This document shows, one piece after another, positions 1-64,000 of a stretch of 64,000 nt of DNA. A program made the position numbers and the translations under genes. The stretch spans positions 104,995-168,994 of the forward strand of contig DGAD01000054.1 of the NCBI GenBank assembly GCA_002382805.1, given 5' to 3'. The notes below the pieces were generated by a model that saw only the letters and a program-made list of their open reading frames with translations, had not been told where the DNA came from and ran no database searches. This DNA is from Clostridiales bacterium UBA4039. Lineage in GTDB: Bacteria > Bacillota > Clostridia > Lachnospirales > Vallitaleaceae. Positions within the stretch are counted from its first letter, which is position 1. Every line of letters begins with the position of its first letter.

Positions 1-2
1 CC

Positions 3-1046
3 TATCATATTCTTGGACTTTTTTATGGACATACTCACGCAGATTATATCTATGAGGGCTGTAGTTTTCCTATAGTATCTATTGCATGTAATAAATGTGA
101 AGCCTTCAATGATAAAAAACCAGAAGGGGTGCGTGTTCCAAAGCGCATGATGAACCATGTATCTCAAGACTTATGGGAGACGATGATTGTAGATGTTGAT
201 CAAAAAAAGTTGCATCTAGTTCGTTTTGGAGCTGGAGAAAGCCGAATGATTGATTGTGTCAAGAAAAAGGTCTACAAGCAGACGTTAGGAGAAGAAAAAC
301 TACAAAAAAGTCAAGACCATCAAACAAAAATATGGGCGCATCGAGGGCTTATGTCCTATGCACCGGAAAATACAATGCCGGCTTTTGAATTGGCCTATGA
401 ACACGGCGCTGATGGGATAGAACTAGACGTTCAATTGACAAAAGATGGTGAGATTGTTATTATTCATGATGAGACGATTGACCGCGTAAGTAATGGAAGT
501 GGATACGTTAAGGACTATACGCTTAATGCGTTGAAAAAGTTTAATTTCAATCAACGATTTCCAGAATATGGAAAGGTGTCGATTTTGACCCTTGAGCAGG
601 TATATGCATTTATAAAAAACACACACATGTATATAAATGTAGAATTAAAGAACAATCACATCCCATATCAAGGCTTAGAAGAAAAAGTTATCCAACTAAC
701 TCAGGCAATGGGAATGCAAGAGCGTGTACTTTATTCGTCCTTCAATCATCAATCGATGAATAAAATAAAAGCACTGGATAAAAAAGCGAAGGTAGCCTAT
801 TTATATACAAAAGATATTATTCCGGCATGTGACTTTAATGAAGAGCAAAGTGAAATAATCCTACATGTATTGCCGATGCATTTAAAGCATCACGGATTCT
901 TAGAAGCTTGCCATAAGCGTAAGATTAAAGTGCAGGTGTGGAATATTAATACCGAAGATGATCTTCGCTGGATAAAAACATTAGGTGTTGAAGGGGTCAT
1001 TACAAATAGTGTGATACGGGCAACGACTATTTTTAATCAAAGTTAA
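3..1046 (+). CDS. Metallophosphoesterase-glycerophosphodiester phosphodiesterase fusion (5' end outside window)
   Basis: The frame is open from the first bases, so this is the C-terminal part of a longer protein. Bases 24-45 encode GHTHADYI, the GHxH metal-binding motif that closes a calcineurin-like metallophosphoesterase domain, and RFGAGESR follows (about 221-244). From about base 330 a glycerophosphodiester phosphodiesterase (GDPD) domain begins: WAHRGL with the catalytic His-Arg, APENT, then GIELDVQLTKDG and IIHDE, the expected metal and acid-base residues. GDPDs hydrolyse glycerophosphodiesters to glycerol-3-phosphate and an alcohol. An ATG at 129 would drop the phosphoesterase motif, so it is probably not the start. 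The next gene lies 16 bp on, which suggests one transcript. A role in trimming or recycling phosphodiester-linked glycan parts is inference. Confidence 0.85.
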   Translation, partial: YHILGLFYGHTHADYIYEGCSFPIVSIACNKCEAFNDKKPEGVRVPKRMMNHVSQDLWETMIVDVDQKKLHLVRFGAGESRMIDCVKKKVYKQTLGEEKLQKSQDHQTKIWAHRGLMSYAPENTMPAFELAYEHGADGIELDVQLTKDGEIVIIHDETIDRVSNGSGYVKDYTLNALKKFNFNQRFPEYGKVSILTLEQVYAFIKNTHMYINVELKNNHIPYQGLEEKVIQLTQAMGMQERVLYSSFNHQSMNKIKALDKKAKVAYLYTKDIIPACDFNEEQSEIILHVLPMHLKHHGFLEACHKRKIKVQVWNINTEDDLRWIKTLGVEGVITNSVIRATTIFNQS

Positions 1047-1062
1047 AAGAAAGGAATAGAGG

Positions 1063-2415
1063 ATGAAAAAAGTAATTACATATGGTTCGTTTGATCTATT
1101 CCACGAAGGGCATTATAATCTTTTAAAACGAGCTAAAGAGTTGGGCGATTATTTGATTGTGGGGATTACAACAGAATACTATGATATGCAGCGCGGTAAA
1201 ATGAATGTTATCGATTCCTTGCTTGATCGGATTGAAAATGTCAAGAATTCAGGATTTGCGGATGAAATCATTATTGAAGATCATGACGGACAAAAACTTG
1301 AAGACATCATTAAATATAAAATAGATATCTTTACCGTTGGTTCTGACTGGATTGGAACATTTGATTTTTTGAGAGAATATTGTGAAGTTATTTATTTGGA
1401 GCGAACGAAATATGTATCAAGTACTATGTTAAGAGACTCACGTTTTCCAATTATCAAATTGGGGATGATTGGAACGGGAAGAATTGCAAAGCGTTTTCCC
1501 GATGAGTTAAAATATGTTAGTGGTATTAATTTGAACGCTGTGTATAATCCAAATTTGAACAGTGCCAAAGCCTATAAGAAAATGTTTGAACTCGATTTGG
1601 CAACGGATCAGTTAGAGGAGTTTTATGAAAATGTTGATGCGGTTAATATAGCATCTCCCCATGAAACACACTATACATATATTCTTGATGCATTAAACCA
1701 TGGTAAGCATGTCCTATGTGAAAAACCATTGTGTTTATCTTCACAGCAGGCCATTAACGCCTATGCCTTGGCTAAAGAGAAGAATTTGGTCTTGATGGAA
1801 GGCATAAAAACGGCTTATGCGCCTGGATTTGTACAGCTTATTGGCGTTGCCAGAAGTGGTATTATTGGAAATATTCGTGATGTTGAAGCCTGCTTTACCA
1901 AATTAGTGCCGACAGATTGTCGTGAACTGACAGATCAAAAATATGGTGGATCATTTACAGAATTAGCATCATATACCTTGTTGCCGATTATTAAACTGAT
2001 GGGCTGCAATTATGAGAATGTACATTTTGAGAGTTTGAAGTCGGAAAATGGACTGGATATATACACAAAAGCTTATTTTTATTATAAAAATGCGTTGGCT
2101 ACATCTAAAACCGGATTAGGCATTAAGTCCGAAGGACAGTTGCTAATATCGGGGACCAAAGGATATATTTTAGTCAAATCGCCATGGTGGTTAACAAAAG
2201 GGTTTGAAATATGTTTTGAAGATACATCCCAAAATGAATACATCAAGACAAAATTTTTAGGTGATGGCTTACGCTACGAAATTAGCGATTTAGTGAAGCG
2301 GATTAATGGACGCTCTAAGCACATAAAAGATCGTTTGACACAAGAAGAATCCATTGCAATGGCAACATTGATGGAAAATTTTTTAGAACATCGTAGCTTG
2401 GAGGATATAGAATGA
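1063..2415 (+). CDS. TagD-like cytidylyltransferase fused to Gfo/Idh/MocA oxidoreductase
   Basis: Two enzymes are joined in 450 residues. Residues 1-127 are a glycerol-3-phosphate cytidylyltransferase-type nucleotidyltransferase: YGSFDLFHEGH carries the HxGH site at 14-17, and YVSSTMLRD at 117-125 matches the family's C-terminal signature. Residues 130-450 are an NAD(P)-dependent oxidoreductase of the Gfo/Idh/MocA family, with GMIGTGRIAKR at 134-144 and the EKP catalytic-lysine motif at 220-222. A likely joint task is reducing or oxidising a small phosphorylated polyol or keto compound and activating it as a CDP derivative. The substrate cannot be read from sequence. The stop overlaps the licD-like start (ATGA, 2412-2415), so the two are probably translationally coupled. 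Confidence 0.85.
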   Translation: MKKVITYGSFDLFHEGHYNLLKRAKELGDYLIVGITTEYYDMQRGKMNVIDSLLDRIENVKNSGFADEIIIEDHDGQKLEDIIKYKIDIFTVGSDWIGTFDFLREYCEVIYLERTKYVSSTMLRDSRFPIIKLGMIGTGRIAKRFPDELKYVSGINLNAVYNPNLNSAKAYKKMFELDLATDQLEEFYENVDAVNIASPHETHYTYILDALNHGKHVLCEKPLCLSSQQAINAYALAKEKNLVLMEGIKTAYAPGFVQLIGVARSGIIGNIRDVEACFTKLVPTDCRELTDQKYGGSFTELASYTLLPIIKLMGCNYENVHFESLKSENGLDIYTKAYFYYKNALATSKTGLGIKSEGQLLISGTKGYILVKSPWWLTKGFEICFEDTSQNEYIKTKFLGDGLRYEISDLVKRINGRSKHIKDRLTQEESIAMATLMENFLEHRSLEDIE

Positions 2416-3218
2416 TTGCATTGACACAAGAACAATTAAAGAAACTTCAGCAGATAGAATTAGAGATGCTTCTTGAAGTGGATCGTATATGTAAAAAACA
2501 TTCAATAAAATATACAATGATTGCCGGAACGATGTTAGGAGCCGTTCGCCATGGAGGTTTTATACCTTGGGATGACGACGCTGACATCGGTATGTTGCGT
2601 GAAGAATATGAACGCTTTAGAGAAATATGCAAAACAGAATTAAACACAAACCACTATTATTTTCAAGATTATAGAAATACTAAAGGCTATCGATGGGGTT
2701 ATGGTAAAATTCGAAGAAAAGATACGGTGTTTATGCGAGACGGACAAGAGCACATGCCTTATGAGCAAGGGGTGTTTATTGATATATTTCCCATGGATAA
2801 TATACCGGACAAATATTGGATTCGATGGATTCATGATAAGTTATGTTTTTCTATACGCAAGATACTTTGGTCAGAGGTTGGAAAGAAAACGGATAAAAAA
2901 TGGTTGAATCGGATGGTTTTCAAGGGATTAAATCGGATTCCTGAACAATCTATTAAGAAGGCTTTATATGCGTTTGAGAAAAAGAGTAATGCTAAAAAGA
3001 CAAAATATGTTCGGATGCTTATGTTTCCTTCTCCGAATAAAGTCTATGGATATAAGCGGGAATGGTATCAACAGTTAGCAGCATATAATTTTGAAGGACA
3101 CAAATTATATGGCATAAAAGAGGCGGATGCCTATCTCACATTTACATATGGAGACTATATGCAACAACCACCCGTTAAGGACCGAAAAGTACATCCGGTA
3201 TCAGAAATACAATTGTAG
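2412..3218 (+). CDS. LicD-family phosphotransferase
   Basis: This 268-residue protein has the LicD hallmark at residues 39-58, GTMLGAVRHGGFIPWDDDAD, a nucleotidyltransferase-fold active site with an acidic cluster. LicD proteins transfer phosphocholine or a related group from a CDP carrier to a sugar hydroxyl of a surface glycan. The gene overlaps the upstream CDP-activating fusion by 4 bp, and the next gene encodes a second CDP-type activating enzyme, so the donor is probably made by one of these neighbours. Whether the donor is CDP-choline, CDP-ethanolamine or something else cannot be told; no choline kinase or transporter is present here. No signal peptide or membrane segment is evident. 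Confidence 0.88.
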   Translation: MIALTQEQLKKLQQIELEMLLEVDRICKKHSIKYTMIAGTMLGAVRHGGFIPWDDDADIGMLREEYERFREICKTELNTNHYYFQDYRNTKGYRWGYGKIRRKDTVFMRDGQEHMPYEQGVFIDIFPMDNIPDKYWIRWIHDKLCFSIRKILWSEVGKKTDKKWLNRMVFKGLNRIPEQSIKKALYAFEKKSNAKKTKYVRMLMFPSPNKVYGYKREWYQQLAAYNFEGHKLYGIKEADAYLTFTYGDYMQQPPVKDRKVHPVSEIQL

Positions 3219-3229
3219 GAGGAACGAGA

Positions 3230-5062
3230 ATGCAAGTAATGATGTTAGCCGCTGGATTTGGCCGGCGCATGGGAAAACACACCCAAGATCAAACCAAGTG
3301 TATGATGGAAGTCGGTGATAAAAAAATTGTTGATCGTATTATTGATTCGCTACGACTAGCAGGGATATATAAGTTTATCATTGTGCTTGGATACCAAGGA
3401 AAATCTCTAAAAGAATATTTGCAAACAACTTATACAGATATGGAATTTATTTTTATTGAAAATATAGATTATGCGCATACGAATAATATATATTCTCTTC
3501 ATCTAGCTAGTGAAGAGTTGAAAAAGGATGATACGATTTTATTAGAGTCTGATTTAGTATTTGATAAGAATGTTATTAAAGATATGGTCGAACAACCGGA
3601 GTCGGATTTAGTTGCTGTTGCAAAATATGAGCATTGGATGGATGGAACAGTGACACGCATTGATGCAGAATGTAATATTGTAGAATTTATTGAAAAGAAA
3701 GATTTTCAGTTCGATGTTGCAGACGGTTATTATAAAACAGTCAATATATATAAATTCTCGAAAGAATTCGTAAGTCAGCAATATCTTCCCTTTTTATCGA
3801 CCTACATTCTAGCCTATGGAAAAAATCAATACTATGAATCTGTATTAAGAATTATAGCACATGTTAAACGTACAAAACTCAAAGCATTTTTACTTGATGA
3901 TGTGCGGTGGTATGAAATTGACGATCCACAAGACTTAGCTGTTGCTAATGCGCTATTTGGAAAAGAAGGACAGGAATTTGAGGCTTATGATCATCGATAT
4001 GGTGGGTTTTGGAGATTCCCAAAACTAATTGATTTTTGCTATTTGGTTAATCCGTATTTTCCAACCAATAAAATGAATGATCAAATAAAATATTTTTTTG
4101 ATACGCTTATTCGAACATATCCTTCAGGACTAAATATTCAAAATGCACTTGCAGCCAAAATTTTTGGCGTGGATGAAGACACCATTATTGTAGGTAATGG
4201 AGCTGCTGAGTTAATTAATTATCTGGGACAAGAGGCGAAAGGAACCGTCGCATTATGTACACCTGTTTTCCATGAATATATACGATGCTTTAAACATTGT
4301 AAAGTTCATGCGCTGCTTACCCACGAAAATAATTTTAAAATGGACAAGCAAAAAATCATGGAAGCCATTCCAAAGACAGATTATTTGGTGATTGTAAATC
4401 CAGATAATCCGACAGGAAGTTTTTTACATCAGCAGGATCTACTTGAAATCGTTGAAGTGTGTCAAAAACAGGGCGTAGTATGTATTGTGGATGAATCGTT
4501 TGTCGATTTTGCAGAAGAAGAGATAAAGTATACGCTTATTGATGATGAGATTATTCAACGTTACTCGAACTTAATTGTTATCAAAAGTATCTCAAAATCT
4601 TATGGTGTACCTGGATTAAGACTGGGAGTTCTTTTAACATCAAACCAAGCGGTATTAAATAGTATCAAAGAGGAACTATCCATTTGGAATATTAACTCAT
4701 TTGCAGAATACTTTATGCAAATTATGGATTTATATCAAACAGAATATATACATTCATGTACCCAAATCAGTCGCTTAAGAAAAATGTTTGCTACTCAGCT
4801 TGAAACGATTGATTACATTGAGACGTTCCCATCACAGGCCAATTATATCATGTGTAGATTAAGTGAAGGTGTTATTGCAAAAGAGCTTGCCAATTACCTG
4901 GTTAAAGAAAAATCGATTCTTATTAAAGACTTATCAGGGAAAGAAGGGATAACTGGGAATCAGTATATTCGCCTTGCAGTAAGAGAAGAAGTGGATAACC
5001 AGAAACTTATTGATGCATTAAGAAGCTATAAAAATGTAAATGAGGGAAAAAATGATAAATAG
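3230..5062 (+). CDS. LicC/PntC-like nucleotidyltransferase fused to CobD-like PLP enzyme
   Basis: The 610 residues hold two domains. Residues 1-245 are a nucleotidyltransferase: LAAGFGRRMG at 6-15 and K23 (QTKCM) form the NTP-binding loop, and NNIYSL at 85-90 resembles LicC and PntC cytidylyltransferases. Residues about 260-605 are a fold-type I PLP enzyme: NPDNPTG at 390-396, DESFVDF at 421-427, the PLP lysine K456 in SISKSYG, and PGLRLG at 461-466. The DE(A/S)F.DF plus PGLRLG pattern is closer to CobD (threonine-phosphate decarboxylase) than to typical HisC. One chain could therefore decarboxylate or transaminate a phospho-amino acid and cytidylate the product. PntC-type fusions that activate 2-aminoethylphosphonate are the other model, but no phosphonate genes are visible. 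Confidence 0.82.
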   Translation: MQVMMLAAGFGRRMGKHTQDQTKCMMEVGDKKIVDRIIDSLRLAGIYKFIIVLGYQGKSLKEYLQTTYTDMEFIFIENIDYAHTNNIYSLHLASEELKKDDTILLESDLVFDKNVIKDMVEQPESDLVAVAKYEHWMDGTVTRIDAECNIVEFIEKKDFQFDVADGYYKTVNIYKFSKEFVSQQYLPFLSTYILAYGKNQYYESVLRIIAHVKRTKLKAFLLDDVRWYEIDDPQDLAVANALFGKEGQEFEAYDHRYGGFWRFPKLIDFCYLVNPYFPTNKMNDQIKYFFDTLIRTYPSGLNIQNALAAKIFGVDEDTIIVGNGAAELINYLGQEAKGTVALCTPVFHEYIRCFKHCKVHALLTHENNFKMDKQKIMEAIPKTDYLVIVNPDNPTGSFLHQQDLLEIVEVCQKQGVVCIVDESFVDFAEEEIKYTLIDDEIIQRYSNLIVIKSISKSYGVPGLRLGVLLTSNQAVLNSIKEELSIWNINSFAEYFMQIMDLYQTEYIHSCTQISRLRKMFATQLETIDYIETFPSQANYIMCRLSEGVIAKELANYLVKEKSILIKDLSGKEGITGNQYIRLAVREEVDNQKLIDALRSYKNVNEGKNDK

Positions 5063-5843
5063 AATTGTAGATAATGAATTTGATCAACTTTTACAACACC
5101 TTGGCCAAAATTATTCCAATTGCTTTTATATTTACATTGATGCCATTACATATGGAAATACAGATCCGAATGTTTCTTTTTATAGGATAGGCGATGGATT
5201 TAAATGTGTGATAATGAAATATTATGATAGTATTCAAATTGCAGGTGAAGTGCATTCAGAGGATGAGACGAACTTACTATCCTTTTTAAAGAATGAAGAT
5301 GTCAAGATGATTACGGGAACGAAGAATACCCTTACGATGCTTCACAATAAAATGATGAATAATGGCACACATGAATATGTAGAAGGTATGAATTATCAAT
5401 ATGAAAGTTATCGTATTGCAAAATCACCGGTGAAGATAGAACGGGCCACAAAAGCAGATGCAAGAGCAATAGCGGAGTTGATTCTTTCAGACCAAACCTT
5501 TAAGAACAATTATGAAATCAAAACATTAGAACAACAGTTATCGGAGCGGATTGCGTCAGCTAAAGGACGAAGTTATGTAATCAAAGATGCACAGAAAGTC
5601 ATCGCGCATATTGCTACATATGCAGAAAGTGAACATGTAGCCGTAACCAGTGGAATGATTGTCGATAAAGCATATGTCAATAAAGGATATAGCTTTTACC
5701 TAGAGAGCTATATTGTCAATGACTTATTGGGCGAAGGGAAAAAGGTATTTACACAAGTTTTTGATAAAAAACGTGCAAAACTTTTAGAAAGTTTAGGTGC
5801 AACGTACTGTGGAGATTATGCAAAACTAACAAGGGTGAATTAA
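5052..5843 (+). CDS. GNAT-family N-acetyltransferase-like protein
   Basis: The start chosen is ATG at 5052, with GAGGG five bases upstream. An in-frame ATG at 5040 lies on the wrong side of that site. The resulting 263-residue protein overlaps the upstream gene by 11 bp. The N-terminal half is not recognised. The C-terminal half (about residues 125-260) resembles a GCN5-related acyltransferase: a strand reading IERATKADA, a central SGMIVDKAYVNKGYSFYLE where the acyl-CoA loop would lie, and the usual C-terminal LLESLGATYCGDYAKL. The classical Q/RxxGxG/A loop is degenerate (VNKGYS). It sits directly before fkbH-like and ACP genes, so its acyl donor may be ACP-bound rather than acetyl-CoA; this is inference. 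Confidence 0.7.
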   Translation: MINRIVDNEFDQLLQHLGQNYSNCFYIYIDAITYGNTDPNVSFYRIGDGFKCVIMKYYDSIQIAGEVHSEDETNLLSFLKNEDVKMITGTKNTLTMLHNKMMNNGTHEYVEGMNYQYESYRIAKSPVKIERATKADARAIAELILSDQTFKNNYEIKTLEQQLSERIASAKGRSYVIKDAQKVIAHIATYAESEHVAVTSGMIVDKAYVNKGYSFYLESYIVNDLLGEGKKVFTQVFDKKRAKLLESLGATYCGDYAKLTRVN

Positions 5844-5844
5844 T

Positions 5845-7623
5845 ATGAAAAGTTTGAACTATCCGTTTGACAGCCAATATTTAATCAAGCATAAGACAAA
5901 AATCCGACAAGAACTTATATGTGAAAATAAAACATATACCTTCATTAAGGTTGCGGTTTTAGCTGGGAGTACCGTCAACCACATTGTGGATTTCATTGAA
6001 TTATTTTTACTTGATTGTGGATTAAAGCCTGAATTTTACATATCAGGTTTTAATCAGTACTATGAAGAAGTTATGTTTGAGAGTCAACGACTAGAACAAT
6101 TTAAGCCGGATATTGTCTTTATACATACTTCTTCACGAAATATCCTTTCAAAACCTACCATAAAGGATACAAAAGAACATATAGAAGAAAAACTAGATAT
6201 GGAGTTTGAGCGATACACAGCAATGTGGACGAAACTAAAAGAAATGTTTAATTGTATAATTATTCAGAATAACTTTGAACGTCCAATGTATCAAATAATG
6301 GGTAATAGTGATATATCCAACATCCATGGCGAGTCAAATTTTATTTATAGAATAAATGGATTGATGTATAAATATAGTCAAGATAATGGGCATTTCTATA
6401 TACATGATGTTGACGGACTTTCTGCAAGATATGGATTGGAACGTTGGCAAGAACCTAAATATTGGTATTATTATAAATATGCATTAAATATTAATGCAAT
6501 TCCGGAATTTTGTTATAGTTTAGTTTCAATCATAAAATCTCTTTACGGAAAAAATAAGCGAGGCATCATTCTTGATGCAGATAATACGCTGTGGAAAGGG
6601 ATTGTGGGAGAAGATGGTGCGAATAACCTTAAGATGAGTACAGATACAGGAATTGGCTATAGTTTTTATGAATGGCAGCATTATTTGAAAAAATTATCCC
6701 AATATGGAATCGTCTTATCCGTGGCATCAAAAAACAATGAATGCGATTTTTTTGAGGGATTGGCAAATACATCAAATACATTAGAAGCCAAAGACTTTGA
6801 GTGCGTCTACGCCAATTGGAATCGAAAAGATGAAAATATTGAAAAAATCGCTCAAGAGCTTCAATTAGGCAAGGAACACTTTTTATTTGTAGATGATAAT
6901 CCTACAGAGAGAGCACTTGTCATGCACACAGATGTAACTGTGATTGATGGGAATAAGCCGGAAGAGTTTATTAAGTATATCAATAATGGGCATTACTTTG
7001 AAGTGACCCAGCTGACCAAAGAAGATGTAGTTCGCAAACAGTCCTATAAGGCGAATGCCGATCGTCAAAAGCAGCAGCGACAACATATTCATTATCACGA
7101 TTTCCTTCGGGATTTAGAACTGACACTCAATATCCAAACTTTTGATGGAACCAATATAGATAGAATTGTCCAATTACTTAATAAAAGTAATCAATTTAAT
7201 TTTTTAACCCAACGCTACACACAACAAGAATTCATACTTCATGTTCAAGAGAATAATCGAAGATGCTATTTTGGCGAGCTAAAAGATCGGTTCGGAGATT
7301 ATGGTCTTATAGTCATCATCATGGTATCTGTTGATAACCGTGTACTTTATGTTGAAGATTTTGTGATGAGTTGCCGTGCCATTAAGAAAAACGTGGAATT
7401 TGCTATAATGGATTATATCTATCAAGTTGCTAAAGAAAAAGAGTGCAAAAAAATTGTTGGAACTTATATACCCACGGCAAGAAATGCTTTGGTAAAAGAT
7501 ATATATAAGAGCATGGGCTTTACATCAAAGGATTTAAATAATGGACCAATAACATGGGAAATTGAAGTGTCCAAATATAAGAACATGAATCAAACAGTTC
7601 AGACAATAGTGAAAGGGCAATAA
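5845..7623 (+). CDS. FkbH-like HAD-superfamily protein
   Basis: This 592-residue protein has the FkbH layout. The N-terminal 220 residues are SGNH-hydrolase-like and poorly conserved. A HAD-IIIC domain follows with DADNTLWKGIVGEDG starting at residue 244 and later ASKNNE and FVDDNPTER. The C-terminal part has LKDRFGDYGLI and FVMSCRAIKKNVE, the GNAT-like end typical of FkbH. Characterised relatives load a glyceryl unit from 1,3-bisphosphoglycerate onto an acyl carrier protein. An ACP gene starts on the last base of this gene's stop codon, strong context for that reaction. The product may be passed to a sugar amine or hydroxyl by the GNAT-like neighbour. Bacterial surface glycans do carry such HAD-IIIC/ACP modules, but the acyl group is inferred. 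Confidence 0.85.
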   Translation: MKSLNYPFDSQYLIKHKTKIRQELICENKTYTFIKVAVLAGSTVNHIVDFIELFLLDCGLKPEFYISGFNQYYEEVMFESQRLEQFKPDIVFIHTSSRNILSKPTIKDTKEHIEEKLDMEFERYTAMWTKLKEMFNCIIIQNNFERPMYQIMGNSDISNIHGESNFIYRINGLMYKYSQDNGHFYIHDVDGLSARYGLERWQEPKYWYYYKYALNINAIPEFCYSLVSIIKSLYGKNKRGIILDADNTLWKGIVGEDGANNLKMSTDTGIGYSFYEWQHYLKKLSQYGIVLSVASKNNECDFFEGLANTSNTLEAKDFECVYANWNRKDENIEKIAQELQLGKEHFLFVDDNPTERALVMHTDVTVIDGNKPEEFIKYINNGHYFEVTQLTKEDVVRKQSYKANADRQKQQRQHIHYHDFLRDLELTLNIQTFDGTNIDRIVQLLNKSNQFNFLTQRYTQQEFILHVQENNRRCYFGELKDRFGDYGLIVIIMVSVDNRVLYVEDFVMSCRAIKKNVEFAIMDYIYQVAKEKECKKIVGTYIPTARNALVKDIYKSMGFTSKDLNNGPITWEIEVSKYKNMNQTVQTIVKGQ

Positions 7624-7850
7624 TGATGAATATAGTAGAAAAATTAAATGACATTATAAACTCAATCCTTGAGACCAAGGTAGTCATCAATAATCAAACA
7701 AAGTTTAGTGATCTACCTGAATGGGACAGCGTTGTTCAGATGACCTTTTTAGTGACCGTAGAAAATGAGTTCAACATAAGCATCGATATTGGTGAAGCAT
7801 TAGAAGCAGAGACAATAGGAGAGTTTTCGAGATGCATCATGAAAGAATAG
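7623..7850 (+). CDS. Acyl carrier protein
   Basis: This is a 75-residue acidic protein with the ACP helix pattern and the phosphopantetheine site in EWDSVVQM (Asp35-Ser36). The ATG at 7623 overlaps the fkbH-like stop (TAATG) and a second ATG follows at 7626; both give nearly the same protein. It is too divergent to be the fatty-acid ACP and has the DSV rather than DSL signature seen in many FkbH-associated carrier proteins. The expected role is to carry the C3 (or other) acyl group made by the preceding enzyme. A phosphopantetheinyl transferase is not in the window. Confidence 0.85.
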   Translation: MMNIVEKLNDIINSILETKVVINNQTKFSDLPEWDSVVQMTFLVTVENEFNISIDIGEALEAETIGEFSRCIMKE

Positions 7851-7885
7851 TAATTAACCAAAAAGTGTCTTAATAGGAGAATATT

Positions 7886-8998
7886 ATGCTTAAAATTCTT
7901 GAAGTACCTGCATTTGGAATCGAAGGTGGAATATATCAATATATTTTTAGCCATTTAAATTACATGAATAAAGCAGATATGGAAATTGACTTTTTAACAA
8001 GAAATAAAAAGTTAATTGACCATAATCAAATAAAAGAAAACAACTACGGTGTTAGATTATTTTCAACAACTGAGAGAGAAAACAAAGCATTATTTGATCA
8101 AGAAATCCTAGAGATACTTGACAAGGACTATGATGTTATACACCTACATAGTTCATATCTACTAGGATATAGAATTGAGCAACTGGCAATGAAAAAAAAA
8201 GTAAAAAAAGTAATTTTACATTCCCATAGCAGTGGTATGGAGCTTTTTGGTAAACAAGCAGATGAAGACTTGAAATTATTGCATGAAGAAAATAAAAAAA
8301 AGTTTTCAATGCAAGATGCTACAGATTTTTGGGCATGTTCAAAGAAAGCGAGTCAATGGATGTTTGGCGAGCAAATTGAACCTAGCAGAATAAAGATTAT
8401 GAAAAATGCCATTGATACAGATAAATATAAATACTGTAAAGAAAATAGAGAATATATTAGAAGCAAATATAATATAGACAACAAATTTGTTATTGGACAT
8501 ATAGGTCGATTTTCATATCAAAAAAATCAAGAGTTTCTAATTGAAATATTCGAGGAAATATTTCAATTACGAAAAGATATTGTACTTTTTATGATTGGAT
8601 CAGGAACAACATATAATATAATTGTGGATATGATTGAAGAGAGAAATTTGAGTTCGCAGATTATCTTAGTTGATTGGACAGAGAATATACAACATTATTT
8701 ATCTGCAATGGATTTGTTTGTCTTGCCTTCACGCTTTGAAGGGCTTCCGTTAACACTTGTTGAAGCTCAAGCCAATGGACTAGAGACTATAGTAAGTGAT
8801 TTGGTCACAAAAGAGGTTGATCTTATGAACAATATGAAGTTTCTTCCGCTTAAAGAGCACATGTGGGTTAAAGAAATACTAAATCATCAAGGAAATAATA
8901 GAAGAATAGATGCAGATAAAATTATTGCAGAAGCTGGATATGATATTCGTCAACAAGCAAAAATATTAGAAAAAGAATATAGGAGTGTACATGAATAA
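7886..8998 (+). CDS. Glycosyltransferase family 4 (GT-B)
   Basis: The 370-residue protein begins LKILEVPAFGIEGGIYQYIF, the N-terminal glycine loop of GT4 transferases. It has a typical GT-B C-terminal domain: IGHIGRFSYQKNQEF near residue 205 and the E-x7-E donor-binding motif in FEGLPLTLVEAQANG near 285. GT4 enzymes transfer a sugar from a nucleotide donor with retention. This gene and the next appear more A-rich than their neighbours, which could mean a separate origin. The 3' end overlaps the start of the following glycosyltransferase. The sugar and acceptor are unknown. Confidence 0.88.
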   Translation: MLKILEVPAFGIEGGIYQYIFSHLNYMNKADMEIDFLTRNKKLIDHNQIKENNYGVRLFSTTERENKALFDQEILEILDKDYDVIHLHSSYLLGYRIEQLAMKKKVKKVILHSHSSGMELFGKQADEDLKLLHEENKKKFSMQDATDFWACSKKASQWMFGEQIEPSRIKIMKNAIDTDKYKYCKENREYIRSKYNIDNKFVIGHIGRFSYQKNQEFLIEIFEEIFQLRKDIVLFMIGSGTTYNIIVDMIEERNLSSQIILVDWTENIQHYLSAMDLFVLPSRFEGLPLTLVEAQANGLETIVSDLVTKEVDLMNNMKFLPLKEHMWVKEILNHQGNNRRIDADKIIAEAGYDIRQQAKILEKEYRSVHE

Positions 8999-10262
8999 TA
9001 ATACAACATATAAAATTAGTGTTATTCTTCCAATGCACAATCGACAGGAGTACATTAGTGCGTCTTTAACTAGCGTTCTAGAACAAACGCTTAAAGAGGT
9101 AGAAATTGTATGCATAGATGATGGGTCGACAGATTGCACGGTACATATTGTAAAAGAATTTATAGGTAAACATAGCAATATAAAATTGATTGAACAAGAA
9201 CACAAAGGTGTTGGAGTTGCAAGAAATATAGGAATAGCACAAGCATTAGGCGAGTTTATCTTCTTCATGGACAGTGATGATTTTTTCTATTCAAATGAGG
9301 CGCTTAAAACACTTTACAAGACGGCGAAATCGCACAAAGCATATGTTTGTGGAGGAGGAATGTGTAAATTTGATAATGGTAAAATTATCAAAAAATATTA
9401 TGGATGGTTGAAAGATATGGCGTTTGAGAAATCTGGTTGGGTGAATTACGAAGATTATCAGTTTCAGTCCGGATTTACTCGGTTTATATATCAGAGAGAG
9501 TTTTTATTAAAGCATAATTTAAAGTTCCCAAATTACGTACGTTACCAAGATCCACCTTTTTTTGTAAATACAATGATAGCAGCAGAGAAATTTTATGCTG
9601 TTTCTGAGATCATTTATACATATCGTGTAGGACATAAACGCTTATCAATGGAAAAAAAAATGGTTGTTGATTATGGAAGAGGAATACGAGATGTTTTGGA
9701 AATAGCGTTAAAGAATGATTTTTCAAAATTATATGAAAATGTAAAGTTTTCATTAGAAGGTGCATTAAAACCGTATTTATATAAATTGATATATCAAGAA
9801 GATATAGAAGCTATTGAACTAGCGCATGAACTAAATATTCTTATGTCACACGAAGAAAAAAAAATGTTTGCATTCGGAAATCAAGCAAAAGAATATATTG
9901 AATCCATCAAAAAAGAAGCGGATGATTTTTTGAAAACAATTGATGCGTTTGAAGCAGTATATATTTTTGGAGCAGGAAAAGTTGGAATGAGAACTGCTGA
10001 ATTTATAAAAAAATCTGGATGTAATACGTTAAAGGAATATATCGTTACAAATATAAGTGATAACCTTCCAATTATTAATGGTATTAAAGTTAGAGCTTTG
10101 GAGACAAAACGAGAAGAAATCAATAATACAATAGTTCTCATTGCATTGTTTAAATCTAACATATCAGAAGTTATTGATGCTTTAAAGGAGAGGGGATTGA
10201 ATAATTATATGATTATTCATCCTGAGAAAATGGAATTTTGGAATATACTTATTGATGTATAA
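8991..10262 (+). CDS. Glycosyltransferase family 2 with C-terminal Rossmann-like domain
   Basis: I chose the ATG at 8991, preceded by AGGAG at 8981-8985, over an in-frame GTG at 8985 that lies inside that binding site. The first ~230 residues are a GT-A domain: ISVILPMHNR, CIDDGSTD and the DxD-like MDSDDF. The final ~95 residues form a separate domain, starting VYIFGAGKVGMRTAEF and ending in a repeated beta-alpha pattern, which recurs in five other proteins of this cluster. Family 2 enzymes invert; donor and acceptor are unknown. The gene overlaps the preceding GT4 gene by 8 bp, so coupled translation is likely. Confidence 0.87.
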   Translation: MNNNTTYKISVILPMHNRQEYISASLTSVLEQTLKEVEIVCIDDGSTDCTVHIVKEFIGKHSNIKLIEQEHKGVGVARNIGIAQALGEFIFFMDSDDFFYSNEALKTLYKTAKSHKAYVCGGGMCKFDNGKIIKKYYGWLKDMAFEKSGWVNYEDYQFQSGFTRFIYQREFLLKHNLKFPNYVRYQDPPFFVNTMIAAEKFYAVSEIIYTYRVGHKRLSMEKKMVVDYGRGIRDVLEIALKNDFSKLYENVKFSLEGALKPYLYKLIYQEDIEAIELAHELNILMSHEEKKMFAFGNQAKEYIESIKKEADDFLKTIDAFEAVYIFGAGKVGMRTAEFIKKSGCNTLKEYIVTNISDNLPIINGIKVRALETKREEINNTIVLIALFKSNISEVIDALKERGLNNYMIIHPEKMEFWNILIDV

Positions 10263-10298
10263 ATCCAATATTGAAACAATGATAACAAGGAGATAAAA

Positions 10299-11513
10299 AT
10301 GGCAAAAGTAAGTATAATCATACCAATATACAATGTGGATAAATATTTAGATACATGTATTGAAAGTGCCAGAAATCAATCATTAGAAGATCTTGAAATT
10401 ATTTGTATTGATGATTATTCAACGGACCAAAGCCTTGAAGTGCTTCGTCGCCATCAGATAGACGATCAGCGCATTATTGTCATTGAAAACACCAAGAACC
10501 TAGGGCAGTCCTATTCTAGAAATATTGGAATACAAAAAGCTACAGGAGAGTATATCTATTTTCTTGATTCAGATGATTTTATTGAACATGATGCCATGGA
10601 AAAGCTATATTTTTACGCAAAAAGCCGTTCCCTTGAAGTGATTTTCTTTGATGCACAGTTAATTTTTGAAAGTGAAACGTTGGAAAAAAAATTTATGACA
10701 TATCAAAGCGAACGTTCCCATACATATGAAGAAGAAAGCGGCGAGAAACTGTTCCAAAAATTCATAGAAAATAATGAATGGTCGGCAAGTCCACCTAGGC
10801 AATTTTGGAGCAAAAATTTTATTGACAGTATTGAGCTAAGCTTTTGGGAAGGGATTATACATGAAGATGAATTGTTTTCATTTATAGGAATACTTCAAGC
10901 TAAAAAAACTGCATGCATTAAGCAACGATACTTTATAAGACGTTTGCGTGAAGGTTCTACAATGACGATGAAGCAAGAAGCATATCGATTGGAATCAATA
11001 CTTGTTGTTTATCGGCAGGCATTAGAGTATTGGCTTACGCATCACTTTATGGAAAAAACCAATGAAGCTATTCATAAGTATTTGATGAAGTTAACTAGAC
11101 AGATTAAGCGATTGTCCATGCATACAGAGCTTTTAAATGATGAAGTGATTTTACAGCATATGCACACATTAATATCATTAAATGGTATTGATGAACATGC
11201 ATATGAGCGCCTTCTATATCAAGTGAAAAAGCAACGTCAAGCATATGAACAGATTATCTTATATGGAACGGGACAAATGGCTGAAGAGATACTTCATCTA
11301 TTTAACCGACATAATATTTCAGTATCAAAAGTTGTAGTTTCAGTAAAGACCAATGAAAAACGGTATTTTTACGGGCATCAAATATATACATGCCGACAGA
11401 TAAAAGAGTTGGCCGCTACATCACTTGTGGTTATTGCTACAAGCAAAAAGTATCATCAAGATATTATAAAACATATCCATCAATATGGATTTTTCAATTA
11501 CATCAAAGTATAA
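10299..11513 (+). CDS. Glycosyltransferase family 2 with C-terminal Rossmann-like domain
   Basis: The 404 residues open with VSIIIPIYNVDKYLD, followed by ICIDDYSTD and FLDSDDFIEHD, the nucleotide- and metal-binding parts of a GT-A fold. A WEGIIHEDELF segment near residue 185 fits the usual acceptor-side acidic ED motif. From about residue 315 the shared accessory domain begins (ILYGTGQMAEE) and runs to the end, with VVIATSKKYHQDI. It looks like a paralogue of the next gene, with the same domain order and similar spacing of motifs. The pair may have arisen by local duplication and may add successive sugars. Confidence 0.87.
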   Translation: MAKVSIIIPIYNVDKYLDTCIESARNQSLEDLEIICIDDYSTDQSLEVLRRHQIDDQRIIVIENTKNLGQSYSRNIGIQKATGEYIYFLDSDDFIEHDAMEKLYFYAKSRSLEVIFFDAQLIFESETLEKKFMTYQSERSHTYEEESGEKLFQKFIENNEWSASPPRQFWSKNFIDSIELSFWEGIIHEDELFSFIGILQAKKTACIKQRYFIRRLREGSTMTMKQEAYRLESILVVYRQALEYWLTHHFMEKTNEAIHKYLMKLTRQIKRLSMHTELLNDEVILQHMHTLISLNGIDEHAYERLLYQVKKQRQAYEQIILYGTGQMAEEILHLFNRHNISVSKVVVSVKTNEKRYFYGHQIYTCRQIKELAATSLVVIATSKKYHQDIIKHIHQYGFFNYIKV

Positions 11514-11531
11514 GAGATCGAGGTATATCCC

Positions 11532-12797
11532 ATGAAGCTAAATCAGGAAGTGCTACTATCCTTTATTATTCCAGTATATAATGTTAAAGACTATCTAGCG
11601 CAATGTCTAGAAAGCGTTTTGAATCAAATAGATGATCAATGTGAGATCATCTGTGTTGAAGATCAGTCAACAGATGAGTCCTATTCGATTTTATTAGAAT
11701 ATAAGCAGCAGTTTCCTAAGATGAATATTATACGTAATGCAAAAAATAGAGGGTTATCCTATTCGAGAAATCAAGGAATAAAGCAAGCGAAAGGAAGATT
11801 CCTTGTCTTCTTAGATTCCGATGATTATATGGGACCGACGTTTGTCGAACAGATTAAAGCATCACTCGAACAGACAAAGGTTGATATTATAGCTTTTAAT
11901 ACATGTAGGTTTGAAGATAAAGGGTCAAAAAAAGAGATTATAACACACCTAAAAGCACCTGTTAAATCCCCTGATGAAAGGATGCTTGGGGCAGAAGAGG
12001 CATTTAAACAATTGCTTAAAGACAGTGAACTGATGGTTGCGGTTTGGAATAAAATATACCGTCGTAGTTTTTTGTTGGAGAAGGGGATAACCTTCATGGA
12101 GGGAATCTTACATGAAGATGTACCATTTTGCTTCAAAACACTGCTACAGGCAGAGTCTATTATATTCCTAGACCAGGCTTTTTATTATTATCGTATCCGA
12201 GAGGGTTCTATCATGCATGGAAAGCATAGCGAGAACCATATAAAGAGTATATTTTATGGCTATCTAGATTCACTGGAATTTTGGAAAAGATATATCCGCG
12301 ATCATAAGCATGATATGAATTCATATATTGAAAAATACCTTGAAAATAAATATTTACATCACATGCGAATACGGATGAAGTCACTTGGGATGCCAACGTT
12401 GAATTTTGAAGATCCGATTGTCCAGTTTCAATGGGAGCATTTTAATATATATACTTGTGCAGATACATATGCATTTGACAAACTTGCGGATAATCAAGAG
12501 ATTATAATATATGGTGCTGGCATGGTCGCTCAAAAAGTGTTTTTGGAAGCGATGAAGCATTCTGTTCCCATATTGGGGATCGCTGTATCAAAGGCAAAAG
12601 TGAATGAGAGAATGTATACGTATCGTGTCAAAGAAATTACAAAGTATATAGAATATAATGAAGACGCGTTGATTCTTGTAGCAACATCAAAAAAATTGTA
12701 TCCGGAAATTGAAAAGTATTTGATACAGTTAAAGTTTAAGCATATTATGTTCATTGATGCGTTAAAAACAAAGGATTATGAAGGAGAAATATGCTAA
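11532..12797 (+). CDS. Glycosyltransferase family 2 with C-terminal Rossmann-like domain
   Basis: This 421-residue GT-A enzyme has LSFIIPVYNVKDYLAQC at the N-terminus, CVEDQSTDES, and FLDSDDYMG as the DxD-like site. FMEGILHEDVPF near residue 200 corresponds to WEGIIHEDELF of the preceding protein. The C-terminal domain starts at about residue 318 with IIIYGAGMVAQK and includes ILVATSKKLYPEI. Similarity to the upstream glycosyltransferase along its whole length suggests tandem duplication. The stop codon overlaps the start of the next gene by 7 bp. Donor and acceptor cannot be predicted. Confidence 0.87.
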   Translation: MKLNQEVLLSFIIPVYNVKDYLAQCLESVLNQIDDQCEIICVEDQSTDESYSILLEYKQQFPKMNIIRNAKNRGLSYSRNQGIKQAKGRFLVFLDSDDYMGPTFVEQIKASLEQTKVDIIAFNTCRFEDKGSKKEIITHLKAPVKSPDERMLGAEEAFKQLLKDSELMVAVWNKIYRRSFLLEKGITFMEGILHEDVPFCFKTLLQAESIIFLDQAFYYYRIREGSIMHGKHSENHIKSIFYGYLDSLEFWKRYIRDHKHDMNSYIEKYLENKYLHHMRIRMKSLGMPTLNFEDPIVQFQWEHFNIYTCADTYAFDKLADNQEIIIYGAGMVAQKVFLEAMKHSVPILGIAVSKAKVNERMYTYRVKEITKYIEYNEDALILVATSKKLYPEIEKYLIQLKFKHIMFIDALKTKDYEGEIC

Positions 12798-14008
12798 AAA
12801 TTGGAATCCAATCTCGAGGAATTATAAAAGAAAATGCCATAGAAGAAGGCTATAAAACCATCAAATCAAGCGGTATAACATGTGTAGATTATGATATACT
12901 ACATCAAAAAGGCGCGCTGACAAATACACAGTATTATCAAAAACATATAGCATGCGCAAAAAGACATGAGATTACGTTTGCTCAAGTTCATGCACCTGTA
13001 TTAAAGCATGAACAAGAATATGTACGAAGCCATCAACAGGGGTACACATTAGAGTATATTGTGGATGTGCTCAAACAAAGTGTCGATATTTGTAAAGTTC
13101 TTGAGAGTCCTTTTTTGGTTGTCCATGCCCTCAATACAGCGGATAAGACAACAAAAGATGAAGAGTTTGCGTTAAATATAGAGTTGTTCACACGTGTAGG
13201 TGCTTATGCGATGGAGCATGACGTAACGATATGTATAGAAAACGTTCCATATAGAAAAGAAAACATCTTACAAGAGGGTGCCTGTTCAAGGGCGCAAGAT
13301 ATTGTAAACTATATCGAACGTCTTAACCAAAAATTGGGACATGCTTGCTTTGGTGCTTGCTTTGATATTGGACATGCCAATATACTTAAGCATAATTTTG
13401 AGCAAGAGATTCTTAAGTTAGGAGACTACTTAAAAGTTGTCCATATACATGATAATGATGGGGCTCGTGATTTACATCAGATGCCATATTGTTTTACCCA
13501 CCAAGAGCAAAATTTTTCCAATACGGATTGGAGTGGTTTCTTAGTTGCGTTGCGTCAGATAAAATATCGCGGTGTATTAAGTTTTGAGACGTATAAGCTA
13601 TTTACTTCAATGCCTGGAATATTACAGACAGAACTTCTAAAATTCCTATATAAAATAGGTGTGCATTTCTCAACGGTTATTTTATATGAAGAGCGTCTAA
13701 AAAAATATAAAGGGCATAATAGAGTTGTCTTTGGCGCAGGGAAAATGTTAGATGTTTATATGAAGTTTTTTGGAGAAGAATATAGACCCCATTATATTGT
13801 GGATAATAATGCGAAGCTCTGGGGGACACAAAAATACGGAATATTGATTTGTGATCCAAAGATGTTAGCTCAGAGCGAGCAAAAAAATAATGTGGTCATT
13901 ATCTGTAGTGCATATTATGAAGAGATAATTATTCAACTGCAAAGTATGGGTATCAATCAATATGAGTTATCTGAAGAAATTCTACGTATGTCAGGGAAAC
14001 CCCAATGA
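12791..14008 (+). CDS. Sugar phosphate isomerase/epimerase-like (TIM barrel) with accessory domain
   Basis: Residues 1-285 resemble the xylose-isomerase-like TIM-barrel family (AP endonuclease 2 fold): FAQVHAPV, FLVVHALNT, ICIENVPYRKE, ACFDIGHANI and VVHIHDNDG carry the His/Glu/Asp residues that bind the divalent metal. Such proteins usually isomerise or epimerise small sugars or keto sugars. The last ~115 residues are the cluster's accessory Rossmann-like domain, beginning VVFGAGKMLDVYMKFFGEE and followed by IVDNNAKLWG. The VDNN-x3-WG signature is nearly identical in the 17944-20196 protein. The exact substrate is unknown. It may supply or modify a sugar for the flanking transferases. Confidence 0.82.
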   Translation: MLKIGIQSRGIIKENAIEEGYKTIKSSGITCVDYDILHQKGALTNTQYYQKHIACAKRHEITFAQVHAPVLKHEQEYVRSHQQGYTLEYIVDVLKQSVDICKVLESPFLVVHALNTADKTTKDEEFALNIELFTRVGAYAMEHDVTICIENVPYRKENILQEGACSRAQDIVNYIERLNQKLGHACFGACFDIGHANILKHNFEQEILKLGDYLKVVHIHDNDGARDLHQMPYCFTHQEQNFSNTDWSGFLVALRQIKYRGVLSFETYKLFTSMPGILQTELLKFLYKIGVHFSTVILYEERLKKYKGHNRVVFGAGKMLDVYMKFFGEEYRPHYIVDNNAKLWGTQKYGILICDPKMLAQSEQKNNVVIICSAYYEEIIIQLQSMGINQYELSEEILRMSGKPQ

Positions 14009-14035
14009 CAGCAACTGAAATGTGAGGCTATTTTT

Positions 14036-15382
14036 ATGAAGAATAAGAAAATCATTATTTTTGGCTTAGGACAAATATTTAAAAATCGACAAAATCAATT
14101 TCAGTGGGACAATGTAGTCGGTGTATCTGATAACCACATACAACATCCTTTAAAGGAGCATCCAGAGATTCAATACATTCAACCTTCTAAGATTTGTCAA
14201 TGGGAGTATGATTATGTCGTGATTTGTGCGGGCTATGGGGCGGCGTCGGAGATATTTGAACAGTTATGCAATAGCTGTGAGATTCAACCTGAGAAAATTA
14301 TAAGTGATAAAAAGTACTTTGGTGAAATCTCGTGGGAAGCGAGGTCATTGATTGAAGTGATTTGCCAATACCAGATTCATTCGCTTAGTGATCCACAACG
14401 ATACTTGGCGCAACACGGCGTATTAACGATGACAAATGTTAAAGGTAAATCCTATGCACATATTCAACTGTCATATGAACGTGAAAGCAACCAAGCTATT
14501 ATTCTTGGAAAAAATGTATTAGCCTTAAAAGATACCCATAAATATGCATATATTTTTATACCTAAATCTGTAGAGGCAGGTTCAACTCAGGTTATTGAGT
14601 CTCTTAAATCCTATGAAAGAGAAAAAGTCTCTAGATTGGATTTAAGTTGCATATGCTTTGTTCGAAAAACAGATGTCACAATGTATGTCATAACCCATGT
14701 GAATTTTATGGTGCCTGAACAAGAGTTTTTTTCGCCATTATGGGTTGGTGATGACCATTCGCGATGGATTGAGGCCTATGTAGAAAATGGAGATAATATT
14801 CGAAGGCTCAATGGAAAGATTAATGAATGTACCGGAATATATTGGATATGGAAAAATACTTCTACAAAATACATGGGTATCAATCATTACCGTCGTTATT
14901 TCTTGGATGACAAGACGCATGACATTATCACGAGAGAACAGATGGACAAGCACCTAAGGCAATATGATATTCTGGTAGCTGGCGCGGTAACCTCAGGAAA
15001 GGTCAGCAATGCGGAAAATATTCGGGAGAGTATTGATGAAGAGGCTTTTTCAAATGCATATATGCTTATAGAAAAAAGCATCGAAAAAAATCAACCAACA
15101 TATTTGGAGCCTTTTTACAATGTAATGCATGGCGTGGTTTTTTTCCCGTTTAATATGTTTGTCATGCCTAGATATATATTTAATCAATATTGTGAATGGT
15201 TGTTTTCGATTATCATTCCGGCGGCCGAGGCGTTTGATAATTCGGGATATGATTCATATAGTCAAAGAGCAGTAGGTTTTTTTGCAGAACGTCTATTAAC
15301 AGTGTGGTTAAGCAAGCAAAAATATCAAATCAAAGAACTGCCGGTATTACTTAAAGATACGGTGATCAATACGAATAATTAA
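14036..15382 (+). CDS. DUF4422-type glycosyltransferase with N-terminal accessory domain
   Basis: The 448-residue protein begins with KIIIFGLGQIFKNR, a divergent copy of the accessory domain that other cluster proteins carry at the C-terminus. The region from about residue 225 matches the DUF4422 glycosyltransferase family: YVITHVNF, PLWVGDD, then ECTGIYWIWKN and YMGINHYRRYF at about 265-295. The HYRRYF block with a preceding E-x-TG-x-YW is diagnostic. DUF4422 proteins are found in capsule and other surface glycan clusters. The reaction is assumed to be glycosyl transfer, with unknown sugar. The inversion of domain order relative to the neighbours is unusual. Confidence 0.83.
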   Translation: MKNKKIIIFGLGQIFKNRQNQFQWDNVVGVSDNHIQHPLKEHPEIQYIQPSKICQWEYDYVVICAGYGAASEIFEQLCNSCEIQPEKIISDKKYFGEISWEARSLIEVICQYQIHSLSDPQRYLAQHGVLTMTNVKGKSYAHIQLSYERESNQAIILGKNVLALKDTHKYAYIFIPKSVEAGSTQVIESLKSYEREKVSRLDLSCICFVRKTDVTMYVITHVNFMVPEQEFFSPLWVGDDHSRWIEAYVENGDNIRRLNGKINECTGIYWIWKNTSTKYMGINHYRRYFLDDKTHDIITREQMDKHLRQYDILVAGAVTSGKVSNAENIRESIDEEAFSNAYMLIEKSIEKNQPTYLEPFYNVMHGVVFFPFNMFVMPRYIFNQYCEWLFSIIIPAAEAFDNSGYDSYSQRAVGFFAERLLTVWLSKQKYQIKELPVLLKDTVINTNN

Positions 15383-15396
15383 AAGGAGAGAACCCA

Positions 15397-17916
15397 ATGC
15401 GACAATTTGTAAAAAATCAGATTTTGCCGATTTTAGACTCAATGTTTGAGCTACATCAAGTAATTATAGGGATAGACAGTATAGAGCAAAAAAAGGTGTT
15501 TATTCAAGATTGTCAAGAAGCAGGTCGTGCAATCAAAGAGGTTATTGATGAAAATACAACCGATGCAACTAAGACGACCTTAGCTTATGAAAATTATGTG
15601 CAGGCTTTGGGAGTGTGTGAAGAAAAAGAAAGCTTAGATGATGTGGACTTAAAGGTGTTGAATGTATACCCGGATTTTTTGAAGAACCTAATAGAGACAA
15701 CCCCAACAACATATCATGTGGTTTTTTTACCGTATAAGGCAGCGATGTGGGATAGCTTAGAAAGCATATGGAAAGCAGCCCAGGCGGATAAAAACTGTGT
15801 AGCCCATGTGATTGCGATTCCATTTTTTGAATATAATAGTAAAAATGAGTCATGGGAAGCACGTTATGAAGGCGATCTTTTTCCGGCAGATGTCCCCGTG
15901 ACACATTATCAACAGTACTCGATTGAGATGATGCAGCCGGATATCGTTTATATACACAACCCCTATGATAATAGAAATCGAATTACAAGCGTACATCCAG
16001 ACTATTACTCTGAAAAGCTCAAACAAAATGTCGGACGACTTATTTATGTACCATATTATGTAACGAGTGGTTTTTTTCCAACAGAACATTTAGGGTTATC
16101 GGCATATGATCATGTAGACAATATCGTTGTACAGTCAGAGCATGTGCGAAGCAAATTTATAGCTACGCCATACTATGAAAAAGTTGTTGTATTTGGCTCG
16201 CCTAAATTAGACCATATAATAAATGCCTGCAGAAAAAAAACATCAATACCTAAAGCGTGGGAACCTATGCTTAAGGGGCGAAAAGCGATTATGCTTAATA
16301 CAAGTATTACATCTTTTTTAACAGATGGAGAAATCTATATAAACAAATTATTACAATTATTTAAACATGTGCAAAAGCTTAACTCGCTCTGTCTTATTTG
16401 GCGCCCGCATCCTCTGTTGGAGGGAACGGTTAGGTCGATGCGTCCTGAACTGACACACCGTTATGAAGAATTGGTCAACTATTTTGTATCGAATAATGTG
16501 GGGGTCTATGATACATCCCCACATCTATCGCGTACAATAGCGCTTTCAGAAGGCTATATAGGTGAAGAGGGGACATCCGTTATCAACTTATTTGAAGTTG
16601 TTGGAAAACCTGTGTTTACATTAGATAGCATCATAAGTCAGGATTTTGTCGGAATAGAGCAACGACGTCTTCTGATGTTGGATGCGACGGTGAACAACGA
16701 TGACCTATACTTTACGGCAGGTGCTGTTAGTGGGTTGTTTCATATGGATTTAAATTCAAAGCAGATAAACTTTATAGATCGCCTAAAAAATCAGCCGAAA
16801 TGGGTTAACACATATATAGGAATGGATCAAGACGCTGAGCAGGATACAATTTACTTTGCACCGTACTTAGCAACCTGGCCGGCAAAATACTCAATATCAA
16901 CACAACAGCTATCTGAACTGCCCTTAAGACAAGGGCAGGAAAGCATAGGTTGTAAAGGTGTTGTAAAATACAAGCAGTCAATCTTCTATATTCCGATGAC
17001 CCATGGGAATATGTTTGAATATGACTTGAAGGACAATACATGGAAGACACATAGTGCGTGTTTGGAAAAAGTTCCAAAGACACAACGCAACACCATCAAT
17101 AAGGTGGGAGGCTATGCGGTTGATGAGCAGCGTTTGTGGATAACGCTGGAAAATTCTCACTGCATTATTGAGTTTGATATGGACACAAGAAAGTATCAAT
17201 ACCATGCATTAGGAGAGGCTAATTATGGTTATAGTGCGATTACATGCGACGGGAATGATCTGTGGCTGGCAGAAGTGCATAGTGGGTATATAGTGCAGTG
17301 GAATCATCAAACACTTAAAACGCAATTATATAGTATGCCAAAAGCATTTAAACTATGGACAAATAATTTGAATGTTCCCTTAACGCATCTGCAACTGCTA
17401 AACTTGAAAGACTATATTGTCACAGTTCCGGGGTTTGCAAAATATGGCGTTAAAGTTAACAAAAAAACCGGCGCGACCAGTATACTTTCTCCAGAATTTT
17501 GGGAAGGGGCAGATCAGATTGCCAACGGATATCACCCGAAAAGAGTTTTTTCAACGATGATGGCAAAACAAATTGCGGATAATACCCTATTAATTCAGCG
17601 TCGATCTGATGGAAAAGTTGCAATTATTCAGTTGGAAAGTGATCAAATAGAGACTTTTTATCCAACCTTGTCTGAAGAGGTGTATATGCAAGTGTTTAAA
17701 GGCGAAGATGGATTTGAACAAAGTGATGCATATCATGTTTTTTGCCGAAAGGAAAGCCGCTACTTTACGTTACAAGGATTTCTTGATGATATTATTCATG
17801 AACAACTTGAAGGTGTAAAAGAACGGCAATTAAAAGCTGCCCAGACGATGGCAGATAATTTGGACGGAACGAGTGGAGAAAAAATCTACAAATATTTTAT
17901 CGATAATTTAGTGTAG
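15397..17916 (+). CDS. TagB/TagF-like glycerophosphotransferase with C-terminal beta-propeller-like region
   Basis: The 839-residue protein has a short helical N-terminus. A CDP-glycerol glycerophosphotransferase-like domain follows at about residues 105-415: VVFLPYKAAMWDSLESIW, PDIVYIHNPYD, the KLDH block and the donor-side IWRPHPLLEGT. TagB/TagF enzymes transfer glycerol-phosphate (or a similar CDP-activated group) to a glycan. Residues about 425-800 show repeated blades with patterns such as NDDLYFTAGAVSGLFHMDL and QSIFYIPMTHGNMFEYDL, consistent with a beta-propeller. That tail is unusual for the family and may bind the acceptor. The CDP donor could come from either TagD-like domain in the cluster. 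No membrane segment is evident. Confidence 0.8.
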   Translation: MRQFVKNQILPILDSMFELHQVIIGIDSIEQKKVFIQDCQEAGRAIKEVIDENTTDATKTTLAYENYVQALGVCEEKESLDDVDLKVLNVYPDFLKNLIETTPTTYHVVFLPYKAAMWDSLESIWKAAQADKNCVAHVIAIPFFEYNSKNESWEARYEGDLFPADVPVTHYQQYSIEMMQPDIVYIHNPYDNRNRITSVHPDYYSEKLKQNVGRLIYVPYYVTSGFFPTEHLGLSAYDHVDNIVVQSEHVRSKFIATPYYEKVVVFGSPKLDHIINACRKKTSIPKAWEPMLKGRKAIMLNTSITSFLTDGEIYINKLLQLFKHVQKLNSLCLIWRPHPLLEGTVRSMRPELTHRYEELVNYFVSNNVGVYDTSPHLSRTIALSEGYIGEEGTSVINLFEVVGKPVFTLDSIISQDFVGIEQRRLLMLDATVNNDDLYFTAGAVSGLFHMDLNSKQINFIDRLKNQPKWVNTYIGMDQDAEQDTIYFAPYLATWPAKYSISTQQLSELPLRQGQESIGCKGVVKYKQSIFYIPMTHGNMFEYDLKDNTWKTHSACLEKVPKTQRNTINKVGGYAVDEQRLWITLENSHCIIEFDMDTRKYQYHALGEANYGYSAITCDGNDLWLAEVHSGYIVQWNHQTLKTQLYSMPKAFKLWTNNLNVPLTHLQLLNLKDYIVTVPGFAKYGVKVNKKTGATSILSPEFWEGADQIANGYHPKRVFSTMMAKQIADNTLLIQRRSDGKVAIIQLESDQIETFYPTLSEEVYMQVFKGEDGFEQSDAYHVFCRKESRYFTLQGFLDDIIHEQLEGVKERQLKAAQTMADNLDGTSGEKIYKYFIDNLV

Positions 17917-17943
17917 AATTAAAGTTGTGGTTAGGAGCATAGA

Positions 17944-20196
17944 ATGAATGCACAGGAAATGTTAAGAGAACTTCCGAAAGGACTATTAAACTGGTATAGT
18001 TTTAGTGATAAATGTACAATTTTATATATTGGTGATGAAAAGGATACCATCTATGAACTGCTTATAAAAAAAGCAGAGGTTGTTGAGGCTGTAAAAAGTG
18101 ACCGAAGCATTGATAAAGCATTCATTAGTGATAGAACAGCCACATACGATTATATTGTTGCTCTTTATCAACTTGAGAAAGCAAAGGATCCGGTAGAGGC
18201 GCTTATAGGATGGAAGCAAATGCTAAAAAATACAGGAACCCTTCTTCTAGGAACGGATAATCGCTTAGGTATACGTTACTTCTGTGGAGATAGGGATCCC
18301 TATACCGGAAGAAGCTTTGATGGAATTGAAAACTATCGACAGATTGTATCCTATGGCAAAGCATATATCCAAGGGAGAAATTATTCAAAAGCAGAAATCA
18401 AAGGCTTTCTAAACCGTGCCGGATGGAAGCATTACAAAACCTATTCAGTTCTTCCCAATTTGGAAATGCCGCAAGTGATTTATGCACAGACAATGTTGCC
18501 AAATGAAGAATTAGGGATTCGCTTGTTTCCAAAGTATAATCATCCGGATTCGGTTTTTTTAGATGAAAAATACGTCTATAGTGATCTTATAAATAATGGT
18601 ATGTTTCATAGTATGGCCAATACGTATTTGTTTGAATGTAGTCAAAGCAAACGATTTGACAACGTCGAACATGTAACTATTTCCATGGACCGTGGAAGAG
18701 ATAATGCACTCATGACACTCATCAGAGACACGCATACTGTAGAAAAAAAAGCCGTTTACCCTGAAGGAAATCAGAGATTACAACAAATTGTGAACAACCA
18801 AACGGTGTTAAAAAGCTGTAATATAAAGATGGTTGAAGGAAAATTAGTCAATAATACATACATCATGCCATTTGTAGAGGCGCCAATGGCTATAGACTAT
18901 ATTCGAAAGTTAGCATTTATGGACAAAGAGGAGTTTATTCGAGCAATTGATCGCTTTCGAGAGGTAATATTAAATTCTTCAAACCATGTTGATTCCATAG
19001 AGGAAACAAATCACCAAAGTGTTATATTGGAAAAAGGGTTTATTGATTTAGTACCCTTAAATTGTTTCTATGTTGATGGGGAATATATGTTTTTCGATCA
19101 AGAATTTTATGTGGAAAATTATCCGGCCAATGCAATTATATTTCGGGCTATTGAAATTATCTATATGCAAGATGCAAAAATCGAATCTATATTCTCTAAA
19201 GATTTTTTTTGGCACCGTTATAATCTTCAAAATGATGTTGAGCTGTGGAGAAAAAAATCGGGAGAGTTCACACAGAAACTCCGCAATCAAAAACAGTTAA
19301 AACCATTTCTTGAACAACATGAGATTAATCATCAGACGGTTCATACGAACCGTCAGCGAATGAATTATTCAAAAGATGAGTATCAGAAAATTTTTGTTAA
19401 TATATTTAAGGGGATTCAAAATCAAAAGATTATTCTTTTTGGTTCAGGGAATTTTACAAAGCGTTTTTTGAGTCTGTATGGAGAAGATTATGCGATTGCG
19501 TTTATTGTAGATAACAATCCAAATCAATGGGGGAAAAAACTAAATGGAATAGAAATTTGTTCGCCAGAGCGCTTAGTCAATCTAAACCTAGAGACATATC
19601 GAATTGTTATCTGTATTAAAGCGTTTTTACCGATTGTACACCAGTTAAAGACAATGGAGATTGATACGTACTATGTGTATGACCGGAATATCGAATATGA
19701 ACATACACAGACACCAAAGGTGATCGTACCAAAGGATAAAAGTCAGACAATAAAAAAATATAATATAGGCTATATTGCAGGGGTCTTTGATTTGTTTCAT
19801 GTAGGGCACTTAAACTTATTAAAGCGTGCAAAAGAGCAATGTAATTATCTCATTGTGGGGGTGGTTTCGGATGAAGGGGTTAGAAAAAACAAAAAAGTTG
19901 AACCCTATATTCCCTTTGATGAGCGCATAGAGATTGTTCGTTCCTGCCGATATGTGGATAGAGCGGTCGAGATTCCCTTGAATTTTGCTGGATCACGAGA
20001 GGCTTATGAGAAGTACCAATTTGATTGCCAATTTTCAGGAAGCGATTATAAAAATGATTCGGACTGGGAAGCAAACAAGATTTTTTTGCAAAAAAAAGGA
20101 GCAACCCTTGTTTTCATACCATATACCGAACAAACGAGTTCGACAAAAATAAAAAAGGCTATTCAAACAAGAGGCGAAAAGAATAATTTAGATTAG
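17944..20196 (+). CDS. Multidomain protein: SAM-methyltransferase-like, kinase-like, accessory and TagD-like cytidylyltransferase
   Basis: Four parts are visible in 750 residues. Residues 1-180 look like a class I SAM-dependent methyltransferase-type domain (ILYIGDEKDTIYELL, later TLLLGTDNRLGIRYFCGD). Residues about 230-480 resemble an aminoglycoside-phosphotransferase or kinase fold (FIDLVPLNCFYVDGEYMFF followed by DQEF). Residues about 490-585 are the shared accessory domain (ILFGSGNFTKRFLSLYGED, IVDNNPNQWG). Residues 600-745 are a glycerol-3-phosphate cytidylyltransferase-like domain with GVFDLFHVGH (HVGH at 619-622) and TSSTKIKKAI. A plausible job is phosphorylating a small alcohol and turning it into a CDP donor for the preceding TagB/TagF-like protein. 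The first domain may have lost methyltransferase activity. Confidence 0.75.
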   Translation: MNAQEMLRELPKGLLNWYSFSDKCTILYIGDEKDTIYELLIKKAEVVEAVKSDRSIDKAFISDRTATYDYIVALYQLEKAKDPVEALIGWKQMLKNTGTLLLGTDNRLGIRYFCGDRDPYTGRSFDGIENYRQIVSYGKAYIQGRNYSKAEIKGFLNRAGWKHYKTYSVLPNLEMPQVIYAQTMLPNEELGIRLFPKYNHPDSVFLDEKYVYSDLINNGMFHSMANTYLFECSQSKRFDNVEHVTISMDRGRDNALMTLIRDTHTVEKKAVYPEGNQRLQQIVNNQTVLKSCNIKMVEGKLVNNTYIMPFVEAPMAIDYIRKLAFMDKEEFIRAIDRFREVILNSSNHVDSIEETNHQSVILEKGFIDLVPLNCFYVDGEYMFFDQEFYVENYPANAIIFRAIEIIYMQDAKIESIFSKDFFWHRYNLQNDVELWRKKSGEFTQKLRNQKQLKPFLEQHEINHQTVHTNRQRMNYSKDEYQKIFVNIFKGIQNQKIILFGSGNFTKRFLSLYGEDYAIAFIVDNNPNQWGKKLNGIEICSPERLVNLNLETYRIVICIKAFLPIVHQLKTMEIDTYYVYDRNIEYEHTQTPKVIVPKDKSQTIKKYNIGYIAGVFDLFHVGHLNLLKRAKEQCNYLIVGVVSDEGVRKNKKVEPYIPFDERIEIVRSCRYVDRAVEIPLNFAGSREAYEKYQFDCQFSGSDYKNDSDWEANKIFLQKKGATLVFIPYTEQTSSTKIKKAIQTRGEKNNLD

Positions 20197-20200
20197 AGGT

Positions 20201-20227
20201 TAATTTTTTTGAAAAACAATCCGATAA
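20201..20227 (+). promoter_or_regulatory. Candidate sigma-28 (SigD) flagellar promoter
   Basis: TAAT at 20201-20204, a 15-base spacer, and TCCGATAA at 20220-20227 closely match the SigD/FliA pattern TAAA-N15-GCCGATAA. It lies 37 bp before flaG, where a flagellar late-gene promoter is expected. No comparable SigA promoter is seen here. Confidence 0.55.
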
Positions 20228-20263
20228 CTATATCAGAGGTATTGAATTTGAGGAGGTAATGCA

Positions 20264-20662
20264 ATGAGAGTTGAAACAATCAATAGTGAGTATCAAACAA
20301 GAGCATCCTATATGAATGGAATGCAATCAAAGAATATGGGAGTATCTCAGGCAGAAGCTAAAAAAACAAAGGATCACAATGATAAAAATGCGGCTGCTCA
20401 TGCAGAACCCAAAAATACAAAGGAAGCCGGAAAAGAAGAAAAAGATAAAACATTAGAAGCAATTGAACAAGCAAACAAGCATTTACGTATATATAATCGG
20501 CGATTGGAATATGAAATCCATGAAGCGACAAACCATATTATGGTGAAAGTCATCGATGCAGAAGATGACAAAGTCATCCGTGAAATTCCTTCGGAAAAGA
20601 TTCTTGATATGGTTGGACGCATTTGGGATGTAGCAGGAATTTTAGTTGACGAAAAGCGATAG
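20264..20662 (+). CDS. flaG: FlaG family flagellar protein
   Basis: The 132-residue protein has a charged, low-complexity N-terminal half (many Lys, Glu and Asn) and the conserved FlaG C-terminal half: LRIYNRRLEYEIHEATNHI, then VIREIPSEKILDM. FlaG proteins affect filament length and are normally encoded just before fliD, as here. The start ATG is preceded by GAGGAGG at 20250-20256. A candidate SigD promoter lies upstream. It stands at the junction between the glycan cluster and the flagellar cap genes. Confidence 0.9.
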   Translation: MRVETINSEYQTRASYMNGMQSKNMGVSQAEAKKTKDHNDKNAAAHAEPKNTKEAGKEEKDKTLEAIEQANKHLRIYNRRLEYEIHEATNHIMVKVIDAEDDKVIREIPSEKILDMVGRIWDVAGILVDEKR

Positions 20663-20685
20663 TATCTTTTTAAGGAGGCAATAAC

Positions 20686-22170
20686 ATGGGTATACAATTT
20701 ACTGGATTGGCATCAGGATTAGATACGCAATCCATTATTAATGACATGATGAAGGTAGAAAATTTAAAAGTACAGCGTGTCAAAAATCAAAAAACAATGA
20801 TTGAGTGGAGAAAAGATGCGTGGAGTGAGATGAACTCAAAACTGTATTCTTTTTATAAAGAAGAACTGTTTGATTTTAAATCTCAAGGTACATATCAACA
20901 GAAAAAAGTGACGAGTTCAAACGACGCAATAGTGTCTGTTAAGAACACGAACAGTGCATTGGTAGGTAGTCACACAGTTGATGTTCAGCAGATGGCCAAA
21001 GGTTCGTTTTTAACAGGGACAGAGCTTGCGGATACAACGACGGGGTCAACAACGGCTCGAGACTTAATGGGCTTAGCCGAAGGCGACGCATGGACAGATA
21101 AGACAATTACTGTAGAAGCAGATGGTGTGACCAGTAAGTCAATTACCATCGAAGAAACAGATACACTAGATAGTATCATGAAAAAATTCAAAGATACAGG
21201 ACTCGATATTAATGCAACTTATGATTCAAACTATAACCGTATCTTCTTATCCACAAAAGACACAGGAGAAAACCTTCAACTTGAATTATCAGGGGATAGC
21301 CAAGCATTAGAAAAACTTGGTTTCCAAGCAGGGAATCTTGTGGGAACGGCTGGACAAGATGCAGTCTTTACCTATAATGGAACAGAGTTGACAAGTGCGA
21401 CAAATGATGTTAATGTCAATGGATTATCTCTATCTATTCGTGCAGATAGCGGTTCGGTTAATATTGCAGCAACGCAAGATACAGATGCTATTTATGAAAA
21501 AGTCAAAGAGTTTGTCTTAAAATATAATGAACTAAAAGATTTGTTTAACACAAAACTAAATGCGGATTCAGCGAGAGGTTATGATCCGCTGTCATCGGAA
21601 GAAAAAAGTGCAATGTCTGAAGACGAAATTGAAGCATGGGAGACAAAAATTAAAGACGCACTTCTTCGACGTGATAATAAACTAGAAGATGTAGATAACC
21701 TCATGCGAAGTACGTTGACAGCATCTATCGGCGTGGATACAAGCGGTATGGAGTATAAATACTTGGCAGACCTAGGCATTGTTACAGGTGCATATACTGA
21801 AAAAGGGTTGCTACATATTGAAGGCGACGATGATGATACACTTTTTTCTGAAAAGGAAAACAAACTTCGACAAGCGATAGAAGATAATCCTGATGATGTG
21901 ATGGAATTCTTATCGGCGTTAGGTGGACAGCTTTATGATGAGATGCGAGATAAGATGAAATCATCAACAATGAGCAGTTCATTAACATTTTACAATGATA
22001 AACAAATGAGTGATCAAATTGAAGATAAAGAAGAAGAGATTGCAAAACTGGAAGATAGACTTGCTGCAATTGAGGAAAGATATTATAATCAATTTGCAGC
22101 TATGGAACAAGCTATGCAAAAAAGTCAGTCAACAGGGCAGTGGCTATCGCAACAATTTGCATCATTTTAA
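20686..22170 (+). CDS. fliD: Flagellar hook-associated protein 2 (filament cap)
   Basis: The 494 residues start with FTGLASGLDTQSIINDMMKV, the conserved FliD N-terminus, and end in a coiled coil (about residues 440-475, rich in Glu/Lys heptads) followed by GQWLSQQFASF. The central region holds the variable D2/D3-type domains and two long acidic patches. FliD caps the growing filament and folds secreted flagellin. The gene is 23 bp behind flaG and 27 bp before fliS, so the three are likely co-transcribed. The ATG is preceded by AAGGAGGC. Confidence 0.95.
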   Translation: MGIQFTGLASGLDTQSIINDMMKVENLKVQRVKNQKTMIEWRKDAWSEMNSKLYSFYKEELFDFKSQGTYQQKKVTSSNDAIVSVKNTNSALVGSHTVDVQQMAKGSFLTGTELADTTTGSTTARDLMGLAEGDAWTDKTITVEADGVTSKSITIEETDTLDSIMKKFKDTGLDINATYDSNYNRIFLSTKDTGENLQLELSGDSQALEKLGFQAGNLVGTAGQDAVFTYNGTELTSATNDVNVNGLSLSIRADSGSVNIAATQDTDAIYEKVKEFVLKYNELKDLFNTKLNADSARGYDPLSSEEKSAMSEDEIEAWETKIKDALLRRDNKLEDVDNLMRSTLTASIGVDTSGMEYKYLADLGIVTGAYTEKGLLHIEGDDDDTLFSEKENKLRQAIEDNPDDVMEFLSALGGQLYDEMRDKMKSSTMSSSLTFYNDKQMSDQIEDKEEEIAKLEDRLAAIEERYYNQFAAMEQAMQKSQSTGQWLSQQFASF

Positions 22171-22197
22171 GTTGTAAGAGTATTCAGGAGGAATTAA

Positions 22198-22593
22198 ATG
22201 ACAAGTAATCCATATGCGAAAATCAAGCAAAATTCAGTGATGACAGCTTCAGCACAAGACTTGACACTCATGTTATATGATGGAGCTATAAAATACGCTA
22301 ATCAAGCAATTGTTGCAATTGAGCATAAGCAATATGACGTGGCGCATGCCAAAATTATGCGAGTTCAAGACATAATACAAGAATTTATCGTGACCCTTGA
22401 TCCAAATTACGAGATTTCAACGGATATGCGTCGATTGTATGATTATCTATATCAACGACTAGTTCAGGCAAATGCGCGAAAAAATGTGGAAATTATAGAA
22501 GAAGTACTTGGTTTTCTAAGAGAGTTTCGAGATACATGGAAACAGGCGATGGAACTATCAAAGCAAGGAACGCAATCTGTACAAGTACAATAA
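22198..22593 (+). CDS. fliS: Flagellin secretion chaperone FliS
   Basis: This is a 131-residue, mostly helical protein. NPYAKIKQNSVMTASAQDLT and LMLYDGAIKYANQA at the N-terminus are the FliS signature, and YDYLYQRLVQANARKN forms a later conserved helix. FliS binds the flagellin C-terminus in the cytoplasm, prevents early polymerisation and hands it to the export gate. It is directly downstream of fliD, the usual clostridial and bacillar order. An AGGAGG site stands seven bases before the ATG. Confidence 0.94.
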   Translation: MTSNPYAKIKQNSVMTASAQDLTLMLYDGAIKYANQAIVAIEHKQYDVAHAKIMRVQDIIQEFIVTLDPNYEISTDMRRLYDYLYQRLVQANARKNVEIIEEVLGFLREFRDTWKQAMELSKQGTQSVQVQ

Positions 22594-22609
22594 GTCAGGC
22601 GGTGAAGTT

Positions 22610-23095
22610 GTGCAAGAAGTCATTACAACATTAGAATTGTTGAATCATGGTCTTTTATCAAAAAAGAAAAGCCTTGAGGCTTTATTAATGTACACAAAAG
22701 AGCAACAACAATTGCTAGCTGAAGAAATGTTTGATATGAAAGCTTTTAATACGCTTATTAAAAAGAAACAACAAGATATTAACAATATTGTTCAAATTGA
22801 TGATGGGTTTGCGCAAAGTTACAAACGTATTCGCCATCAAGTGGAAAAACACCCAACAATGTATGCGGATTACATACGATTAATACAAGAAAATTTAAAA
22901 GTAATATCAGAATTAAGTACGGAGATAAGTGTTTTAGAAGAAAAAAACAATATGACCTTTAAAAATGTGTCAAAAAAAACAAAAGAGTATATTCGTTCCT
23001 TTAGGACAAACAAGAAGTCTGTTGTTAATTATTATAAGAACTATAATAAGCAGCAAGAAAGTGTGCGAGATCGGTTTTTTGATTCACAAAAGTAA
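22610..23095 (+). CDS. FlgN/FliT-like flagellar chaperone, putative
   Basis: The start is GTG at 22610, only 16 bp after fliS. The 161-residue product is almost wholly helical, with long heptad-like stretches and many Gln, Lys and Glu residues (for example TTLELLNHGLLSKKKSLEAL). It has no membrane segment or signal peptide. Length and helical content fit the FlgN family of export chaperones for hook-associated proteins, but the family match is weak. Position after fliS is the main support. The gene is the last before the ribosomal superoperon. Confidence 0.6.
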   Translation: MQEVITTLELLNHGLLSKKKSLEALLMYTKEQQQLLAEEMFDMKAFNTLIKKKQQDINNIVQIDDGFAQSYKRIRHQVEKHPTMYADYIRLIQENLKVISELSTEISVLEEKNNMTFKNVSKKTKEYIRSFRTNKKSVVNYYKNYNKQQESVRDRFFDSQK

Positions 23096-23110
23096 ATGAT
23101 AGTAAAACTA

Positions 23111-23139
23111 TTGACAAAAGCCCTTAAGTGTGATAAATT
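23111..23139 (+). promoter_or_regulatory. SigA-type promoter of the rpmG-secE-nusG operon
   Basis: TTGACA at 23111-23116, a 17-base spacer and TAAATT at 23134-23139. It is the only good promoter between the flagellar genes and rpmG, and it overlaps the left arm of a terminator-like hairpin. Confidence 0.65.
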
Positions 23140-23172
23140 ATTAGTTGCACGTTTAGAGGGCTCTTTTTTTTT
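23119..23172 (+). terminator. Probable terminator of the flagellar operon
   Basis: AGCCCT at 23119-23124 pairs with AGGGCT at 23157-23162. Inner GTG/CAC and TAA/TTA pairs extend the stem with a small bulge, and nine T's follow at 23164-23172. The left arm lies inside the rpmG promoter spacer, so only transcripts from upstream can form the hairpin. Confidence 0.55.
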
Positions 23173-23224
23173 GTAAGAAAAAGTCTGAAAAACAACCTTA
23201 TTAGACTAAGTGGAGGTGGAAGTT

Positions 23225-23374
23225 GTGCGTGTAAAAATTACTTTAGAGTGTACGGAGTGCAAAAACAGAAACTATAACATGACCAAGGATAAAAAAGCAC
23301 ACCCAGAGCGCTTAGAAACAAAAAAATATTGCAAGTTCTGTAAAAAGCATACGAATCACAAAGAAACGAAGTAA
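23225..23374 (+). CDS. rpmG: Ribosomal protein L33
   Basis: A 49-residue basic protein starting at GTG 23225 behind GGAGGTGG. It reads [17 protein letters not shown] and later KYCKFCKKH, so both CxxC pairs of the zinc-binding form are present. L33 belongs to the large subunit near the E site. Placement directly before secE-nusG is the common Firmicute order. The protein is short but family-typical in length. Confidence 0.95.
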
Positions 23375-23415
23375 TTCTTGATTCCGTTTTTTATGGGAGA
23401 AAAGGAAGTGAATCA

Positions 23416-23619
23416 ATGGGAGAAGCAGACGCTAAGAAAGTTGGTTTTTTCAAAGGGGTCCGATCTGAATTCAAGAAGATTGTGTGGCCTAACAAAAAGA
23501 CAATAATGAAGCAAACGTATGTTGTTGTCATTCTTGCCCTCATCCTTGGTGGACTTATTGCTGCCATCGATGCAGGTTTTCAGTTCGTTATTTTTGATCT
23601 GATTTTAGGAAATCTATAA
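23416..23619 (+). CDS. secE: Preprotein translocase subunit SecE
   Basis: This is a 67-residue protein with the short single-spanning form found in Gram-positives. GVRSEFKKIVWPNKKTI is the conserved amphipathic stretch, and one membrane helix follows at about residues 35-60. It joins SecY and SecG in the membrane protein-conducting channel. It lies 12 bp before nusG, an almost invariant pairing. Confidence 0.95.
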   Translation: MGEADAKKVGFFKGVRSEFKKIVWPNKKTIMKQTYVVVILALILGGLIAAIDAGFQFVIFDLILGNL

Positions 23620-23631
23620 AGGTGGTTACTT

Positions 23632-24153
23632 ATGGCAGAAGAAGCTAAGTGGTACGTAGTTCATACCTATTCAGGGTATGAGAACAAAGTAAAAGCAAAT
23701 ATTGAGAAGTTGATTGAAAATCGTAAGATTCAAGATCAGATTCTAGAAGTCATCGTTCCGTTGCATAAAGTATATGAAGACAAAAACGGTACACGAAAAG
23801 AAGTCGACAAAAAACTTTTTCCAGGCTATGTCTTGTTGAAAATGTTTATGAACGATGAGACGTGGTACGTAGTTCGAAATACACGTGGTGTAACAGGATT
23901 TGTAGGTCCGGGTTCTAAACCGGTTCCGCTTTCGGAAGCAGAAATTTCTGCGATGGGTATTGACTTATCTGTTGTTGAGTTGTTTGTCGAAATAGGTGAC
24001 ACTGTTACTGTTGTTGACGGGCCATTTGAAGGTTCTGTTGGAGTGATTAAAGAGATCCATGATCATAAACGAACAGTTATTGTTAATCTATCTATTTTTG
24101 GACGAGACACACCGGTAGAATTAGATTATGCGAAGATTCAAAAAATGAATTAA
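23632..24153 (+). CDS. nusG: Transcription elongation/antitermination factor NusG
   Basis: The 173 residues begin KWYVVHTYSGYENKVKANI, the NGN domain that contacts RNA polymerase, with LFPGYVLLKM and VRNTRGVTGFVG in its core. The last ~60 residues are a KOW domain (VTVVDGPFEGSVGVIKEI). NusG modulates pausing and couples polymerase to Rho or the ribosome. The length is normal for the family. Confidence 0.97.
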   Translation: MAEEAKWYVVHTYSGYENKVKANIEKLIENRKIQDQILEVIVPLHKVYEDKNGTRKEVDKKLFPGYVLLKMFMNDETWYVVRNTRGVTGFVGPGSKPVPLSEAEISAMGIDLSVVELFVEIGDTVTVVDGPFEGSVGVIKEIHDHKRTVIVNLSIFGRDTPVELDYAKIQKMN

Positions 24154-24196
24154 ACGAACAAAGCTTTTTATGGAAGAAATTCAGGAGGTGCGCTAA

Positions 24197-24622
24197 ATGG
24201 CGAAAAAAGTTACAGGACTTATTAAATTGCAGATTCCTGCTGGAAAAGCAACTCCAGCACCACCAGTTGGACCGGCATTAGGTCAACATGGTGTAAACAT
24301 TGTGCAGTTTACAAAAGAGTTCAATGCAAAAACGGAAAAAGATGCCGGTATGATTATTCCGGTTGTAATCACAGTATATCAAGATAGAAGCTTTAGCTTC
24401 ATCACAAAGACTCCACCTGCAGCTGTTCTTATTAAAAAAGAATGTGGAATCAAATCTGGTTCAGGTGTACCACAAAAAGATAAAGTGGCTACAATCACAA
24501 AAGAGAGTCTTAAAAAGATTGCAGAAATCAAGATGCAAGACCTTAATGCTGCAAACGTTGAATCAGCAATGAGTATGATTGCTGGTACATGCCGAAGCAT
24601 GGGTGTTGTTGTCGAAGAATAG
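24197..24622 (+). CDS. rplK: Ribosomal protein L11
   Basis: The 141-residue protein has [20 protein letters not shown] at the N-terminus and [11 protein letters not shown] at the end, both diagnostic. L11 forms part of the GTPase-associated centre with 23S rRNA and is the stringent-response sensor site for RelA. It pairs with rplA 52 bp downstream. AGGAGGTG precedes the ATG. Confidence 0.98.
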
Positions 24623-24674
24623 TTAGATTTGTGTGGGAGGGATACTCCCGATATTACCACAAGGAGGAAATGGA

Positions 24675-25373
24675 ATGAAAAAAGGTAAAAGATATGCAGA
24701 AATTGCCAAACTAGTTGATAGAACCAAACTGTATGATCCTGAAGAAGCTTTGAGTTTAGTGACAGAAACAGGTAAAGCAAAATTCGATGAAACTGTAGAA
24801 GCACATATTCGATTGGGAGTAGACAGTCGTCATGCAGACCAACAAGTACGTGGTGCGGTAGTATTACCTCACGGTACAGGTAAAACAGTTCGTGTTTTAG
24901 TATTTGCTAAAGGCGAACAAGCGACACAAGCAGAAGAAGCAGGAGCTGACTTTGTTGGTGCAGAAGAACTTATTCCTAGAATCCAAAATGATGGATGGTT
25001 GGATTTTGATGTAATCGTTGCTACACCTAACATGATGGGTGTTGTTGGTCGTTTAGGACGTGTCCTTGGTCCAAAGGGATTAATGCCTAACCCAAAAGCG
25101 GGTACAGTTACTATGGATGTTGCGAAAGCTGTTAATGATATTAAAGCCGGTAAAATTGAGTACCGACTGGATAAAGCCAATATTATACACGTACCAATCG
25201 GTAAAGTGTCATTTGGTAAAGAAAAATTAATGGACAACTTCCACACATTAATGAGTGCGATTATTAAAGCGAAGCCAGCGGCAGCAAAAGGTAAATACCT
25301 TCGAAGTGTTAACGTTGCTTCAACAATGGGACCTGGTATTAAAATTAATGCAGGTAAGATTGAAGATAAATAG
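24675..25373 (+). CDS. rplA: Ribosomal protein L1
   Basis: The start is ATG 24675 ([15 protein letters not shown]), because AAGGAGG lies just before it at 24661-24667; an upstream in-frame codon at 24633 would add 14 residues unlike L1. The 232-residue product has [14 protein letters not shown] and [15 protein letters not shown], the rRNA-binding signature. L1 forms the mobile stalk at the E site and represses its own operon in many bacteria. Confidence 0.97.
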
Positions 25374-25396
25374 TACTTAATATAATATGACTTTAA

Positions 25397-25426
25397 TGTG
25401 GAGAATGACTCCCATCATTCTCCACA
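25397..25426 (+). other. Perfect 12-bp hairpin without U-tract after rplA
   Basis: TGTGGAGAATGA pairs perfectly with TCATTCTCCACA around a 6-base loop. The bases after it (AAAATATTAC) are not a T-run, so it is not a standard terminator on the + strand. It ends 9 bp before the next promoter. It may be an RNA end-protection or processing site, or a weak terminator. Confidence 0.6.
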
Positions 25427-25435
25427 AAATATTAC

Positions 25436-25464
25436 TTGACAGCGACGTTTATCTCTGATATACT
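25436..25464 (+). promoter_or_regulatory. Promoter of rplJ-rplL
   Basis: TTGACA at 25436-25441, a 17-base spacer, and TATACT at 25459-25464. Transcription would begin near 25471, just upstream of the L10 leader fold. Confidence 0.8.
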
Positions 25465-25481
25465 TTGTCAAGTGAAAAAAA

Positions 25482-25588
25482 TGACTACCGCAGACAGTAG
25501 GTGCTTAAGAGCATAACGTATACGACCTACCGAGGAGATAATAACGATATGGTTAGACTCTTTCTGCGCGTGTAGTAAGAGTTTTTTT
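25482..25588 (+). ncRNA. L10 leader (ribosomal protein L10 autoregulatory RNA) with terminator
   Basis: The leader holds ACAGTAGGTGC ... CGACCTACCGAGGAG, where GTAGGT pairs with ACCTAC; this is the core of the Rfam-type L10 leader that binds L10-(L12)4. It ends in a hairpin, ACTCTT (25557-25562) with AAGAGT (25577-25582), and a seven-T run at 25582-25588. The arrangement suggests attenuation: L10 complex binding would favour the terminator and reduce rplJL expression. The family assignment is by pattern and position. Confidence 0.75.
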
Positions 25589-25617
25589 ATTTACACAATA
25601 CTTAAGGAGGTGTAACA

Positions 25618-26193
25618 GTGCCAAAAGTTGAACAAAAACAAACAGTAGTACAAGCGATAAAAGATAATCTTGAAAATGCAAGTTCAGTTGTTCTTGTTGA
25701 CTATCGTGGATTGACAGTAGAGCAAGATACGAATCTTCGTAAAGCTTTGCGTGAAGCGAATGTAACATATAAAGTTTACAAAAACACAATGATGAAGTTT
25801 GCGTTTGAAGGAACAGCGTTTGATCAACTTAACGATCAATTAGCAGGTCCTAGCGCGATTGCAATTAGTTATGACGATGCAACTGCAGGTCCACGCGTGC
25901 TTAAGAAAATGTCTAAAGACATGCCTAAGCTTGAGTTTAAAGCCGGTGTTGTTGATGGTGAGTTGTTTGATGTTGACGGAATCACTAAAGTGGCTTCAGT
26001 ACCATCAAGAGACGAATTACTTGCAAAACTATTTGGAAGCTTCAAGTCTCCAATGTCATCATTTGCTCGTACAGTTAAAGCGATTGCAGACAAAATGGAA
26101 GAAACAGGCGTTGCTACAGCAGCTGATCTTGCAGCCACTGTAGAAAAAACAGAAGAAGTAGCAGAAGAAACAACAGAAACAGTAGAAGAATAA
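25618..26193 (+). CDS. rplJ: Ribosomal protein L10
   Basis: GTG start at 25618 behind AAGGAGGTG. The 191-residue protein has VVLVDYRGLTVEQDTNLRKA and the YKVYKNTMMKFA region that binds 23S rRNA. The C-terminal helix, which docks L7/L12 dimers, ends in an unusually Glu/Thr-rich tail. It is preceded by its own leader RNA and followed by rplL after 26 bp. Confidence 0.97.
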   Translation: MPKVEQKQTVVQAIKDNLENASSVVLVDYRGLTVEQDTNLRKALREANVTYKVYKNTMMKFAFEGTAFDQLNDQLAGPSAIAISYDDATAGPRVLKKMSKDMPKLEFKAGVVDGELFDVDGITKVASVPSRDELLAKLFGSFKSPMSSFARTVKAIADKMEETGVATAADLAATVEKTEEVAEETTETVEE

Positions 26194-26219
26194 TATAAAA
26201 TATTTCGGAGGTGCAAATA

Positions 26220-26597
26220 ATGGCAAAATTAACTACTCAAGAATTAATTGATGCAATTAAAGAATTATCAGTTTTAGAACTTAACGAATTAGTAACAGCT
26301 TGTGAAGAAGAATTTGGTGTATCTGCAGCAGCAGGTGTTGTTATGGCAGCAGCTGGTGGAGCTGAAGGTGGCGCAGCAGAAGAAAAAACTGAATTTGATG
26401 TAGAACTTACAGAAGTAGGTGCTTCTAAAGTTAAAGTAATCAAAGTTGTTCGTGAAATCACTGGATTAGGACTTAAAGAAGCAAAAGGTCTTGTTGACGA
26501 AGCTCCTAAAATGGTTAAAGAAGGCGCTAGCAAAGAAGAAGCAGAAGAAATCAAAGCTAAACTTGCAGAAGTTGGAGCAACAGCTACAGTTAAGTAG
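26220..26597 (+). CDS. rplL: Ribosomal protein L7/L12
   Basis: ATG 26220 is chosen; GGAGGTG at 26207-26213 is its binding site and contains an in-frame GTG (26211) that would be too close to serve. The 125-residue acidic protein has the N-terminal dimer domain, an Ala/Gly-rich hinge at about 38-55, and the C-terminal factor-binding domain with [20 protein letters not shown]. It recruits and stimulates translational GTPases. A strong terminator follows. Confidence 0.97.
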
Positions 26598-26621
26598 TCT
26601 GAAATACTTAAAATTTCAAAA

Positions 26622-26653
26622 GTCTCGATTCATTATGAATCGAGGCTTTTTTT
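26622..26653 (+). terminator. Intrinsic terminator after rplL
   Basis: GTCTCGATTC pairs with GAATCGAGGC (one G-T wobble) around the loop ATTAT, followed by seven T's at 26647-26653. It separates rplJL from rpoBC, which has its own promoter. Confidence 0.9.
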
Positions 26654-26691
26654 ACACTATAGGGTAACACATATACTTTGAAAAAAATATG

Positions 26692-26720
26692 TTGACATAC
26701 TTGACAAGATATGATATTAT
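26692..26720 (+). promoter_or_regulatory. Promoter of rpoB-rpoC
   Basis: TTGACA at 26692-26697, a 17-base spacer, and TATTAT at 26715-26720. A second TTGACA at 26701-26706 has no -10 at a usable distance. The leader to rpoB is about 80 nt. Confidence 0.8.
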
Positions 26721-26806
26721 CTGTTAATGCGTCAGTATGGAATTGTATGCTTATTTTTAAGGTATACTAGATGAAGATTATTATAGCCAAGGGGTGAATC
26801 ATAACT

Positions 26807-29800
26807 ATGGAAAAAAATAGGATCAATCCTATCGAAAGTGGAGTATCAGTTCGAATGAGCTACTCCAAGCAAAAAGAAGTCCTTGACATGCCAAATCTAA
26901 TCGAAGTTCAAAAAGATTCTTATAATTGGTTCCTTGATGAAGGATTAAAGGAAGTATTTCGAGACATATCCCCAATTTCGGATTACACAGGGAATTTAAT
27001 GTTAGAATTTGTCGGTTTTTCTTTTAATGAAGATGCAAAGTACACAATGGATGAATGTAAAGAAAGAGATGCAACGTATGCTGCACCTCTTAAAGTTCGT
27101 GTGCGTCTAATTAACAAGGAAAAGGATGAGATTAGTGAACATGAGATATTCATGGGTGACTTGCCGTTAATGACAGACACAGGAACGTTTATCATTAATG
27201 GAGCGGAGCGTGTTATTGTAAGTCAGTTAGTACGTTCTCCGGGGATTTATTATGCACAAAAGCATGATAAAATCGGTAAAGAACTTTTTTCGGCAACAGT
27301 GATTCCGAATCGCGGGGCATGGCTTGAATATGAGACAGATTCAAATGACATTTTTTATGTGCGAGTAGACCGAACACGTAAAGTGCCGGTAACAGTGTTA
27401 ATGCGTTCATTTGGCATCGGGACAAACGCAGAGATTATTGAACTTTTTGGTGAAGAACCGAAGATTCTTGCGAGTTTAGATAAAGATAGCTCATCTTCGT
27501 ACGAAGAAGGGCTTATTGAAATATATAAACGCATACGTCCGGGAGAGCCACCAACCGTTGAAAGTGCAGAATCTCTATTAAACTCCATGTTTTTTGACCC
27601 AAGACGTTATGATTTAGCCAAAGTTGGTAGATATAAATTTAATAAAAAATTAGCGTTTTCTAACCGAATCACAGGCCATGTTTTATCCGATGATGTAGTT
27701 GATAAATTAACAGGAGAAATACTAGCAGAAGCAGGAACCGTTGTTAATCAAGAGTTAGCCAATTTAATTCAAGATGCAGCGATACCCCATGTTTTTGTGA
27801 CGGTTGAAGATAGAAAAGTTAAAGTGTTAAGTAATATGGTCGTGAATATAAAAAATTATGTTCATGCAGATATTGAAGCGCTTAGAATTCATGAACGCGT
27901 ATACTATCCAGTGTTAAAAGAGTTAATGGAAGAATATACGAATGAAGAAGAATTGGTTGAACAAATTGGGCGTAATATGCATCGGTTAATTCCAAAACAT
28001 ATTACAAAAGAAGATATCTTTGCTTCAATGAACTACAATATTCATGTTGAATATGGAGTAGGTAATGTTGACGACATAGATCATTTAGGAAATCGACGTA
28101 TTCGTGCAGTTGGAGAACTGCTTCAAAACCAATTTAGAATTGGTTTGTCTCGAATGGAGCGTGTTGTTCGTGAACGAATGACGATTCAAGATCCGGATGG
28201 TATTACACCACAGTCTCTTATTAATATACGACCGGTAACGGCGTCCATTAAGGAGTTTTTTGGTAGTTCTCAGTTATCGCAGTTTATGGATCAAACCAAT
28301 CCACTAGCAGAGTTGACTCACAAACGTCGTCTGTCAGCATTAGGCCCTGGTGGTCTTAGCCGTGAGCGTGCGGGGTTTGAGGTTCGTGACGTCCACTATT
28401 CTCATTACGGACGTATGTGTCCGATTGAAACGCCTGAAGGTCCAAACATTGGACTTATTAACTCATTGGCTTCATATGCGCGGATTAACGAATATGGATT
28501 TATTGAAGCACCATATCGCGTGATTGACCAATCAGGAGATTCGCCAGTAGTAACAGATGAAGTAATCTATGTTACTGCAGATGAAGAAGAAAAATACCGT
28601 GTTGCACAGGCAAATGAGCCGATAGATGAGAATGGACATTTTATCCACAAATATGTTACGGGACGTGATCGTGAACATATTATAGAGATGGAAGCTAGAA
28701 CGATTGATTTAATGGACGTATCACCTAAGCAGGTGTTTTCAGTGGCAACATCGATGATTCCTTTCTTGGAAAATGATGATGCTAACCGTGCTCTCATGGG
28801 TTCAAACATGCAGCGTCAGGCTGTTCCGCTACTTATTACAGACTCATCTCTTGTGGGTACAGGGATGGAAAACAAGGCGGCTGTTGATTCGGGAATTGTT
28901 AAGGTTGCTAAAAATGCAGGAGTAGTTGATCGTGTAACAGCATCTGAAATTGTTATTCGTACACCAGAAGGTGCTAGAGATACATACAAATTGCAAAAGT
29001 TTTCACGAAGTAACCAAGGTACATGCATTAATCAACGTCCCTTAGTTTCTAAAGGACAAAAGGTTCGAAAAGGAGCCGTGATTGCTGATGGACCATCTAC
29101 ACAAAATGGAGAGATTGCTTTAGGTAAGAATCCTTTAATCGGATTTATGACTTGGGAAGGTTATAACTTCGAGGATGCCATTTTGTTAAGTGAAAATCTA
29201 GTAAAAGAAGATGTGTATACATCTATACATATAGAAGAATATGAAGCCGAAGCCCGAGATACAAAACTTGGACCAGAAGAAATTACTCGTGATGTTCCAG
29301 GTGTTGGAGAAGATGCGCTTAAAGACTTAGATGAACGAGGCATTATTCGTATCGGAGCAGAAATACGTTCTGGAGATATCCTTGTTGGAAAAGTTACACC
29401 TAAAGGTGAGACTGAGCTTACAGCAGAAGAGCGCTTACTTCGTGCAATCTTTGGTGAAAAAGCCAGAGAAGTTCGAGATACGTCCCTTCGAGTACCGCAT
29501 GGTGAAGAAGGAATTATCGTAGATGTACATGTATTTACAAGGGAAAACGGCGATGAACTTCCACCGGGTGTGAATCAGTCCGTTCGTGTTTATATTGCAC
29601 AAAAGCGTAAGATTTCTGTAGGAGATAAAATGGCTGGACGTCATGGTAATAAAGGTGTAATCTCTCGTATATTACCAGCAGAAGACATGCCATTCTTACC
29701 AAATGGTCGACCGCTTGACATTGTACTAAATCCACTAGGGGTACCTTCACGTATGAATATTGGACAGGTACTTGAAGTCCATTTAGGTTTAGCAGCAAAG

Positions 29801-30625
29801 GCGCTAGGTATTAAGATTGCGACTCCGGTATTTGATGGTGCCAACGAGATTGATATCATGGAAACACTGGATATGGCGAATGATTACGTTAATACACCAT
29901 GGGATGCGTTTGAAGACAAGTGGGGCGATATATTAAACCCTGAAATTAAAGAGTTCTTATTAAGTAATGTGAATCATCGCGAAGAATGGAAAAATGTTCC
30001 AATTCGTGAAGACGGTAAAATTAATCTTCGTGATGGACGTACTGGAGAGTATTTTGACAATCCGGTTACCGTTGGATATATGCATTATCTTAAACTCCAT
30101 CACTTGGTTGATGATAAGATACATGCACGTTCTACAGGACCTTATTCACTTGTAACACAGCAACCACTTGGTGGTAAAGCACAGTTTGGTGGACAGCGTT
30201 TTGGAGAGATGGAAGTATGGGCTCTTGAAGCTTATGGTGCAGCATATACATTGCAAGAAATCTTGACAGTCAAGTCCGATGATGTCGTTGGTCGTGTTAA
30301 AACATATGAAGCAATTATTAAAGGTGAAAATATTCCAGAACCTGGAATCCCCGAATCCTTTAAAGTTTTACTTAAAGAATTACAATCACTCTCCTTAGAC
30401 ATTAAGATTCTTTCGAATGAAAAAGGTGAGATTAGTTTAAAAGATGATTATGACGATGATACAGACATGGAACTCCACTTGACAGATGATGAATTTGCAA
30501 ATCAAAACATAGCTGTCGGTAAAAGTGAAGATGTCCCAGATATTGATGCAGAAGAAGATGATGTAGATGAAAGTGATGAAGAACTATTAGATTCAAGTTT
30601 TATTCTTGAAGATGATGACCAGTAA
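26807..30625 (+). CDS. rpoB: DNA-directed RNA polymerase subunit beta
   Basis: The 1272-residue subunit starts at ATG 26807 behind AAGGGGTGAA. It contains the rifampicin-pocket region ([20 protein letters not shown], with [20 protein letters not shown] following), the [12 protein letters not shown] catalytic-side motif, and [20 protein letters not shown] near the C-terminus. At the key rifampicin positions the residues look like the sensitive type ([21 protein letters not shown]). The last ~60 residues are strongly acidic (Asp/Glu runs), an extension beyond the conserved core. It is co-transcribed with rpoC, 25 bp downstream. Confidence 0.99.
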
Positions 30626-30650
30626 ATGATCTTAAAGGAGCGTGTAGTTA

Positions 30651-33600
30651 ATGCCAAATGAAGCTATGGAGCAATCAGTGAATTTTGATGCCATTAAGAT
30701 TGGTTTAGCATCACCGGAACGAATTCGTGAGTGGTCTCGTGGCGAAGTTAAAAAGCCCGAGACGATTAACTACAGAACATTGAAACCTGAACGTGATGGT
30801 TTGTTCTGTGAGAAGATTTTTGGACCAAGCAAAGACTGGGAATGTCATTGTGGGAAGTACAAAAAAATTCGTTATAAAGGTGTAGTCTGTGACCGATGTG
30901 GTGTTGAGATAACAAAATCAAAAGTACGTCGTGAGCGTATGGGGCATATCGAATTGGCAGCCCCGGTATCACATATTTGGTACTTCAAAGGTATTCCAAG
31001 CCGTATGGGACTTATCCTAGATATGTCTCCTCGAACATTGGAAAAAGTACTGTATTTTGCTTCTTATATCGTTATTGATAAAGGAAATACAAATCTTCAG
31101 TACAAACAAGTTTTAACTGAAAAAGAATTTAGAGATGCCTATGACAAATATGGCAATTCATTTAGAGCTGCGATGGGCGCAGATGCTATTCGAGAAATCT
31201 TATCTGAGATTGACCTTGAAAAAGAGTCTGTTGAACTACGAAAAGCACTTAAAGATGCAACTGGTCAGAAAAAAGCTCGTATTATAAAACGTATGGAAGT
31301 CGTTGAAGCCTTTAGAGAATCCGGAAACAAGCCTGAATGGATGATTCTTTCTGTTGTTCCCGTTATTCCACCAGACTTACGTCCGATGGTACAACTTGAT
31401 GGTGGACGATTTGCTACGTCAGACTTAAATGATTTATATCGTCGTGTCATTAATAGAAATAATCGTTTACAACGACTTCTTGATTTAGGAGCACCTGAGA
31501 TCATTGTTCGAAATGAAAAACGTATGTTACAAGAAGCAGTTGATGCATTGATTGATAATGGTCGCCGTGGTCGTCCAGTTACGGGACCGGGGAATCGTCC
31601 ATTAAAATCTTTATCGGATATGCTTAAAGGAAAGCAAGGTCGATTCCGTCAAAACCTTCTTGGAAAACGTGTCGACTATTCTGGCCGTTCGGTTATCGTT
31701 GTTGGACCGGAACTTAAAATATATCAATGTGGTCTTCCTAAAAAGATGGCGATTGAATTATTTAAGCCATTTATCATGAAGCGTCTTGTAGCTGATGGTG
31801 TTGCACATAATATTAAGTCTGCGAAAAAAATGGTTGAACGCTTAGAAGACGGTGTATTTGATGTTCTTGAAGAAGTTATCCGTGAGCATCCGGTTATGCT
31901 AAACCGTGCGCCGACATTGCATAGACTAGGGATTCAGGCGTTTGAACCTGTTCTTGTGGAAGGTAAAGCTATTCGATTACACCCACTGGTATGTACAGCG
32001 TATAATGCTGACTTTGACGGTGACCAGATGGCGGTTCACTTACCTTTGTCTGTAGAAGCGCAAGCAGAGTGTCGTTTCTTGTTATTATCACCGAACAACT
32101 TACTTAAACCTTCAGATGGTGGACCTGTAACGGTTCCTTCACAGGATATGGTCTTAGGAACATACTATCTAACCCTTGATAAAGATGGTGAAAAGGGTGA
32201 AGGTATGAAGTTTAGAAGTGAAAATGAAGCAGTACTTGCATATGAGAATAATGTAGTGACACTTCATGCTAGAATACAAGTACTTCGTGAGGCGGAAATC
32301 GATGGGGAAAAGCAAAAAAAACTCATTGAAACATCGGTTGGTCGTATTATATTTAACGAAGCCATTCCACAGGATTTAGGTTTTGTCGACCGTGAAGAGC
32401 CTGGACATGAGTTTGAATATGAAGTTGATTTCTTAGTAGGAAAAAAACAATTGCAACAAATACTACATCGTTGTATTGATATTCATGGTTCGACTCGAAC
32501 TTCTGAGATTTTAGATGCTATTAAAAAGCTCGGATTTAAATATTCAACCAAAGGTGCTTTGACAGTTTCTGTTTCTGACATGGAAGTTCCAGAAGCAAAA
32601 CCAGCGATTATCGAAGAAGCAGAAAACACACTTGAGACAATTATGAAGCAGTATAAACGTGGTATGATGACTGAAGAAGAACGGTATAAGAATGTTGTTG
32701 AAACATGGCGTTCAGCCGATGAGCGTATTACCCGTGAGCTTCTAGGAAATCTAGACCGATATAACAACATCTTTATGATGGCTGATTCAGGAGCACGTGG
32801 TTCAGAAAGTCAGATCAAACAGTTGGCTGGTATGCGTGGTTTGATGGCCGATACACAAGGTCGTACCATAGAGTTGCCGATCAAATCAAACTTTAGAGAG
32901 GGTCTTGACGTTCTTGAGTACTTTATCTCAGCTCATGGAGCGAGAAAAGGACTTGCCGATACAGCCCTTCGTACAGCAGACTCTGGATACTTGACCCGTC
33001 GTTTGGTTGATGTATCTCAAGATTTAATTATTCGTGAGCAAGATTGTTGTGCAGGAGAAGATGAAGTCGTTGGACAAACAGTCAAAGCGTTCATGGATGG
33101 AAAAGAAGTTGTTGAAAGTTTGGAAGAACGAATTACAGGACGATGGTCAGTTGAAGAAATTGTTCATCCAGAAACTGGAAAAGTTCTTGCGAAAGCAGAC
33201 ACAATGATTAATCCAAGACAGGCACGTAAAATTGTCAAAGCAGGAATCACATCGGTTCGAATTCGAACGGCCTTAACGTGTAAATCGGATGTCGGTGTAT
33301 GTGCTAAGTGTTATGGAGCAGATATGGCTACTGGTTTACCGGTACAAGTTGGAGAATCTGCAGGAATTATTGCAGCACAATCAATCGGAGAGCCAGGAAC
33401 ACAGCTTACAATGCGTACCTTCCATACAGGTGGTATCGCAACAGCTGATGACATCACTCAAGGTCTTCCAAGAATCGAGGAGCTGTTTGAAGCTAGAAAG
33501 CCAAAAGGTCTTGCAATTATTGCAGATTTTGCTGGTGTTGTACGTATCAATGAAACTAAGAAAAAACGTGAAGTTGTCTTAACGGACGAGACGGGTGAAA

Positions 33601-34220
33601 ATACAAAAACATACTTGATTCCATATGGATCGCGTATCAAAATTGAAGATAACCAAGTTGTTGAAGCCGGAGATGAACTCACGGAAGGTAGCGTTAATCC
33701 ACACGATATCCTAAAAATTAAAGGCCGACGCGCATTACAAGATTATATGTTGCAAGAAGTTCAAAACGTATATCGACTACAGGGTGTTGAAATCAATGAT
33801 AAACACGTTGAAGTTATTTGCCGTCAGATGCTTAAGAAAATACGGATTGAAGAAAGTGGAGATACTACATTCTTACCAGGTAGCTTAGTGGATAAATTAG
33901 AATTTGATAAAGTGAATAAGCAATTAGAGCAAGATGGCTTAGAAGCAGCAGAAGGAACGCAAGTTCTTCTGGGGATTACAAAAGCATCACTTGCAACGAA
34001 TTCATTCTTATCAGCGGCATCTTTCCAAGAAACAACAAAAGTATTGACAGAGGCAGCAATCCACGGAAAAGTTGACCCATTGATTGGTCTCAAAGAAAAT
34101 GTTATCTTAGGTAAACTGATTCCGGCAGGAACAGGAATGAACCTATACCGTAATGTTGATATAGAAAAAAAAGTACCTGTAGAAGAACCAATAAATGAAA
34201 CAGATGTATTTTTAGATTAA
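30651..34220 (+). CDS. rpoC: DNA-directed RNA polymerase subunit beta'
   Basis: This is a 1189-residue subunit. The N-terminal zinc ribbon has Cys65, Cys67, Cys80 and Cys83 (ECHCGKY, CDRCGVE). The catalytic magnesium loop NADFDGD is at 452-458. The second zinc site includes [13 protein letters not shown] at about 877-889, and [20 protein letters not shown] marks the trigger-loop and bridge-helix side. No large lineage insert is evident. It ends 22 bp before a structured 133-nt hairpin. Confidence 0.99.
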
Positions 34221-34242
34221 ATGTAAGGCGCAATCAATAAAT

Positions 34243-34375
34243 AAGCAGATGACCATGTAAGTGGGAGTGCCGGACACAGAAGCATGCAGGACTTATTACC
34301 TAAAATCTTATTTTAGGCAATAAGCCCTATACATGCCAGTGACCGGAATACTCATGATTACTTGGTCATCTGCTT
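34243..34375 (+). other. 133-nt imperfect hairpin between rpoC and the str operon
   Basis: AAGCAGATGACCA (34243-34255) pairs perfectly with TGGTCATCTGCTT (34363-34375). The stem goes on through GTAA/TTAC, GAGT/ACTC, CCGG/CCGG, GCATG/CATGC, CTTATT/AATAAG and CCTAAAA/TTTTAGG to a TCTTA loop, with internal loops between. This accounts for most of the 321-base gap 34221-34541. Only a four-T run follows, so simple termination is doubtful. It could be a structured RNA or a small non-autonomous palindromic element. Confidence 0.65.
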
Positions 34376-34453
34376 TTCTGATATAACAGTCATTCCCTTT
34401 CTCAATAGCGACTAAAAAGTAGAGTTTTGTAAATAGATAAAACAAACTTTTAC

Positions 34454-34482
34454 TTGACATATTAATATAGAAGTGGTATTAT
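34454..34482 (+). promoter_or_regulatory. Promoter of the L7Ae-like gene-rpsL-rpsG-fusA operon
   Basis: TTGACA at 34454-34459, a 17-base spacer and TATTAT at 34477-34482, the same boxes and spacing as the rpoB promoter. Confidence 0.8.
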
Positions 34483-34490
34483 TCATCAGT

Positions 34491-34527
34491 GTGCATTTTC
34501 AACATGTTTTTCAGCATGTCAATGCAC
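34491..34527 (+). promoter_or_regulatory. 5' leader hairpin of the L7Ae-like gene
   Basis: GTGCATT (34491-34497) pairs with AATGCAC (34521-34527), and inside it ACATG (34502-34506) with CATGT (34515-34519), leaving an asymmetric TTCA/C internal loop. It begins within a few bases of the expected transcript start and ends 14 bases before the start codon region. It could stabilise the mRNA end or bind the protein product. Confidence 0.5.
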
Positions 34528-34541
34528 TTATGAAAGGAATG

Positions 34542-34793
34542 ATGAATGTGCACGATACCATGAATGGTCCGCTGGTTGTTGGGACCAAGCAAACGTTGAA
34601 AGCCCTTGAAGATCAAGACATTTTGACACTTTATATTGCTAATGATGCAGATAAAGATATCAAACAACAGGCAATTCAACTTGCAAATTCACGAAAAGTT
34701 CCTATTGTATATTATGATACGATGGAAGAACTTGGGAAAGCTTGTAAAATACGAGTTGGAACAGCGACTGCTGCACTAATTAAACAATCATAA
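34542..34793 (+). CDS. L7Ae-family ribosome-associated protein (YbxF/RplGB-like)
   Basis: An 83-residue protein with the L7Ae/L30e core: LVVGTKQTLKAL, LYIANDADKDI and LGKACKIRVGTATAALI. Bacterial members bind kink-turn RNA and are encoded before rpsL in many Firmicutes, as here. The start is uncertain: ATGs stand at 34530, 34539 and 34542 and the AAGGA site at 34534-34538 is close to the last two. The choice is guided by family length. It leads the str operon. Confidence 0.85.
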   Translation: MNVHDTMNGPLVVGTKQTLKALEDQDILTLYIANDADKDIKQQAIQLANSRKVPIVYYDTMEELGKACKIRVGTATAALIKQS

Positions 34794-34808
34794 ACGGAGG
34801 TGAAATGG

Positions 34809-35222
34809 ATGCCAACTTTTAACCAGTTAGTTAGAAAAGGTAGAGCTACGTCAGAGAAAAAGTCAAACTCCCCAGCTTTTCAAAAAGGGTTTAACTCTCT
34901 AAAAAAGAAGACTACAGATATTTCGGCGCCACAAAAGCGTGGAGTATGTACAGCAGTAAAAACAGCGACACCTAAAAAACCTAACTCAGCGCTTCGAAAG
35001 ATTGCCAGAGTACGTCTTACAAACGGAATAGAAGTAACAGGATATATTCCGGGAGAAGGTCACAACTTACAAGAACATAGTGTTGTTCTTTTAAGAGGTG
35101 GTAGAGTAAAAGACTTACCAGGTACACGATACCATATTGTCAGAGGAACTCTTGACACAGCAGGTGTTGCAGACCGTAAACAATCTCGTTCTAAGTATGG
35201 AGCGAAGCGACCAAAGAAATAG
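34809..35222 (+). CDS. rpsL: Ribosomal protein S12
   Basis: ATG 34809 gives [12 protein letters not shown], the universal start; GGAGGTG at 34796-34802 precedes it. The 137 residues include KSNSPAFQ, the [17 protein letters not shown] decoding-site loop, and [15 protein letters not shown]12 monitors codon-anticodon geometry. The residue at the streptomycin position is Lys (PKKPNSA), consistent with sensitivity. Confidence 0.98.
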
Positions 35223-35823
<601 letters not shown>

Positions 35824-35882
35824 GAGTTTTACCATTTATTTAAACTATACACAACAATCCATAACCAGAGGAGGTTATTACT

Positions 35883-37967
35883 TTGGCAGGAAGAGAATTT
35901 GCGTTAAGTGATACCAGAAATATAGGTATCATGGCTCATATTGATGCCGGTAAAACAACTCTAACAGAACGTATTTTATTTTATTCAGGAAAGACGCATA
36001 AACTTGGAGAAACACATGAAGGTGGAGCGCAGATGGACTGGATGGAACAAGAGCAGGAAAGAGGTATCACCATTACTTCTGCTGCAACGACATGTTCATG
36101 GTTAGATAATCGCGTCAATATTATAGATACACCAGGTCACGTTGACTTCACAGTTGAGGTTGAGCGTTCTTTACGTGTACTTGACAGTGCGGTAGGTGTT
36201 TTCTGTGCAAAAGGTGGTGTTGAGCCACAATCAGAAACCGTATGGAGACAAGCTGATAAGTACAAAGTACCACGTATGGCATTTGTTAACAAAATGGACC
36301 GTAGCGGTGCGGATTTCTTCAATGTAGTTGAAATGATGCGCGAACGCCTAGGTGCAAATGCAATACCAGTTCAAGTTCCAATTGGATCCGAAGAAGATTT
36401 CAAAGGAATGGTCGACTTATTCAAGATGAAAGCATATGTATACAATGATGACTTAGGAAATGACATCGAAGAATTAGACATTCCAAGTGAACTTGAAGAT
36501 ATTGCGACAGAATATAGAGAAGCTATGGTTGAAGCTATTTGTGATACAGACGAAGAGCTTATGATGATGTATCTTGAAGGGGAAGAAATTCCTATGGAAG
36601 ATTTGAAAAAGGCAATGCGTAAAGCAGTGTGTAATGTTCAAATCATCCCCGTGTATTGTGGATCAGCTTACAAAAACAGAGGTGTTCAAAAGCTTCTTGA
36701 TGCTGTTGTTGAATTTGCTCCATCACCTCTTGATGTACCCGCAATTACAGGTACTTTAGTGGATAGTGATGAAGAAGTAGAAAGACATTCATCAGACGAA
36801 GAGCCTTTCTCGGCATTAGCATTTAAAATCATGACAGATCCATTTGTAGGGAAGTTAGCTTTCTTTAGAGTTTACTCTGGAGTAACAAATGCAGGATCTT
36901 ATGTTTATAACTCAACAAAGCAAAAGAAAGAACGTTTAGGTCGTATACTTCAAATGCATGCGAACAAACGTGAAGAGATTGACAAGGTGTATGCAGGAGA
37001 TATTGCAGCAGCTGTTGGTCTTAAATTTACAACAACAGGTGATACACTTTGTGACGAAAAAGATCAAGTTATTCTTGAGTCTATGGTGTTCCCTGAGCCG
37101 GTTATCTCAGTTGCGATTGAGCCAAAAACAAAAGCTGGTCAACAAAAGATGGGTATTGCATTATCTAAGCTTGCAGAAGAAGACCCAACATTTAAGACCT
37201 ATACAGATGAAGAAACTGGACAAACAATCATCTCAGGTATGGGTGAACTTCACCTTGAAATCATTGTTGACCGTTTATTAAGAGAATTCAAAGTTGAAGC
37301 CAATGTTGGTGCGCCTCAAGTTGCATATAAAGAGACGATTACCAAAGAAGTTGAAATTGACAGTAAGTTTGCTCGCCAGTCTGGTGGACGTGGACAATAC
37401 GGTCACTGTAAAGTACGTTTCAGCCCAATGGATGTTAACGGCGATAATAGTTATGAATTTGTTAACTCAATTGTTGGTGGTGCGATTCCTCGTGAATACA
37501 TTCCTGCAGTTGATAATGGTATTAAAGAAGCAATGCAAGCAGGTGCTTTAGCTGGATACGAAGTTGTTGGTATCAAGGCTGTATGTTATGATGGTTCATA
37601 TCATGATGTTGACTCCTCGGAGATGGCGTTTAAAATTGCCGGTTCTATGGCGTTTAAAGATGCGATGCGAAAAGGTGATGCACAATTACTTGAACCAATA
37701 TTCAAAGTTGTTGTAACTGTTCCGGAAGAATACATGGGTGACGTTATTGGTGACATTAACTCACGACGTGGACAAATGGAAGGAATGGAAGCACGAAGTG
37801 GCGCTCAAGTTATCAATGCTTATGTACCGTTATCTGAAATGTTTGGATATGCAACAGACTTACGTTCAAAATCACAAGGGCGTGGAACATACTCCATGGA
37901 ATTCCATCATTACGAGGCGCTACCAAAAAGTATTCAAGAAAAAATTATTAATAAGCAAGGTGAATAA
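35883..37967 (+). CDS. fusA: Elongation factor G
   Basis: The start is a TTG (35883), placed 8 bases after GAGGAGG, giving [20 protein letters not shown]. The 694 residues include the P-loop [15 protein letters not shown], the switch region [17 protein letters not shown] and NKMD, then domains II-V with [13 protein letters not shown] drives translocation and ribosome recycling. Use of TTG for such an abundant protein is notable and could limit or regulate initiation. Confidence 0.97.
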
Positions 37968-37980
37968 TACCAATAAACCC

Positions 37981-38009
37981 TTGCAAAGTATGATACTACA
38001 TACTATAAT
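37981..38009 (+). promoter_or_regulatory. Promoter of tuf
   Basis: TTGCAA at 37981-37986, a 17-base spacer and a perfect TATAAT at 38004-38009 lie in the 128-base gap after fusA. The same boxes and spacing recur at the S10 promoter. It allows tuf to be transcribed above the level of fusA. Confidence 0.75.
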
Positions 38010-38095
38010 TTGATTGATGGCTTTTTTGTAAGCATAAGCTACATAAAACGAAAGAATGGGGATAGTACCCCGATAATAAAGGAGGAAATATACAA

Positions 38096-39289
38096 ATGTC
38101 TAAAGCTAAATTTGAAAGAAGCAAACCACATGTTAACATTGGTACTATTGGTCACGTTGACCATGGTAAAACAACATTAACAGCGGCAATCACTAGAACA
38201 TTACATGAAAGATTAGGAACAGGTGAAGCTGTTGCATTTGATAACATTGACAAAGCTCCTGAAGAGAGAGAACGTGGAATCACAATTTCAACATCTCACG
38301 TTGAATATGAGTCAAATGCACGTCACTATGCACATGTTGACTGCCCAGGGCATGCCGACTACGTTAAAAACATGATCACAGGAGCTGCTCAAATGGATGG
38401 TTCAATCCTTGTTGTTGCTGCTACTGATGGTGTTATGGCTCAAACTAGAGAGCATATCCTTTTATCTCGTCAGGTTGGAGTACCTTACATCGTAGTATTC
38501 ATGAACAAATGTGATATGGTAGACGATGAAGAGTTACTTGAATTAGTAGAAATGGAAATTCGTGAGTTATTAAACGAGTACGAATTCCCAGGTGATGACC
38601 TTCCAGTTATCCAAGGTTCAGCTCTTAAAGCTCTTGAAGATCCAAGCAGCGAATGGGGAGACAAGATTCTTGAGTTAATGGAAGCTTGTGATGAATTTAT
38701 TCCAGAACCAGTTCGTGATACAGATAAGCCTTTCTTGATGGCTGTTGAGGACGTATTCTCAATTACAGGACGTGGAACAGTTGCAACAGGTAAAGTTGAT
38801 CGTGGTGTTCTTCATGTTCAAGACGAAGTTGAAATCGTTGGTTTATCAGAAGAAAAACGTAAAGTTGTTTGTACTGGTATTGAGATGTTCCGTAAACTTC
38901 TTGATGAAGCTCAAGCTGGTGACAACATCGGTGCATTACTTCGTGGTGTTCAACGTGATGAGATCGAGCGTGGTCAAGTACTTGCTAAACCAGGTACAAT
39001 CACTCCTCATACAAAGTTCATGGCTCAAGTTTATGTACTTAAAAAAGATGAAGGTGGTCGTCATACGCCATTCTTCGCTAACTACAGACCACAATTCTAC
39101 TTCACAACAACTGACGTAACTGGTGTAATCACTCTACCAGAAGGTGTTGAGATGTGTATGCCTGGTGACAACATCGAAATGAATATCGAATTGATCTCTC
39201 CAATCGCTATGGAAAAAGGTCAAAAATTCGCGATTCGTGAAGGTGGACGTACAGTTGGTTCAGGATCTGTTGTTGAGATCATTGAATAA
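38096..39289 (+). CDS. tuf: Elongation factor Tu
   Basis: The 397-residue GTPase has [15 protein letters not shown], the switch-[29 protein letters not shown] and the C-terminal beta-barrel domains ending [12 protein letters not shown]-Tu delivers aminoacyl-tRNA to the ribosome. It has an AAAGGAGG site and its own promoter, and is closed by a long terminator. A second tuf copy is not visible here. Confidence 0.99.
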
Positions 39290-39302
39290 TTAGGACGTTT
39301 AC

Positions 39303-39347
39303 AAAAGACTATATAAAGTCACTTATGACTTTATATAGTCTTTTTTT
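39303..39347 (+). terminator. Strong intrinsic terminator after tuf
   Basis: GACTATATAAAGTCA (39307-39321) pairs perfectly with TGACTTTATATAGTC (39326-39340) around CTTA. Flanking A's pair with part of the seven-T run at 39341-39347. Confidence 0.93.
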
Positions 39348-39363
39348 ATGCGTATTTCGATTC

Positions 39364-39392
39364 TTGTTTTTGTGATCTTGAAATGCTATAAT
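39364..39392 (+). promoter_or_regulatory. Promoter upstream of the galactose-binding-like gene
   Basis: TTGTTT at 39364-39369, a 17-base spacer, and TATAAT at 39387-39392. The -35 match is partial. It lies just behind the tuf terminator, so the two-gene insert is transcribed on its own. Confidence 0.55.
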
Positions 39393-39431
39393 AGACTGAT
39401 GTCGGACATAAAGAAAAAAAGGAGGTATATT

Positions 39432-40223
39432 ATGAAAAATATTCATATTATGCTATGCGGATCAAATGATCAAATATTAAAGCAATCTAAAGGACATGAA
39501 AGTTGTGAATTAATTTATGAAAAGGAATATCCAGAAGGGGCCTATTATGTCATTGAAACAAAGGAAAAATATTTAAAGGTTGACATAGATGAACATATCC
39601 ATCCTTCGATTATCTATATTCCAGAGGGTCGTATGGTATATAAAATCCCAGAAGGAGAAAAGTTAACTGCTTATCACCCAGAGGCATTTAAAGGAAGCTA
39701 CCATCACGTACATATTTTAGCTGTGACAAAACAGGAACTTAAAGAAAGACGTAATATAGCCCTCAATGGATATGACATCCGAAATGCAAAAGGATACTAT
39801 CCTCATTCAGATGCCAACGTGATGACACGAGATGAAGCTGTTTTTGAATCACGCAACGCGATCGATGGATATTTAGATAATAAAGGTCATGGAGCCTTCC
39901 CATATCAATCATGGGGTGGGGGATTACGTGATGATCTTGAATTTGAATTATATTTTGGTAGAACAGTCATTATAGATGAGGTTATTATTACACTAAGAGC
40001 CGATTATGTAGCCGATCATGATATTCATTGGGAAAGTGCTGTTATTGAATTTTCAGATAGTGACCGTTTAGCAATCAACATGATAAAAACAACAGAGCCA
40101 CAAAGTTTTAAATTTGAAGCAAAAGAAGTTGAATGGATAAAGCTAAATCATTTACAGCGAGAGATATCATCAGCGTTTTCAGCGTTATCTCAAATTCAGG
40201 TAATGGGAAAAGACATAATATAA
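39432..40223 (+). CDS. Galactose-binding/F5-8C-like protein of unknown function
   Basis: ATG 39432 follows GGAGG; a longer in-frame reading from 39348 would cross the promoter. The 263-residue protein has no signal peptide or membrane segment and so is probably cytoplasmic. The C-terminal half has a discoidin-like (galactose-binding fold) pattern: ESRNAIDGYLDNKGHGAFPY, SWGGGLRDDLEFEL, then a beta-rich IIDEVIITLRADY and IHWESAVIEFSD. The N-terminal part may be a small beta domain. I cannot assign a function. It lies 9 bp before a chemotaxis receptor gene, suggesting a shared transcript. Confidence 0.65.
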   Translation: MKNIHIMLCGSNDQILKQSKGHESCELIYEKEYPEGAYYVIETKEKYLKVDIDEHIHPSIIYIPEGRMVYKIPEGEKLTAYHPEAFKGSYHHVHILAVTKQELKERRNIALNGYDIRNAKGYYPHSDANVMTRDEAVFESRNAIDGYLDNKGHGAFPYQSWGGGLRDDLEFELYFGRTVIIDEVIITLRADYVADHDIHWESAVIEFSDSDRLAINMIKTTEPQSFKFEAKEVEWIKLNHLQREISSAFSALSQIQVMGKDII

Positions 40224-40232
40224 GGAGAGCAC

Positions 40233-41954
40233 ATGTTTAAAAATTTGAAATTAATGCGAAAATACCAATTAATTCTTTTGTTATTAAGCGTTTTCTTTGT
40301 TGCATTTATGATGCTTATAACCAAACAGATTAATATAGTAGAAAATGAAATAGACATATTAAATCAAGAAGATATACGCGTACAAGAATTAAAAGATATC
40401 CAAAAACTATATTTACATGCAGATAGTTTGGTTTCGGAATATATATCCTTGGTTATATCGGAAACTATTGTTGAATATGAAACTGTTATAGCGTCAATCA
40501 AAGATAATGTAACAGAACTTATGAATATGAGTGAAGATGAAAATGAAAAACAGGCTTATGCATCTATTCTCGAAAAGACAGAACAACTTATAGTAATTTT
40601 TAATGATGAAATTGTCTATGGAACAGAGAGAGGATTAAAAAGTCGATATGTCATTGGGAAAAATGATTATATAAAAACGAACAAAGAAATTTTATCAACA
40701 TTTGATGCAATTATTGATGAATACAATCAATCAAAATTAAATGCAAATACAAATCTAACGAATAGTTTACAAACGACGCAAATAGTGTTTTTGATATTAT
40801 TAATTATTGTTGGTGTATTAAGTTACGTGCTTGTATATTTGTTAACACGTAATATCAGTAAACGATTAAAACAGTTAGTTGAAACAAACAATGAAATAAA
40901 TAATAAAAACCTTACAGTAAATAAAGTACCTGAAGATTGTAAAGATGAGATTGGTCTCTTAGCAAGTTCTTCGAATGTCATGGTAGATACATTAAATGAA
41001 ATCATTGGTGAGATGAATACAGTTTCAAAAAATCTTGAACAGCAAAGTGAAATTGTTAAGGGCTCTGCAAATGAAGCAAAAAATGCTAGTGGATATATTC
41101 ATACAACAATGGATGAATTGTCTTTAGCGATGAATAACCAAGCCGATGTATTATATCAAATCGTTGAAAGCATCAACACATTGAAAGATGAAATTGTAAG
41201 AACAAATACTGAAAGTAGAAAACTTTCAAAAGCATCAGAATCATTAAGTGATCTATCAACAACAGGTAACGAGTTAATGGATGATTCTATCGTTAGTATG
41301 AAAAAAATTGACGATGTCGTTAAGAATGCGGTGAATATGATGAAACAATTAGAATTTCATGCTAGTGGGATAACATCATTAACAGATGTTATCAATAATA
41401 TTTCTGCACAGACCAATCTTTTATCTTTAAATGCATCTATTGAAGCTGCAAGGGCAGGAGAAGCAGGAAAAGGATTTAGAGTTGTTGCAGGAGAGATAGG
41501 AACATTAGCAACGCAGGTGAATAAATCAGCTTTAGATATAGAAGAAATCATAAAAAAAGTTCAACTAGAAACGAAAAAGGTTACAGAGGCGTTATCAGAT
41601 GGATACAAAGAAGTTGAAAACGGAACGGTACAGATTAATCAGTCGGCAGATACTTTTGTGCGCATTCATGAAGAAGCTGTTCGTGTTGAGAAACGAGCAG
41701 TAGCTATTGATAAGAATCTTGATGAAATCGAGACCAATTCAACGAATGTAGCTCAAGCCATTGATCAAATTTCGTCAATTGCAGAAGAAACATCGGCAAG
41801 TATTGAGCAGACTCTAAGTGGAGTAAAAGAGCAAGATGAACTTCTTGGAATGATTTTGGATGAATCGGAAAAAATGTATGCAACATCAGGAAAATTAAAT
41901 GACAGCATACGTGATTTCCAGATAGAAGAAAGTCACGTTGGATTAGAAGTATAA
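40233..41954 (+). CDS. Methyl-accepting chemotaxis protein
   Basis: The 573-residue receptor has a membrane helix at about 12-30, an extracytoplasmic sensing domain of ~150 residues that is mostly helical (four-helix-bundle type), a second helix at about 182-203 and a HAMP domain to about 255. The signalling hairpin tip sits at about 387-422, including [20 protein letters not shown] and [13 protein letters not shown]. It would control CheA and hence flagellar rotation. No C-terminal CheR-binding pentapeptide is present (ends SHVGLEV). The ligand is unknown; the upstream binding-fold protein is a possible partner only by position. Confidence 0.95.
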
Positions 41955-41972
41955 AATCTTTCATATTAATTC

Positions 41973-42032
41973 GGAAAGTCCTATTTTTATTATTTTTTGT
42001 AGATTATAGGAAATAATATGATAGGATTTTCC
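41973..42032 (+). other. Inverted repeat after the chemotaxis receptor gene
   Basis: GGAAAGTCCTAT (41973-41984) pairs with ATAGGATTTTCC (42021-42032), 12 bp with one wobble, across a 36-base loop. The left arm can instead pair TCCTAT with ATAGGA at 42006-42011. No T-run follows the right arm, so it is not a clear terminator. Confidence 0.45.
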
Positions 42033-42043
42033 AAATAAAAAAA

Positions 42044-42115
42044 TGAAAAAAAGTAATAAAATTGCTTGCAATATGAGAAAAAGTAATAAAATTGCTTGCA
42101 ATATGAGAAAAAGTA
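42044..42115 (+). repeat. 30-bp tandem repeat upstream of the S10 promoter
   Basis: Copies at 42044-42073 and 42074-42103 differ at one base; a third copy matches for 12 bases (42104-42115) before becoming the promoter spacer. Each full copy has an A-tract and TTGCTTGCAA; the second copy's TTGCAA is the working -35 box. Confidence 0.9.
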
Positions 42116-42124
42116 GTGTATAAT
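42096..42124 (+). promoter_or_regulatory. Promoter of the S10 (rpsJ) operon
   Basis: TTGCAA at 42096-42101, a 17-base spacer and TATAAT at 42119-42124, identical in boxes and spacing to the tuf promoter. Phased A-tracts upstream may act as an UP element. Confidence 0.75.
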
Positions 42125-42130
42125 TGCAAA

Positions 42131-42343
42131 TGCTGTGACATGAGAGCGATGAAATAAGAGGTTGCTACGATGAATAAAACGTAGGTTTTCTTATGGAGCG
42201 ATGTCTAGTTCAAGAAACTGACGACAAGATCACTGTACAAATATCTTAAGAGGATTTAGCTATGTGAATCGGATGATACACGTGGAAAGATGTACAGTCA
42301 CCACTTGTCGTACAACAAGTACGAAAAGGAGGCGGCTTTTTTT
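42131..42343 (+). promoter_or_regulatory. Structured S10 operon leader
   Basis: About 213 nt lie between the expected transcript start and rpsJ. One hairpin has ATAAGA/TCTTAT outside CTACG/CGTAG (42154-42194). Near the ribosome site, TCGTAC (42308-42313) can pair with GTACGA (42319-42324), or alternatively CTTGT (42304-42308) with ACAAG (42315-42319). The two are mutually exclusive, just before AAGGAGG. Long S10 leaders control r-protein operons in other bacteria; the regulator here is unknown. Confidence 0.5.
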
Positions 42344-42655
42344 ATGGCAACACAAAAAATGCGAATTAGCTTAAAGGCATACGATCACCAATTAATTGAT
42401 CAATCATCACAAAAGATTATTGAAACAGCTAAAAAAACTGGAGCTAAGGTTAGCGGACCAATTCCACTACCGACAAAGAAGGAAGTAGTTACAATTCTTC
42501 GAGCTGTGCATAAGTACAAAGATTCCAGAGAGCAATTCGAAAGAAGAACTCACAAAAGATTAATCGATATCAATTTGCCAACTGCAAAGACTGTTGACGC
42601 ATTAATGCGTTTAGAGTTACCAGCTGGTGTGGATATCAAAGTAGATGTAAAATAA
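42344..42655 (+). CDS. rpsJ: Ribosomal protein S10
   Basis: ATG 42344 is chosen because AAGGAGG lies at 42326-42332 and [20 protein letters not shown] is the usual N-terminus. The 103 residues include [11 protein letters not shown] and [11 protein letters not shown]10 is part of the small-subunit head and, as NusE, of antitermination complexes. It leads the operon behind a long leader. Confidence 0.98.
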
Positions 42656-42735
42656 TGAACACAGTAAAAATAGACGAAGGTAGCACACCCGTCTAGAATG
42701 AATGCAGATATCTGTATTCCGCTGTAGAAAAATCA
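42656..42735 (+). promoter_or_regulatory. rpsJ-rplC intercistronic folded RNA candidate
   Basis: TAGACG (42671-42676) pairs with CGTCTA (42690-42695); GAATGCAG (42700-42707) with CTGTATTC (42712-42719, one wobble); and ACAG (42661-42664) with CTGT (42722-42725) to close a three-way junction. The 92-base spacer is long for this operon. Confidence 0.4.
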
Positions 42736-42747
42736 GGAGGTGCAAAA

Positions 42748-43377
42748 ATGAAAAAAGCAATTATTGCTAAGAAAATCGGTATGACGCAAATATTTGCGGA
42801 AGACGGTTCATTAGTGCCTGTAACAGTGCTTCAAGCAGGCCCATGTACAGTAACTCAAGTCAAAACAGTTGAAAATGATGGTTACAGTGCAGTTCAAGTA
42901 GGATTTATGGACAAAAAAGAAAAGCACACAACACAACCGGAACAAGGACATTTTAACAAAGCGGGCGTTGCGTTCAAGCGTTTTGTAAAAGAGTTCCGTT
43001 TAGAAAACTCAGAAGAATATGCTGTAGGACAAGAAATCTTAGCAGACGTTTTCGCTGCTGGAGATACAATTGATGTATCTGGTACATCAAAAGGTAAAGG
43101 GTACCAAGGTGCGATTAAGCGTCACAATCAATCAAGAGGCCCTATGGCTCATGGTTCCAAGTATCATAGATCAGCAGGTTCTATGGGTAATGCATCTTAT
43201 CCGGGACGTGTATTTAAAGGTAAGAAACTAGCAGGACATATGGGATCTGAAGCGGTTACAATTCAAAACTTAGAAATAGTTAGAGTTGACGCAGATAAAA
43301 ACCTTATTCTTGTTAAAGGCGCGGTACCAGGCCCTAAAAAATCTATCGTTACATTGAGAGATGCCGTTAAGGCCTAA
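42748..43377 (+). CDS. rplC: Ribosomal protein L3
   Basis: The 209-residue product starts [15 protein letters not shown] and has the extended loop [19 protein letters not shown] that reaches toward the peptidyl-transferase centre. L3 initiates large-subunit assembly. AGGAGGTG precedes the ATG; rplD begins 23 bp downstream. Confidence 0.98.
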
Positions 43378-43400
43378 GCTTTCAGGAAGGAGGAAAACTA

Positions 43401-44021
43401 ATGGCTAAAGTTGCTGTTTATAATATGCAAGGACAACAAGTAGAAGAACTTGAATTAAATGATGCAGTGTTTGGCGTAGATGTCAATAAGAATTTATTAC
43501 ATAGAGCTGTCGTAACACAACTTGCGAACAAGCGTCAAGGGACACAAAGTTCATTGACAAGAGCAGAAGTAAGAGGTGGCGGAGCTAAACCATGGAGACA
43601 AAAAGGAACAGGTCGTGCGCGACAAGGTTCAATTCGTTCTCCACAATGGAAAGGCGGCGGTGTTGTATTTGCACCAAAACCACGTGATTACTCAAAGAAA
43701 ATGAATAAAAAAGAGCGTAGAATTGCATTAAAGTCTGCGTTATCTGCAAAAGTAATGGATCAAAAATTTATTGTTGTGGACGAACTAAAGCTTGATGAAG
43801 TTAAGACGAAAAATATGGTTAACGTATTAGATAATCTTAAAGCAAAAAAAGCACTTATTGTTCTTAACAACGATGAAAAAAATGTAGTTTTATCAGCGAG
43901 AAACATTCCTACTGTGAAAACGGCTACAACAAATACAATAAATGTATATGACTTGTTAAAATATGATGTATGTGTTGTGACTAAAGATGCAGTGGCAACA
44001 ATCGAGGAGGTGTACGCATAA
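43401..44021 (+). CDS. rplD: Ribosomal protein L4
   Basis: The 206-residue protein carries the Arg/Gly-rich exit-tunnel loop, [20 protein letters not shown], at about residues 60-80. In E. coli L4 also represses the S10 operon; the structured leader here would be the place for similar control. Its stop overlaps the rplW start by one base (TAATG). Confidence 0.98.
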
Positions 44022-44320
44022 TGGCAAACCTTTCTTACTATGACGTACTGCTTAAACCTGTAATTACAGAAAAAAGTATGGAAGCTATGGGCGAAAAGAA
44101 ATATACTTTCAAAGTTCATCCAGAAGCGACTAAAGTACAAATACGAGAAGCAGTTGAAAAAATGTTCAAAGGAACAAAAGTGTTGAAAGTTAACACTATG
44201 AACCAAGGCGGGAAGAAAAAACGTCGTGGAACAACAATGGGTAAAACAGCTAAAGTCAAAAAAGCAATTGTGACTTTAACAGAAGAAAGCGAAGAAATCG
44301 AGTTCTTTGATGGAATGTAA
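44021..44320 (+). CDS. rplW: Ribosomal protein L23
   Basis: A 99-residue protein, [17 protein letters not shown] at the N-terminus and [18 protein letters not shown] in the RNA-binding arm. L23 sits at the tunnel exit and docks trigger factor and SRP. Translation is probably coupled to rplD by the TAATG overlap. Confidence 0.98.
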
Positions 44321-44387
44321 TCAATCCATCAAGTAAATGACACACACGGCAGTGTGGTAATATATGTAATAGGAAAGGAGTGGCATA

Positions 44388-45224
44388 ATGGGTATCAAAA
44401 AGTACAACCCATATACACCTTCCAGAAGACACATGACTTCATCAGATTTTTCTGAGATAACAAAGAAAAGCCCAGAAAAATCACTTGTAGTAAGTCTTAA
44501 AAAGAATTCTGGACGTAATAATCAAGGTAAAATAACAGTAAGACATCGTGGTGGCGGACACAAGATTAAATATAGAATGATCGACTTCAAACGTAACAAA
44601 GATGGTATTCCAGCAAAAGTTACAGCTATTGAATACGATCCAAACCGTACAGCTAATATTGCATTAATCGTTTATGCAGATGGTGAAAAACGATATATCT
44701 TAGCACCAAACAAATTAGTTGTTGGAGATACATTAATGAGTGGACCAACAGCGGAGGTTCGTATCGGTAATGCGTTACCACTAGCGAATATTCCAGTAGG
44801 TTCTCAAATTCATAACATTGAGATGAAACCAGGTAAAGGTGGACAATTAGTTCGTTCAGCAGGAAACGTAGCTCAGTTAATGGCGAAAGAAGGAAAATAT
44901 GCAACACTTCGTTTACCATCAGGTGAAATGCGAATGGTTCCAATCGATTGTAAAGCGACATTAGGACAAGTTGGTAATATTGATCATGAGCTTATCACTG
45001 TTGGTAAAGCAGGACGTAAGCGTCACATGGGATTCCGTCCAACTGTACGTGGTTCTGTAATGAACCCGAATGACCATCCACATGGTGGTGGTGAAGGTAG
45101 AGCTCCAATCGGACGTCCAAGTCCAATGACACCATGGGGTAAACCAGCACTTGGTCTTAAGACACGTAAGAAGAAAAAGCATTCGAATAAATATATTGTG
45201 AGAAAACGCGGTGGAAACAAATAG
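44388..45224 (+). CDS. rplB: Ribosomal protein L2
   Basis: The 278 residues begin [20 protein letters not shown] and include the conserved [19 protein letters not shown] loop with the histidine close to the peptidyl-transferase centre. L2 supports subunit association and tRNA binding. A GGAAAGGAG site precedes the ATG after a 67-base gap. Confidence 0.99.
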
Positions 45225-45240
45225 AAGGAGGTTTTCGTAA

Positions 45241-45519
45241 ATGGCACGTTCATTGAAAAAAGGACCTTTCGCTGACGATCACTTACTCAAAAAAGTAAGA
45301 GAAGCAAACGAAAGTGGAAATAAACAAGTAATTAAAACTTGGTCAAGACGTTCTACGATCTTCCCTGAAATGGTTGGACATACAATCGCTGTTCATGACG
45401 GCAGAAAACATGTTCCGGTATATATTAGTGAAGACATGGTTGGACATAAACTTGGTGAATTCGTTTTAACACGTACCTACAAAGGTCACGGAAAAGACGA
45501 AAAGAAAACAAAACGATAA
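45241..45519 (+). CDS. rpsS: Ribosomal protein S19
   Basis: A 92-residue basic protein: [18 protein letters not shown] at the start and [20 protein letters not shown] in the middle. It forms the small-subunit head with S13 near the A-site tRNA. It sits 16 bp after rplB in the standard order. Confidence 0.98.
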
Positions 45520-45539
45520 GCGAAAGGAGGCTATAAACA

Positions 45540-45926
45540 ATGGCTAAAGGACATAGAAGTCAGATAAAACGAGAAAGAAATGCGAACAAAGATACAAGAC
45601 CTAAAGCTAAAGTTTCATTCGCTCGCGTATCACCAACTAAAGCTAAGCAAGTTTTAGATACAATCAAAGGTAAAGATGTTGCTACAGCACTTGGAATTTT
45701 GGCATATACTCCAAGAAAAGGTGCTCGCGTAATCGAGAAATTATTAAAATCTGCAATTGCAAACGCAGAAAACAATAATAGTCTTGATCCATCAACACTT
45801 TACGTCGCTGAGTGTTTTGCAAACAAAGGACCAACAATGAAGCGTATTCGACCAAGAGCACAAGGTCGTGCGTTTAGAATAGAAAAGAAAACTAGTCATA
45901 TAACAATCATCTTAAATGAAAGATAG
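45540..45926 (+). CDS. rplV: Ribosomal protein L22
   Basis: The 128 residues include VSFARVSPTKAKQVLDTIKG and the tunnel hairpin near GPTMKRIRPRAQGRAFRIEK. L22 and L4 line the exit-tunnel constriction. The N-terminus has a short Arg/Lys-rich extension (GHRSQIKRERNANKDTRPKA) compared with the ~113-residue Bacillus protein. Confidence 0.98.
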   Translation: MAKGHRSQIKRERNANKDTRPKAKVSFARVSPTKAKQVLDTIKGKDVATALGILAYTPRKGARVIEKLLKSAIANAENNNSLDPSTLYVAECFANKGPTMKRIRPRAQGRAFRIEKKTSHITIILNER

Positions 45927-45942
45927 GTAAAGGAGGTAAAGC

Positions 45943-46599
45943 ATGGGTCAAAAAGTTAATCCTCACGGTTTACGTGTCGGCGTTATCAAGGACTGGGATT
46001 CAAAATGGTACGCTGAGAAGGACTATGCAGATTTCTTAGTTGAAGATTATGAAATAAGAAAATTCTTGAAGAAAAAGCTTTATCAAGCAGGGATTTCAAG
46101 AATTGAAATAGAAAGAGCTTCAGAACGTTTGAAAATCAATATTCATACAGCTAAGCCAGGTATCGTAATTGGTAAAGGTGGTTCAGCGATAGATGCATTA
46201 CGTAAAGAAGTTCAAGAAATGACAGCAAGTAAGGTTATCATCAATATTCAAGAGGTGAAACGTCCAGAAAAAGATTCTCAATTAGTTTCTGAAAACGTTG
46301 CATTACAACTTGAAAATCGTGTAGCGTTCAGACGTGCTATGAAGCAAGTTATGGGACGTGCACTAAAATCTGGAGCGAAAGGTATCAAAGTAACTTGTTC
46401 AGGTCGTTTAGGCGGAGCTGAGATGGCAAGAGTTGAAAGTTACAGCGAAGGTACAATTCCACTTCAAACTTTAAGAGCTGATATTGATTATGGATTTGCA
46501 GAAGCAAATACAACATATGGAAAAATCGGTGTAAAAGTTTGGATTTACCATGGTGAAGTTCTTCCAGCAAAAGCTAGTAAAGAAGGGAGAAATGCGTAA
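45943..46599 (+). CDS. rpsC: Ribosomal protein S3
   Basis: A 218-residue protein with [20 protein letters not shown], the KH-domain loop [16 protein letters not shown], and [20 protein letters not shown] near the C-terminus. S3 lines the mRNA entry channel. Its stop overlaps the rplP start (TAATG). Confidence 0.98.
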
Positions 46600-47027
46600 T
46601 GTTAATGCCAAAAAGAGTAAAACGTCGTAAGCAATTCCGTGGTCGTATGAAAGGAAAAGCGTTACGTGGGAATAAATTAGTTCTTGGTGAATACGGTTTA
46701 GTTGCGACTGAGCCAGTATGGATCAAGTCGAATCAAATAGAAGCAGCTCGTATAGCGATGACACGTTATATGAAGCGTGGCGGTAAAGTTTGGATTAAAA
46801 TTTTTCCAGACAAACCTGTAACATCAAAACCTGCTGAGACACGTATGGGTTCCGGTAAAGGATCACCTGAGTACTGGGTAGCTGTAGTTAAACCGGGACG
46901 CGTAATGTTCGAAGTTGCTGGGGTACCTGAAGAAGTAGCTCGAGAAGCCCTTAGACTTGCAATGCACAAGTTGCCAGTTAAGTGTAAAATCGTTTCTAGA
47001 GCAGATTTAGAAGGCGGTGAACAATAG
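46599..47027 (+). CDS. rplP: Ribosomal protein L16
   Basis: ATG 46599 gives [15 protein letters not shown], matching the MLxPKR start of Firmicute L16; a second ATG at 46605 would lose it. The 142 residues include [20 protein letters not shown] and [19 protein letters not shown]16 organises the A-site and binds near the peptidyl-transferase centre. Confidence 0.98.
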
Positions 47028-47236
47028 TGAAATCTACAAAAATATTAGAAGACTTAAGAAATAAATCCGCAGCTGAGCTGCAAGAGGAATTAGTAACGGC
47101 AAAGAAAGAATTGTTCAACCTTAGATTTCAAAATGCTACGAATCAACTTGATAATACAAGTCGTATAACAGAGGTTCGTAAAACTATTGCAAGAATTCAA
47201 ACGGTTATGACTGAACAATTGAAAGCTGCCAAGTAA
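47027..47236 (+). CDS. rpmC: Ribosomal protein L29
   Basis: GTG start overlapping the rplP stop by one base (TAGTG), with AGGCGG upstream. The 69-residue helical protein has [20 protein letters not shown], the family core. L29 sits by the tunnel exit next to L23. Confidence 0.97.
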
Positions 47237-47259
47237 TAATCGCGAAGGGAGGCAATACA

Positions 47260-47517
47260 ATGTCAGAAAGAAATCTTAGAAGAACTCGTGTAGGACGAGT
47301 ATCTAGTGATAAAATGGACAAAACTATCGTTGTAGAGGTTGTAAACAGTGTAAAACATCCTTTATATGGTAAAGTTATTAAAAGAACTTATAAATTGAAA
47401 GCTCATGATGAGAACAACGAATGCCAAATCGGAGATCGTGTAAAGGTTATGGAGACAAAGCCTATCTCTAAAGACAAAAGATGGCGTTTGGTTCAAATCG
47501 TAGAGAAAGCTAAGTAG
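47260..47517 (+). CDS. rpsQ: Ribosomal protein S17
   Basis: This 85-residue OB-fold protein reads [20 protein letters not shown], then [19 protein letters not shown] and [18 protein letters not shown]. It binds 16S rRNA in the body of the small subunit. It is 23 bp after rpmC with an AAGGGAGG site. Confidence 0.98.
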
Positions 47518-47538
47518 ATAGCAGAAGGAGGTTTAAGT

Positions 47539-47907
47539 ATGATTCAACAAGAGTCAAGACTTAAAGTTGCTGATAACACAGGAGCAAAAGAACTTCTTTG
47601 TATTCGTGTGTTAGGTGGCTCAACTAGAAGATATGCAGCTATCGGAGATGTCATTGTCGCTTCTGTTAAAGATGCAACACCAGGTGGCGTTGTAAAAAAA
47701 GGTGATGTGGTTAAAGCCGTAGTTGTTAGAACAGTAAAAGGTGCACGCCGTAAAGACGGTTCATATATAAAATTCGATCAAAATGCAGCAGTTATTCTTA
47801 AAGAAGATATGAGCCCAAGAGGAACGCGTATATTTGGACCGGTTGCTAGAGAGTTAAGAGAAAAGAAATACATGAAAATATTATCATTAGCACCAGAAGT
47901 ACTATAA
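47539..47907 (+). CDS. rplN: Ribosomal protein L14
   Basis: The 122-residue protein starts [20 protein letters not shown] and ends [12 protein letters not shown]14 forms an intersubunit bridge and is the docking site for the silencing factor RsfS. It is followed by rplX with only 13 bases between. Confidence 0.98.
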
Positions 47908-47920
47908 GGAGGTGTACCCA

Positions 47921-48259
47921 TTGGGAAATACAAAATTAAGAACCGGTGATACAGTTATTGTAAGAGCTGGTAAAGATAAAGGTAAAGAAGGTAAAATTGT
48001 TGATGTTGATCGTAAGAAGAACAAAGTGCTAGTGCAAGGTGTCAACAAAGTAACAAAACATGCGAAGCCTAGCGCAGCAAATCAACAAGGTGGAATTATA
48101 CACCAAGAAGCATTTATTGATGCATCAAATGTTATGTATGTACACAAAGGTAAACCTACAAAACTTGGCATCAAAGTTGAACAAGAAGAGCGTAACGGAA
48201 AGACTAAAAACGTTCGTAAACGTGTGGCAAAGACAACTGGCGAAGTTATTGATAAATAA
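47921..48259 (+). CDS. rplX: Ribosomal protein L24
   Basis: A TTG start at 47921 is chosen: AAGGAGGTG spans 47906-47914, and an in-frame GTG at 47912 lies inside that site and cannot be used with it. The 112 residues include the KOW motif (GDTVIVRAGKDKGKEGKIV) and HAKPSAANQQGGIIHQEAFI. L24 starts large-subunit assembly. It is the second TTG-started translation gene in the window. Confidence 0.95.
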   Translation: MGNTKLRTGDTVIVRAGKDKGKEGKIVDVDRKKNKVLVQGVNKVTKHAKPSAANQQGGIIHQEAFIDASNVMYVHKGKPTKLGIKVEQEERNGKTKNVRKRVAKTTGEVIDK

Positions 48260-48283
48260 TTTAATCGAAAGGAGGTTACCTAA

Positions 48284-48823
48284 GTGAGTAGACTTATTGA
48301 AACTTATAATGATGAAATCAAAGATGCAATGATGAAAAAATTTGAATATAAAAGTATCATGGAAGTGCCAAAGATCGAAAAAATCGTTATTAACATGGGT
48401 GTTGGAGAAGCTAAGGAAAATGCAAAGATTCTTGACAACGCAGTGGGAGATTTAACAAAGATCTCAGGTCAAAAACCATTGATTACAAAAGCTAAGAAAT
48501 CTGTAGCTGTCTTCAAAGTACGTGAAGGAATGAATATTGGATGTAAAGTAACATTACGCGGTAAGCGTATGTATGAATTCTTAGATCGATTGGTAAATCT
48601 TGCGTTACCTCGTGTACGTGACTTTAGAGGTGTAAATCCAAACGCTTTTGACGGTAGAGGTAATTATGCTTTAGGACTTAAAGAACAAATCATTTTCCCA
48701 GAAATCGAGTACGATAAAATCGATAAAATTCGAGGAATGGACGTCATTTTTGTAACAACTGCAAATACTGACGAGGAAGCACGTGAATTGTTAACTTTAT
48801 TCGGAATGCCGTTTAGAAAGTAA
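48284..48823 (+). CDS. rplE: Ribosomal protein L5
   Basis: GTG start behind AAAGGAGG. The 179-residue product has [40 protein letters not shown] and a C-terminal [15 protein letters not shown]5 binds 5S rRNA and contacts P-site tRNA. It leads into the zinc-type S14 gene. Confidence 0.98.
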
Positions 48824-48838
48824 TAAGGAGGAGCTAGC

Positions 48839-49024
48839 ATGGCAAAAACATCCATGAAAGTAAAGCAACAACGTAAACCTAAGTTCTCTTCAAGAGCTTA
48901 TACACGTTGTAGAATATGTGGACGTCCACATTCAGTTTTGAAAAAATACGGAATTTGTAGAGTATGTTTCCGTGAATTAGCATATAAAGGACAAATCCCT
49001 GGCGTTAGAAAAGCTAGTTGGTAA
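48839..49024 (+). CDS. rpsZ: Ribosomal protein S14, zinc-binding type (type Z)
   Basis: A 61-residue short form with [20 protein letters not shown]: two CxxC pairs that hold zinc, unlike the longer zinc-free S14. Position between rplE and rpsH is that of Bacillus rpsZ (rpsN1). It belongs to the small-subunit head. Any zinc-independent paralogue would be elsewhere. Confidence 0.97.
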
Positions 49025-49048
49025 ATTTTAGGAAGGAGGAAACAAACT

Positions 49049-49450
49049 ATGGCAATGAGTGATCCAATCGCAGATATGCTTACAAGAATCAGAAATGGTA
49101 ATGTAGCTAAGCATGATTTTATAGAAGTGCCAAACTCAAAAATGAAACTTGCTATTGCAGACATTTTGGCAAAAGAAGGATATATCAAAGGATATAAAGA
49201 AGTTAAAGCTGGAGAGTTCGTAAATCTTCGTGTTGAACTTAAATATGGAGAGACAAAAAATGACAAAGTTATTTCAGGAATCAAACGAATCTCTAAGCCG
49301 GGTTTACGTGTATATGCAAATAGAGAAGAACTTCCTAAAGTATTAGGTGGTCTTGGAACAGCTATTATTTCAACAAATAAAGGTGTTATTACAGATAAAG
49401 AAGCGCGTGAACTTAATGTTGGTGGCGAAGTAATCGCCTTTGTATGGTAG
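49049..49450 (+). CDS. rpsH: Ribosomal protein S8
   Basis: The 133 residues start [17 protein letters not shown] and end with the conserved [14 protein letters not shown]8 binds the central domain of 16S rRNA and in E. coli represses the spc operon. A small hairpin lies in the 78-base gap that follows. Confidence 0.98.
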
Positions 49451-49463
49451 ATTAAGGTGAAAA

Positions 49464-49501
49464 GATTCATAGAGAATGAAAGTTTCATTTAAAAGTGAAT
49501 C
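49464..49501 (+). other. Hairpin between rpsH and rplF
   Basis: GATTCA (49464-49469) pairs with TGAATC (49496-49501), and AATGA (49475-49479) with TCATT (49485-49489) inside. There is no T-run. It might tune rplF translation or mRNA stability. Confidence 0.4.
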
Positions 49502-49528
49502 ATAATATAACCGATAGGAGGAAAACAA

Positions 49529-50068
49529 ATGTCAAGAATCGGAAGACAACCTGTCGAAATTCCAGCAGGTGTTGAAGTTAAAGTAGCAGATGGTAATGTG
49601 ATTACCGTAAAAGGTCCAAAAGGAACACTTGAAAGAACACTCGTACCTGAAATGAAAGTTGAAGTTAACGGTGCAGAAGTTGTTGTTACACGACCTAACG
49701 ATCTTAAGAAAATGAAGTCTTTACATGGCTTAACACGAACTTTGGTAAATAATATGATTGTTGGTGTAACATCAGGTTATGAAAAGAAATTAGAAATCAA
49801 TGGTGTTGGTTACAGAGCTGCTAAACAAGGTAACAAGCTTGTGTTATCATTAGGATACTCACATCCAGTTGAGATGGAAGACCCAGAAGGTATTGAATCA
49901 GTTGTAGAAGGCCAAAACGTGATTATCGTTAAAGGTATGAGCAAAGAAGATGTTGGTCAATATGCAGCCGAAATCAGATTCAAGAGACCACCAGAGCCAT
50001 ATAAAGGTAAAGGTGTTAAGTATGCTGATGAAGTTATCCGTCGTAAAGAAGGAAAAACTGGTAAATAA
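49529..50068 (+). CDS. rplF: Ribosomal protein L6
   Basis: A 179-residue protein: [20 protein letters not shown] at the start, and the C-terminal RRPPEPY-type motif seen here as [21 protein letters not shown]6 sits near the factor-binding site with the sarcin-ricin loop. A GATAGGAGG site precedes the ATG. Confidence 0.98.
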
Positions 50069-50089
50069 TAGAAAAGGGGTGAATCCACA

Positions 50090-50446
50090 ATGATAAAAAA
50101 AGTGTCAAGAACAAGCGTACGTGTAAAAAAGCACAAAAAACTACGTAATAAGTTTTCTGGAACAGCTGAAAGACCACGCTTATCTGTATATAGAAGTAAC
50201 AATCACATATATGCACAAATTATTGATGATACAAAAGGTCATACACTTGTTAGTGCATCCTCAAAGAATCTTGGTCTTGAAAAAACAAATGACGTAGCAG
50301 CTGCCGTTTCTGTTGGTGAAGCAATTGCTAAAAAAGCTCTTGAGGCAAACATTGAAGCCGTTGTATTCGATCGTGGCGGTTACATATATCATGGTAAAAT
50401 CAAATCATTAGCTGATGCTGCAAGAGAAGCAGGATTAAAATTCTAA
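50090..50446 (+). CDS. rplR: Ribosomal protein L18
   Basis: The 118 residues include [20 protein letters not shown] and the C-terminal [21 protein letters not shown]18 binds 5S rRNA together with L5. It begins 21 bp after rplF and ends 13 bp before rpsE. Confidence 0.98.
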
Positions 50447-50459
50447 AGGAGGCAAAACT

Positions 50460-50969
50460 ATGCGAAAGAATTTAATAGATGCCAGCAATTTAGACCTAGA
50501 AGAAACAGTTGTTACCATCCGACGTGTAACAAAAGTTGTAAAAGGTGGACGTAACTTCAGATTTGCAGCTTTAGTCGTTGTTGGTGATAAGAATGGTCAT
50601 GTAGGTGCTGGTGTAGGAAAAGCAACTGAGATTCCTGAAGCAATTCGTAAAGGGATTCAAGATGCAAAGAAAAAATTAATTGAAGTTCCATTAGATGAGA
50701 ATGCAAGTATTCCTCATGACTGGTTAGGAAAATTCGGAAGTGCTAACGTATTACTTAAGAGAGCTCCAGAAGGTACAGGAGTTATCGCAGGTGGTCCAGT
50801 ACGTGCCGTATTAGAACTTGCCGGTGTAAGAAATATTCGTACAAAATCATTGGGATCAAATAACAAAAACAATGTTGTGACAGCAACAATTAAAGGTTTG
50901 TCAGAATTAAAGACTCCTGAGAAGGTAAGTCAATTAAGAGGCAAAACCGTTAGTGAAATTTTAGGTTAG
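50460..50969 (+). CDS. rpsE: Ribosomal protein S5
   Basis: This 169-residue protein has [40 protein letters not shown] and [19 protein letters not shown]5 contributes to decoding fidelity and helicase activity at the mRNA entry. AAAGGAGG precedes the ATG. Confidence 0.98.
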
Positions 50970-50981
50970 GAGGAAGCAATA

Positions 50982-51161
50982 ATGGCAGAATTAAAGATTA
51001 CTTTAGTAAAATCAACCATTGGTGCCAAACCTAAGCATAGATTAACAGCTGAAGCTTTAGGCTTAACTAAGCTTCATAAAACGGTTGTTCAAAAAGACAA
51101 TGATGCTATAAGAGGAATGGTTAATCAAATCAGTCACTTAGTAAAAGTAGAAGAAGCATAA
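50982..51161 (+). CDS. rpmD: Ribosomal protein L30
   Basis: A 59-residue protein starting [20 protein letters not shown], with [16 protein letters not shown] in the middle. It sits at the normal place between rpsE and rplO with TTAGGAGG upstream. Its small size makes it easy to miss. Confidence 0.97.
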
Positions 51162-51186
51162 ACTTTCTCAAGGAGGTGTAAGACAC

Positions 51187-51627
51187 ATGAATTTATCAGA
51201 ATTAAAGCCTGCAGAAGGATCAACAGGAAAAAAATTCAGAAAAGGTAGAGGTCATGGTTCAGGGAACGGTAAAACTTCCGGTCGTGGACAAGGCGGACAA
51301 AAGTCTCGTTCAGGCGGCGGCGTAAGACCGGGCTTTGAAGGTGGACAAATGCCTTTATATAGACGTTTACCAAAGCGTGGATTTACTAACAGAAATAGTA
51401 AAGAAATCGTGGGTATTAATGTAGACGCTCTAAATAGATTTGAAGCTGGAACAGTTGTTGATATAGAAACAATGGTAACAAATGGCTTAGTTAGTAATCC
51501 AAAGGACGGCGTAAAAATCTTAGGTAATGGCGATATAACAACAAAACTTACTGTTAAAGCAAATGCTTTCAGTAAAACTGCTATTGAGAAGATTGAAGCT
51601 GCTGGCGGGAAAGCCGAGGTGATTTAG
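51187..51627 (+). CDS. rplO: Ribosomal protein L15
   Basis: The 146 residues begin [20 protein letters not shown] and have the Gly/Arg-rich arm [21 protein letters not shown]15 is a late-assembly large-subunit protein. The secY start codon follows its stop without any gap. Confidence 0.98.
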
Positions 51628-52908
51628 GTGTTTGGAACACTTAGGGATGCGTTTAAGGTTGAGGATTTAAGAAAAAGACTTATTTTCACATTATTAATGT
51701 TGGTGGTTATTCGAATTGGTGCTTCTGTACCAATTCCAGGAATCAACAATGCATATTTAAAAGAAGTTTTTGCTGCAAATAATCTTGACTTAGTTGGTAT
51801 GCTTGATGCCTTTTCAGGTGGAGCTTTTCAAAACATGACCTTGTTTGCTCTAGGTATTATTCCATACATCAACTCATCGATCATCATGAACCTTTTAACC
51901 ATTGCAATTCCTGCATTAGAGGAAATGCAAAAAGAAGGAGAAGACGGTCGTAAAAAAATTGCAAAGATTACGCGATATGGAACAATTCTATTTGCAGTAA
52001 TCCAAGCAACAGCTATTTCAATTAGTTTGCAAAATATTTTCTACACATATAATGCTTTTTCAGTTATTGTTGCTGTAATCGCTATGACTGCAGGAACAGC
52101 GTTCCTAATGTGGATTGGGGAAAGAATTACAGAAAATGGTATTGGGAATGGTATTTCATTAATTATCGCAATTAACATTTTATCAAGACTACCCAGTGGC
52201 GTACGTCTGATTTTTGATCAAGTTCGATCAGGAAGCTATTTAAATGTAATTGCAATTTTACTTGTTTTCTTACTGATGATTGTTGTTGTCATCTTAATAC
52301 AATTAGGAGAACGACGTATCAATGTACAATATGCAAAACGGGTACAAGGAAGAAAAGTATATGGCGGACAAGCAACACATATTCCGCTTAAAGTAAATAT
52401 GGCAGGAGTTATTCCTGTAATCTTTGCTTCATCATTACTACAATTTCCAAGTATTATAACCAACTTTTTTGTTACAAACCCTACAGGTTGGTGGGGAACT
52501 GTACTTAATTGGATTAATTATTATAGCATAAAGACTAATTACGGTGTTGGTGCGTTAATATATTTTATTTTAATTATACTGTTTGCATACTTCTATACAG
52601 CGATTATTTTCAATCCGTTTGAAGTTGCAAATAATTTGAAGAAAAATGGTGGCTTTGTACTAGGAATCAGACCAGGTCGCCCTACAGTGGACTATTTGAC
52701 TACAATACTTAACAGAATGGTATTTATCGGAGGAACAATTTTAGGTTTAATCGCTTTAACGCCAATTCTTCTGTCATTCATTATTGATGTACAGATTAAC
52801 TTTGGTGGAACTTCATTAATCATCGTTGTTGGTGTAATTATTGAAACTATGAAGCAAATTGAATCACAGTTAGTTATGCGTCACTACAAAGGATTTTTGA
52901 ACTCTTAA
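51628..52908 (+). CDS. secY: Preprotein translocase subunit SecY
   Basis: GTG start immediately after the rplO stop; GAGGTGA at 51616-51622 would serve it. The 426-residue protein has ten predicted membrane helices, LGIIPYINSSIIMNLLTIAI in the lateral-gate area and the cytoplasmic loop KRVQGRKVYGGQATHIPLKV. SecY forms the translocation pore with SecE (23416) and SecG (not in window). Confidence 0.98.
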   Translation: MFGTLRDAFKVEDLRKRLIFTLLMLVVIRIGASVPIPGINNAYLKEVFAANNLDLVGMLDAFSGGAFQNMTLFALGIIPYINSSIIMNLLTIAIPALEEMQKEGEDGRKKIAKITRYGTILFAVIQATAISISLQNIFYTYNAFSVIVAVIAMTAGTAFLMWIGERITENGIGNGISLIIAINILSRLPSGVRLIFDQVRSGSYLNVIAILLVFLLMIVVVILIQLGERRINVQYAKRVQGRKVYGGQATHIPLKVNMAGVIPVIFASSLLQFPSIITNFFVTNPTGWWGTVLNWINYYSIKTNYGVGALIYFILIILFAYFYTAIIFNPFEVANNLKKNGGFVLGIRPGRPTVDYLTTILNRMVFIGGTILGLIALTPILLSFIIDVQINFGGTSLIIVVGVIIETMKQIESQLVMRHYKGFLNS

Positions 52909-52933
52909 AATGTCATTACAATTCAAGTCAGTT

Positions 52934-52965
52934 ATCAAGTGTCAAAGGAGACTTTGACACTTGAT
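52934..52965 (+). other. Perfect 14-bp hairpin between secY and adk
   Basis: ATCAAGTGTCAAAG pairs with CTTTGACACTTGAT around GAGA, a stable tetraloop. The following bases (CGGATTTG) are not a T-run. It may dampen or process the transcript between secY and adk rather than end it. Confidence 0.65.
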
Positions 52966-52999
52966 CGGATTTGAAGTGTATAAGTAAGGAGGCCATAAA

Positions 53000-53647
53000 A
53001 TGAAACTGATTTTGTTGGGAGCACCGGGAGCAGGAAAAGGTACACAAGCAAAGATGTTGGCTAAGAAGTATGAGATTCCTCATATTTCAACAGGTGATAT
53101 CTTTAGAGCAAACATAAAAAATGAAACAGAGCTCGGTAAAAAAGCAAAAGGCTATATGGATCAAGGATTACTTGTTCCGGACGAACTTGTTGTAGCCCTT
53201 GTAGCAGACCGATTGCAAGAAGATGATGCTCAAAAAGGATTTATATTGGATGGATTTCCAAGAACAATTCCACAAGCTGAGCATTTAGATAAGACCCTAG
53301 ATGAAATGGGGACAAAGATCGATCAAGTTATTGATGTTGATTGTCCAGACGAAAATATCGTTAAGCGATTATCTGGACGACGTGCATGTATAAAATGTGG
53401 GGCAACCTACCATACAGAACATCTTAAGCCAGAAGTTGAAGGTATATGTGATGTATGTGGAAGTGAATTAGTATTGCGTGATGATGATAAACCAGAGACC
53501 GTTTTAAAACGACTCGAAATTTATCATGAACAAACGCAACCGTTAATTGATTACTATGAAGCCAAAGGTGTTTTAGTATCTGTTGATGGAAAACTTCCTA
53601 TTGAAGAAACTTTTGAGATCATTGTCAAAATCTTAGGAGAACGATAA
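53000..53647 (+). CDS. adk: Adenylate kinase
   Basis: The 215-residue enzyme makes two ADP from ATP and AMP. The P-loop is [14 protein letters not shown] at 7-20; FILDGFPRT at 81-89 binds AMP. The LID holds a structural zinc site with Cys130, Cys133, Cys150 and Cys153, the Gram-positive form. The gene sits in the usual secY-adk-map order and overlaps map by one base (TAATG). Confidence 0.98.
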
Positions 53648-54399
53648 TGGCAATAAATATTCGAAGCAACACGGAAATTGAAAAATTACGTGCAGCAGGA
53701 GCAGTTGTTGCCCAAACACATAAACTACTAGAGCAACATATCAAACCGGGGATTACAACACAAGAGCTTGATGAAATTGCTGAAAAGTTTATTTTGAGTA
53801 AAGGAGCAACTCCTTCATTTAAAGGTTACGGAGGATTTCCTGGAACAATTTGCGCTTCAATTAATGACGAAGTTGTCCATGGAATTCCTAGTCGTTCACG
53901 AAGACTTAAAGACGGCGATATTATTAGCTTAGACATTGGTGCTTATTTGAACGGATATCATGGCGATGCCGCACGTACACATGCAGTGGGTCAGGTTGAT
54001 GACGAAGCACTCCGATTAATTCAAATCACAAAAGAAAGCTTTTTTGAAGGTGTAAAATACGCTAAGCCAGGAAATCATTTACATGAGATTTCAGCGGCAA
54101 TTCAAAAATATGTTGAAGACAACGGCTTTTCTGTGGTAAGAGATTTGGTTGGTCATGGTGTAGGTACTGAGTTACATGAAGAACCTCAGATTCCGAACTA
54201 TAAACCAATTGGTCGTGGGCCTAAATTACAAGTCGGTATGGTACTAGCGATTGAACCGATGGTAAATTTAGGTGATTATGCTGTTCGAGTACTTGATGAT
54301 GAATGGACTGTCGTAACACATGACGGCTCATTATCAGCTCATTATGAACATACAATAGTGATAACTGAAAACGGTCACGAATTACTGACGGACTGTTAG
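53647..54399 (+). CDS. map: Methionine aminopeptidase, type I
   Basis: A 250-residue metalloenzyme that removes the initiator Met. Metal ligands fit [20 protein letters not shown] (two Asp), [12 protein letters not shown] (His), and the glutamates of [10 protein letters not shown] and HYEHTIVI. An N-terminal extension is absent, as is normal for the cytosolic bacterial type. Start overlaps the adk stop. Confidence 0.98.
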
Positions 54400-54411
54400 G
54401 CAGGTGAGAAT

Positions 54412-54693
54412 GTGTGTGATATAAAGAAAGGTCAAATCGTATATTCGAAGGCCGGACGAGATAAAGGAAAATGCTTTGTTATTCTTGAACATGATCATCC
54501 ATTTGTTTACTTAGTCGATGGAAAAAGTAGACGCTTGGAAAATCCCAAAAAGAAAAAAGAGCTTCATATACAGATTACTCACTATGTTGATATGACCATT
54601 AATGAGTTACTTGAAAACGGAAAACGAATTACCAATGCGGAAATTCGAAAAAGTATAGATCAATTCATCCATATGGATGACCAAGAATTTTAG
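54412..54693 (+). CDS. KOW-domain RNA-binding protein (L14e/YlxQ-region type)
   Basis: GTG start at 54412 behind AGGTGAG. The 93-residue basic protein has a KOW motif near the N-terminus: IKKGQIVYSKAGRDKGKCFV. The middle is Lys/Arg-rich (RRLENPKKKKELH). Genes of this kind lie between map and infA in many clostridia and are thought to bind RNA or the ribosome. The function is unproven. Confidence 0.85.
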   Translation: MCDIKKGQIVYSKAGRDKGKCFVILEHDHPFVYLVDGKSRRLENPKKKKELHIQITHYVDMTINELLENGKRITNAEIRKSIDQFIHMDDQEF

Positions 54694-54702
54694 GAGGCAC
54701 GT

Positions 54703-54921
54703 ATGTCAAAGAAAGACGTAATAGAAGTTGAAGGAAAAGTTGTTGAAAAATTGCCAAATGCTATGTTCCAAGTTGAACTAGAAAACGGACATCAAATCTT
54801 AGCCCATATTAGTGGTAAGCTAAGAATGCACTATATACGTATACTACCAGGTGATAAAGTGACAGTAGAAATGTCACCATACGATTTAACAAAAGGTCGT
54901 ATCATTTGGAGAGATAAATAA
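54703..54921 (+). CDS. infA: Translation initiation factor IF-1
   Basis: A 72-residue S1-type OB-fold protein: [20 protein letters not shown] and [22 protein letters not shown]-1 occupies the A site during initiation. TAGGAGGC precedes the ATG; rpmJ follows after 46 bases. Confidence 0.98.
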
Positions 54922-54967
54922 ATCAACGATTAACATAAAGCAGGATTCCAAGAAAGGAGCGAACGAG

Positions 54968-55081
54968 ATGAAGGTAAGAGCATCTGTAAAACCAATTTGT
55001 GAAAAATGCCAAGTCATCAAAAGAAATGGTCAAGTTCGTATCATCTGTGAGAACAAAAAACATAAGCAACGTCAAGGTTAA
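54968..55081 (+). CDS. rpmJ: Ribosomal protein L36
   Basis: A 37-residue protein, [20 protein letters not shown] followed by [12 protein letters not shown]. The zinc ligands CxxC...C...H are all present. It ends the infA-rpmJ pair, and the alpha-operon promoter begins 21 bp later. Confidence 0.97.
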
Positions 55082-55102
55082 TAGATATTTTAAAAAAAGT
55101 GC

Positions 55103-55131
55103 TTGAAACCAAAGAGCAAATAGATTATAAT
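55103..55131 (+). promoter_or_regulatory. Promoter of the alpha (rpsM) operon
   Basis: TTGAAA at 55103-55108, a 17-base spacer, and TATAAT at 55126-55131. The -10 box lies in the exact centre of an inverted repeat. Confidence 0.75.
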
Positions 55132-55140
55132 ATCTATTTG
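55117..55140 (+). promoter_or_regulatory. Inverted repeat centred on the alpha-operon -10 box, possible operator
   Basis: CAAATAGAT (55117-55125) and ATCTATTTG (55132-55140) are perfect inverted copies flanking the TATAAT. Such a site could be covered by a dimeric repressor, or could be chance in AT-rich DNA. Confidence 0.45.
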
Positions 55141-55416
55141 TGATGTTGTAGTTAGAATTACAGTCATGATTCACGTGGGTAAGTTGTAACTGGCTCCTTG
55201 CTCATTCAGACTGTATTCCTATATATTGAATCGGACCATAATAACCTCAATAGAGTTGCTGAGCGTTCGTGGTCGGATGTGTTGATTGAATGGAAGTTTA
55301 TTCGAGTTTCACCGCCTTAGATAAGTTGAAATGATATCAATGCGAAAAACAGACTTATACACAACGATAATGAAAATGAAATATATGAACGAATCGATAT
55401 GGAGGTGCAAAAGTAC
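55138..55416 (+). promoter_or_regulatory. Long structured leader of the rpsM operon
   Basis: About 280 nt without a gene precede rpsM. TACAGTC (55159-55165) pairs with GACTGTA (55209-55215). ATC-G-GACCA (55230-55238) pairs with TGGTC-G-GAT (55270-55278) around one G-G mismatch. In E. coli S4 represses this operon by binding the rpsM leader; rpsD is third in this operon, so the same logic may hold. The fold itself does not visibly match the E. coli pseudoknot. Confidence 0.5.
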
Positions 55417-55785
55417 ATGGCACGTATTGCTGGTGTAGATTTACCAAGAGAGAAACGTGTTGAGATTGGTCTTACTTATATTTATGGTATAGGACGTCCA
55501 AGTTCACTACGTATTTTAAAAGAAGCCGGAATCAATCCGGATACAAGAATTAGAGATTTGACGGATGATGAAGTAGCTAAAATTCGTGAAGTCATTGATG
55601 GAACACAACAAGTAGAAGGTGATTTACGACGTGAAATCGCTTTAAATATCAAGCGTTTGATGGAAATCGGATGTTATAGAGGTATTCGTCATCGTCGCGG
55701 ACTTCCTGTAAGAGGTCAAAAAACGAAGACAAATGCTAGAACACGCAAAGGTCCTCGTAGAACTGTTGCGAACAAGAAGAAATAG
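55417..55785 (+). CDS. rpsM: Ribosomal protein S13
   Basis: ATG 55417 is chosen, giving [20 protein letters not shown] behind GGAGGTG at 55401-55407; an ATG at 55399 would precede that site. The 122 residues include [14 protein letters not shown] and the basic tail [16 protein letters not shown]13 forms head bridges to the large subunit. Confidence 0.97.
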
Positions 55786-55804
55786 GTGTAAGGAGGTTTG
55801 ACCA

Positions 55805-56197
55805 ATGGCAAAAGTAGCCAAAAGAAGCGGTAAACGACGCGTTAAAAAGCATGTTGAACGTGGGCAAGCTCATATTCAATCAACGTTTAATAATACAATT
55901 GTTACATTAACTGATACCGAAGGTAATGCATTATCATGGGCTAGTGCAGGGGGACTTGGATTTAGAGGGTCTCGTAAATCAACTCCTTATGCAGCTCAAA
56001 TGGCAGCAGACACAGCAGCAAAAGCAGCTATGATTCATGGATTAAAAACTGTTGATGTAATGGTTAAAGGTCCAGGTTCAGGTCGTGAAGCTGCAATAAG
56101 AGCATTACAAGCAGCTGGTTTGGATGTTACTAGTATTAAGGATGTTACTCCGGTTCCACATAACGGATGTCGTCCACCAAAACGAAGAAGAGTCTAA
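55805..56197 (+). CDS. rpsK: Ribosomal protein S11
   Basis: A 130-residue protein: [20 protein letters not shown] and the C-terminal [17 protein letters not shown]11 lies on the platform and contacts the mRNA near the Shine-Dalgarno helix. It is 19 bp after rpsM. Confidence 0.98.
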
Positions 56198-56219
56198 TCA
56201 GTAGGAGGTGTTAGAATAA

Positions 56220-56846
56220 ATGGCAAGATATAGAGGTGCAGTATGTAGACTTTGCCGTCGAGAAGGGGATAAATTATTCCTTAAAGGCGAAAGATGCTAC
56301 ACAGGAAAATGTGCAATGGATCGTCGTCCATTTGCTCCAGGGCAACATGGAAGAAGAAGAAGTAAAGTATCTGAGTACGGACTACAGTTACGTGAAAAGC
56401 AAAAGGCAAAACGTATTTATGGTGTGTTAGAAACTCAATTCTATAACTACTATCTTGAAGCAGAACGTCGTAACGGTATTGCCGGTGATAACTTACTTAT
56501 CATTCTTGAGACAAGACTTGATAACGTAGTATATCGTGCAGGACTTGGACGTTCAAGAACAGAGGCTCGTCAAGTTGTACGACACAATCATATATTAGTT
56601 AATGGTAAAAAAGTAAACATTCCATCATACTTAGTAAAAGCTGGTGATGTGATTACATTAAAAGAAAAATCCCTTAACCTTCAAAGATTTAAGGATATTA
56701 TCGAAACAACAGGTTCAAGAACAGCTCCTGAATGGATGGAAGCAGATCTTGAGAATCGTTCAATCAAAATTAACGATGTTCCAACACGTGAAACAATTGA
56801 CGTACCTGTTAATGAAACACTTATCGTCGAGTTATACTCTAAATAA
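56220..56846 (+). CDS. rpsD: Ribosomal protein S4, zinc-binding (C+) form
   Basis: The 208-residue protein has the N-terminal Cys9, Cys12, Cys26 and Cys31 ([16 protein letters not shown]) of zinc-binding S4, then [20 protein letters not shown] and an S4 domain with [16 protein letters not shown]4 initiates small-subunit assembly. Being third in the alpha operon, unlike the separate rpsD of B. subtilis, it could regulate its own leader. Confidence 0.98.
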
Positions 56847-56882
56847 TAAGTGAACCCAAAAATCAAAGGAGGGTCCTATAAG

Positions 56883-57842
56883 GTGTTTGATTTTGAAAAA
56901 CCAAGAATTGATATTGCTGAGATATCAGAAGATAATCGATATGGACGTTTTGTCATAGAACCTCTTGAGAGAGGCTATGGTACGACTTTAGGAAATTCGC
57001 TCAGAAGAATTATGTTGTCCTCATTACCTGGTGCTGCTGTAAGTAGTGTTAAAATTGAAGGCGTTTTGCATGAGTTTAGTACGATTCCAGGCGTTAAAGA
57101 AGACGTTACTGAAGTTATCTTAAACATTAAACATTTAGCGATTCAAAACAACAGTGACGGTAATGAACCGAAAGTGGCGTATATTGAATTTGAAGGCGAA
57201 GGTGTTGTTACCGGAGCTGATATACAAGCAGATCCTGATATTGTAATCGTGAATAAAGATTTACCGATAGCAACCTTAAGTGGGGGCCCTGACAGTAAAT
57301 TATTCATGGAACTTACGATTACAAAAGGTAGAGGATATGTTGGTGCTGATAAAAATAAAACAGAAGATCAACCTATTGGTGTAATACCTGTAGACTCTAT
57401 CTTTACACCTGTTGAACGTGTAAATCTAATTGTTGAGAATACACGTGTCGGACAAATCACTGACTACGATAAGTTAACATTAGAAGTATGGACGAACGGC
57501 TCTTTATCACCGGATGAAGCAGTTTCTTTGGCAGCGAAGGTTCTTAATGAACACTTGAACTTGTTCATTGATTTATCGGAAAATGCAAAGAATGCAGAAG
57601 TCATGGTTGAAAAAGAAGACGATGAAAAAGAAAAAGTTCTTGAAATGAGTATAGATGAATTGGAACTTTCAGTACGATCATATAACTGCTTAAAGCGAGC
57701 AGGTATCAATACAGTTGAAGAATTGACTAATCGTACATCAGAAGACATGATGAAAGTTCGAAATTTAGGTCGTAAATCATTAGAAGAAGTTTTACAAAAA
57801 TTGAATGAGTTAGGTTTACAATTAAAACCTAACGATGAATGA
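56883..57842 (+). CDS. rpoA: DNA-directed RNA polymerase subunit alpha
   Basis: GTG 56883 gives [14 protein letters not shown], which matches known alpha N-termini; AAAGGAGGG at 56866-56874 lies before it, and an in-frame GTG at 56850 is upstream of that site. The 319 residues contain the assembly domain ([20 protein letters not shown]) and the alpha-CTD with [20 protein letters not shown] and [13 protein letters not shown] charged linker joins them. Confidence 0.97.
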
Positions 57843-57867
57843 AATTACAGGTAAAGGAGGTCTATAG

Positions 57868-58404
57868 ATGGCTGGATACAGAAAGCTTGGAAGAACTTCA
57901 TCTCAAAGAAAAGCATTGCTTCGTAACCAAGTAACGAATTTAATCTACAATGGTAAGATTAAAACAACGGATGCAAAAGCAAAAGAAGTTCGTAAAATTG
58001 CAGAAAAGCTTATTACATTAGCGATTAAAGAAAAAGACAATTATACAGAAGTTACAGTAACACAAAAAGTTCCAAAGAAAACGGCGGACGGAAAACGTGT
58101 TAAAGAGGTAGTTGACGGTAAAAAAGTAACTCAATTTGAAGAGATTGAGAAAACAATTAAGAAGGATAATGCTTCAAGATTGAATGCTCGTCGTACAATG
58201 CTTAGCATACTCTACCCTGTAACAGAAGTTCCTGAAACAAATGCAGGACGTAAGAAAAACACTAAAGAAGTGAGTCTTGTTGACAAATTGTTCGACGACA
58301 TCGCTCCTAAGTACACAGATCGTAACGGTGGATACACACGTATCATCAAGATCGGTCCTCGTAAAGGCGACGCAGCTGAAGAAGTTATTCTTGAGTTGGT
58401 ATAA
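57868..58404 (+). CDS. rplQ: Ribosomal protein L17 with a long internal insertion
   Basis: At 178 residues it is about 58 longer than the Bacillus protein. Conserved parts are [20 protein letters not shown], the NARRTML helix at 106-112, and the C-terminal [19 protein letters not shown]. The extra sequence lies at about residues 52-104, between LITLAI and LNARR; it is Lys/Glu/Val-rich and looks like a beta hairpin or two ([20 protein letters not shown]). L17 sits near the tunnel exit. A terminator follows. Confidence 0.96.
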
Positions 58405-58414
58405 ATAAGCTTAC

Positions 58415-58447
58415 AAAAAGCTGCTTGTGAATACAAGTGGCTTTTTT
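58415..58447 (+). terminator. Intrinsic terminator after rplQ
   Basis: AAAGC/GCTTT outside and CTTGT/ACAAG inside, separated by a TG/TG internal loop, with loop GAAT and a T-run at 58442-58447. Confidence 0.85.
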
Positions 58448-58448
58448 G

Positions 58449-58477
58449 TTGCATTTTTTGTTTTTTATGTGTATAGT
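58449..58477 (+). promoter_or_regulatory. Promoter of the ecf-truA operon
   Basis: TTGCAT at 58449-58454, a 17-base spacer and TATAGT at 58472-58477, starting just after the rplQ terminator. Confidence 0.6.
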
Positions 58478-58511
58478 AAGAGTGATATTTTACGAAAGAT
58501 TGGGTGAACTT

Positions 58512-59369
58512 ATGTTTATTAAATCGAAACAAGTTAGTTATGATTATAATGTCCATAATGATGTGGGCGATATAGAAACGACATATAGAGCTTTATCTTC
58601 CATTGATTTGGAAATCAAAAAAGGGGATTTTATTGTAATTTTGGGACACAATGGTTCTGGAAAATCCACTTTTGCAAAGCATTTGAATGCATTACTATTA
58701 CCAACAGAGGGAACACTATATGTGAACGATATTGATACCACGGATGCCGAGCGTATTTGGGAACTTAGAAAAAGTGCAGGAATGGTTTTTCAAAATCCTG
58801 ATAACCAAATGATTGCAACCATCGTTGAGGAAGAAGTCGCTTTTGGTCCGGAAAATTTAGGGATTGCCTCAGAGGAAATAGTTTTTCGAGTAGATCAGGC
58901 ATTGAGTACCGTTGACATGAAAGAATATGCTATGCATTCACCGAATAAGCTATCAGGAGGACAAAAGCAACGTATTGCTATTGCAGGCGTTGTTGCGATG
59001 CACCCGGAGTGCATTATCTTAGACGAGCCAACAGCGATGTTGGACCCTTCAGGACGAAAAGAAGTGGTGGATACGATCAAGTATCTGAACCAATCGGAAA
59101 ATATGACCATTATTTTAATTACCCATTATATGGAAGAGGCTATTGATGCAGACTATATCTATGTCATGGAAGAAGGGAAAATAGCGTGTCAAGGCAAACC
59201 TAAGGAGATTTTTTCAGATGTAGAAGCAATGAAGAAGATGCATTTAGATGTGCCACAAACAGTTGAACTTGCATATATGCTGCAACAAGAAGGGGTGGAG
59301 ATTCCCTTAGATATATTAAATGTAGAGGAGATGGTGGAAACGTTATGGCAATTGAAATCAAAGAATTAA
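58512..59369 (+). CDS. ecfA1: Energy-coupling factor transporter ATPase EcfA1
   Basis: ATG 58512 follows GGGTGA; in-frame codons further upstream overlap the promoter. The 285-residue ATPase has Walker [10 protein letters not shown], the Q-loop [15 protein letters not shown], signature LSGGQKQR and Walker [13 protein letters not shown]. With EcfA2 and EcfT it powers several vitamin-binding S components. No S component is encoded nearby, as expected for a shared (group II) ECF module. It overlaps the next gene by 25 bp. Confidence 0.96.
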
Positions 59370-60199
59370 GTTACATCTACTCTCAAGGGACCCCTTATGA
59401 AAAGCATGCTCTAAATGGCGTTAATTTAACCATAGAACAAGGAGAGTTTATTGGACTTATCGGACATACAGGCTCAGGTAAATCGACGCTTATACAGCAT
59501 TTAAACGCCCTGCTTAAGCCAACCTCAGGGAGTGTTGTGATAGATGGTCTTTCACTTTTTGAGGAAAAAACATCTAAAAAAGCAATTCGACAACAGGTTG
59601 GGCTGGTATTTCAGTATCCGGAGCATCAGTTATTTGAATTGACAGTGTATAAAGATGTAGCCTTTGGACCTAAGAATATGGGACTTGAAGATGATGAGAT
59701 TCACGAAAGAGTTATAGAAGCACTCAAAAAAGTTGGACTTGAAGAAGAAATTTATGAAAAATCTCCTTTTGAATTATCAGGTGGACAAAAACGCCGTGTA
59801 GCTATTGCAGGAGTATTAGCTATGAAACCGCACATATTGATTCTAGACGAGCCAACAGCCGGTCTTGATCCTTATGGACGAGATGAGATCCTTAATGAGA
59901 TTAAGCGTATGCATTTACAAGAAAACATGACCATTATTCTTGTATCCCACAGTATGGAAGATATAGCGAATTATGTTGAGCGTATTATTGTTATGGATGG
60001 GGGTAGCGTTATCTTACAAGGCGATAAATATACGGTATTTAAAGAAGTTGAGTTACTTGAACGTATAGGTCTTGGGGTTCCGCAAGTCGCAAAGATATGC
60101 AATGAATTAGCAAAGAAAGGGTTTGTATTTGACCAGACAATAACGACACTAGATGAGGCAGTTAAAGCACTCAAACCTCAACTAGTCAAAAAACAATAG
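59345..60199 (+). CDS. ecfA2: Energy-coupling factor transporter ATPase EcfA2
   Basis: A 284-residue ABC ATPase: [49 protein letters not shown] and [15 protein letters not shown]. It forms a heterodimer with EcfA1. Start is inside the ecfA1 gene behind GAGGAG, giving a 25-bp overlap. It is directly followed by ecfT. Confidence 0.96.
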
Positions 60200-60207
60200 G
60201 TGAAGAT

Positions 60208-61008
60208 ATGATAAGAGATATAACAATAGGACAATATTATCCCATAGAATCAAAAATTCATACATTAGACCCAAGAACCAAACTTGCAATGACCTTTGGA
60301 TTTATTATTTCCTTATTTTTTGGAACGAATTTACTCATCTATTTAATTGCGGCAACAACCCTTGCAATTGTGATAAAAGTAAGTAAAGTTCCCTTTAAGT
60401 ATATGGTTAAAGGGTTAAAATCCATTATGATTTTAATTGTGTTTACGGTGATTATCAATATTTTTATGACCCAAGGCGATCCGATTTTCACATGGCGCTT
60501 TTTAACGATAACACGCGAAGGACTTGTGTTGGCTTTTTCTATGGCAGTACGTTTGATTTTGCTGATTATCGGATCATCAATTTTGACATTGACAACATCC
60601 CCTATTGATTTGACAGATGCAATTGAACGTCTTTTAAAGCCGTTTGAACGTATTCGGGTTCCGGCCCATGAGATTGCCATGATGATGACCATTGCACTAC
60701 GTTTTATACCAATCTTACTTGAAGAGACAGATAAAATTATGAAAGCGCAAATGGCCAGAGGTGCAGACTTTGAAACAGGAGGACTAATAAAAAAAGCAAA
60801 AAGCTTGGTTCCCCTGTTAGTTCCGCTGTTTATCTCGGCTTTTCGCCGGGCAGATGAACTTGCATTAGCCATGGAAGCGAGATGTTATCGAGGCGGCAAA
60901 GGACGTACACGTATGAAATCCTTAGCATATCATCGACAAGATGCGATTATGTACGGCTTGATTATTGGGTATTTGATAATTATGGTTGGAATAGGGATTG
61001 TTTTATGA
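60208..61008 (+). CDS. ecfT: Energy-coupling factor transporter transmembrane protein EcfT
   Basis: The 266-residue membrane protein has about five or six helices and the two coupling motifs: MARGADFETGG and EARCYRGGKGR near the C-terminal half. It links the ATPases to S components. The second motif is ARC rather than the usual ARG, a small oddity. Its stop overlaps truA (ATGA). Confidence 0.95.
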   Translation: MIRDITIGQYYPIESKIHTLDPRTKLAMTFGFIISLFFGTNLLIYLIAATTLAIVIKVSKVPFKYMVKGLKSIMILIVFTVIINIFMTQGDPIFTWRFLTITREGLVLAFSMAVRLILLIIGSSILTLTTSPIDLTDAIERLLKPFERIRVPAHEIAMMMTIALRFIPILLEETDKIMKAQMARGADFETGGLIKKAKSLVPLLVPLFISAFRRADELALAMEARCYRGGKGRTRMKSLAYHRQDAIMYGLIIGYLIIMVGIGIVL

Positions 61009-61754
61009 GTGAGCAAAAGTATTACAAATTAACCATAGCTTATGAAGGGACAAATTACTGTGGATGGCAGTTGCAAAAAAACAGTGTATCGATCCACGAA
61101 GTCTTAATGAAAGCAGGTCGAGCATTTTTACCCGATGATTTTTCTATCACAGGAGGAAGTCGGACGGATTCAGGTGTTCATGCATTGGGATATGTGGCTT
61201 TGCTTAAGACGACCTATGATAAGCAAGCATATAGAATTTGCCGTGCATTTAATGCATACTTACCCAAAGATGTTGTTGTCTATGAAAGCCAAGAAGTAAC
61301 AAAAGATTTTCATCCAAGATATAGCGCCAAAGGAAAGCACTATCGCTATACGATATATAATGATGAATATGCACTTCCTCAATATATGCATTACTCATAT
61401 TACTATCATGCCAGAGAACTTGATGTGCAGAAAATGCAAGAAGCGGCCCAATGGCTTGTTGGTAAACACGATTTTATGGCTTACAGTTCAAAAAAAACAT
61501 CTGTCGAAGATACTGTGCGCACTTTATATGGATGTTGCGTCACGCGAGAGCATAAATATATTCATATCGATGTCAAAGGTGACGGTTTCTTATATAACAT
61601 GGTAAGAATTATTGCAGGAATGCTTATTGAAGTGGGACGAGGCAAAATAGAACCGATAACAATCAAAAAAATATTGGAAGAGAAAGATAGGATGAAGGCA
61701 ACAAAAACAGCGCCTGCCAATGGGTTGACGCTTATGGAAATATACTATAGTTAG
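61005..61754 (+). CDS. truA: tRNA pseudouridine(38-40) synthase TruA
   Basis: ATG 61005 overlaps the ecfT stop by 4 bp and gives YKLTIAYEGTNYCGWQLQKN; an upstream in-frame reading inside ecfT is not credible. The 249 residues include the catalytic aspartate in GGSRTDSGVHALG and FLYNMVRIIAGMLIEVGRG near the end. TruA modifies the anticodon arm of many tRNAs. The ecfT-truA linkage is typical of Firmicutes. Confidence 0.97.
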   Translation: MSEQKYYKLTIAYEGTNYCGWQLQKNSVSIHEVLMKAGRAFLPDDFSITGGSRTDSGVHALGYVALLKTTYDKQAYRICRAFNAYLPKDVVVYESQEVTKDFHPRYSAKGKHYRYTIYNDEYALPQYMHYSYYYHARELDVQKMQEAAQWLVGKHDFMAYSSKKTSVEDTVRTLYGCCVTREHKYIHIDVKGDGFLYNMVRIIAGMLIEVGRGKIEPITIKKILEEKDRMKATKTAPANGLTLMEIYYS

Positions 61755-61766
61755 GAGAATAAAGAC

Positions 61767-62879
61767 ATGCATAAGAGGCTAATAATTTTTGTGATACTAT
61801 GTTTAAGTTTTTTTAATATTGCTTTGCAAGCGCAGAGTGAATATCAAAAGCCAACTTTATATAAAGGGGAAATTATTGAAATAATATCCGAGGAAGACAG
61901 TAGCATTCAAACATCAGGTGGAGAGTATTATCGACGGACCCAATTGTTAAAGGTTGAGTTGTTAGATAAAGAAAAAAAGGGCGAGATTATCGAGATTAAG
62001 AATAATATCGATGAAATTATGGCTTATACTCTTGAGGTAGAAAAAGGCGATGATATTTATGTGTTTTTTGAATATGACGAAGAAGGCAATGAATTGGCAG
62101 CGCATATTCATGAATTTCGCCGCGATAAGGATATCTATGTATTAGCAGGGGTTTTTGTTATACTAATGATTATTGTTGGTGGCATAAAAGGTATAAAAAG
62201 TTTGATAACACTAGGATTAACAGTTGTAGGTATATATTATCTACTCAATGGCATTGTATCTGGAGGAAACCCTATTTTCCTTTCGATTGTTGTTAGCCTA
62301 GTTTTAACTATTATGACAATGTTTTTAGTGGCAGGATTTAATTTGAAAGCTATATCAGCCATTATCGGGACCATAGGCGGTGTTATTATTGCCGGACTTA
62401 TTGCGTTATTAGTAAGTAACACGTCGAATTTGACAGGCCTTGGAACACAAGAAGCTCAAATGCTTGTCTATAGTGATCATCCGGTGGCTTTTAATATTCA
62501 TGGGATTCTCTTTGCCAGTATTTTGTTAGGAACCCTTGGCGCGGTCATGGATGTCTGTATGTCGATTGCCTCAGCCATCAACGAGGTGACGGAAGCCAAT
62601 CCTTTGATGAGCGCCATGGATTTGTTTAAATCCGGAATGAATATTGGGCGAGATGTTATGGGAACGATGGTAAATACCTTGATATTAGCCTATGTTGGAA
62701 CATCGGTCTTTTTGATTTTGATTTTTATGGTCAATGATATCAGTTATGTAGATATCATTAATATGGACTTAGTAGCCACCGAAGTTGTACGAGCTGTTTC
62801 GGGAACGATTGGATTAATCTGTGCTATTCCGCTAACTGCTTTTGTTTCATCAACCTTGGAAAAAAAGGTATTAAATTAG
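61767..62879 (+). CDS. YibE/F-like membrane protein
   Basis: The 370-residue protein has an N-terminal signal-like helix (LIIFVILCLSFFNIALQAQ), an extracytoplasmic beta-rich domain to about residue 120, then about seven hydrophobic helices with DVCMSIASAINEVTEANPLM between them and GRDVMGTMVNTLILAYVGTS later. These are hallmarks of the YibE/F family. The function of the family is not established. It ends the ecf-truA unit. Confidence 0.88.
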   Translation: MHKRLIIFVILCLSFFNIALQAQSEYQKPTLYKGEIIEIISEEDSSIQTSGGEYYRRTQLLKVELLDKEKKGEIIEIKNNIDEIMAYTLEVEKGDDIYVFFEYDEEGNELAAHIHEFRRDKDIYVLAGVFVILMIIVGGIKGIKSLITLGLTVVGIYYLLNGIVSGGNPIFLSIVVSLVLTIMTMFLVAGFNLKAISAIIGTIGGVIIAGLIALLVSNTSNLTGLGTQEAQMLVYSDHPVAFNIHGILFASILLGTLGAVMDVCMSIASAINEVTEANPLMSAMDLFKSGMNIGRDVMGTMVNTLILAYVGTSVFLILIFMVNDISYVDIINMDLVATEVVRAVSGTIGLICAIPLTAFVSSTLEKKVLN

Positions 62880-62889
62880 AAAAAAACAT

Positions 62890-62918
62890 TTGACACACAC
62901 GGATAGATGTACTATAAT
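62890..62918 (+). promoter_or_regulatory. Consensus promoter of rplM-rpsI
   Basis: TTGACA at 62890-62895, exactly 17 bases, and TATAAT at 62913-62918: a perfect SigA consensus. Confidence 0.9.
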
Positions 62919-62924
62919 ATGGAA

Positions 62925-62998
62925 GCGTGAGTTTACTAATAAAATCCAAAGCCCCGGATTTTATAACATAGATTCTATAGTTTGATAATTTAAGGAGG
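62925..62998 (+). ncRNA. L13 leader-like RNA
   Basis: TAAAATCC (62940-62947) pairs with GGATTTTA (62956-62963) across AAAGCCCC, close to the expected transcript start and just before the rplM ribosome site. Firmicutes have an L13 leader at this position; family membership is inferred from place and a simple hairpin only. Confidence 0.45.
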
Positions 62999-63005
62999 AA
63001 ATTCC

Positions 63006-63440
63006 ATGAAAACATTCATGCCAAATGCTGAAACAGTTGAAAGAAAATGGTATGTTGTCGACGCTGAAGGCCAAACTCTTGGACGTTTAGCTTCAGAAAT
63101 AGCAAAAGTATTAACGGGTAAAAACAAACCGATTTATACACCACACGTGGACACAGGCGATTTCGTAATCGTAATTAATGCAGATAAAGTAGTACTTACT
63201 GGTAAAAAACTTGATCAAAAACTTTACAGATGGCATACAGGACATCCAGGTGGTCTTCGTGAAGTGAAGTATCGCGACATGATGAACAAAAAACCTGAAG
63301 AAGTTGTTATGCACGCTGTAAAAGGAATGTTACCTAAAAATACACTTGGACGTAAGATGTTAACAAAATTACGTGTATACAAAGGTACAGACCACAAACA
63401 TGAAGCTCAAAAACCAGAAGTTCTTACATTCAATAATTAA
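63006..63440 (+). CDS. rplM: Ribosomal protein L13
   Basis: The 144-residue protein has [39 protein letters not shown] and [21 protein letters not shown]13 joins early in large-subunit assembly. AAGGAGG at 62992-62998 precedes the ATG. Confidence 0.98.
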
Positions 63441-63465
63441 TTAGGATTCGGAAGGAGGAAAAATC

Positions 63466-63858
63466 GTGGCACAAGTTAAATATTATGGTACAGGCCGTAG
63501 AAAAAGTAGTGTAGCTAGAGTATATTTAGTACCTGGAAATGGTAATATTACAGTAAATAAAAGAGACCTTGATGAATTTTTCGGTCTTGAAACATTAAAA
63601 GTAATCGTAAAACAACCCCTTGTACTTACAGATACATTATCAAAATTCGATGTATTAGTTACAGTTAAAGGTGGCGGATATACAGGTCAAGCAGGTGCAA
63701 TCCGACACGGTATTGCAAGAGCTTTACTTGAAGCAGATATCGAATTGCGTCCAGCCCTTAAAAAAGCAGGGTACTTAACACGTGACCCTCGTATGAAAGA
63801 ACGTAAAAAATACGGACTTAAAGGCGCGCGTCGTGCACCTCAGTTCTCAAAAAGATAA
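63466..63858 (+). CDS. rpsI: Ribosomal protein S9
   Basis: GTG start behind GGAAGGAGG. The 130-residue protein reads [19 protein letters not shown] and ends with the tail [19 protein letters not shown] plus SKR, which reaches the P-site tRNA. It is co-transcribed with rplM, 25 bp after it. Confidence 0.98.
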
Positions 63859-63887
63859 TCAGTTTTTTACGCATGTTTTGCTTAATC

Positions 63888-63922
63888 AAAGCCTTGAAAT
63901 AATATATTTCAAGGCTTTTTTT
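63888..63922 (+). terminator. Intrinsic terminator after rpsI
   Basis: AAAGCCTTGAAAT pairs with ATTTCAAGGCTTT around AATAT, with a T-run at 63916-63922. The remaining 78 bases hold nothing identified. Confidence 0.93.
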
Positions 63923-64000
63923 GCTTACGCTGTTTGAAGTGATGGTGATTTTGTGATATTCTGTTAAAGGGCGAGCTGGTTTTTTTTTGGCTCTTTGTCA

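Follow-up and report, generated by a model that had tools for sequence, protein, structure and literature searches.

Gene content and borders of the island

The window analyzed in the present study is a 64,000-nucleotide stretch of a contig from Clostridiales bacterium UBA4039 (Table 1). It holds 15 glycan and phosphodiester genes on one strand (1 to 20196), the first cut by the window edge, followed by flaG, fliD, fliS, and a FlgN/FliT-like gene up to 23095. The window truncates the start of the island: on the full contig, base 1 is preceded by the 5' part of the metallophosphoesterase-GDPD gene and, further upstream, by two GT2+TPR genes, so that 17 co-directional genes separate fliC from flaG-fliD-fliS. 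An earlier note on this DNA reported 14 such genes, and all the genes it named are present. Intergenic gaps range from -23 to +36 bp between gtTPR1 and kin_tagD; the gap behind fliC is 85 bp, and that ahead of flaG is 67 bp. The island encodes five GT2 and one GT4 glycosyltransferases, and the G+C content of its parts (0.322-0.366) shows a small drop relative to window positions 23600-64000 (0.374).

Table 1. Features of the island and adjoining flagellar genes (window coordinates)
Feature	Position	Strand	Remarks
fliC	-4579 to -3755 (L003:11421-12245)		Flagellin gene, 274 aa; precedes two GT2+TPR genes
mpe_gdpd	1..1046 (3' part); full gene -1068 to 1046 (L003:14932-17046)	+	704-aa metallophosphoesterase + GDPD (glycerophosphodiester phosphodiesterase); PF00149 6.3e-12, PF03009 1.1e-44
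tagD_gfo	1063..2415	+	TagD-like cytidylyltransferase + Gfo/Idh/MocA dehydrogenase fusion; PF01467, PF01408
LicD-family phosphotransferase	2412..3218	+	PF04991 150 bits, over cut-off; WDDDAD motif
licC_cobD	3230..5062	+	LicC-like NTP transferase + CobD-like PLP domain; PF12804, PF00155
GNAT-like acyltransferase	5040..5843	+	23-bp overlap with licC_cobD; weak PF00583 match (E 0.0013, below cut-off)
FkbH	5845..7623	+	HAD-IIIC protein; TIGR01686 252 bits (cut-off 146.65); FkbH_N PF21211; DADNTLW
Acyl carrier protein (ACP)	7623..7850	+	75 aa; PF00550 5.9e-7; EWDS phosphopantetheine site; 1-bp fkbH overlap
GT4 glycosyltransferase	7886..8998	+	PF00534; 38% relative in G001
GT2 + C-terminal Rossmann-like module	8985..10262	+	PF00535
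GT2 + C-terminal Rossmann-like module	10299..11513	+	PF00535; module leave-one-out E 5e-8
GT2 + C-terminal Rossmann-like module	11532..12797	+	PF00535; module leave-one-out E 6e-6
tim_ross	12791..14008	+	Xylose-isomerase-like TIM barrel + Rossmann-like module; PF01261; leave-one-out E 1e-8
Rossmann-like module + DUF4422	14036..15382	+	PF14393 183 bits; module leave-one-out E 9e-4
tagB_prop	15397..17916	+	Remote TagB/TagF-like domain + beta-propeller, 839 aa
kin_tagD	17944..20196	+	Methyltransferase-like + kinase-like + Rossmann-like + TagD-like cytidylyltransferase
Sigma-28-like promoter site	20200..20226	+	TTAA-N17-CCGATA; 38 bp before flaG, in 67-bp gap
flaG	20264..20662	+	PF03646
fliD	20686..22170	+	PF02465, PF07195
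fliS	22198..22593	+	PF02561
FlgN/FliT-like chaperone	22610..23095	+	PF05130 24.4 bits, below cut-off; 70% in G001 (L073)

The earlier note also described the genes as running without a break into flaG. Strand and spacing agree with this description; however, the sigma-28-like site in the last gap and a terminator-like hairpin 3' of fliC do not. Because of this site, a separate promoter probably drives flaG-fliD-fliS. The hairpin means that the island can be expressed only by read-through or from a promoter that was not found. Sigma-28-like sites precede flgM, fliC, and flaG at conserved distances in all three genomes compared (the window, G183, and G001; two species), and no site within the island was common to the three. 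Since the pattern alone is not rare, its counts only modestly exceeding those in shuffles, the argument rests on the conserved places.

G183, a single-contig genome of the same species, has all 17 island genes open with 94.8-100% identity (its fkbH was read as two overlapping slices, and its kin_tagD has 748 residues versus 750 in the source genome). Therefore, an assembly artefact is an unlikely source of the island.

Candidate enzymes for CDP activation and transfer

Based on enzyme families and motifs, we infer that the chemistry of the island concerns CDP-activated alcohols or amino alcohols. The presence of three CDP-activation units in one island is new here. The two TagD-like domains, LicD, FkbH, and ACP recognized in the earlier note were all recovered with intact catalytic motifs.

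Residues 1-125 of tagD_gfo had 1coz as the top PDB match (E 7e-33), and the HEGH and RTKYVSST motifs are intact. We propose that this protein is a synthase of CDP-alditol or a similar compound. The CDP-ribitol synthases TarIJ and Bcs1 likewise combine a cytidylyltransferase, by coupling or fusion, with the reductase forming the alditol phosphate; here, the reductase is of the Gfo/Idh/MocA type and the cytidylyltransferase is TagD-like.

The LicC structure 1jyk matches licC_cobD at 3.5e-10, and the protein retains both its NTP-transferase motif and its PLP lysine (SISKSYG at residue 453). With TIGR01140, the CobD-like PLP domain (class I/II) scores 188.2 bits, below the equivalog cut-off of 290.55; judged by sequence, its closest family is CobD, yet it is not a CobD. 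Its top PDB match was 6oux, which is titled 'threonine phosphate decarboxylase-like' and which we take to be SMUL_1544, an L-serine phosphate decarboxylase; Cj1436 shares this fold type. Excerpts on Cj1436 describe the decarboxylation of serine phosphate to ethanolamine phosphate (PMC12409886). We propose that licC_cobD acts as a phospho-amino-acid decarboxylase and CTP transferase yielding CDP-ethanolamine or CDP-aminopropanol; compared with 6oux and Cj1436, its fused cytidylyltransferase would give CDP-ethanolamine directly.

The earlier note described a LicC/PntC-like domain. The first half of that label stands for the N-terminal part of licC_cobD, in which the motif is intact, whereas the second does not because the PLP domain fused to it is of the CobD type. 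Were the protein a PntC activating aminoethylphosphonate, the island would belong to phosphonate tailoring by the Pnt pathway, and a LicC-like and PLP domain fusion is indeed described in excerpts on Treponema denticola PntC (6pd1; PMC6697681). However, the PLP domain of that protein is of class V, and the solved 6pd1 (class V aminotransferase by name) aligns with residues 2-145 of licC_cobD only. Moreover, PEP mutase had no match in the genome, while the same search matched 11 of 14 control genomes. The genome is therefore not phosphonate-making, and we regard the Pnt explanation as extremely improbable.

In kin_tagD, sequence and fold disagree on the substrate hint for the TagD domain, which carries HVGH and TEQTSST motifs. 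The top PDB match by sequence was 3elb, an ethanolamine-phosphate cytidylyltransferase, whereas glycerol-3-phosphate cytidylyltransferases match equally or better by fold. The kinase-like region had no PDB profile match; D368xxP371xN373 and D385xE387 are invariant in 16 aligned sequences, and these motifs and an AF2 model (mean pLDDT 73) point to a kinase. The methyltransferase-like part is below Pfam cut-offs in the window's protein. Searches yielded 2033 related proteins at E <= 1e-10, with coverage of at least 97% among the 120 matches listed. This methyltransferase/kinase/Rossmann/TagD family is new here, and we found no description of its role in the literature. In WbdD of Escherichia coli O9a, the methyltransferase comes first in the domain order. 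Excerpts on WbdD describe a methyltransferase and a kinase in one protein, in which N356 and D369 coordinate metal (PMC3482155), residues comparable with N373 and D385 of kin_tagD. Unlike WbdD, kin_tagD adds Rossmann-like and TagD domains, and its methyltransferase-like part has no clear glycine-rich motif; WbdD gave no sequence match to kin_tagD at E <= 10.

Transfer of the activated groups may involve the LicD protein, the only LicD match in the genome, and tagB_prop, which we propose to be a CDP-dependent phosphotransferase. The TagB/TagF-like transferase claimed previously was upheld as a remote profile match with collinear motifs, but not as a Pfam match over the cut-off: tagB_prop had no Glyphos_transf (PF04464) match, and no gene in the whole genome had one. 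Profile-profile alignment with TagB/TagF gave P 2.7e-4 and an HH probability of 42% (propeller control, P 0.61), and the collinear motifs are those of the C-terminal half of TagB/TagF. GSPK, RPHP, and GKP are kept in the relative in G138 and absent in a fusion in G406. The C terminus of tagB_prop is the beta-propeller.

The GNAT-like protein also matched a phrog acetyltransferase (8e-4). Its relatives occur near LicC-CobD in G114, near tagD_gfo in G031, and near a LicD-TagB-like fusion downstream of fliC in G406; G414 has no such relative. FkbH may load a glyceryl group on the ACP. For tim_ross, we propose an isomerase or epimerase acting on a precursor. The weakest Rossmann-like module is that of the GT2 protein at 8985..10262 (leave-one-out E 0.015 versus 0.012 for the best shuffle).

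The chemistry of the flagellar glycosylation region of Campylobacter jejuni concerns other sugars. Excerpts on that locus list an FkbH-domain gene, cj1302, as in the present island, and do not mention CDP-alcohol modules (PMC7099621). Excerpts on Geobacillus describe islands between flagellin and flaG with pseudaminic-acid and dTDP-sugar genes, one of which has tagD and a phosphatidylglycerophosphate synthase gene; FkbH, LicD, and glycerophosphotransferase are not mentioned in them (PMC5109656). The present island resembles these in position, in having several glycosyltransferases, and in a content that varies between close relatives, and differs in its three CDP units, LicD, the TagB-like enzyme, and FkbH-ACP. 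In excerpts on Clostridioides difficile type A and Pseudomonas aeruginosa b-type flagellins, the sugar carries a phosphodiester-linked small molecule, and the cluster encodes a LicC-like cytidylyltransferase, a TagF-like phosphotransferase, a phosphoserine-phosphatase-like protein, and a methyltransferase with one donor, hypothesized to be CDP-threonine (PMC10714395, PMC11833859). By its NTP_transf_3 and LicC 1jyk matches, licC_cobD is related at the family level to the C. difficile cytidylyltransferase CD0242, and a candidate counterpart of the phosphotransferase CD0244 is tagB_prop, by its remote profile match with collinear motifs and without PF04464. The one candidate for an equivalent of the N-methyltransferase CD0243 is the methyltransferase-like part of kin_tagD, which scores below Pfam cut-offs. 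No phosphoserine-phosphatase-like protein of the CD0241 type was among the Pfam matches (17 proteins) or NCBIfam matches (10 proteins); FkbH, a HAD-IIIC protein, belongs to a different subfamily. The decarboxylase-like domain of licC_cobD suggests a decarboxylated product, unlike that of C. difficile type A. The assertion that the combination matches no known system was thus too strong because flaG-side islands, flagellin glycans with phosphodiesters, and a flagellar locus containing FkbH have been published and LicC-CobD fusions are common.

Flagellar linkage and variation among relatives

FliD_N was found in 183 of 295 genomes of the order. It was present in 13/13 genomes with kin_tagD matches beyond the TagD domain (Fisher p 0.0017) and in 18/19 with full-length tagD_gfo at >=53% identity (p 0.0011); including relatives of 41-44% identity, the association was weak (20/25, p 0.039). 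All three tests ignore phylogeny. Among the 50 genomes with kin_tagD on named contigs (from 79 loci), FliD_N was over the cut-off in 48 and flagellin was present in 50. In at least 12 of the 50, kin_tagD lies on the same strand within 60 kb downstream of the nearest listed flagellin. In 6 of the 18 in which kin_tagD shares a contig with a listed flagellin, the nearest one is upstream, on the opposite strand, or more than 60 kb away, and in 32 of the 50 none of the listed flagellins is on the kin_tagD contig. Seven of these fliC-linked kin_tagD regions were retrieved, and all contain relatives of tagD_gfo (one slice ends with just the Gfo part covered) and of the TIM barrel, which is close to kin_tagD in many loci, and five contain LicD relatives. 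G138 has, in a row, fliC, relatives of GT-TPR and tagB_prop, tagD_gfo, and a LicD relative. This core set recurring behind flagellin genes in other Lachnospirales is new here, as is a congener with the same ends and another central cassette.

In that congener, G001, the island ends are alike and the central cassette differs; a full-length licC_cobD is absent. Identities are 84% for tagD_gfo, the best conserved island protein between congeners, 64% for mpe_gdpd, 57% for tim_ross, 52% for the Rossmann-DUF4422 protein, and 36% for the GT2 protein at 11532..12797. Since the ends are conserved and the central donor cassette differs in this one species pair, the decoration probably differs between relatives. 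Another congener, G002, has no FliD, kin_tagD, or tagD_gfo.

LicD, TagD-like, LicC-like, and TagB-like proteins are also enzymes of teichoic acids and capsules, and a cell-surface polymer locus might merely lie inside the flagellar cluster. In two genomes without FliD, relatives adjoin Polysacc_synt (Wzx-type) flippases. G028 has a LicC-CobD relative next to such a flippase and a LicD relative, and G031 has tagD_gfo relatives next to flippases, once together with a TagF-family gene. Single modules are therefore not flagellum-specific. However, no island protein matched a flippase, polymerase, or transporter or had a transmembrane-type hydrophobic segment, and the genome has no Glyphos_transf gene; the island position, the sigma-28-like sites, and the flagellar co-occurrence and linkage also argue against a surface polymer, which we consider very unlikely. 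The earlier note had named the same cluster in relatives that lack flagella, or beside capsule or teichoic acid export genes, as evidence against its reading; single modules occur in this way (G028, G031), and the island as a whole looks flagellum-specific. The flagellin-glycan role is strongly supported by these lines of evidence, and the locus is very likely a flagellin-glycosylation island.

Proposed decoration of flagellin

We consider it likely that this is a flagellin-glycosylation island within a late flagellar gene cluster with the proposed CDP-donor phosphodiester steps. In the cytoplasm, the two GT2+TPR enzymes would initiate a glycan at Ser/Thr residues of the 274-aa flagellin for the GT4, GT2, and DUF4422 enzymes to extend. 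Families, motifs, and fusions suggest that tagD_gfo reduces a keto-phosphate and then cytidylylates it to a CDP-alditol type, that licC_cobD first decarboxylates phosphoserine or phosphothreonine and then attaches the cytidylyl group to the resulting amino alcohol phosphate, and that kin_tagD phosphorylates and then cytidylylates an alcohol. FkbH and the ACP would present a glyceryl group for the GNAT-like protein to move, possibly to the amine that licC_cobD makes. LicD and the TagB/TagF-like enzyme may transfer the phospho-molecules from CDP onto the glycan as phosphodiesters. The modified flagellin would leave through the flagellar apparatus, and, therefore, no flippase would be needed. The phosphodiester-linked alcohols or amino alcohols predicted in the earlier note accord with the enzyme families and motifs, which leave the chemistry itself as a prediction.

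The CDP enzymes of such an island might instead build a purely alditol-phosphate, teichoic-acid-like side chain. The CobD-like and FkbH parts would then aminate and acylate sugars in ordinary tailoring, and no amino-alcohol phosphodiester would arise. The strong conservation of TagD-Gfo and its recurrence in other fliC-linked islands would fit, as would its position next to a TagF-family gene in G031, its sharing of an island with one in G065, and the lack of a full-length licC_cobD in G001. However, licC_cobD keeps its NTP-transferase motif and PLP lysine, and it has full-length relatives close to LicD in G028 and, in G114, close to both a TagF-family protein and a GNAT relative. An alditol-phosphate-only side chain is unlikely.

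More tentatively, and with doubt prevailing, the amino-alcohol phosphodiester reading may extend to a class of flagellin glycan undescribed in the literature searched, in Lachnospirales and, judged by kin_tagD, Selenomonadales. Teichoic-acid-like chemistry would act on a cytoplasmic protein: GT-TPR, GDPD, TagD-Gfo, LicD, TIM barrel, TagB-propeller, and kinase-TagD would form a constant backbone set, and an exchangeable CDP-donor cassette would set the terminal group, here an N-glyceryl amino alcohol phosphate that LicC-CobD, GNAT, FkbH, and ACP would produce together.

The host immune system encounters the flagellins of gut Lachnospirales. If these flagellins carry phosphate-linked alcohols or amino alcohols, filament charge and recognition would change, and the exchange of a donor cassette would account for the differences between relatives. 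Such a decoration would also assign activities, each testable singly, to the kin_tagD family, TagD-Gfo, TagB-propeller, and LicC-CobD, fusion proteins for which we found no roles described in the literature.

Layout and conservation of the island

The window forms part of a 168,994-bp contig (G000:C3). The late flagellar cluster lies on a single strand in the order glf, flgM, flgN, two flgK-like genes, flgL, fliW, csrA, flagellin (fliC, 274 aa), 17 glycan genes, flaG, fliD, fliS, an FlgN/FliT-like gene, and nusG. We named flgM, flgN, flgL, fliW, csrA, flagellin, and nusG by reading translations, while glf and the second flgK had Pfam support. The earlier note described 14 glycan and phosphodiester genes running into flaG-fliD-fliS; this arrangement was confirmed, but the count was too low, with 15 genes inside the window (the first truncated) and 17 in the full island. 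Open reading frames were called by a script that greedily prefers the longest frames; small genes may be missed or misnamed.

The island products are, in order, two GT2+TPR proteins (GT-TPR), a metallophosphoesterase-GDPD protein, TagD-Gfo (TagD-like and Gfo/Idh/MocA), LicD, LicC-CobD (LicC-like and a CobD-like PLP domain), a GNAT-like acyltransferase, FkbH, ACP, GT4, three GT2 proteins with a C-terminal Rossmann-like module (weak in one), a TIM barrel with the same module, the module with DUF4422, TagB-propeller (TagB-like and beta-propeller), and a methyltransferase-like/kinase-like/module/TagD protein (kinase-TagD). From the first GT-TPR gene onward, neighbors overlap or are at most 36 bp apart. 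Both TagD domains, LicD, LicC, the PLP domain, FkbH, and ACP retain their active-site motifs. The module is carried by the three GT2 proteins, the TIM barrel, the DUF4422 protein, and kinase-TagD, and leave-one-out profiles recovered 5 of these 6 above shuffled controls. With glf just ahead of flgM, galactofuranose may be a component of the glycan.

Rfam matches in the window were limited to two ribosomal leaders, with none in the slice holding its upstream region (L003), and a PHROGs search returned little. In window positions 1-20000, terminator-like (9 vs 9.0 expected) and promoter-like matches (107 vs 93.9 expected) were near chance. In another genome of the same species (G183), the full arrangement is present on one contig with all genes open and 94.8-100% identity. 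The island is real and stable.

Coordinates of individual features in the window, its upstream slice (L003), and related genomes
Feature	Location	Remarks
UDP-galactopyranose mutase gene glf	L003:3795-4898 (window -12205 to -11102)	Directly ahead of flgM, also in G183 and congener G001; inside the fetched flanks of kinase-TagD in 5 of 79 loci (L074, L086, L094, L104, L111)
Tandem pair of differing flgK-like genes	L003:5889-9224	535 and 570 aa; kept in G001, G183, and other relatives
Rossmann-like module	window 8985-15382 and 17944-20196	About 100 aa; PglD_N/quinovosamine-dehydrogenase-like
MCP chemoreceptor gene and 291-aa gene without Pfam match	window 39348-41954	Between a 397-aa ORF (probably tuf, judged by position) and the S10 ribosomal leader RNA
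Two adjacent TIM-barrel genes after kinase-TagD	many loci, e.g. L113, L119, L087 after 12229	Often present; one with the module, one without
LicD + TagB-like fusion of relative G406	L236:6370-8307	26% to TagB-propeller 94-392; without GSPK, RPHP, and GKP motifs
TagD-Gfo relative of G043	G043:C34:97928-99270	Two overlapping pieces with stops; perhaps a decayed copy
TagF-family (PF04464) gene of congener G002	G002:C23:343-1338	None in the window's genome

Evidence for a link to the flagellum

Sigma-28-like sites that match T(A/T)AA-N17-CCGATA lie 36 bp ahead of flgM, 91 bp ahead of fliC, and 38 or 39 bp ahead of flaG. These three sites are common to the window's genome, G183, and congener G001 (two species), and no such site inside the island is common to the three genomes. 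The pattern alone is only modestly commoner than in shuffles. In the window's genome, intergenic DNA accounts for 1,359 of the 34,734 bases scanned and contains all three CCGATA-ended sites; the TagB-like gene holds a fourth match, which ends in CCGATT. In G001, four more sites occur elsewhere.

FliD_N was detected in 183 of 295 genomes sampled evenly from the order. All 13 genomes with a kinase-TagD match reaching past the TagD domain had FliD_N (Fisher p 0.0017, or 0.007 without the three carriers of the same genus, both ignoring common descent). We picked these 13 from 26 matched genomes, leaving out G233, G278, and G290, which have partial methyltransferase/kinase matches and all have FliD, and ten TagD-only genomes, 7 of which have FliD. 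With common descent again ignored, FliD_N accompanied TagD-Gfo in 18 of 19 genomes at 53% identity or more (p 0.0011; the exception is G031) and in 20 of 25 when all full-length forms were included (p 0.039); the split relative of G043 was left out of the 25. The congener G002 is without FliD, kinase-TagD, and TagD-Gfo.

Among the genomes with kinase-TagD on a named contig (50 of 79 loci queried), FliD exceeded the cut-off in 48, and flagellin was present in all 50. The loci left out (29 of 79) are mostly partial or TagD-only, and also include full-length ones such as L108, L115, L117, and L119. In at least 12 of the 50, kinase-TagD lies no more than 60 kb downstream of, and in the same orientation as, the nearest listed flagellin; six more have both on one contig outside this criterion, and 32 have none of the listed flagellins on the same contig. 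G073 was not counted among the 12 because, although a same-strand flagellin lies approximately 20 kb upstream, an opposite-strand one is nearer. The earlier note proposed a search for the same gene set beside fliD in other clostridia. Relatives linked to fliC were found, but kinase-TagD was seen next to fliD only within the genus (G000, G183, and G001), and constant adjacency was rejected; outside it, the gene comes after fliC at a distance or sits elsewhere.

We infer that the island belongs to the flagellum, based on its position, the conserved sites, and co-occurrence. The flagellar part of the earlier reading, a flagellin-decorating system, is thus supported, and a product with a phosphodiester-linked alcohol or amino alcohol is predicted from enzyme families and motifs. 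A terminator-like hairpin downstream of fliC counts against the flagellar reading, as do the many genomes in which no flagellin was found close to kinase-TagD. A simple hydrophobicity scan found no transmembrane-like segment in the island proteins, which is consistent with cytoplasmic glycosylation of flagellin ahead of export and unlike a complete capsule or teichoic-acid locus. We rejected an ordinary wall-teichoic or capsule locus on this ground and because the genome has no PF04464. Relatives of island modules do adjoin flippases in G028 and G031, both without FliD. Therefore, the modules taken one by one are not specific to flagella, and the occurrence beside capsule or teichoic export genes that the earlier note held against a flagellar role applies to single modules in these two genomes.

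Predicted enzymes and products

TagD-Gfo is probably a cytidylyltransferase joined to a reductase, a logic like that of TarIJ/Bcs1. In G031, it adjoins a TagF-family gene and a flippase, which supports a product of the CDP-alditol type. The TagD domain of kinase-TagD is nearest by sequence to ethanolamine-phosphate cytidylyltransferase, and by fold, glycerol-3-phosphate cytidylyltransferases are equal or better matches. Because D-x-x-P-x-N and D-x-E motifs are invariant in the middle region of kinase-TagD, this protein is best read as a putative kinase joined to a cytidylyltransferase. The profile of the kinase-like region had no hits in the PDB. The methyltransferase/kinase pair recalls WbdD (PMC3482155); however, WbdD gave no sequence match and was absent among the 50 matches listed from each fold search. 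The relation of TagB-propeller to TagF is remote and by profile, and its propeller is by model; phmmer returned no PDB hits, and the listed fold matches fall on the propeller.

For the PLP domain of LicC-CobD, the nearest family is threonine-phosphate decarboxylase (TIGR01140), at a score of 188 bits that does not reach the equivalog cut-off. The best PDB relative of the domain, 6oux ('threonine phosphate decarboxylase-like'), is presumably the serine phosphate decarboxylase SMUL_1544. When the LicC-like half is included, the simplest product is probably CDP-ethanolamine or CDP-aminopropanol. A further enzyme that decarboxylates serine phosphate is Cj1436, which serves a capsule (PMC12409886). 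A PntC/phosphonate role was rejected because the genome has no PEP mutase. The fusion is not novel: at least 8000 candidates were found at E <= 1e-20, the best 120 all with both domain types. Among the 59 relatives compared, the full-length form is present only in the window's genome, G003, and G028.

FkbH, ACP, and GNAT may load and transfer a glyceryl group. GNAT relatives occur at 11 places in 9 of 392 genomes, and their neighborhoods were viewed in four genomes besides this species. In G114, one lies near LicC-CobD, and in G031, one adjoins TagD-Gfo; these positions suggest that the acyl group is put on the CDP-linked molecule, the weakest step of this scheme. Next to the G414 copy, no gene of the island was seen. 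The multi-membrane protein close to LicC-CobD in G114 is DctM and not a flippase.

Variation among relatives and known islands

We fetched seven regions from fliC to kinase-TagD, from G311 (matching the Lacrimispora algidixylanolytica contig of L113) and six MAGs, chosen for the closeness of the two genes on one strand; the slices of G073, G075, and G108 end 1.5-2.3 kb short of fliC. In L. algidixylanolytica, the island comes immediately after fliC. Relatives of TagD-Gfo were present in all seven (only the Gfo part in G075, where the slice ends), TIM-barrel relatives within or directly beside all seven, and LicD relatives in five. In G065, a canonical TagF-family gene and a Gfo-GDPD fusion are also part of the island. 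Downstream of fliC in G138 are a GT-TPR relative, a TagB-propeller relative, TagD-Gfo, and a LicD relative; in G406, tandem fliC genes and one 318-aa ORF precede a fusion of LicD with a TagB-like domain and then a GNAT relative. The changing combinations in which Gfo, GDPD, TagD, LicD, and TagB-like domains are fused behind flagellin genes argue for their action in a single pathway.

Between fliC and flaG-fliD, congener G001 (contig of UBA2432, L073) shares the 5' end (GT-TPR 64% and 76%, metallophosphoesterase-GDPD 64%, LicD 69%, TagD-Gfo 84%) and the 3' end (TIM barrel 57%, DUF4422 52%, TagB-propeller 53%, kinase-TagD 66%) of the island, with LicD and TagD-Gfo in a differing order. In its center, an aldolase, an FGGY kinase, an Fe-alcohol dehydrogenase, and a free-standing LicC-like gene replace LicC-CobD, GNAT, FkbH, and ACP, and different glycosyltransferases and UDP-sugar enzymes are also present. 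Thus, the two ends are conserved, and the cassette between them, which would make one of the CDP-linked molecules, differs.

The earlier claim that the combination matches no known system is too strong in view of the published record. Published examples are Geobacillus islands located between a flagellin gene and flaG, of which one contains tagD (PMC5109656); flagellins of C. difficile and P. aeruginosa that carry phosphodiester-linked threonines (PMC10714395, PMC11833859); an fkbH-domain gene within the flagellar glycosylation region of C. jejuni (PMC7099621); and, in enterobacterial islands, ACP genes (PMC4875605). Among the matches listed from openly licensed literature, a weak search, no paper addressed this gene set or the kinase-TagD family. 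A flagellin island at the flagellin-flaG position is a known kind, and this gene set appears to be a new variant.
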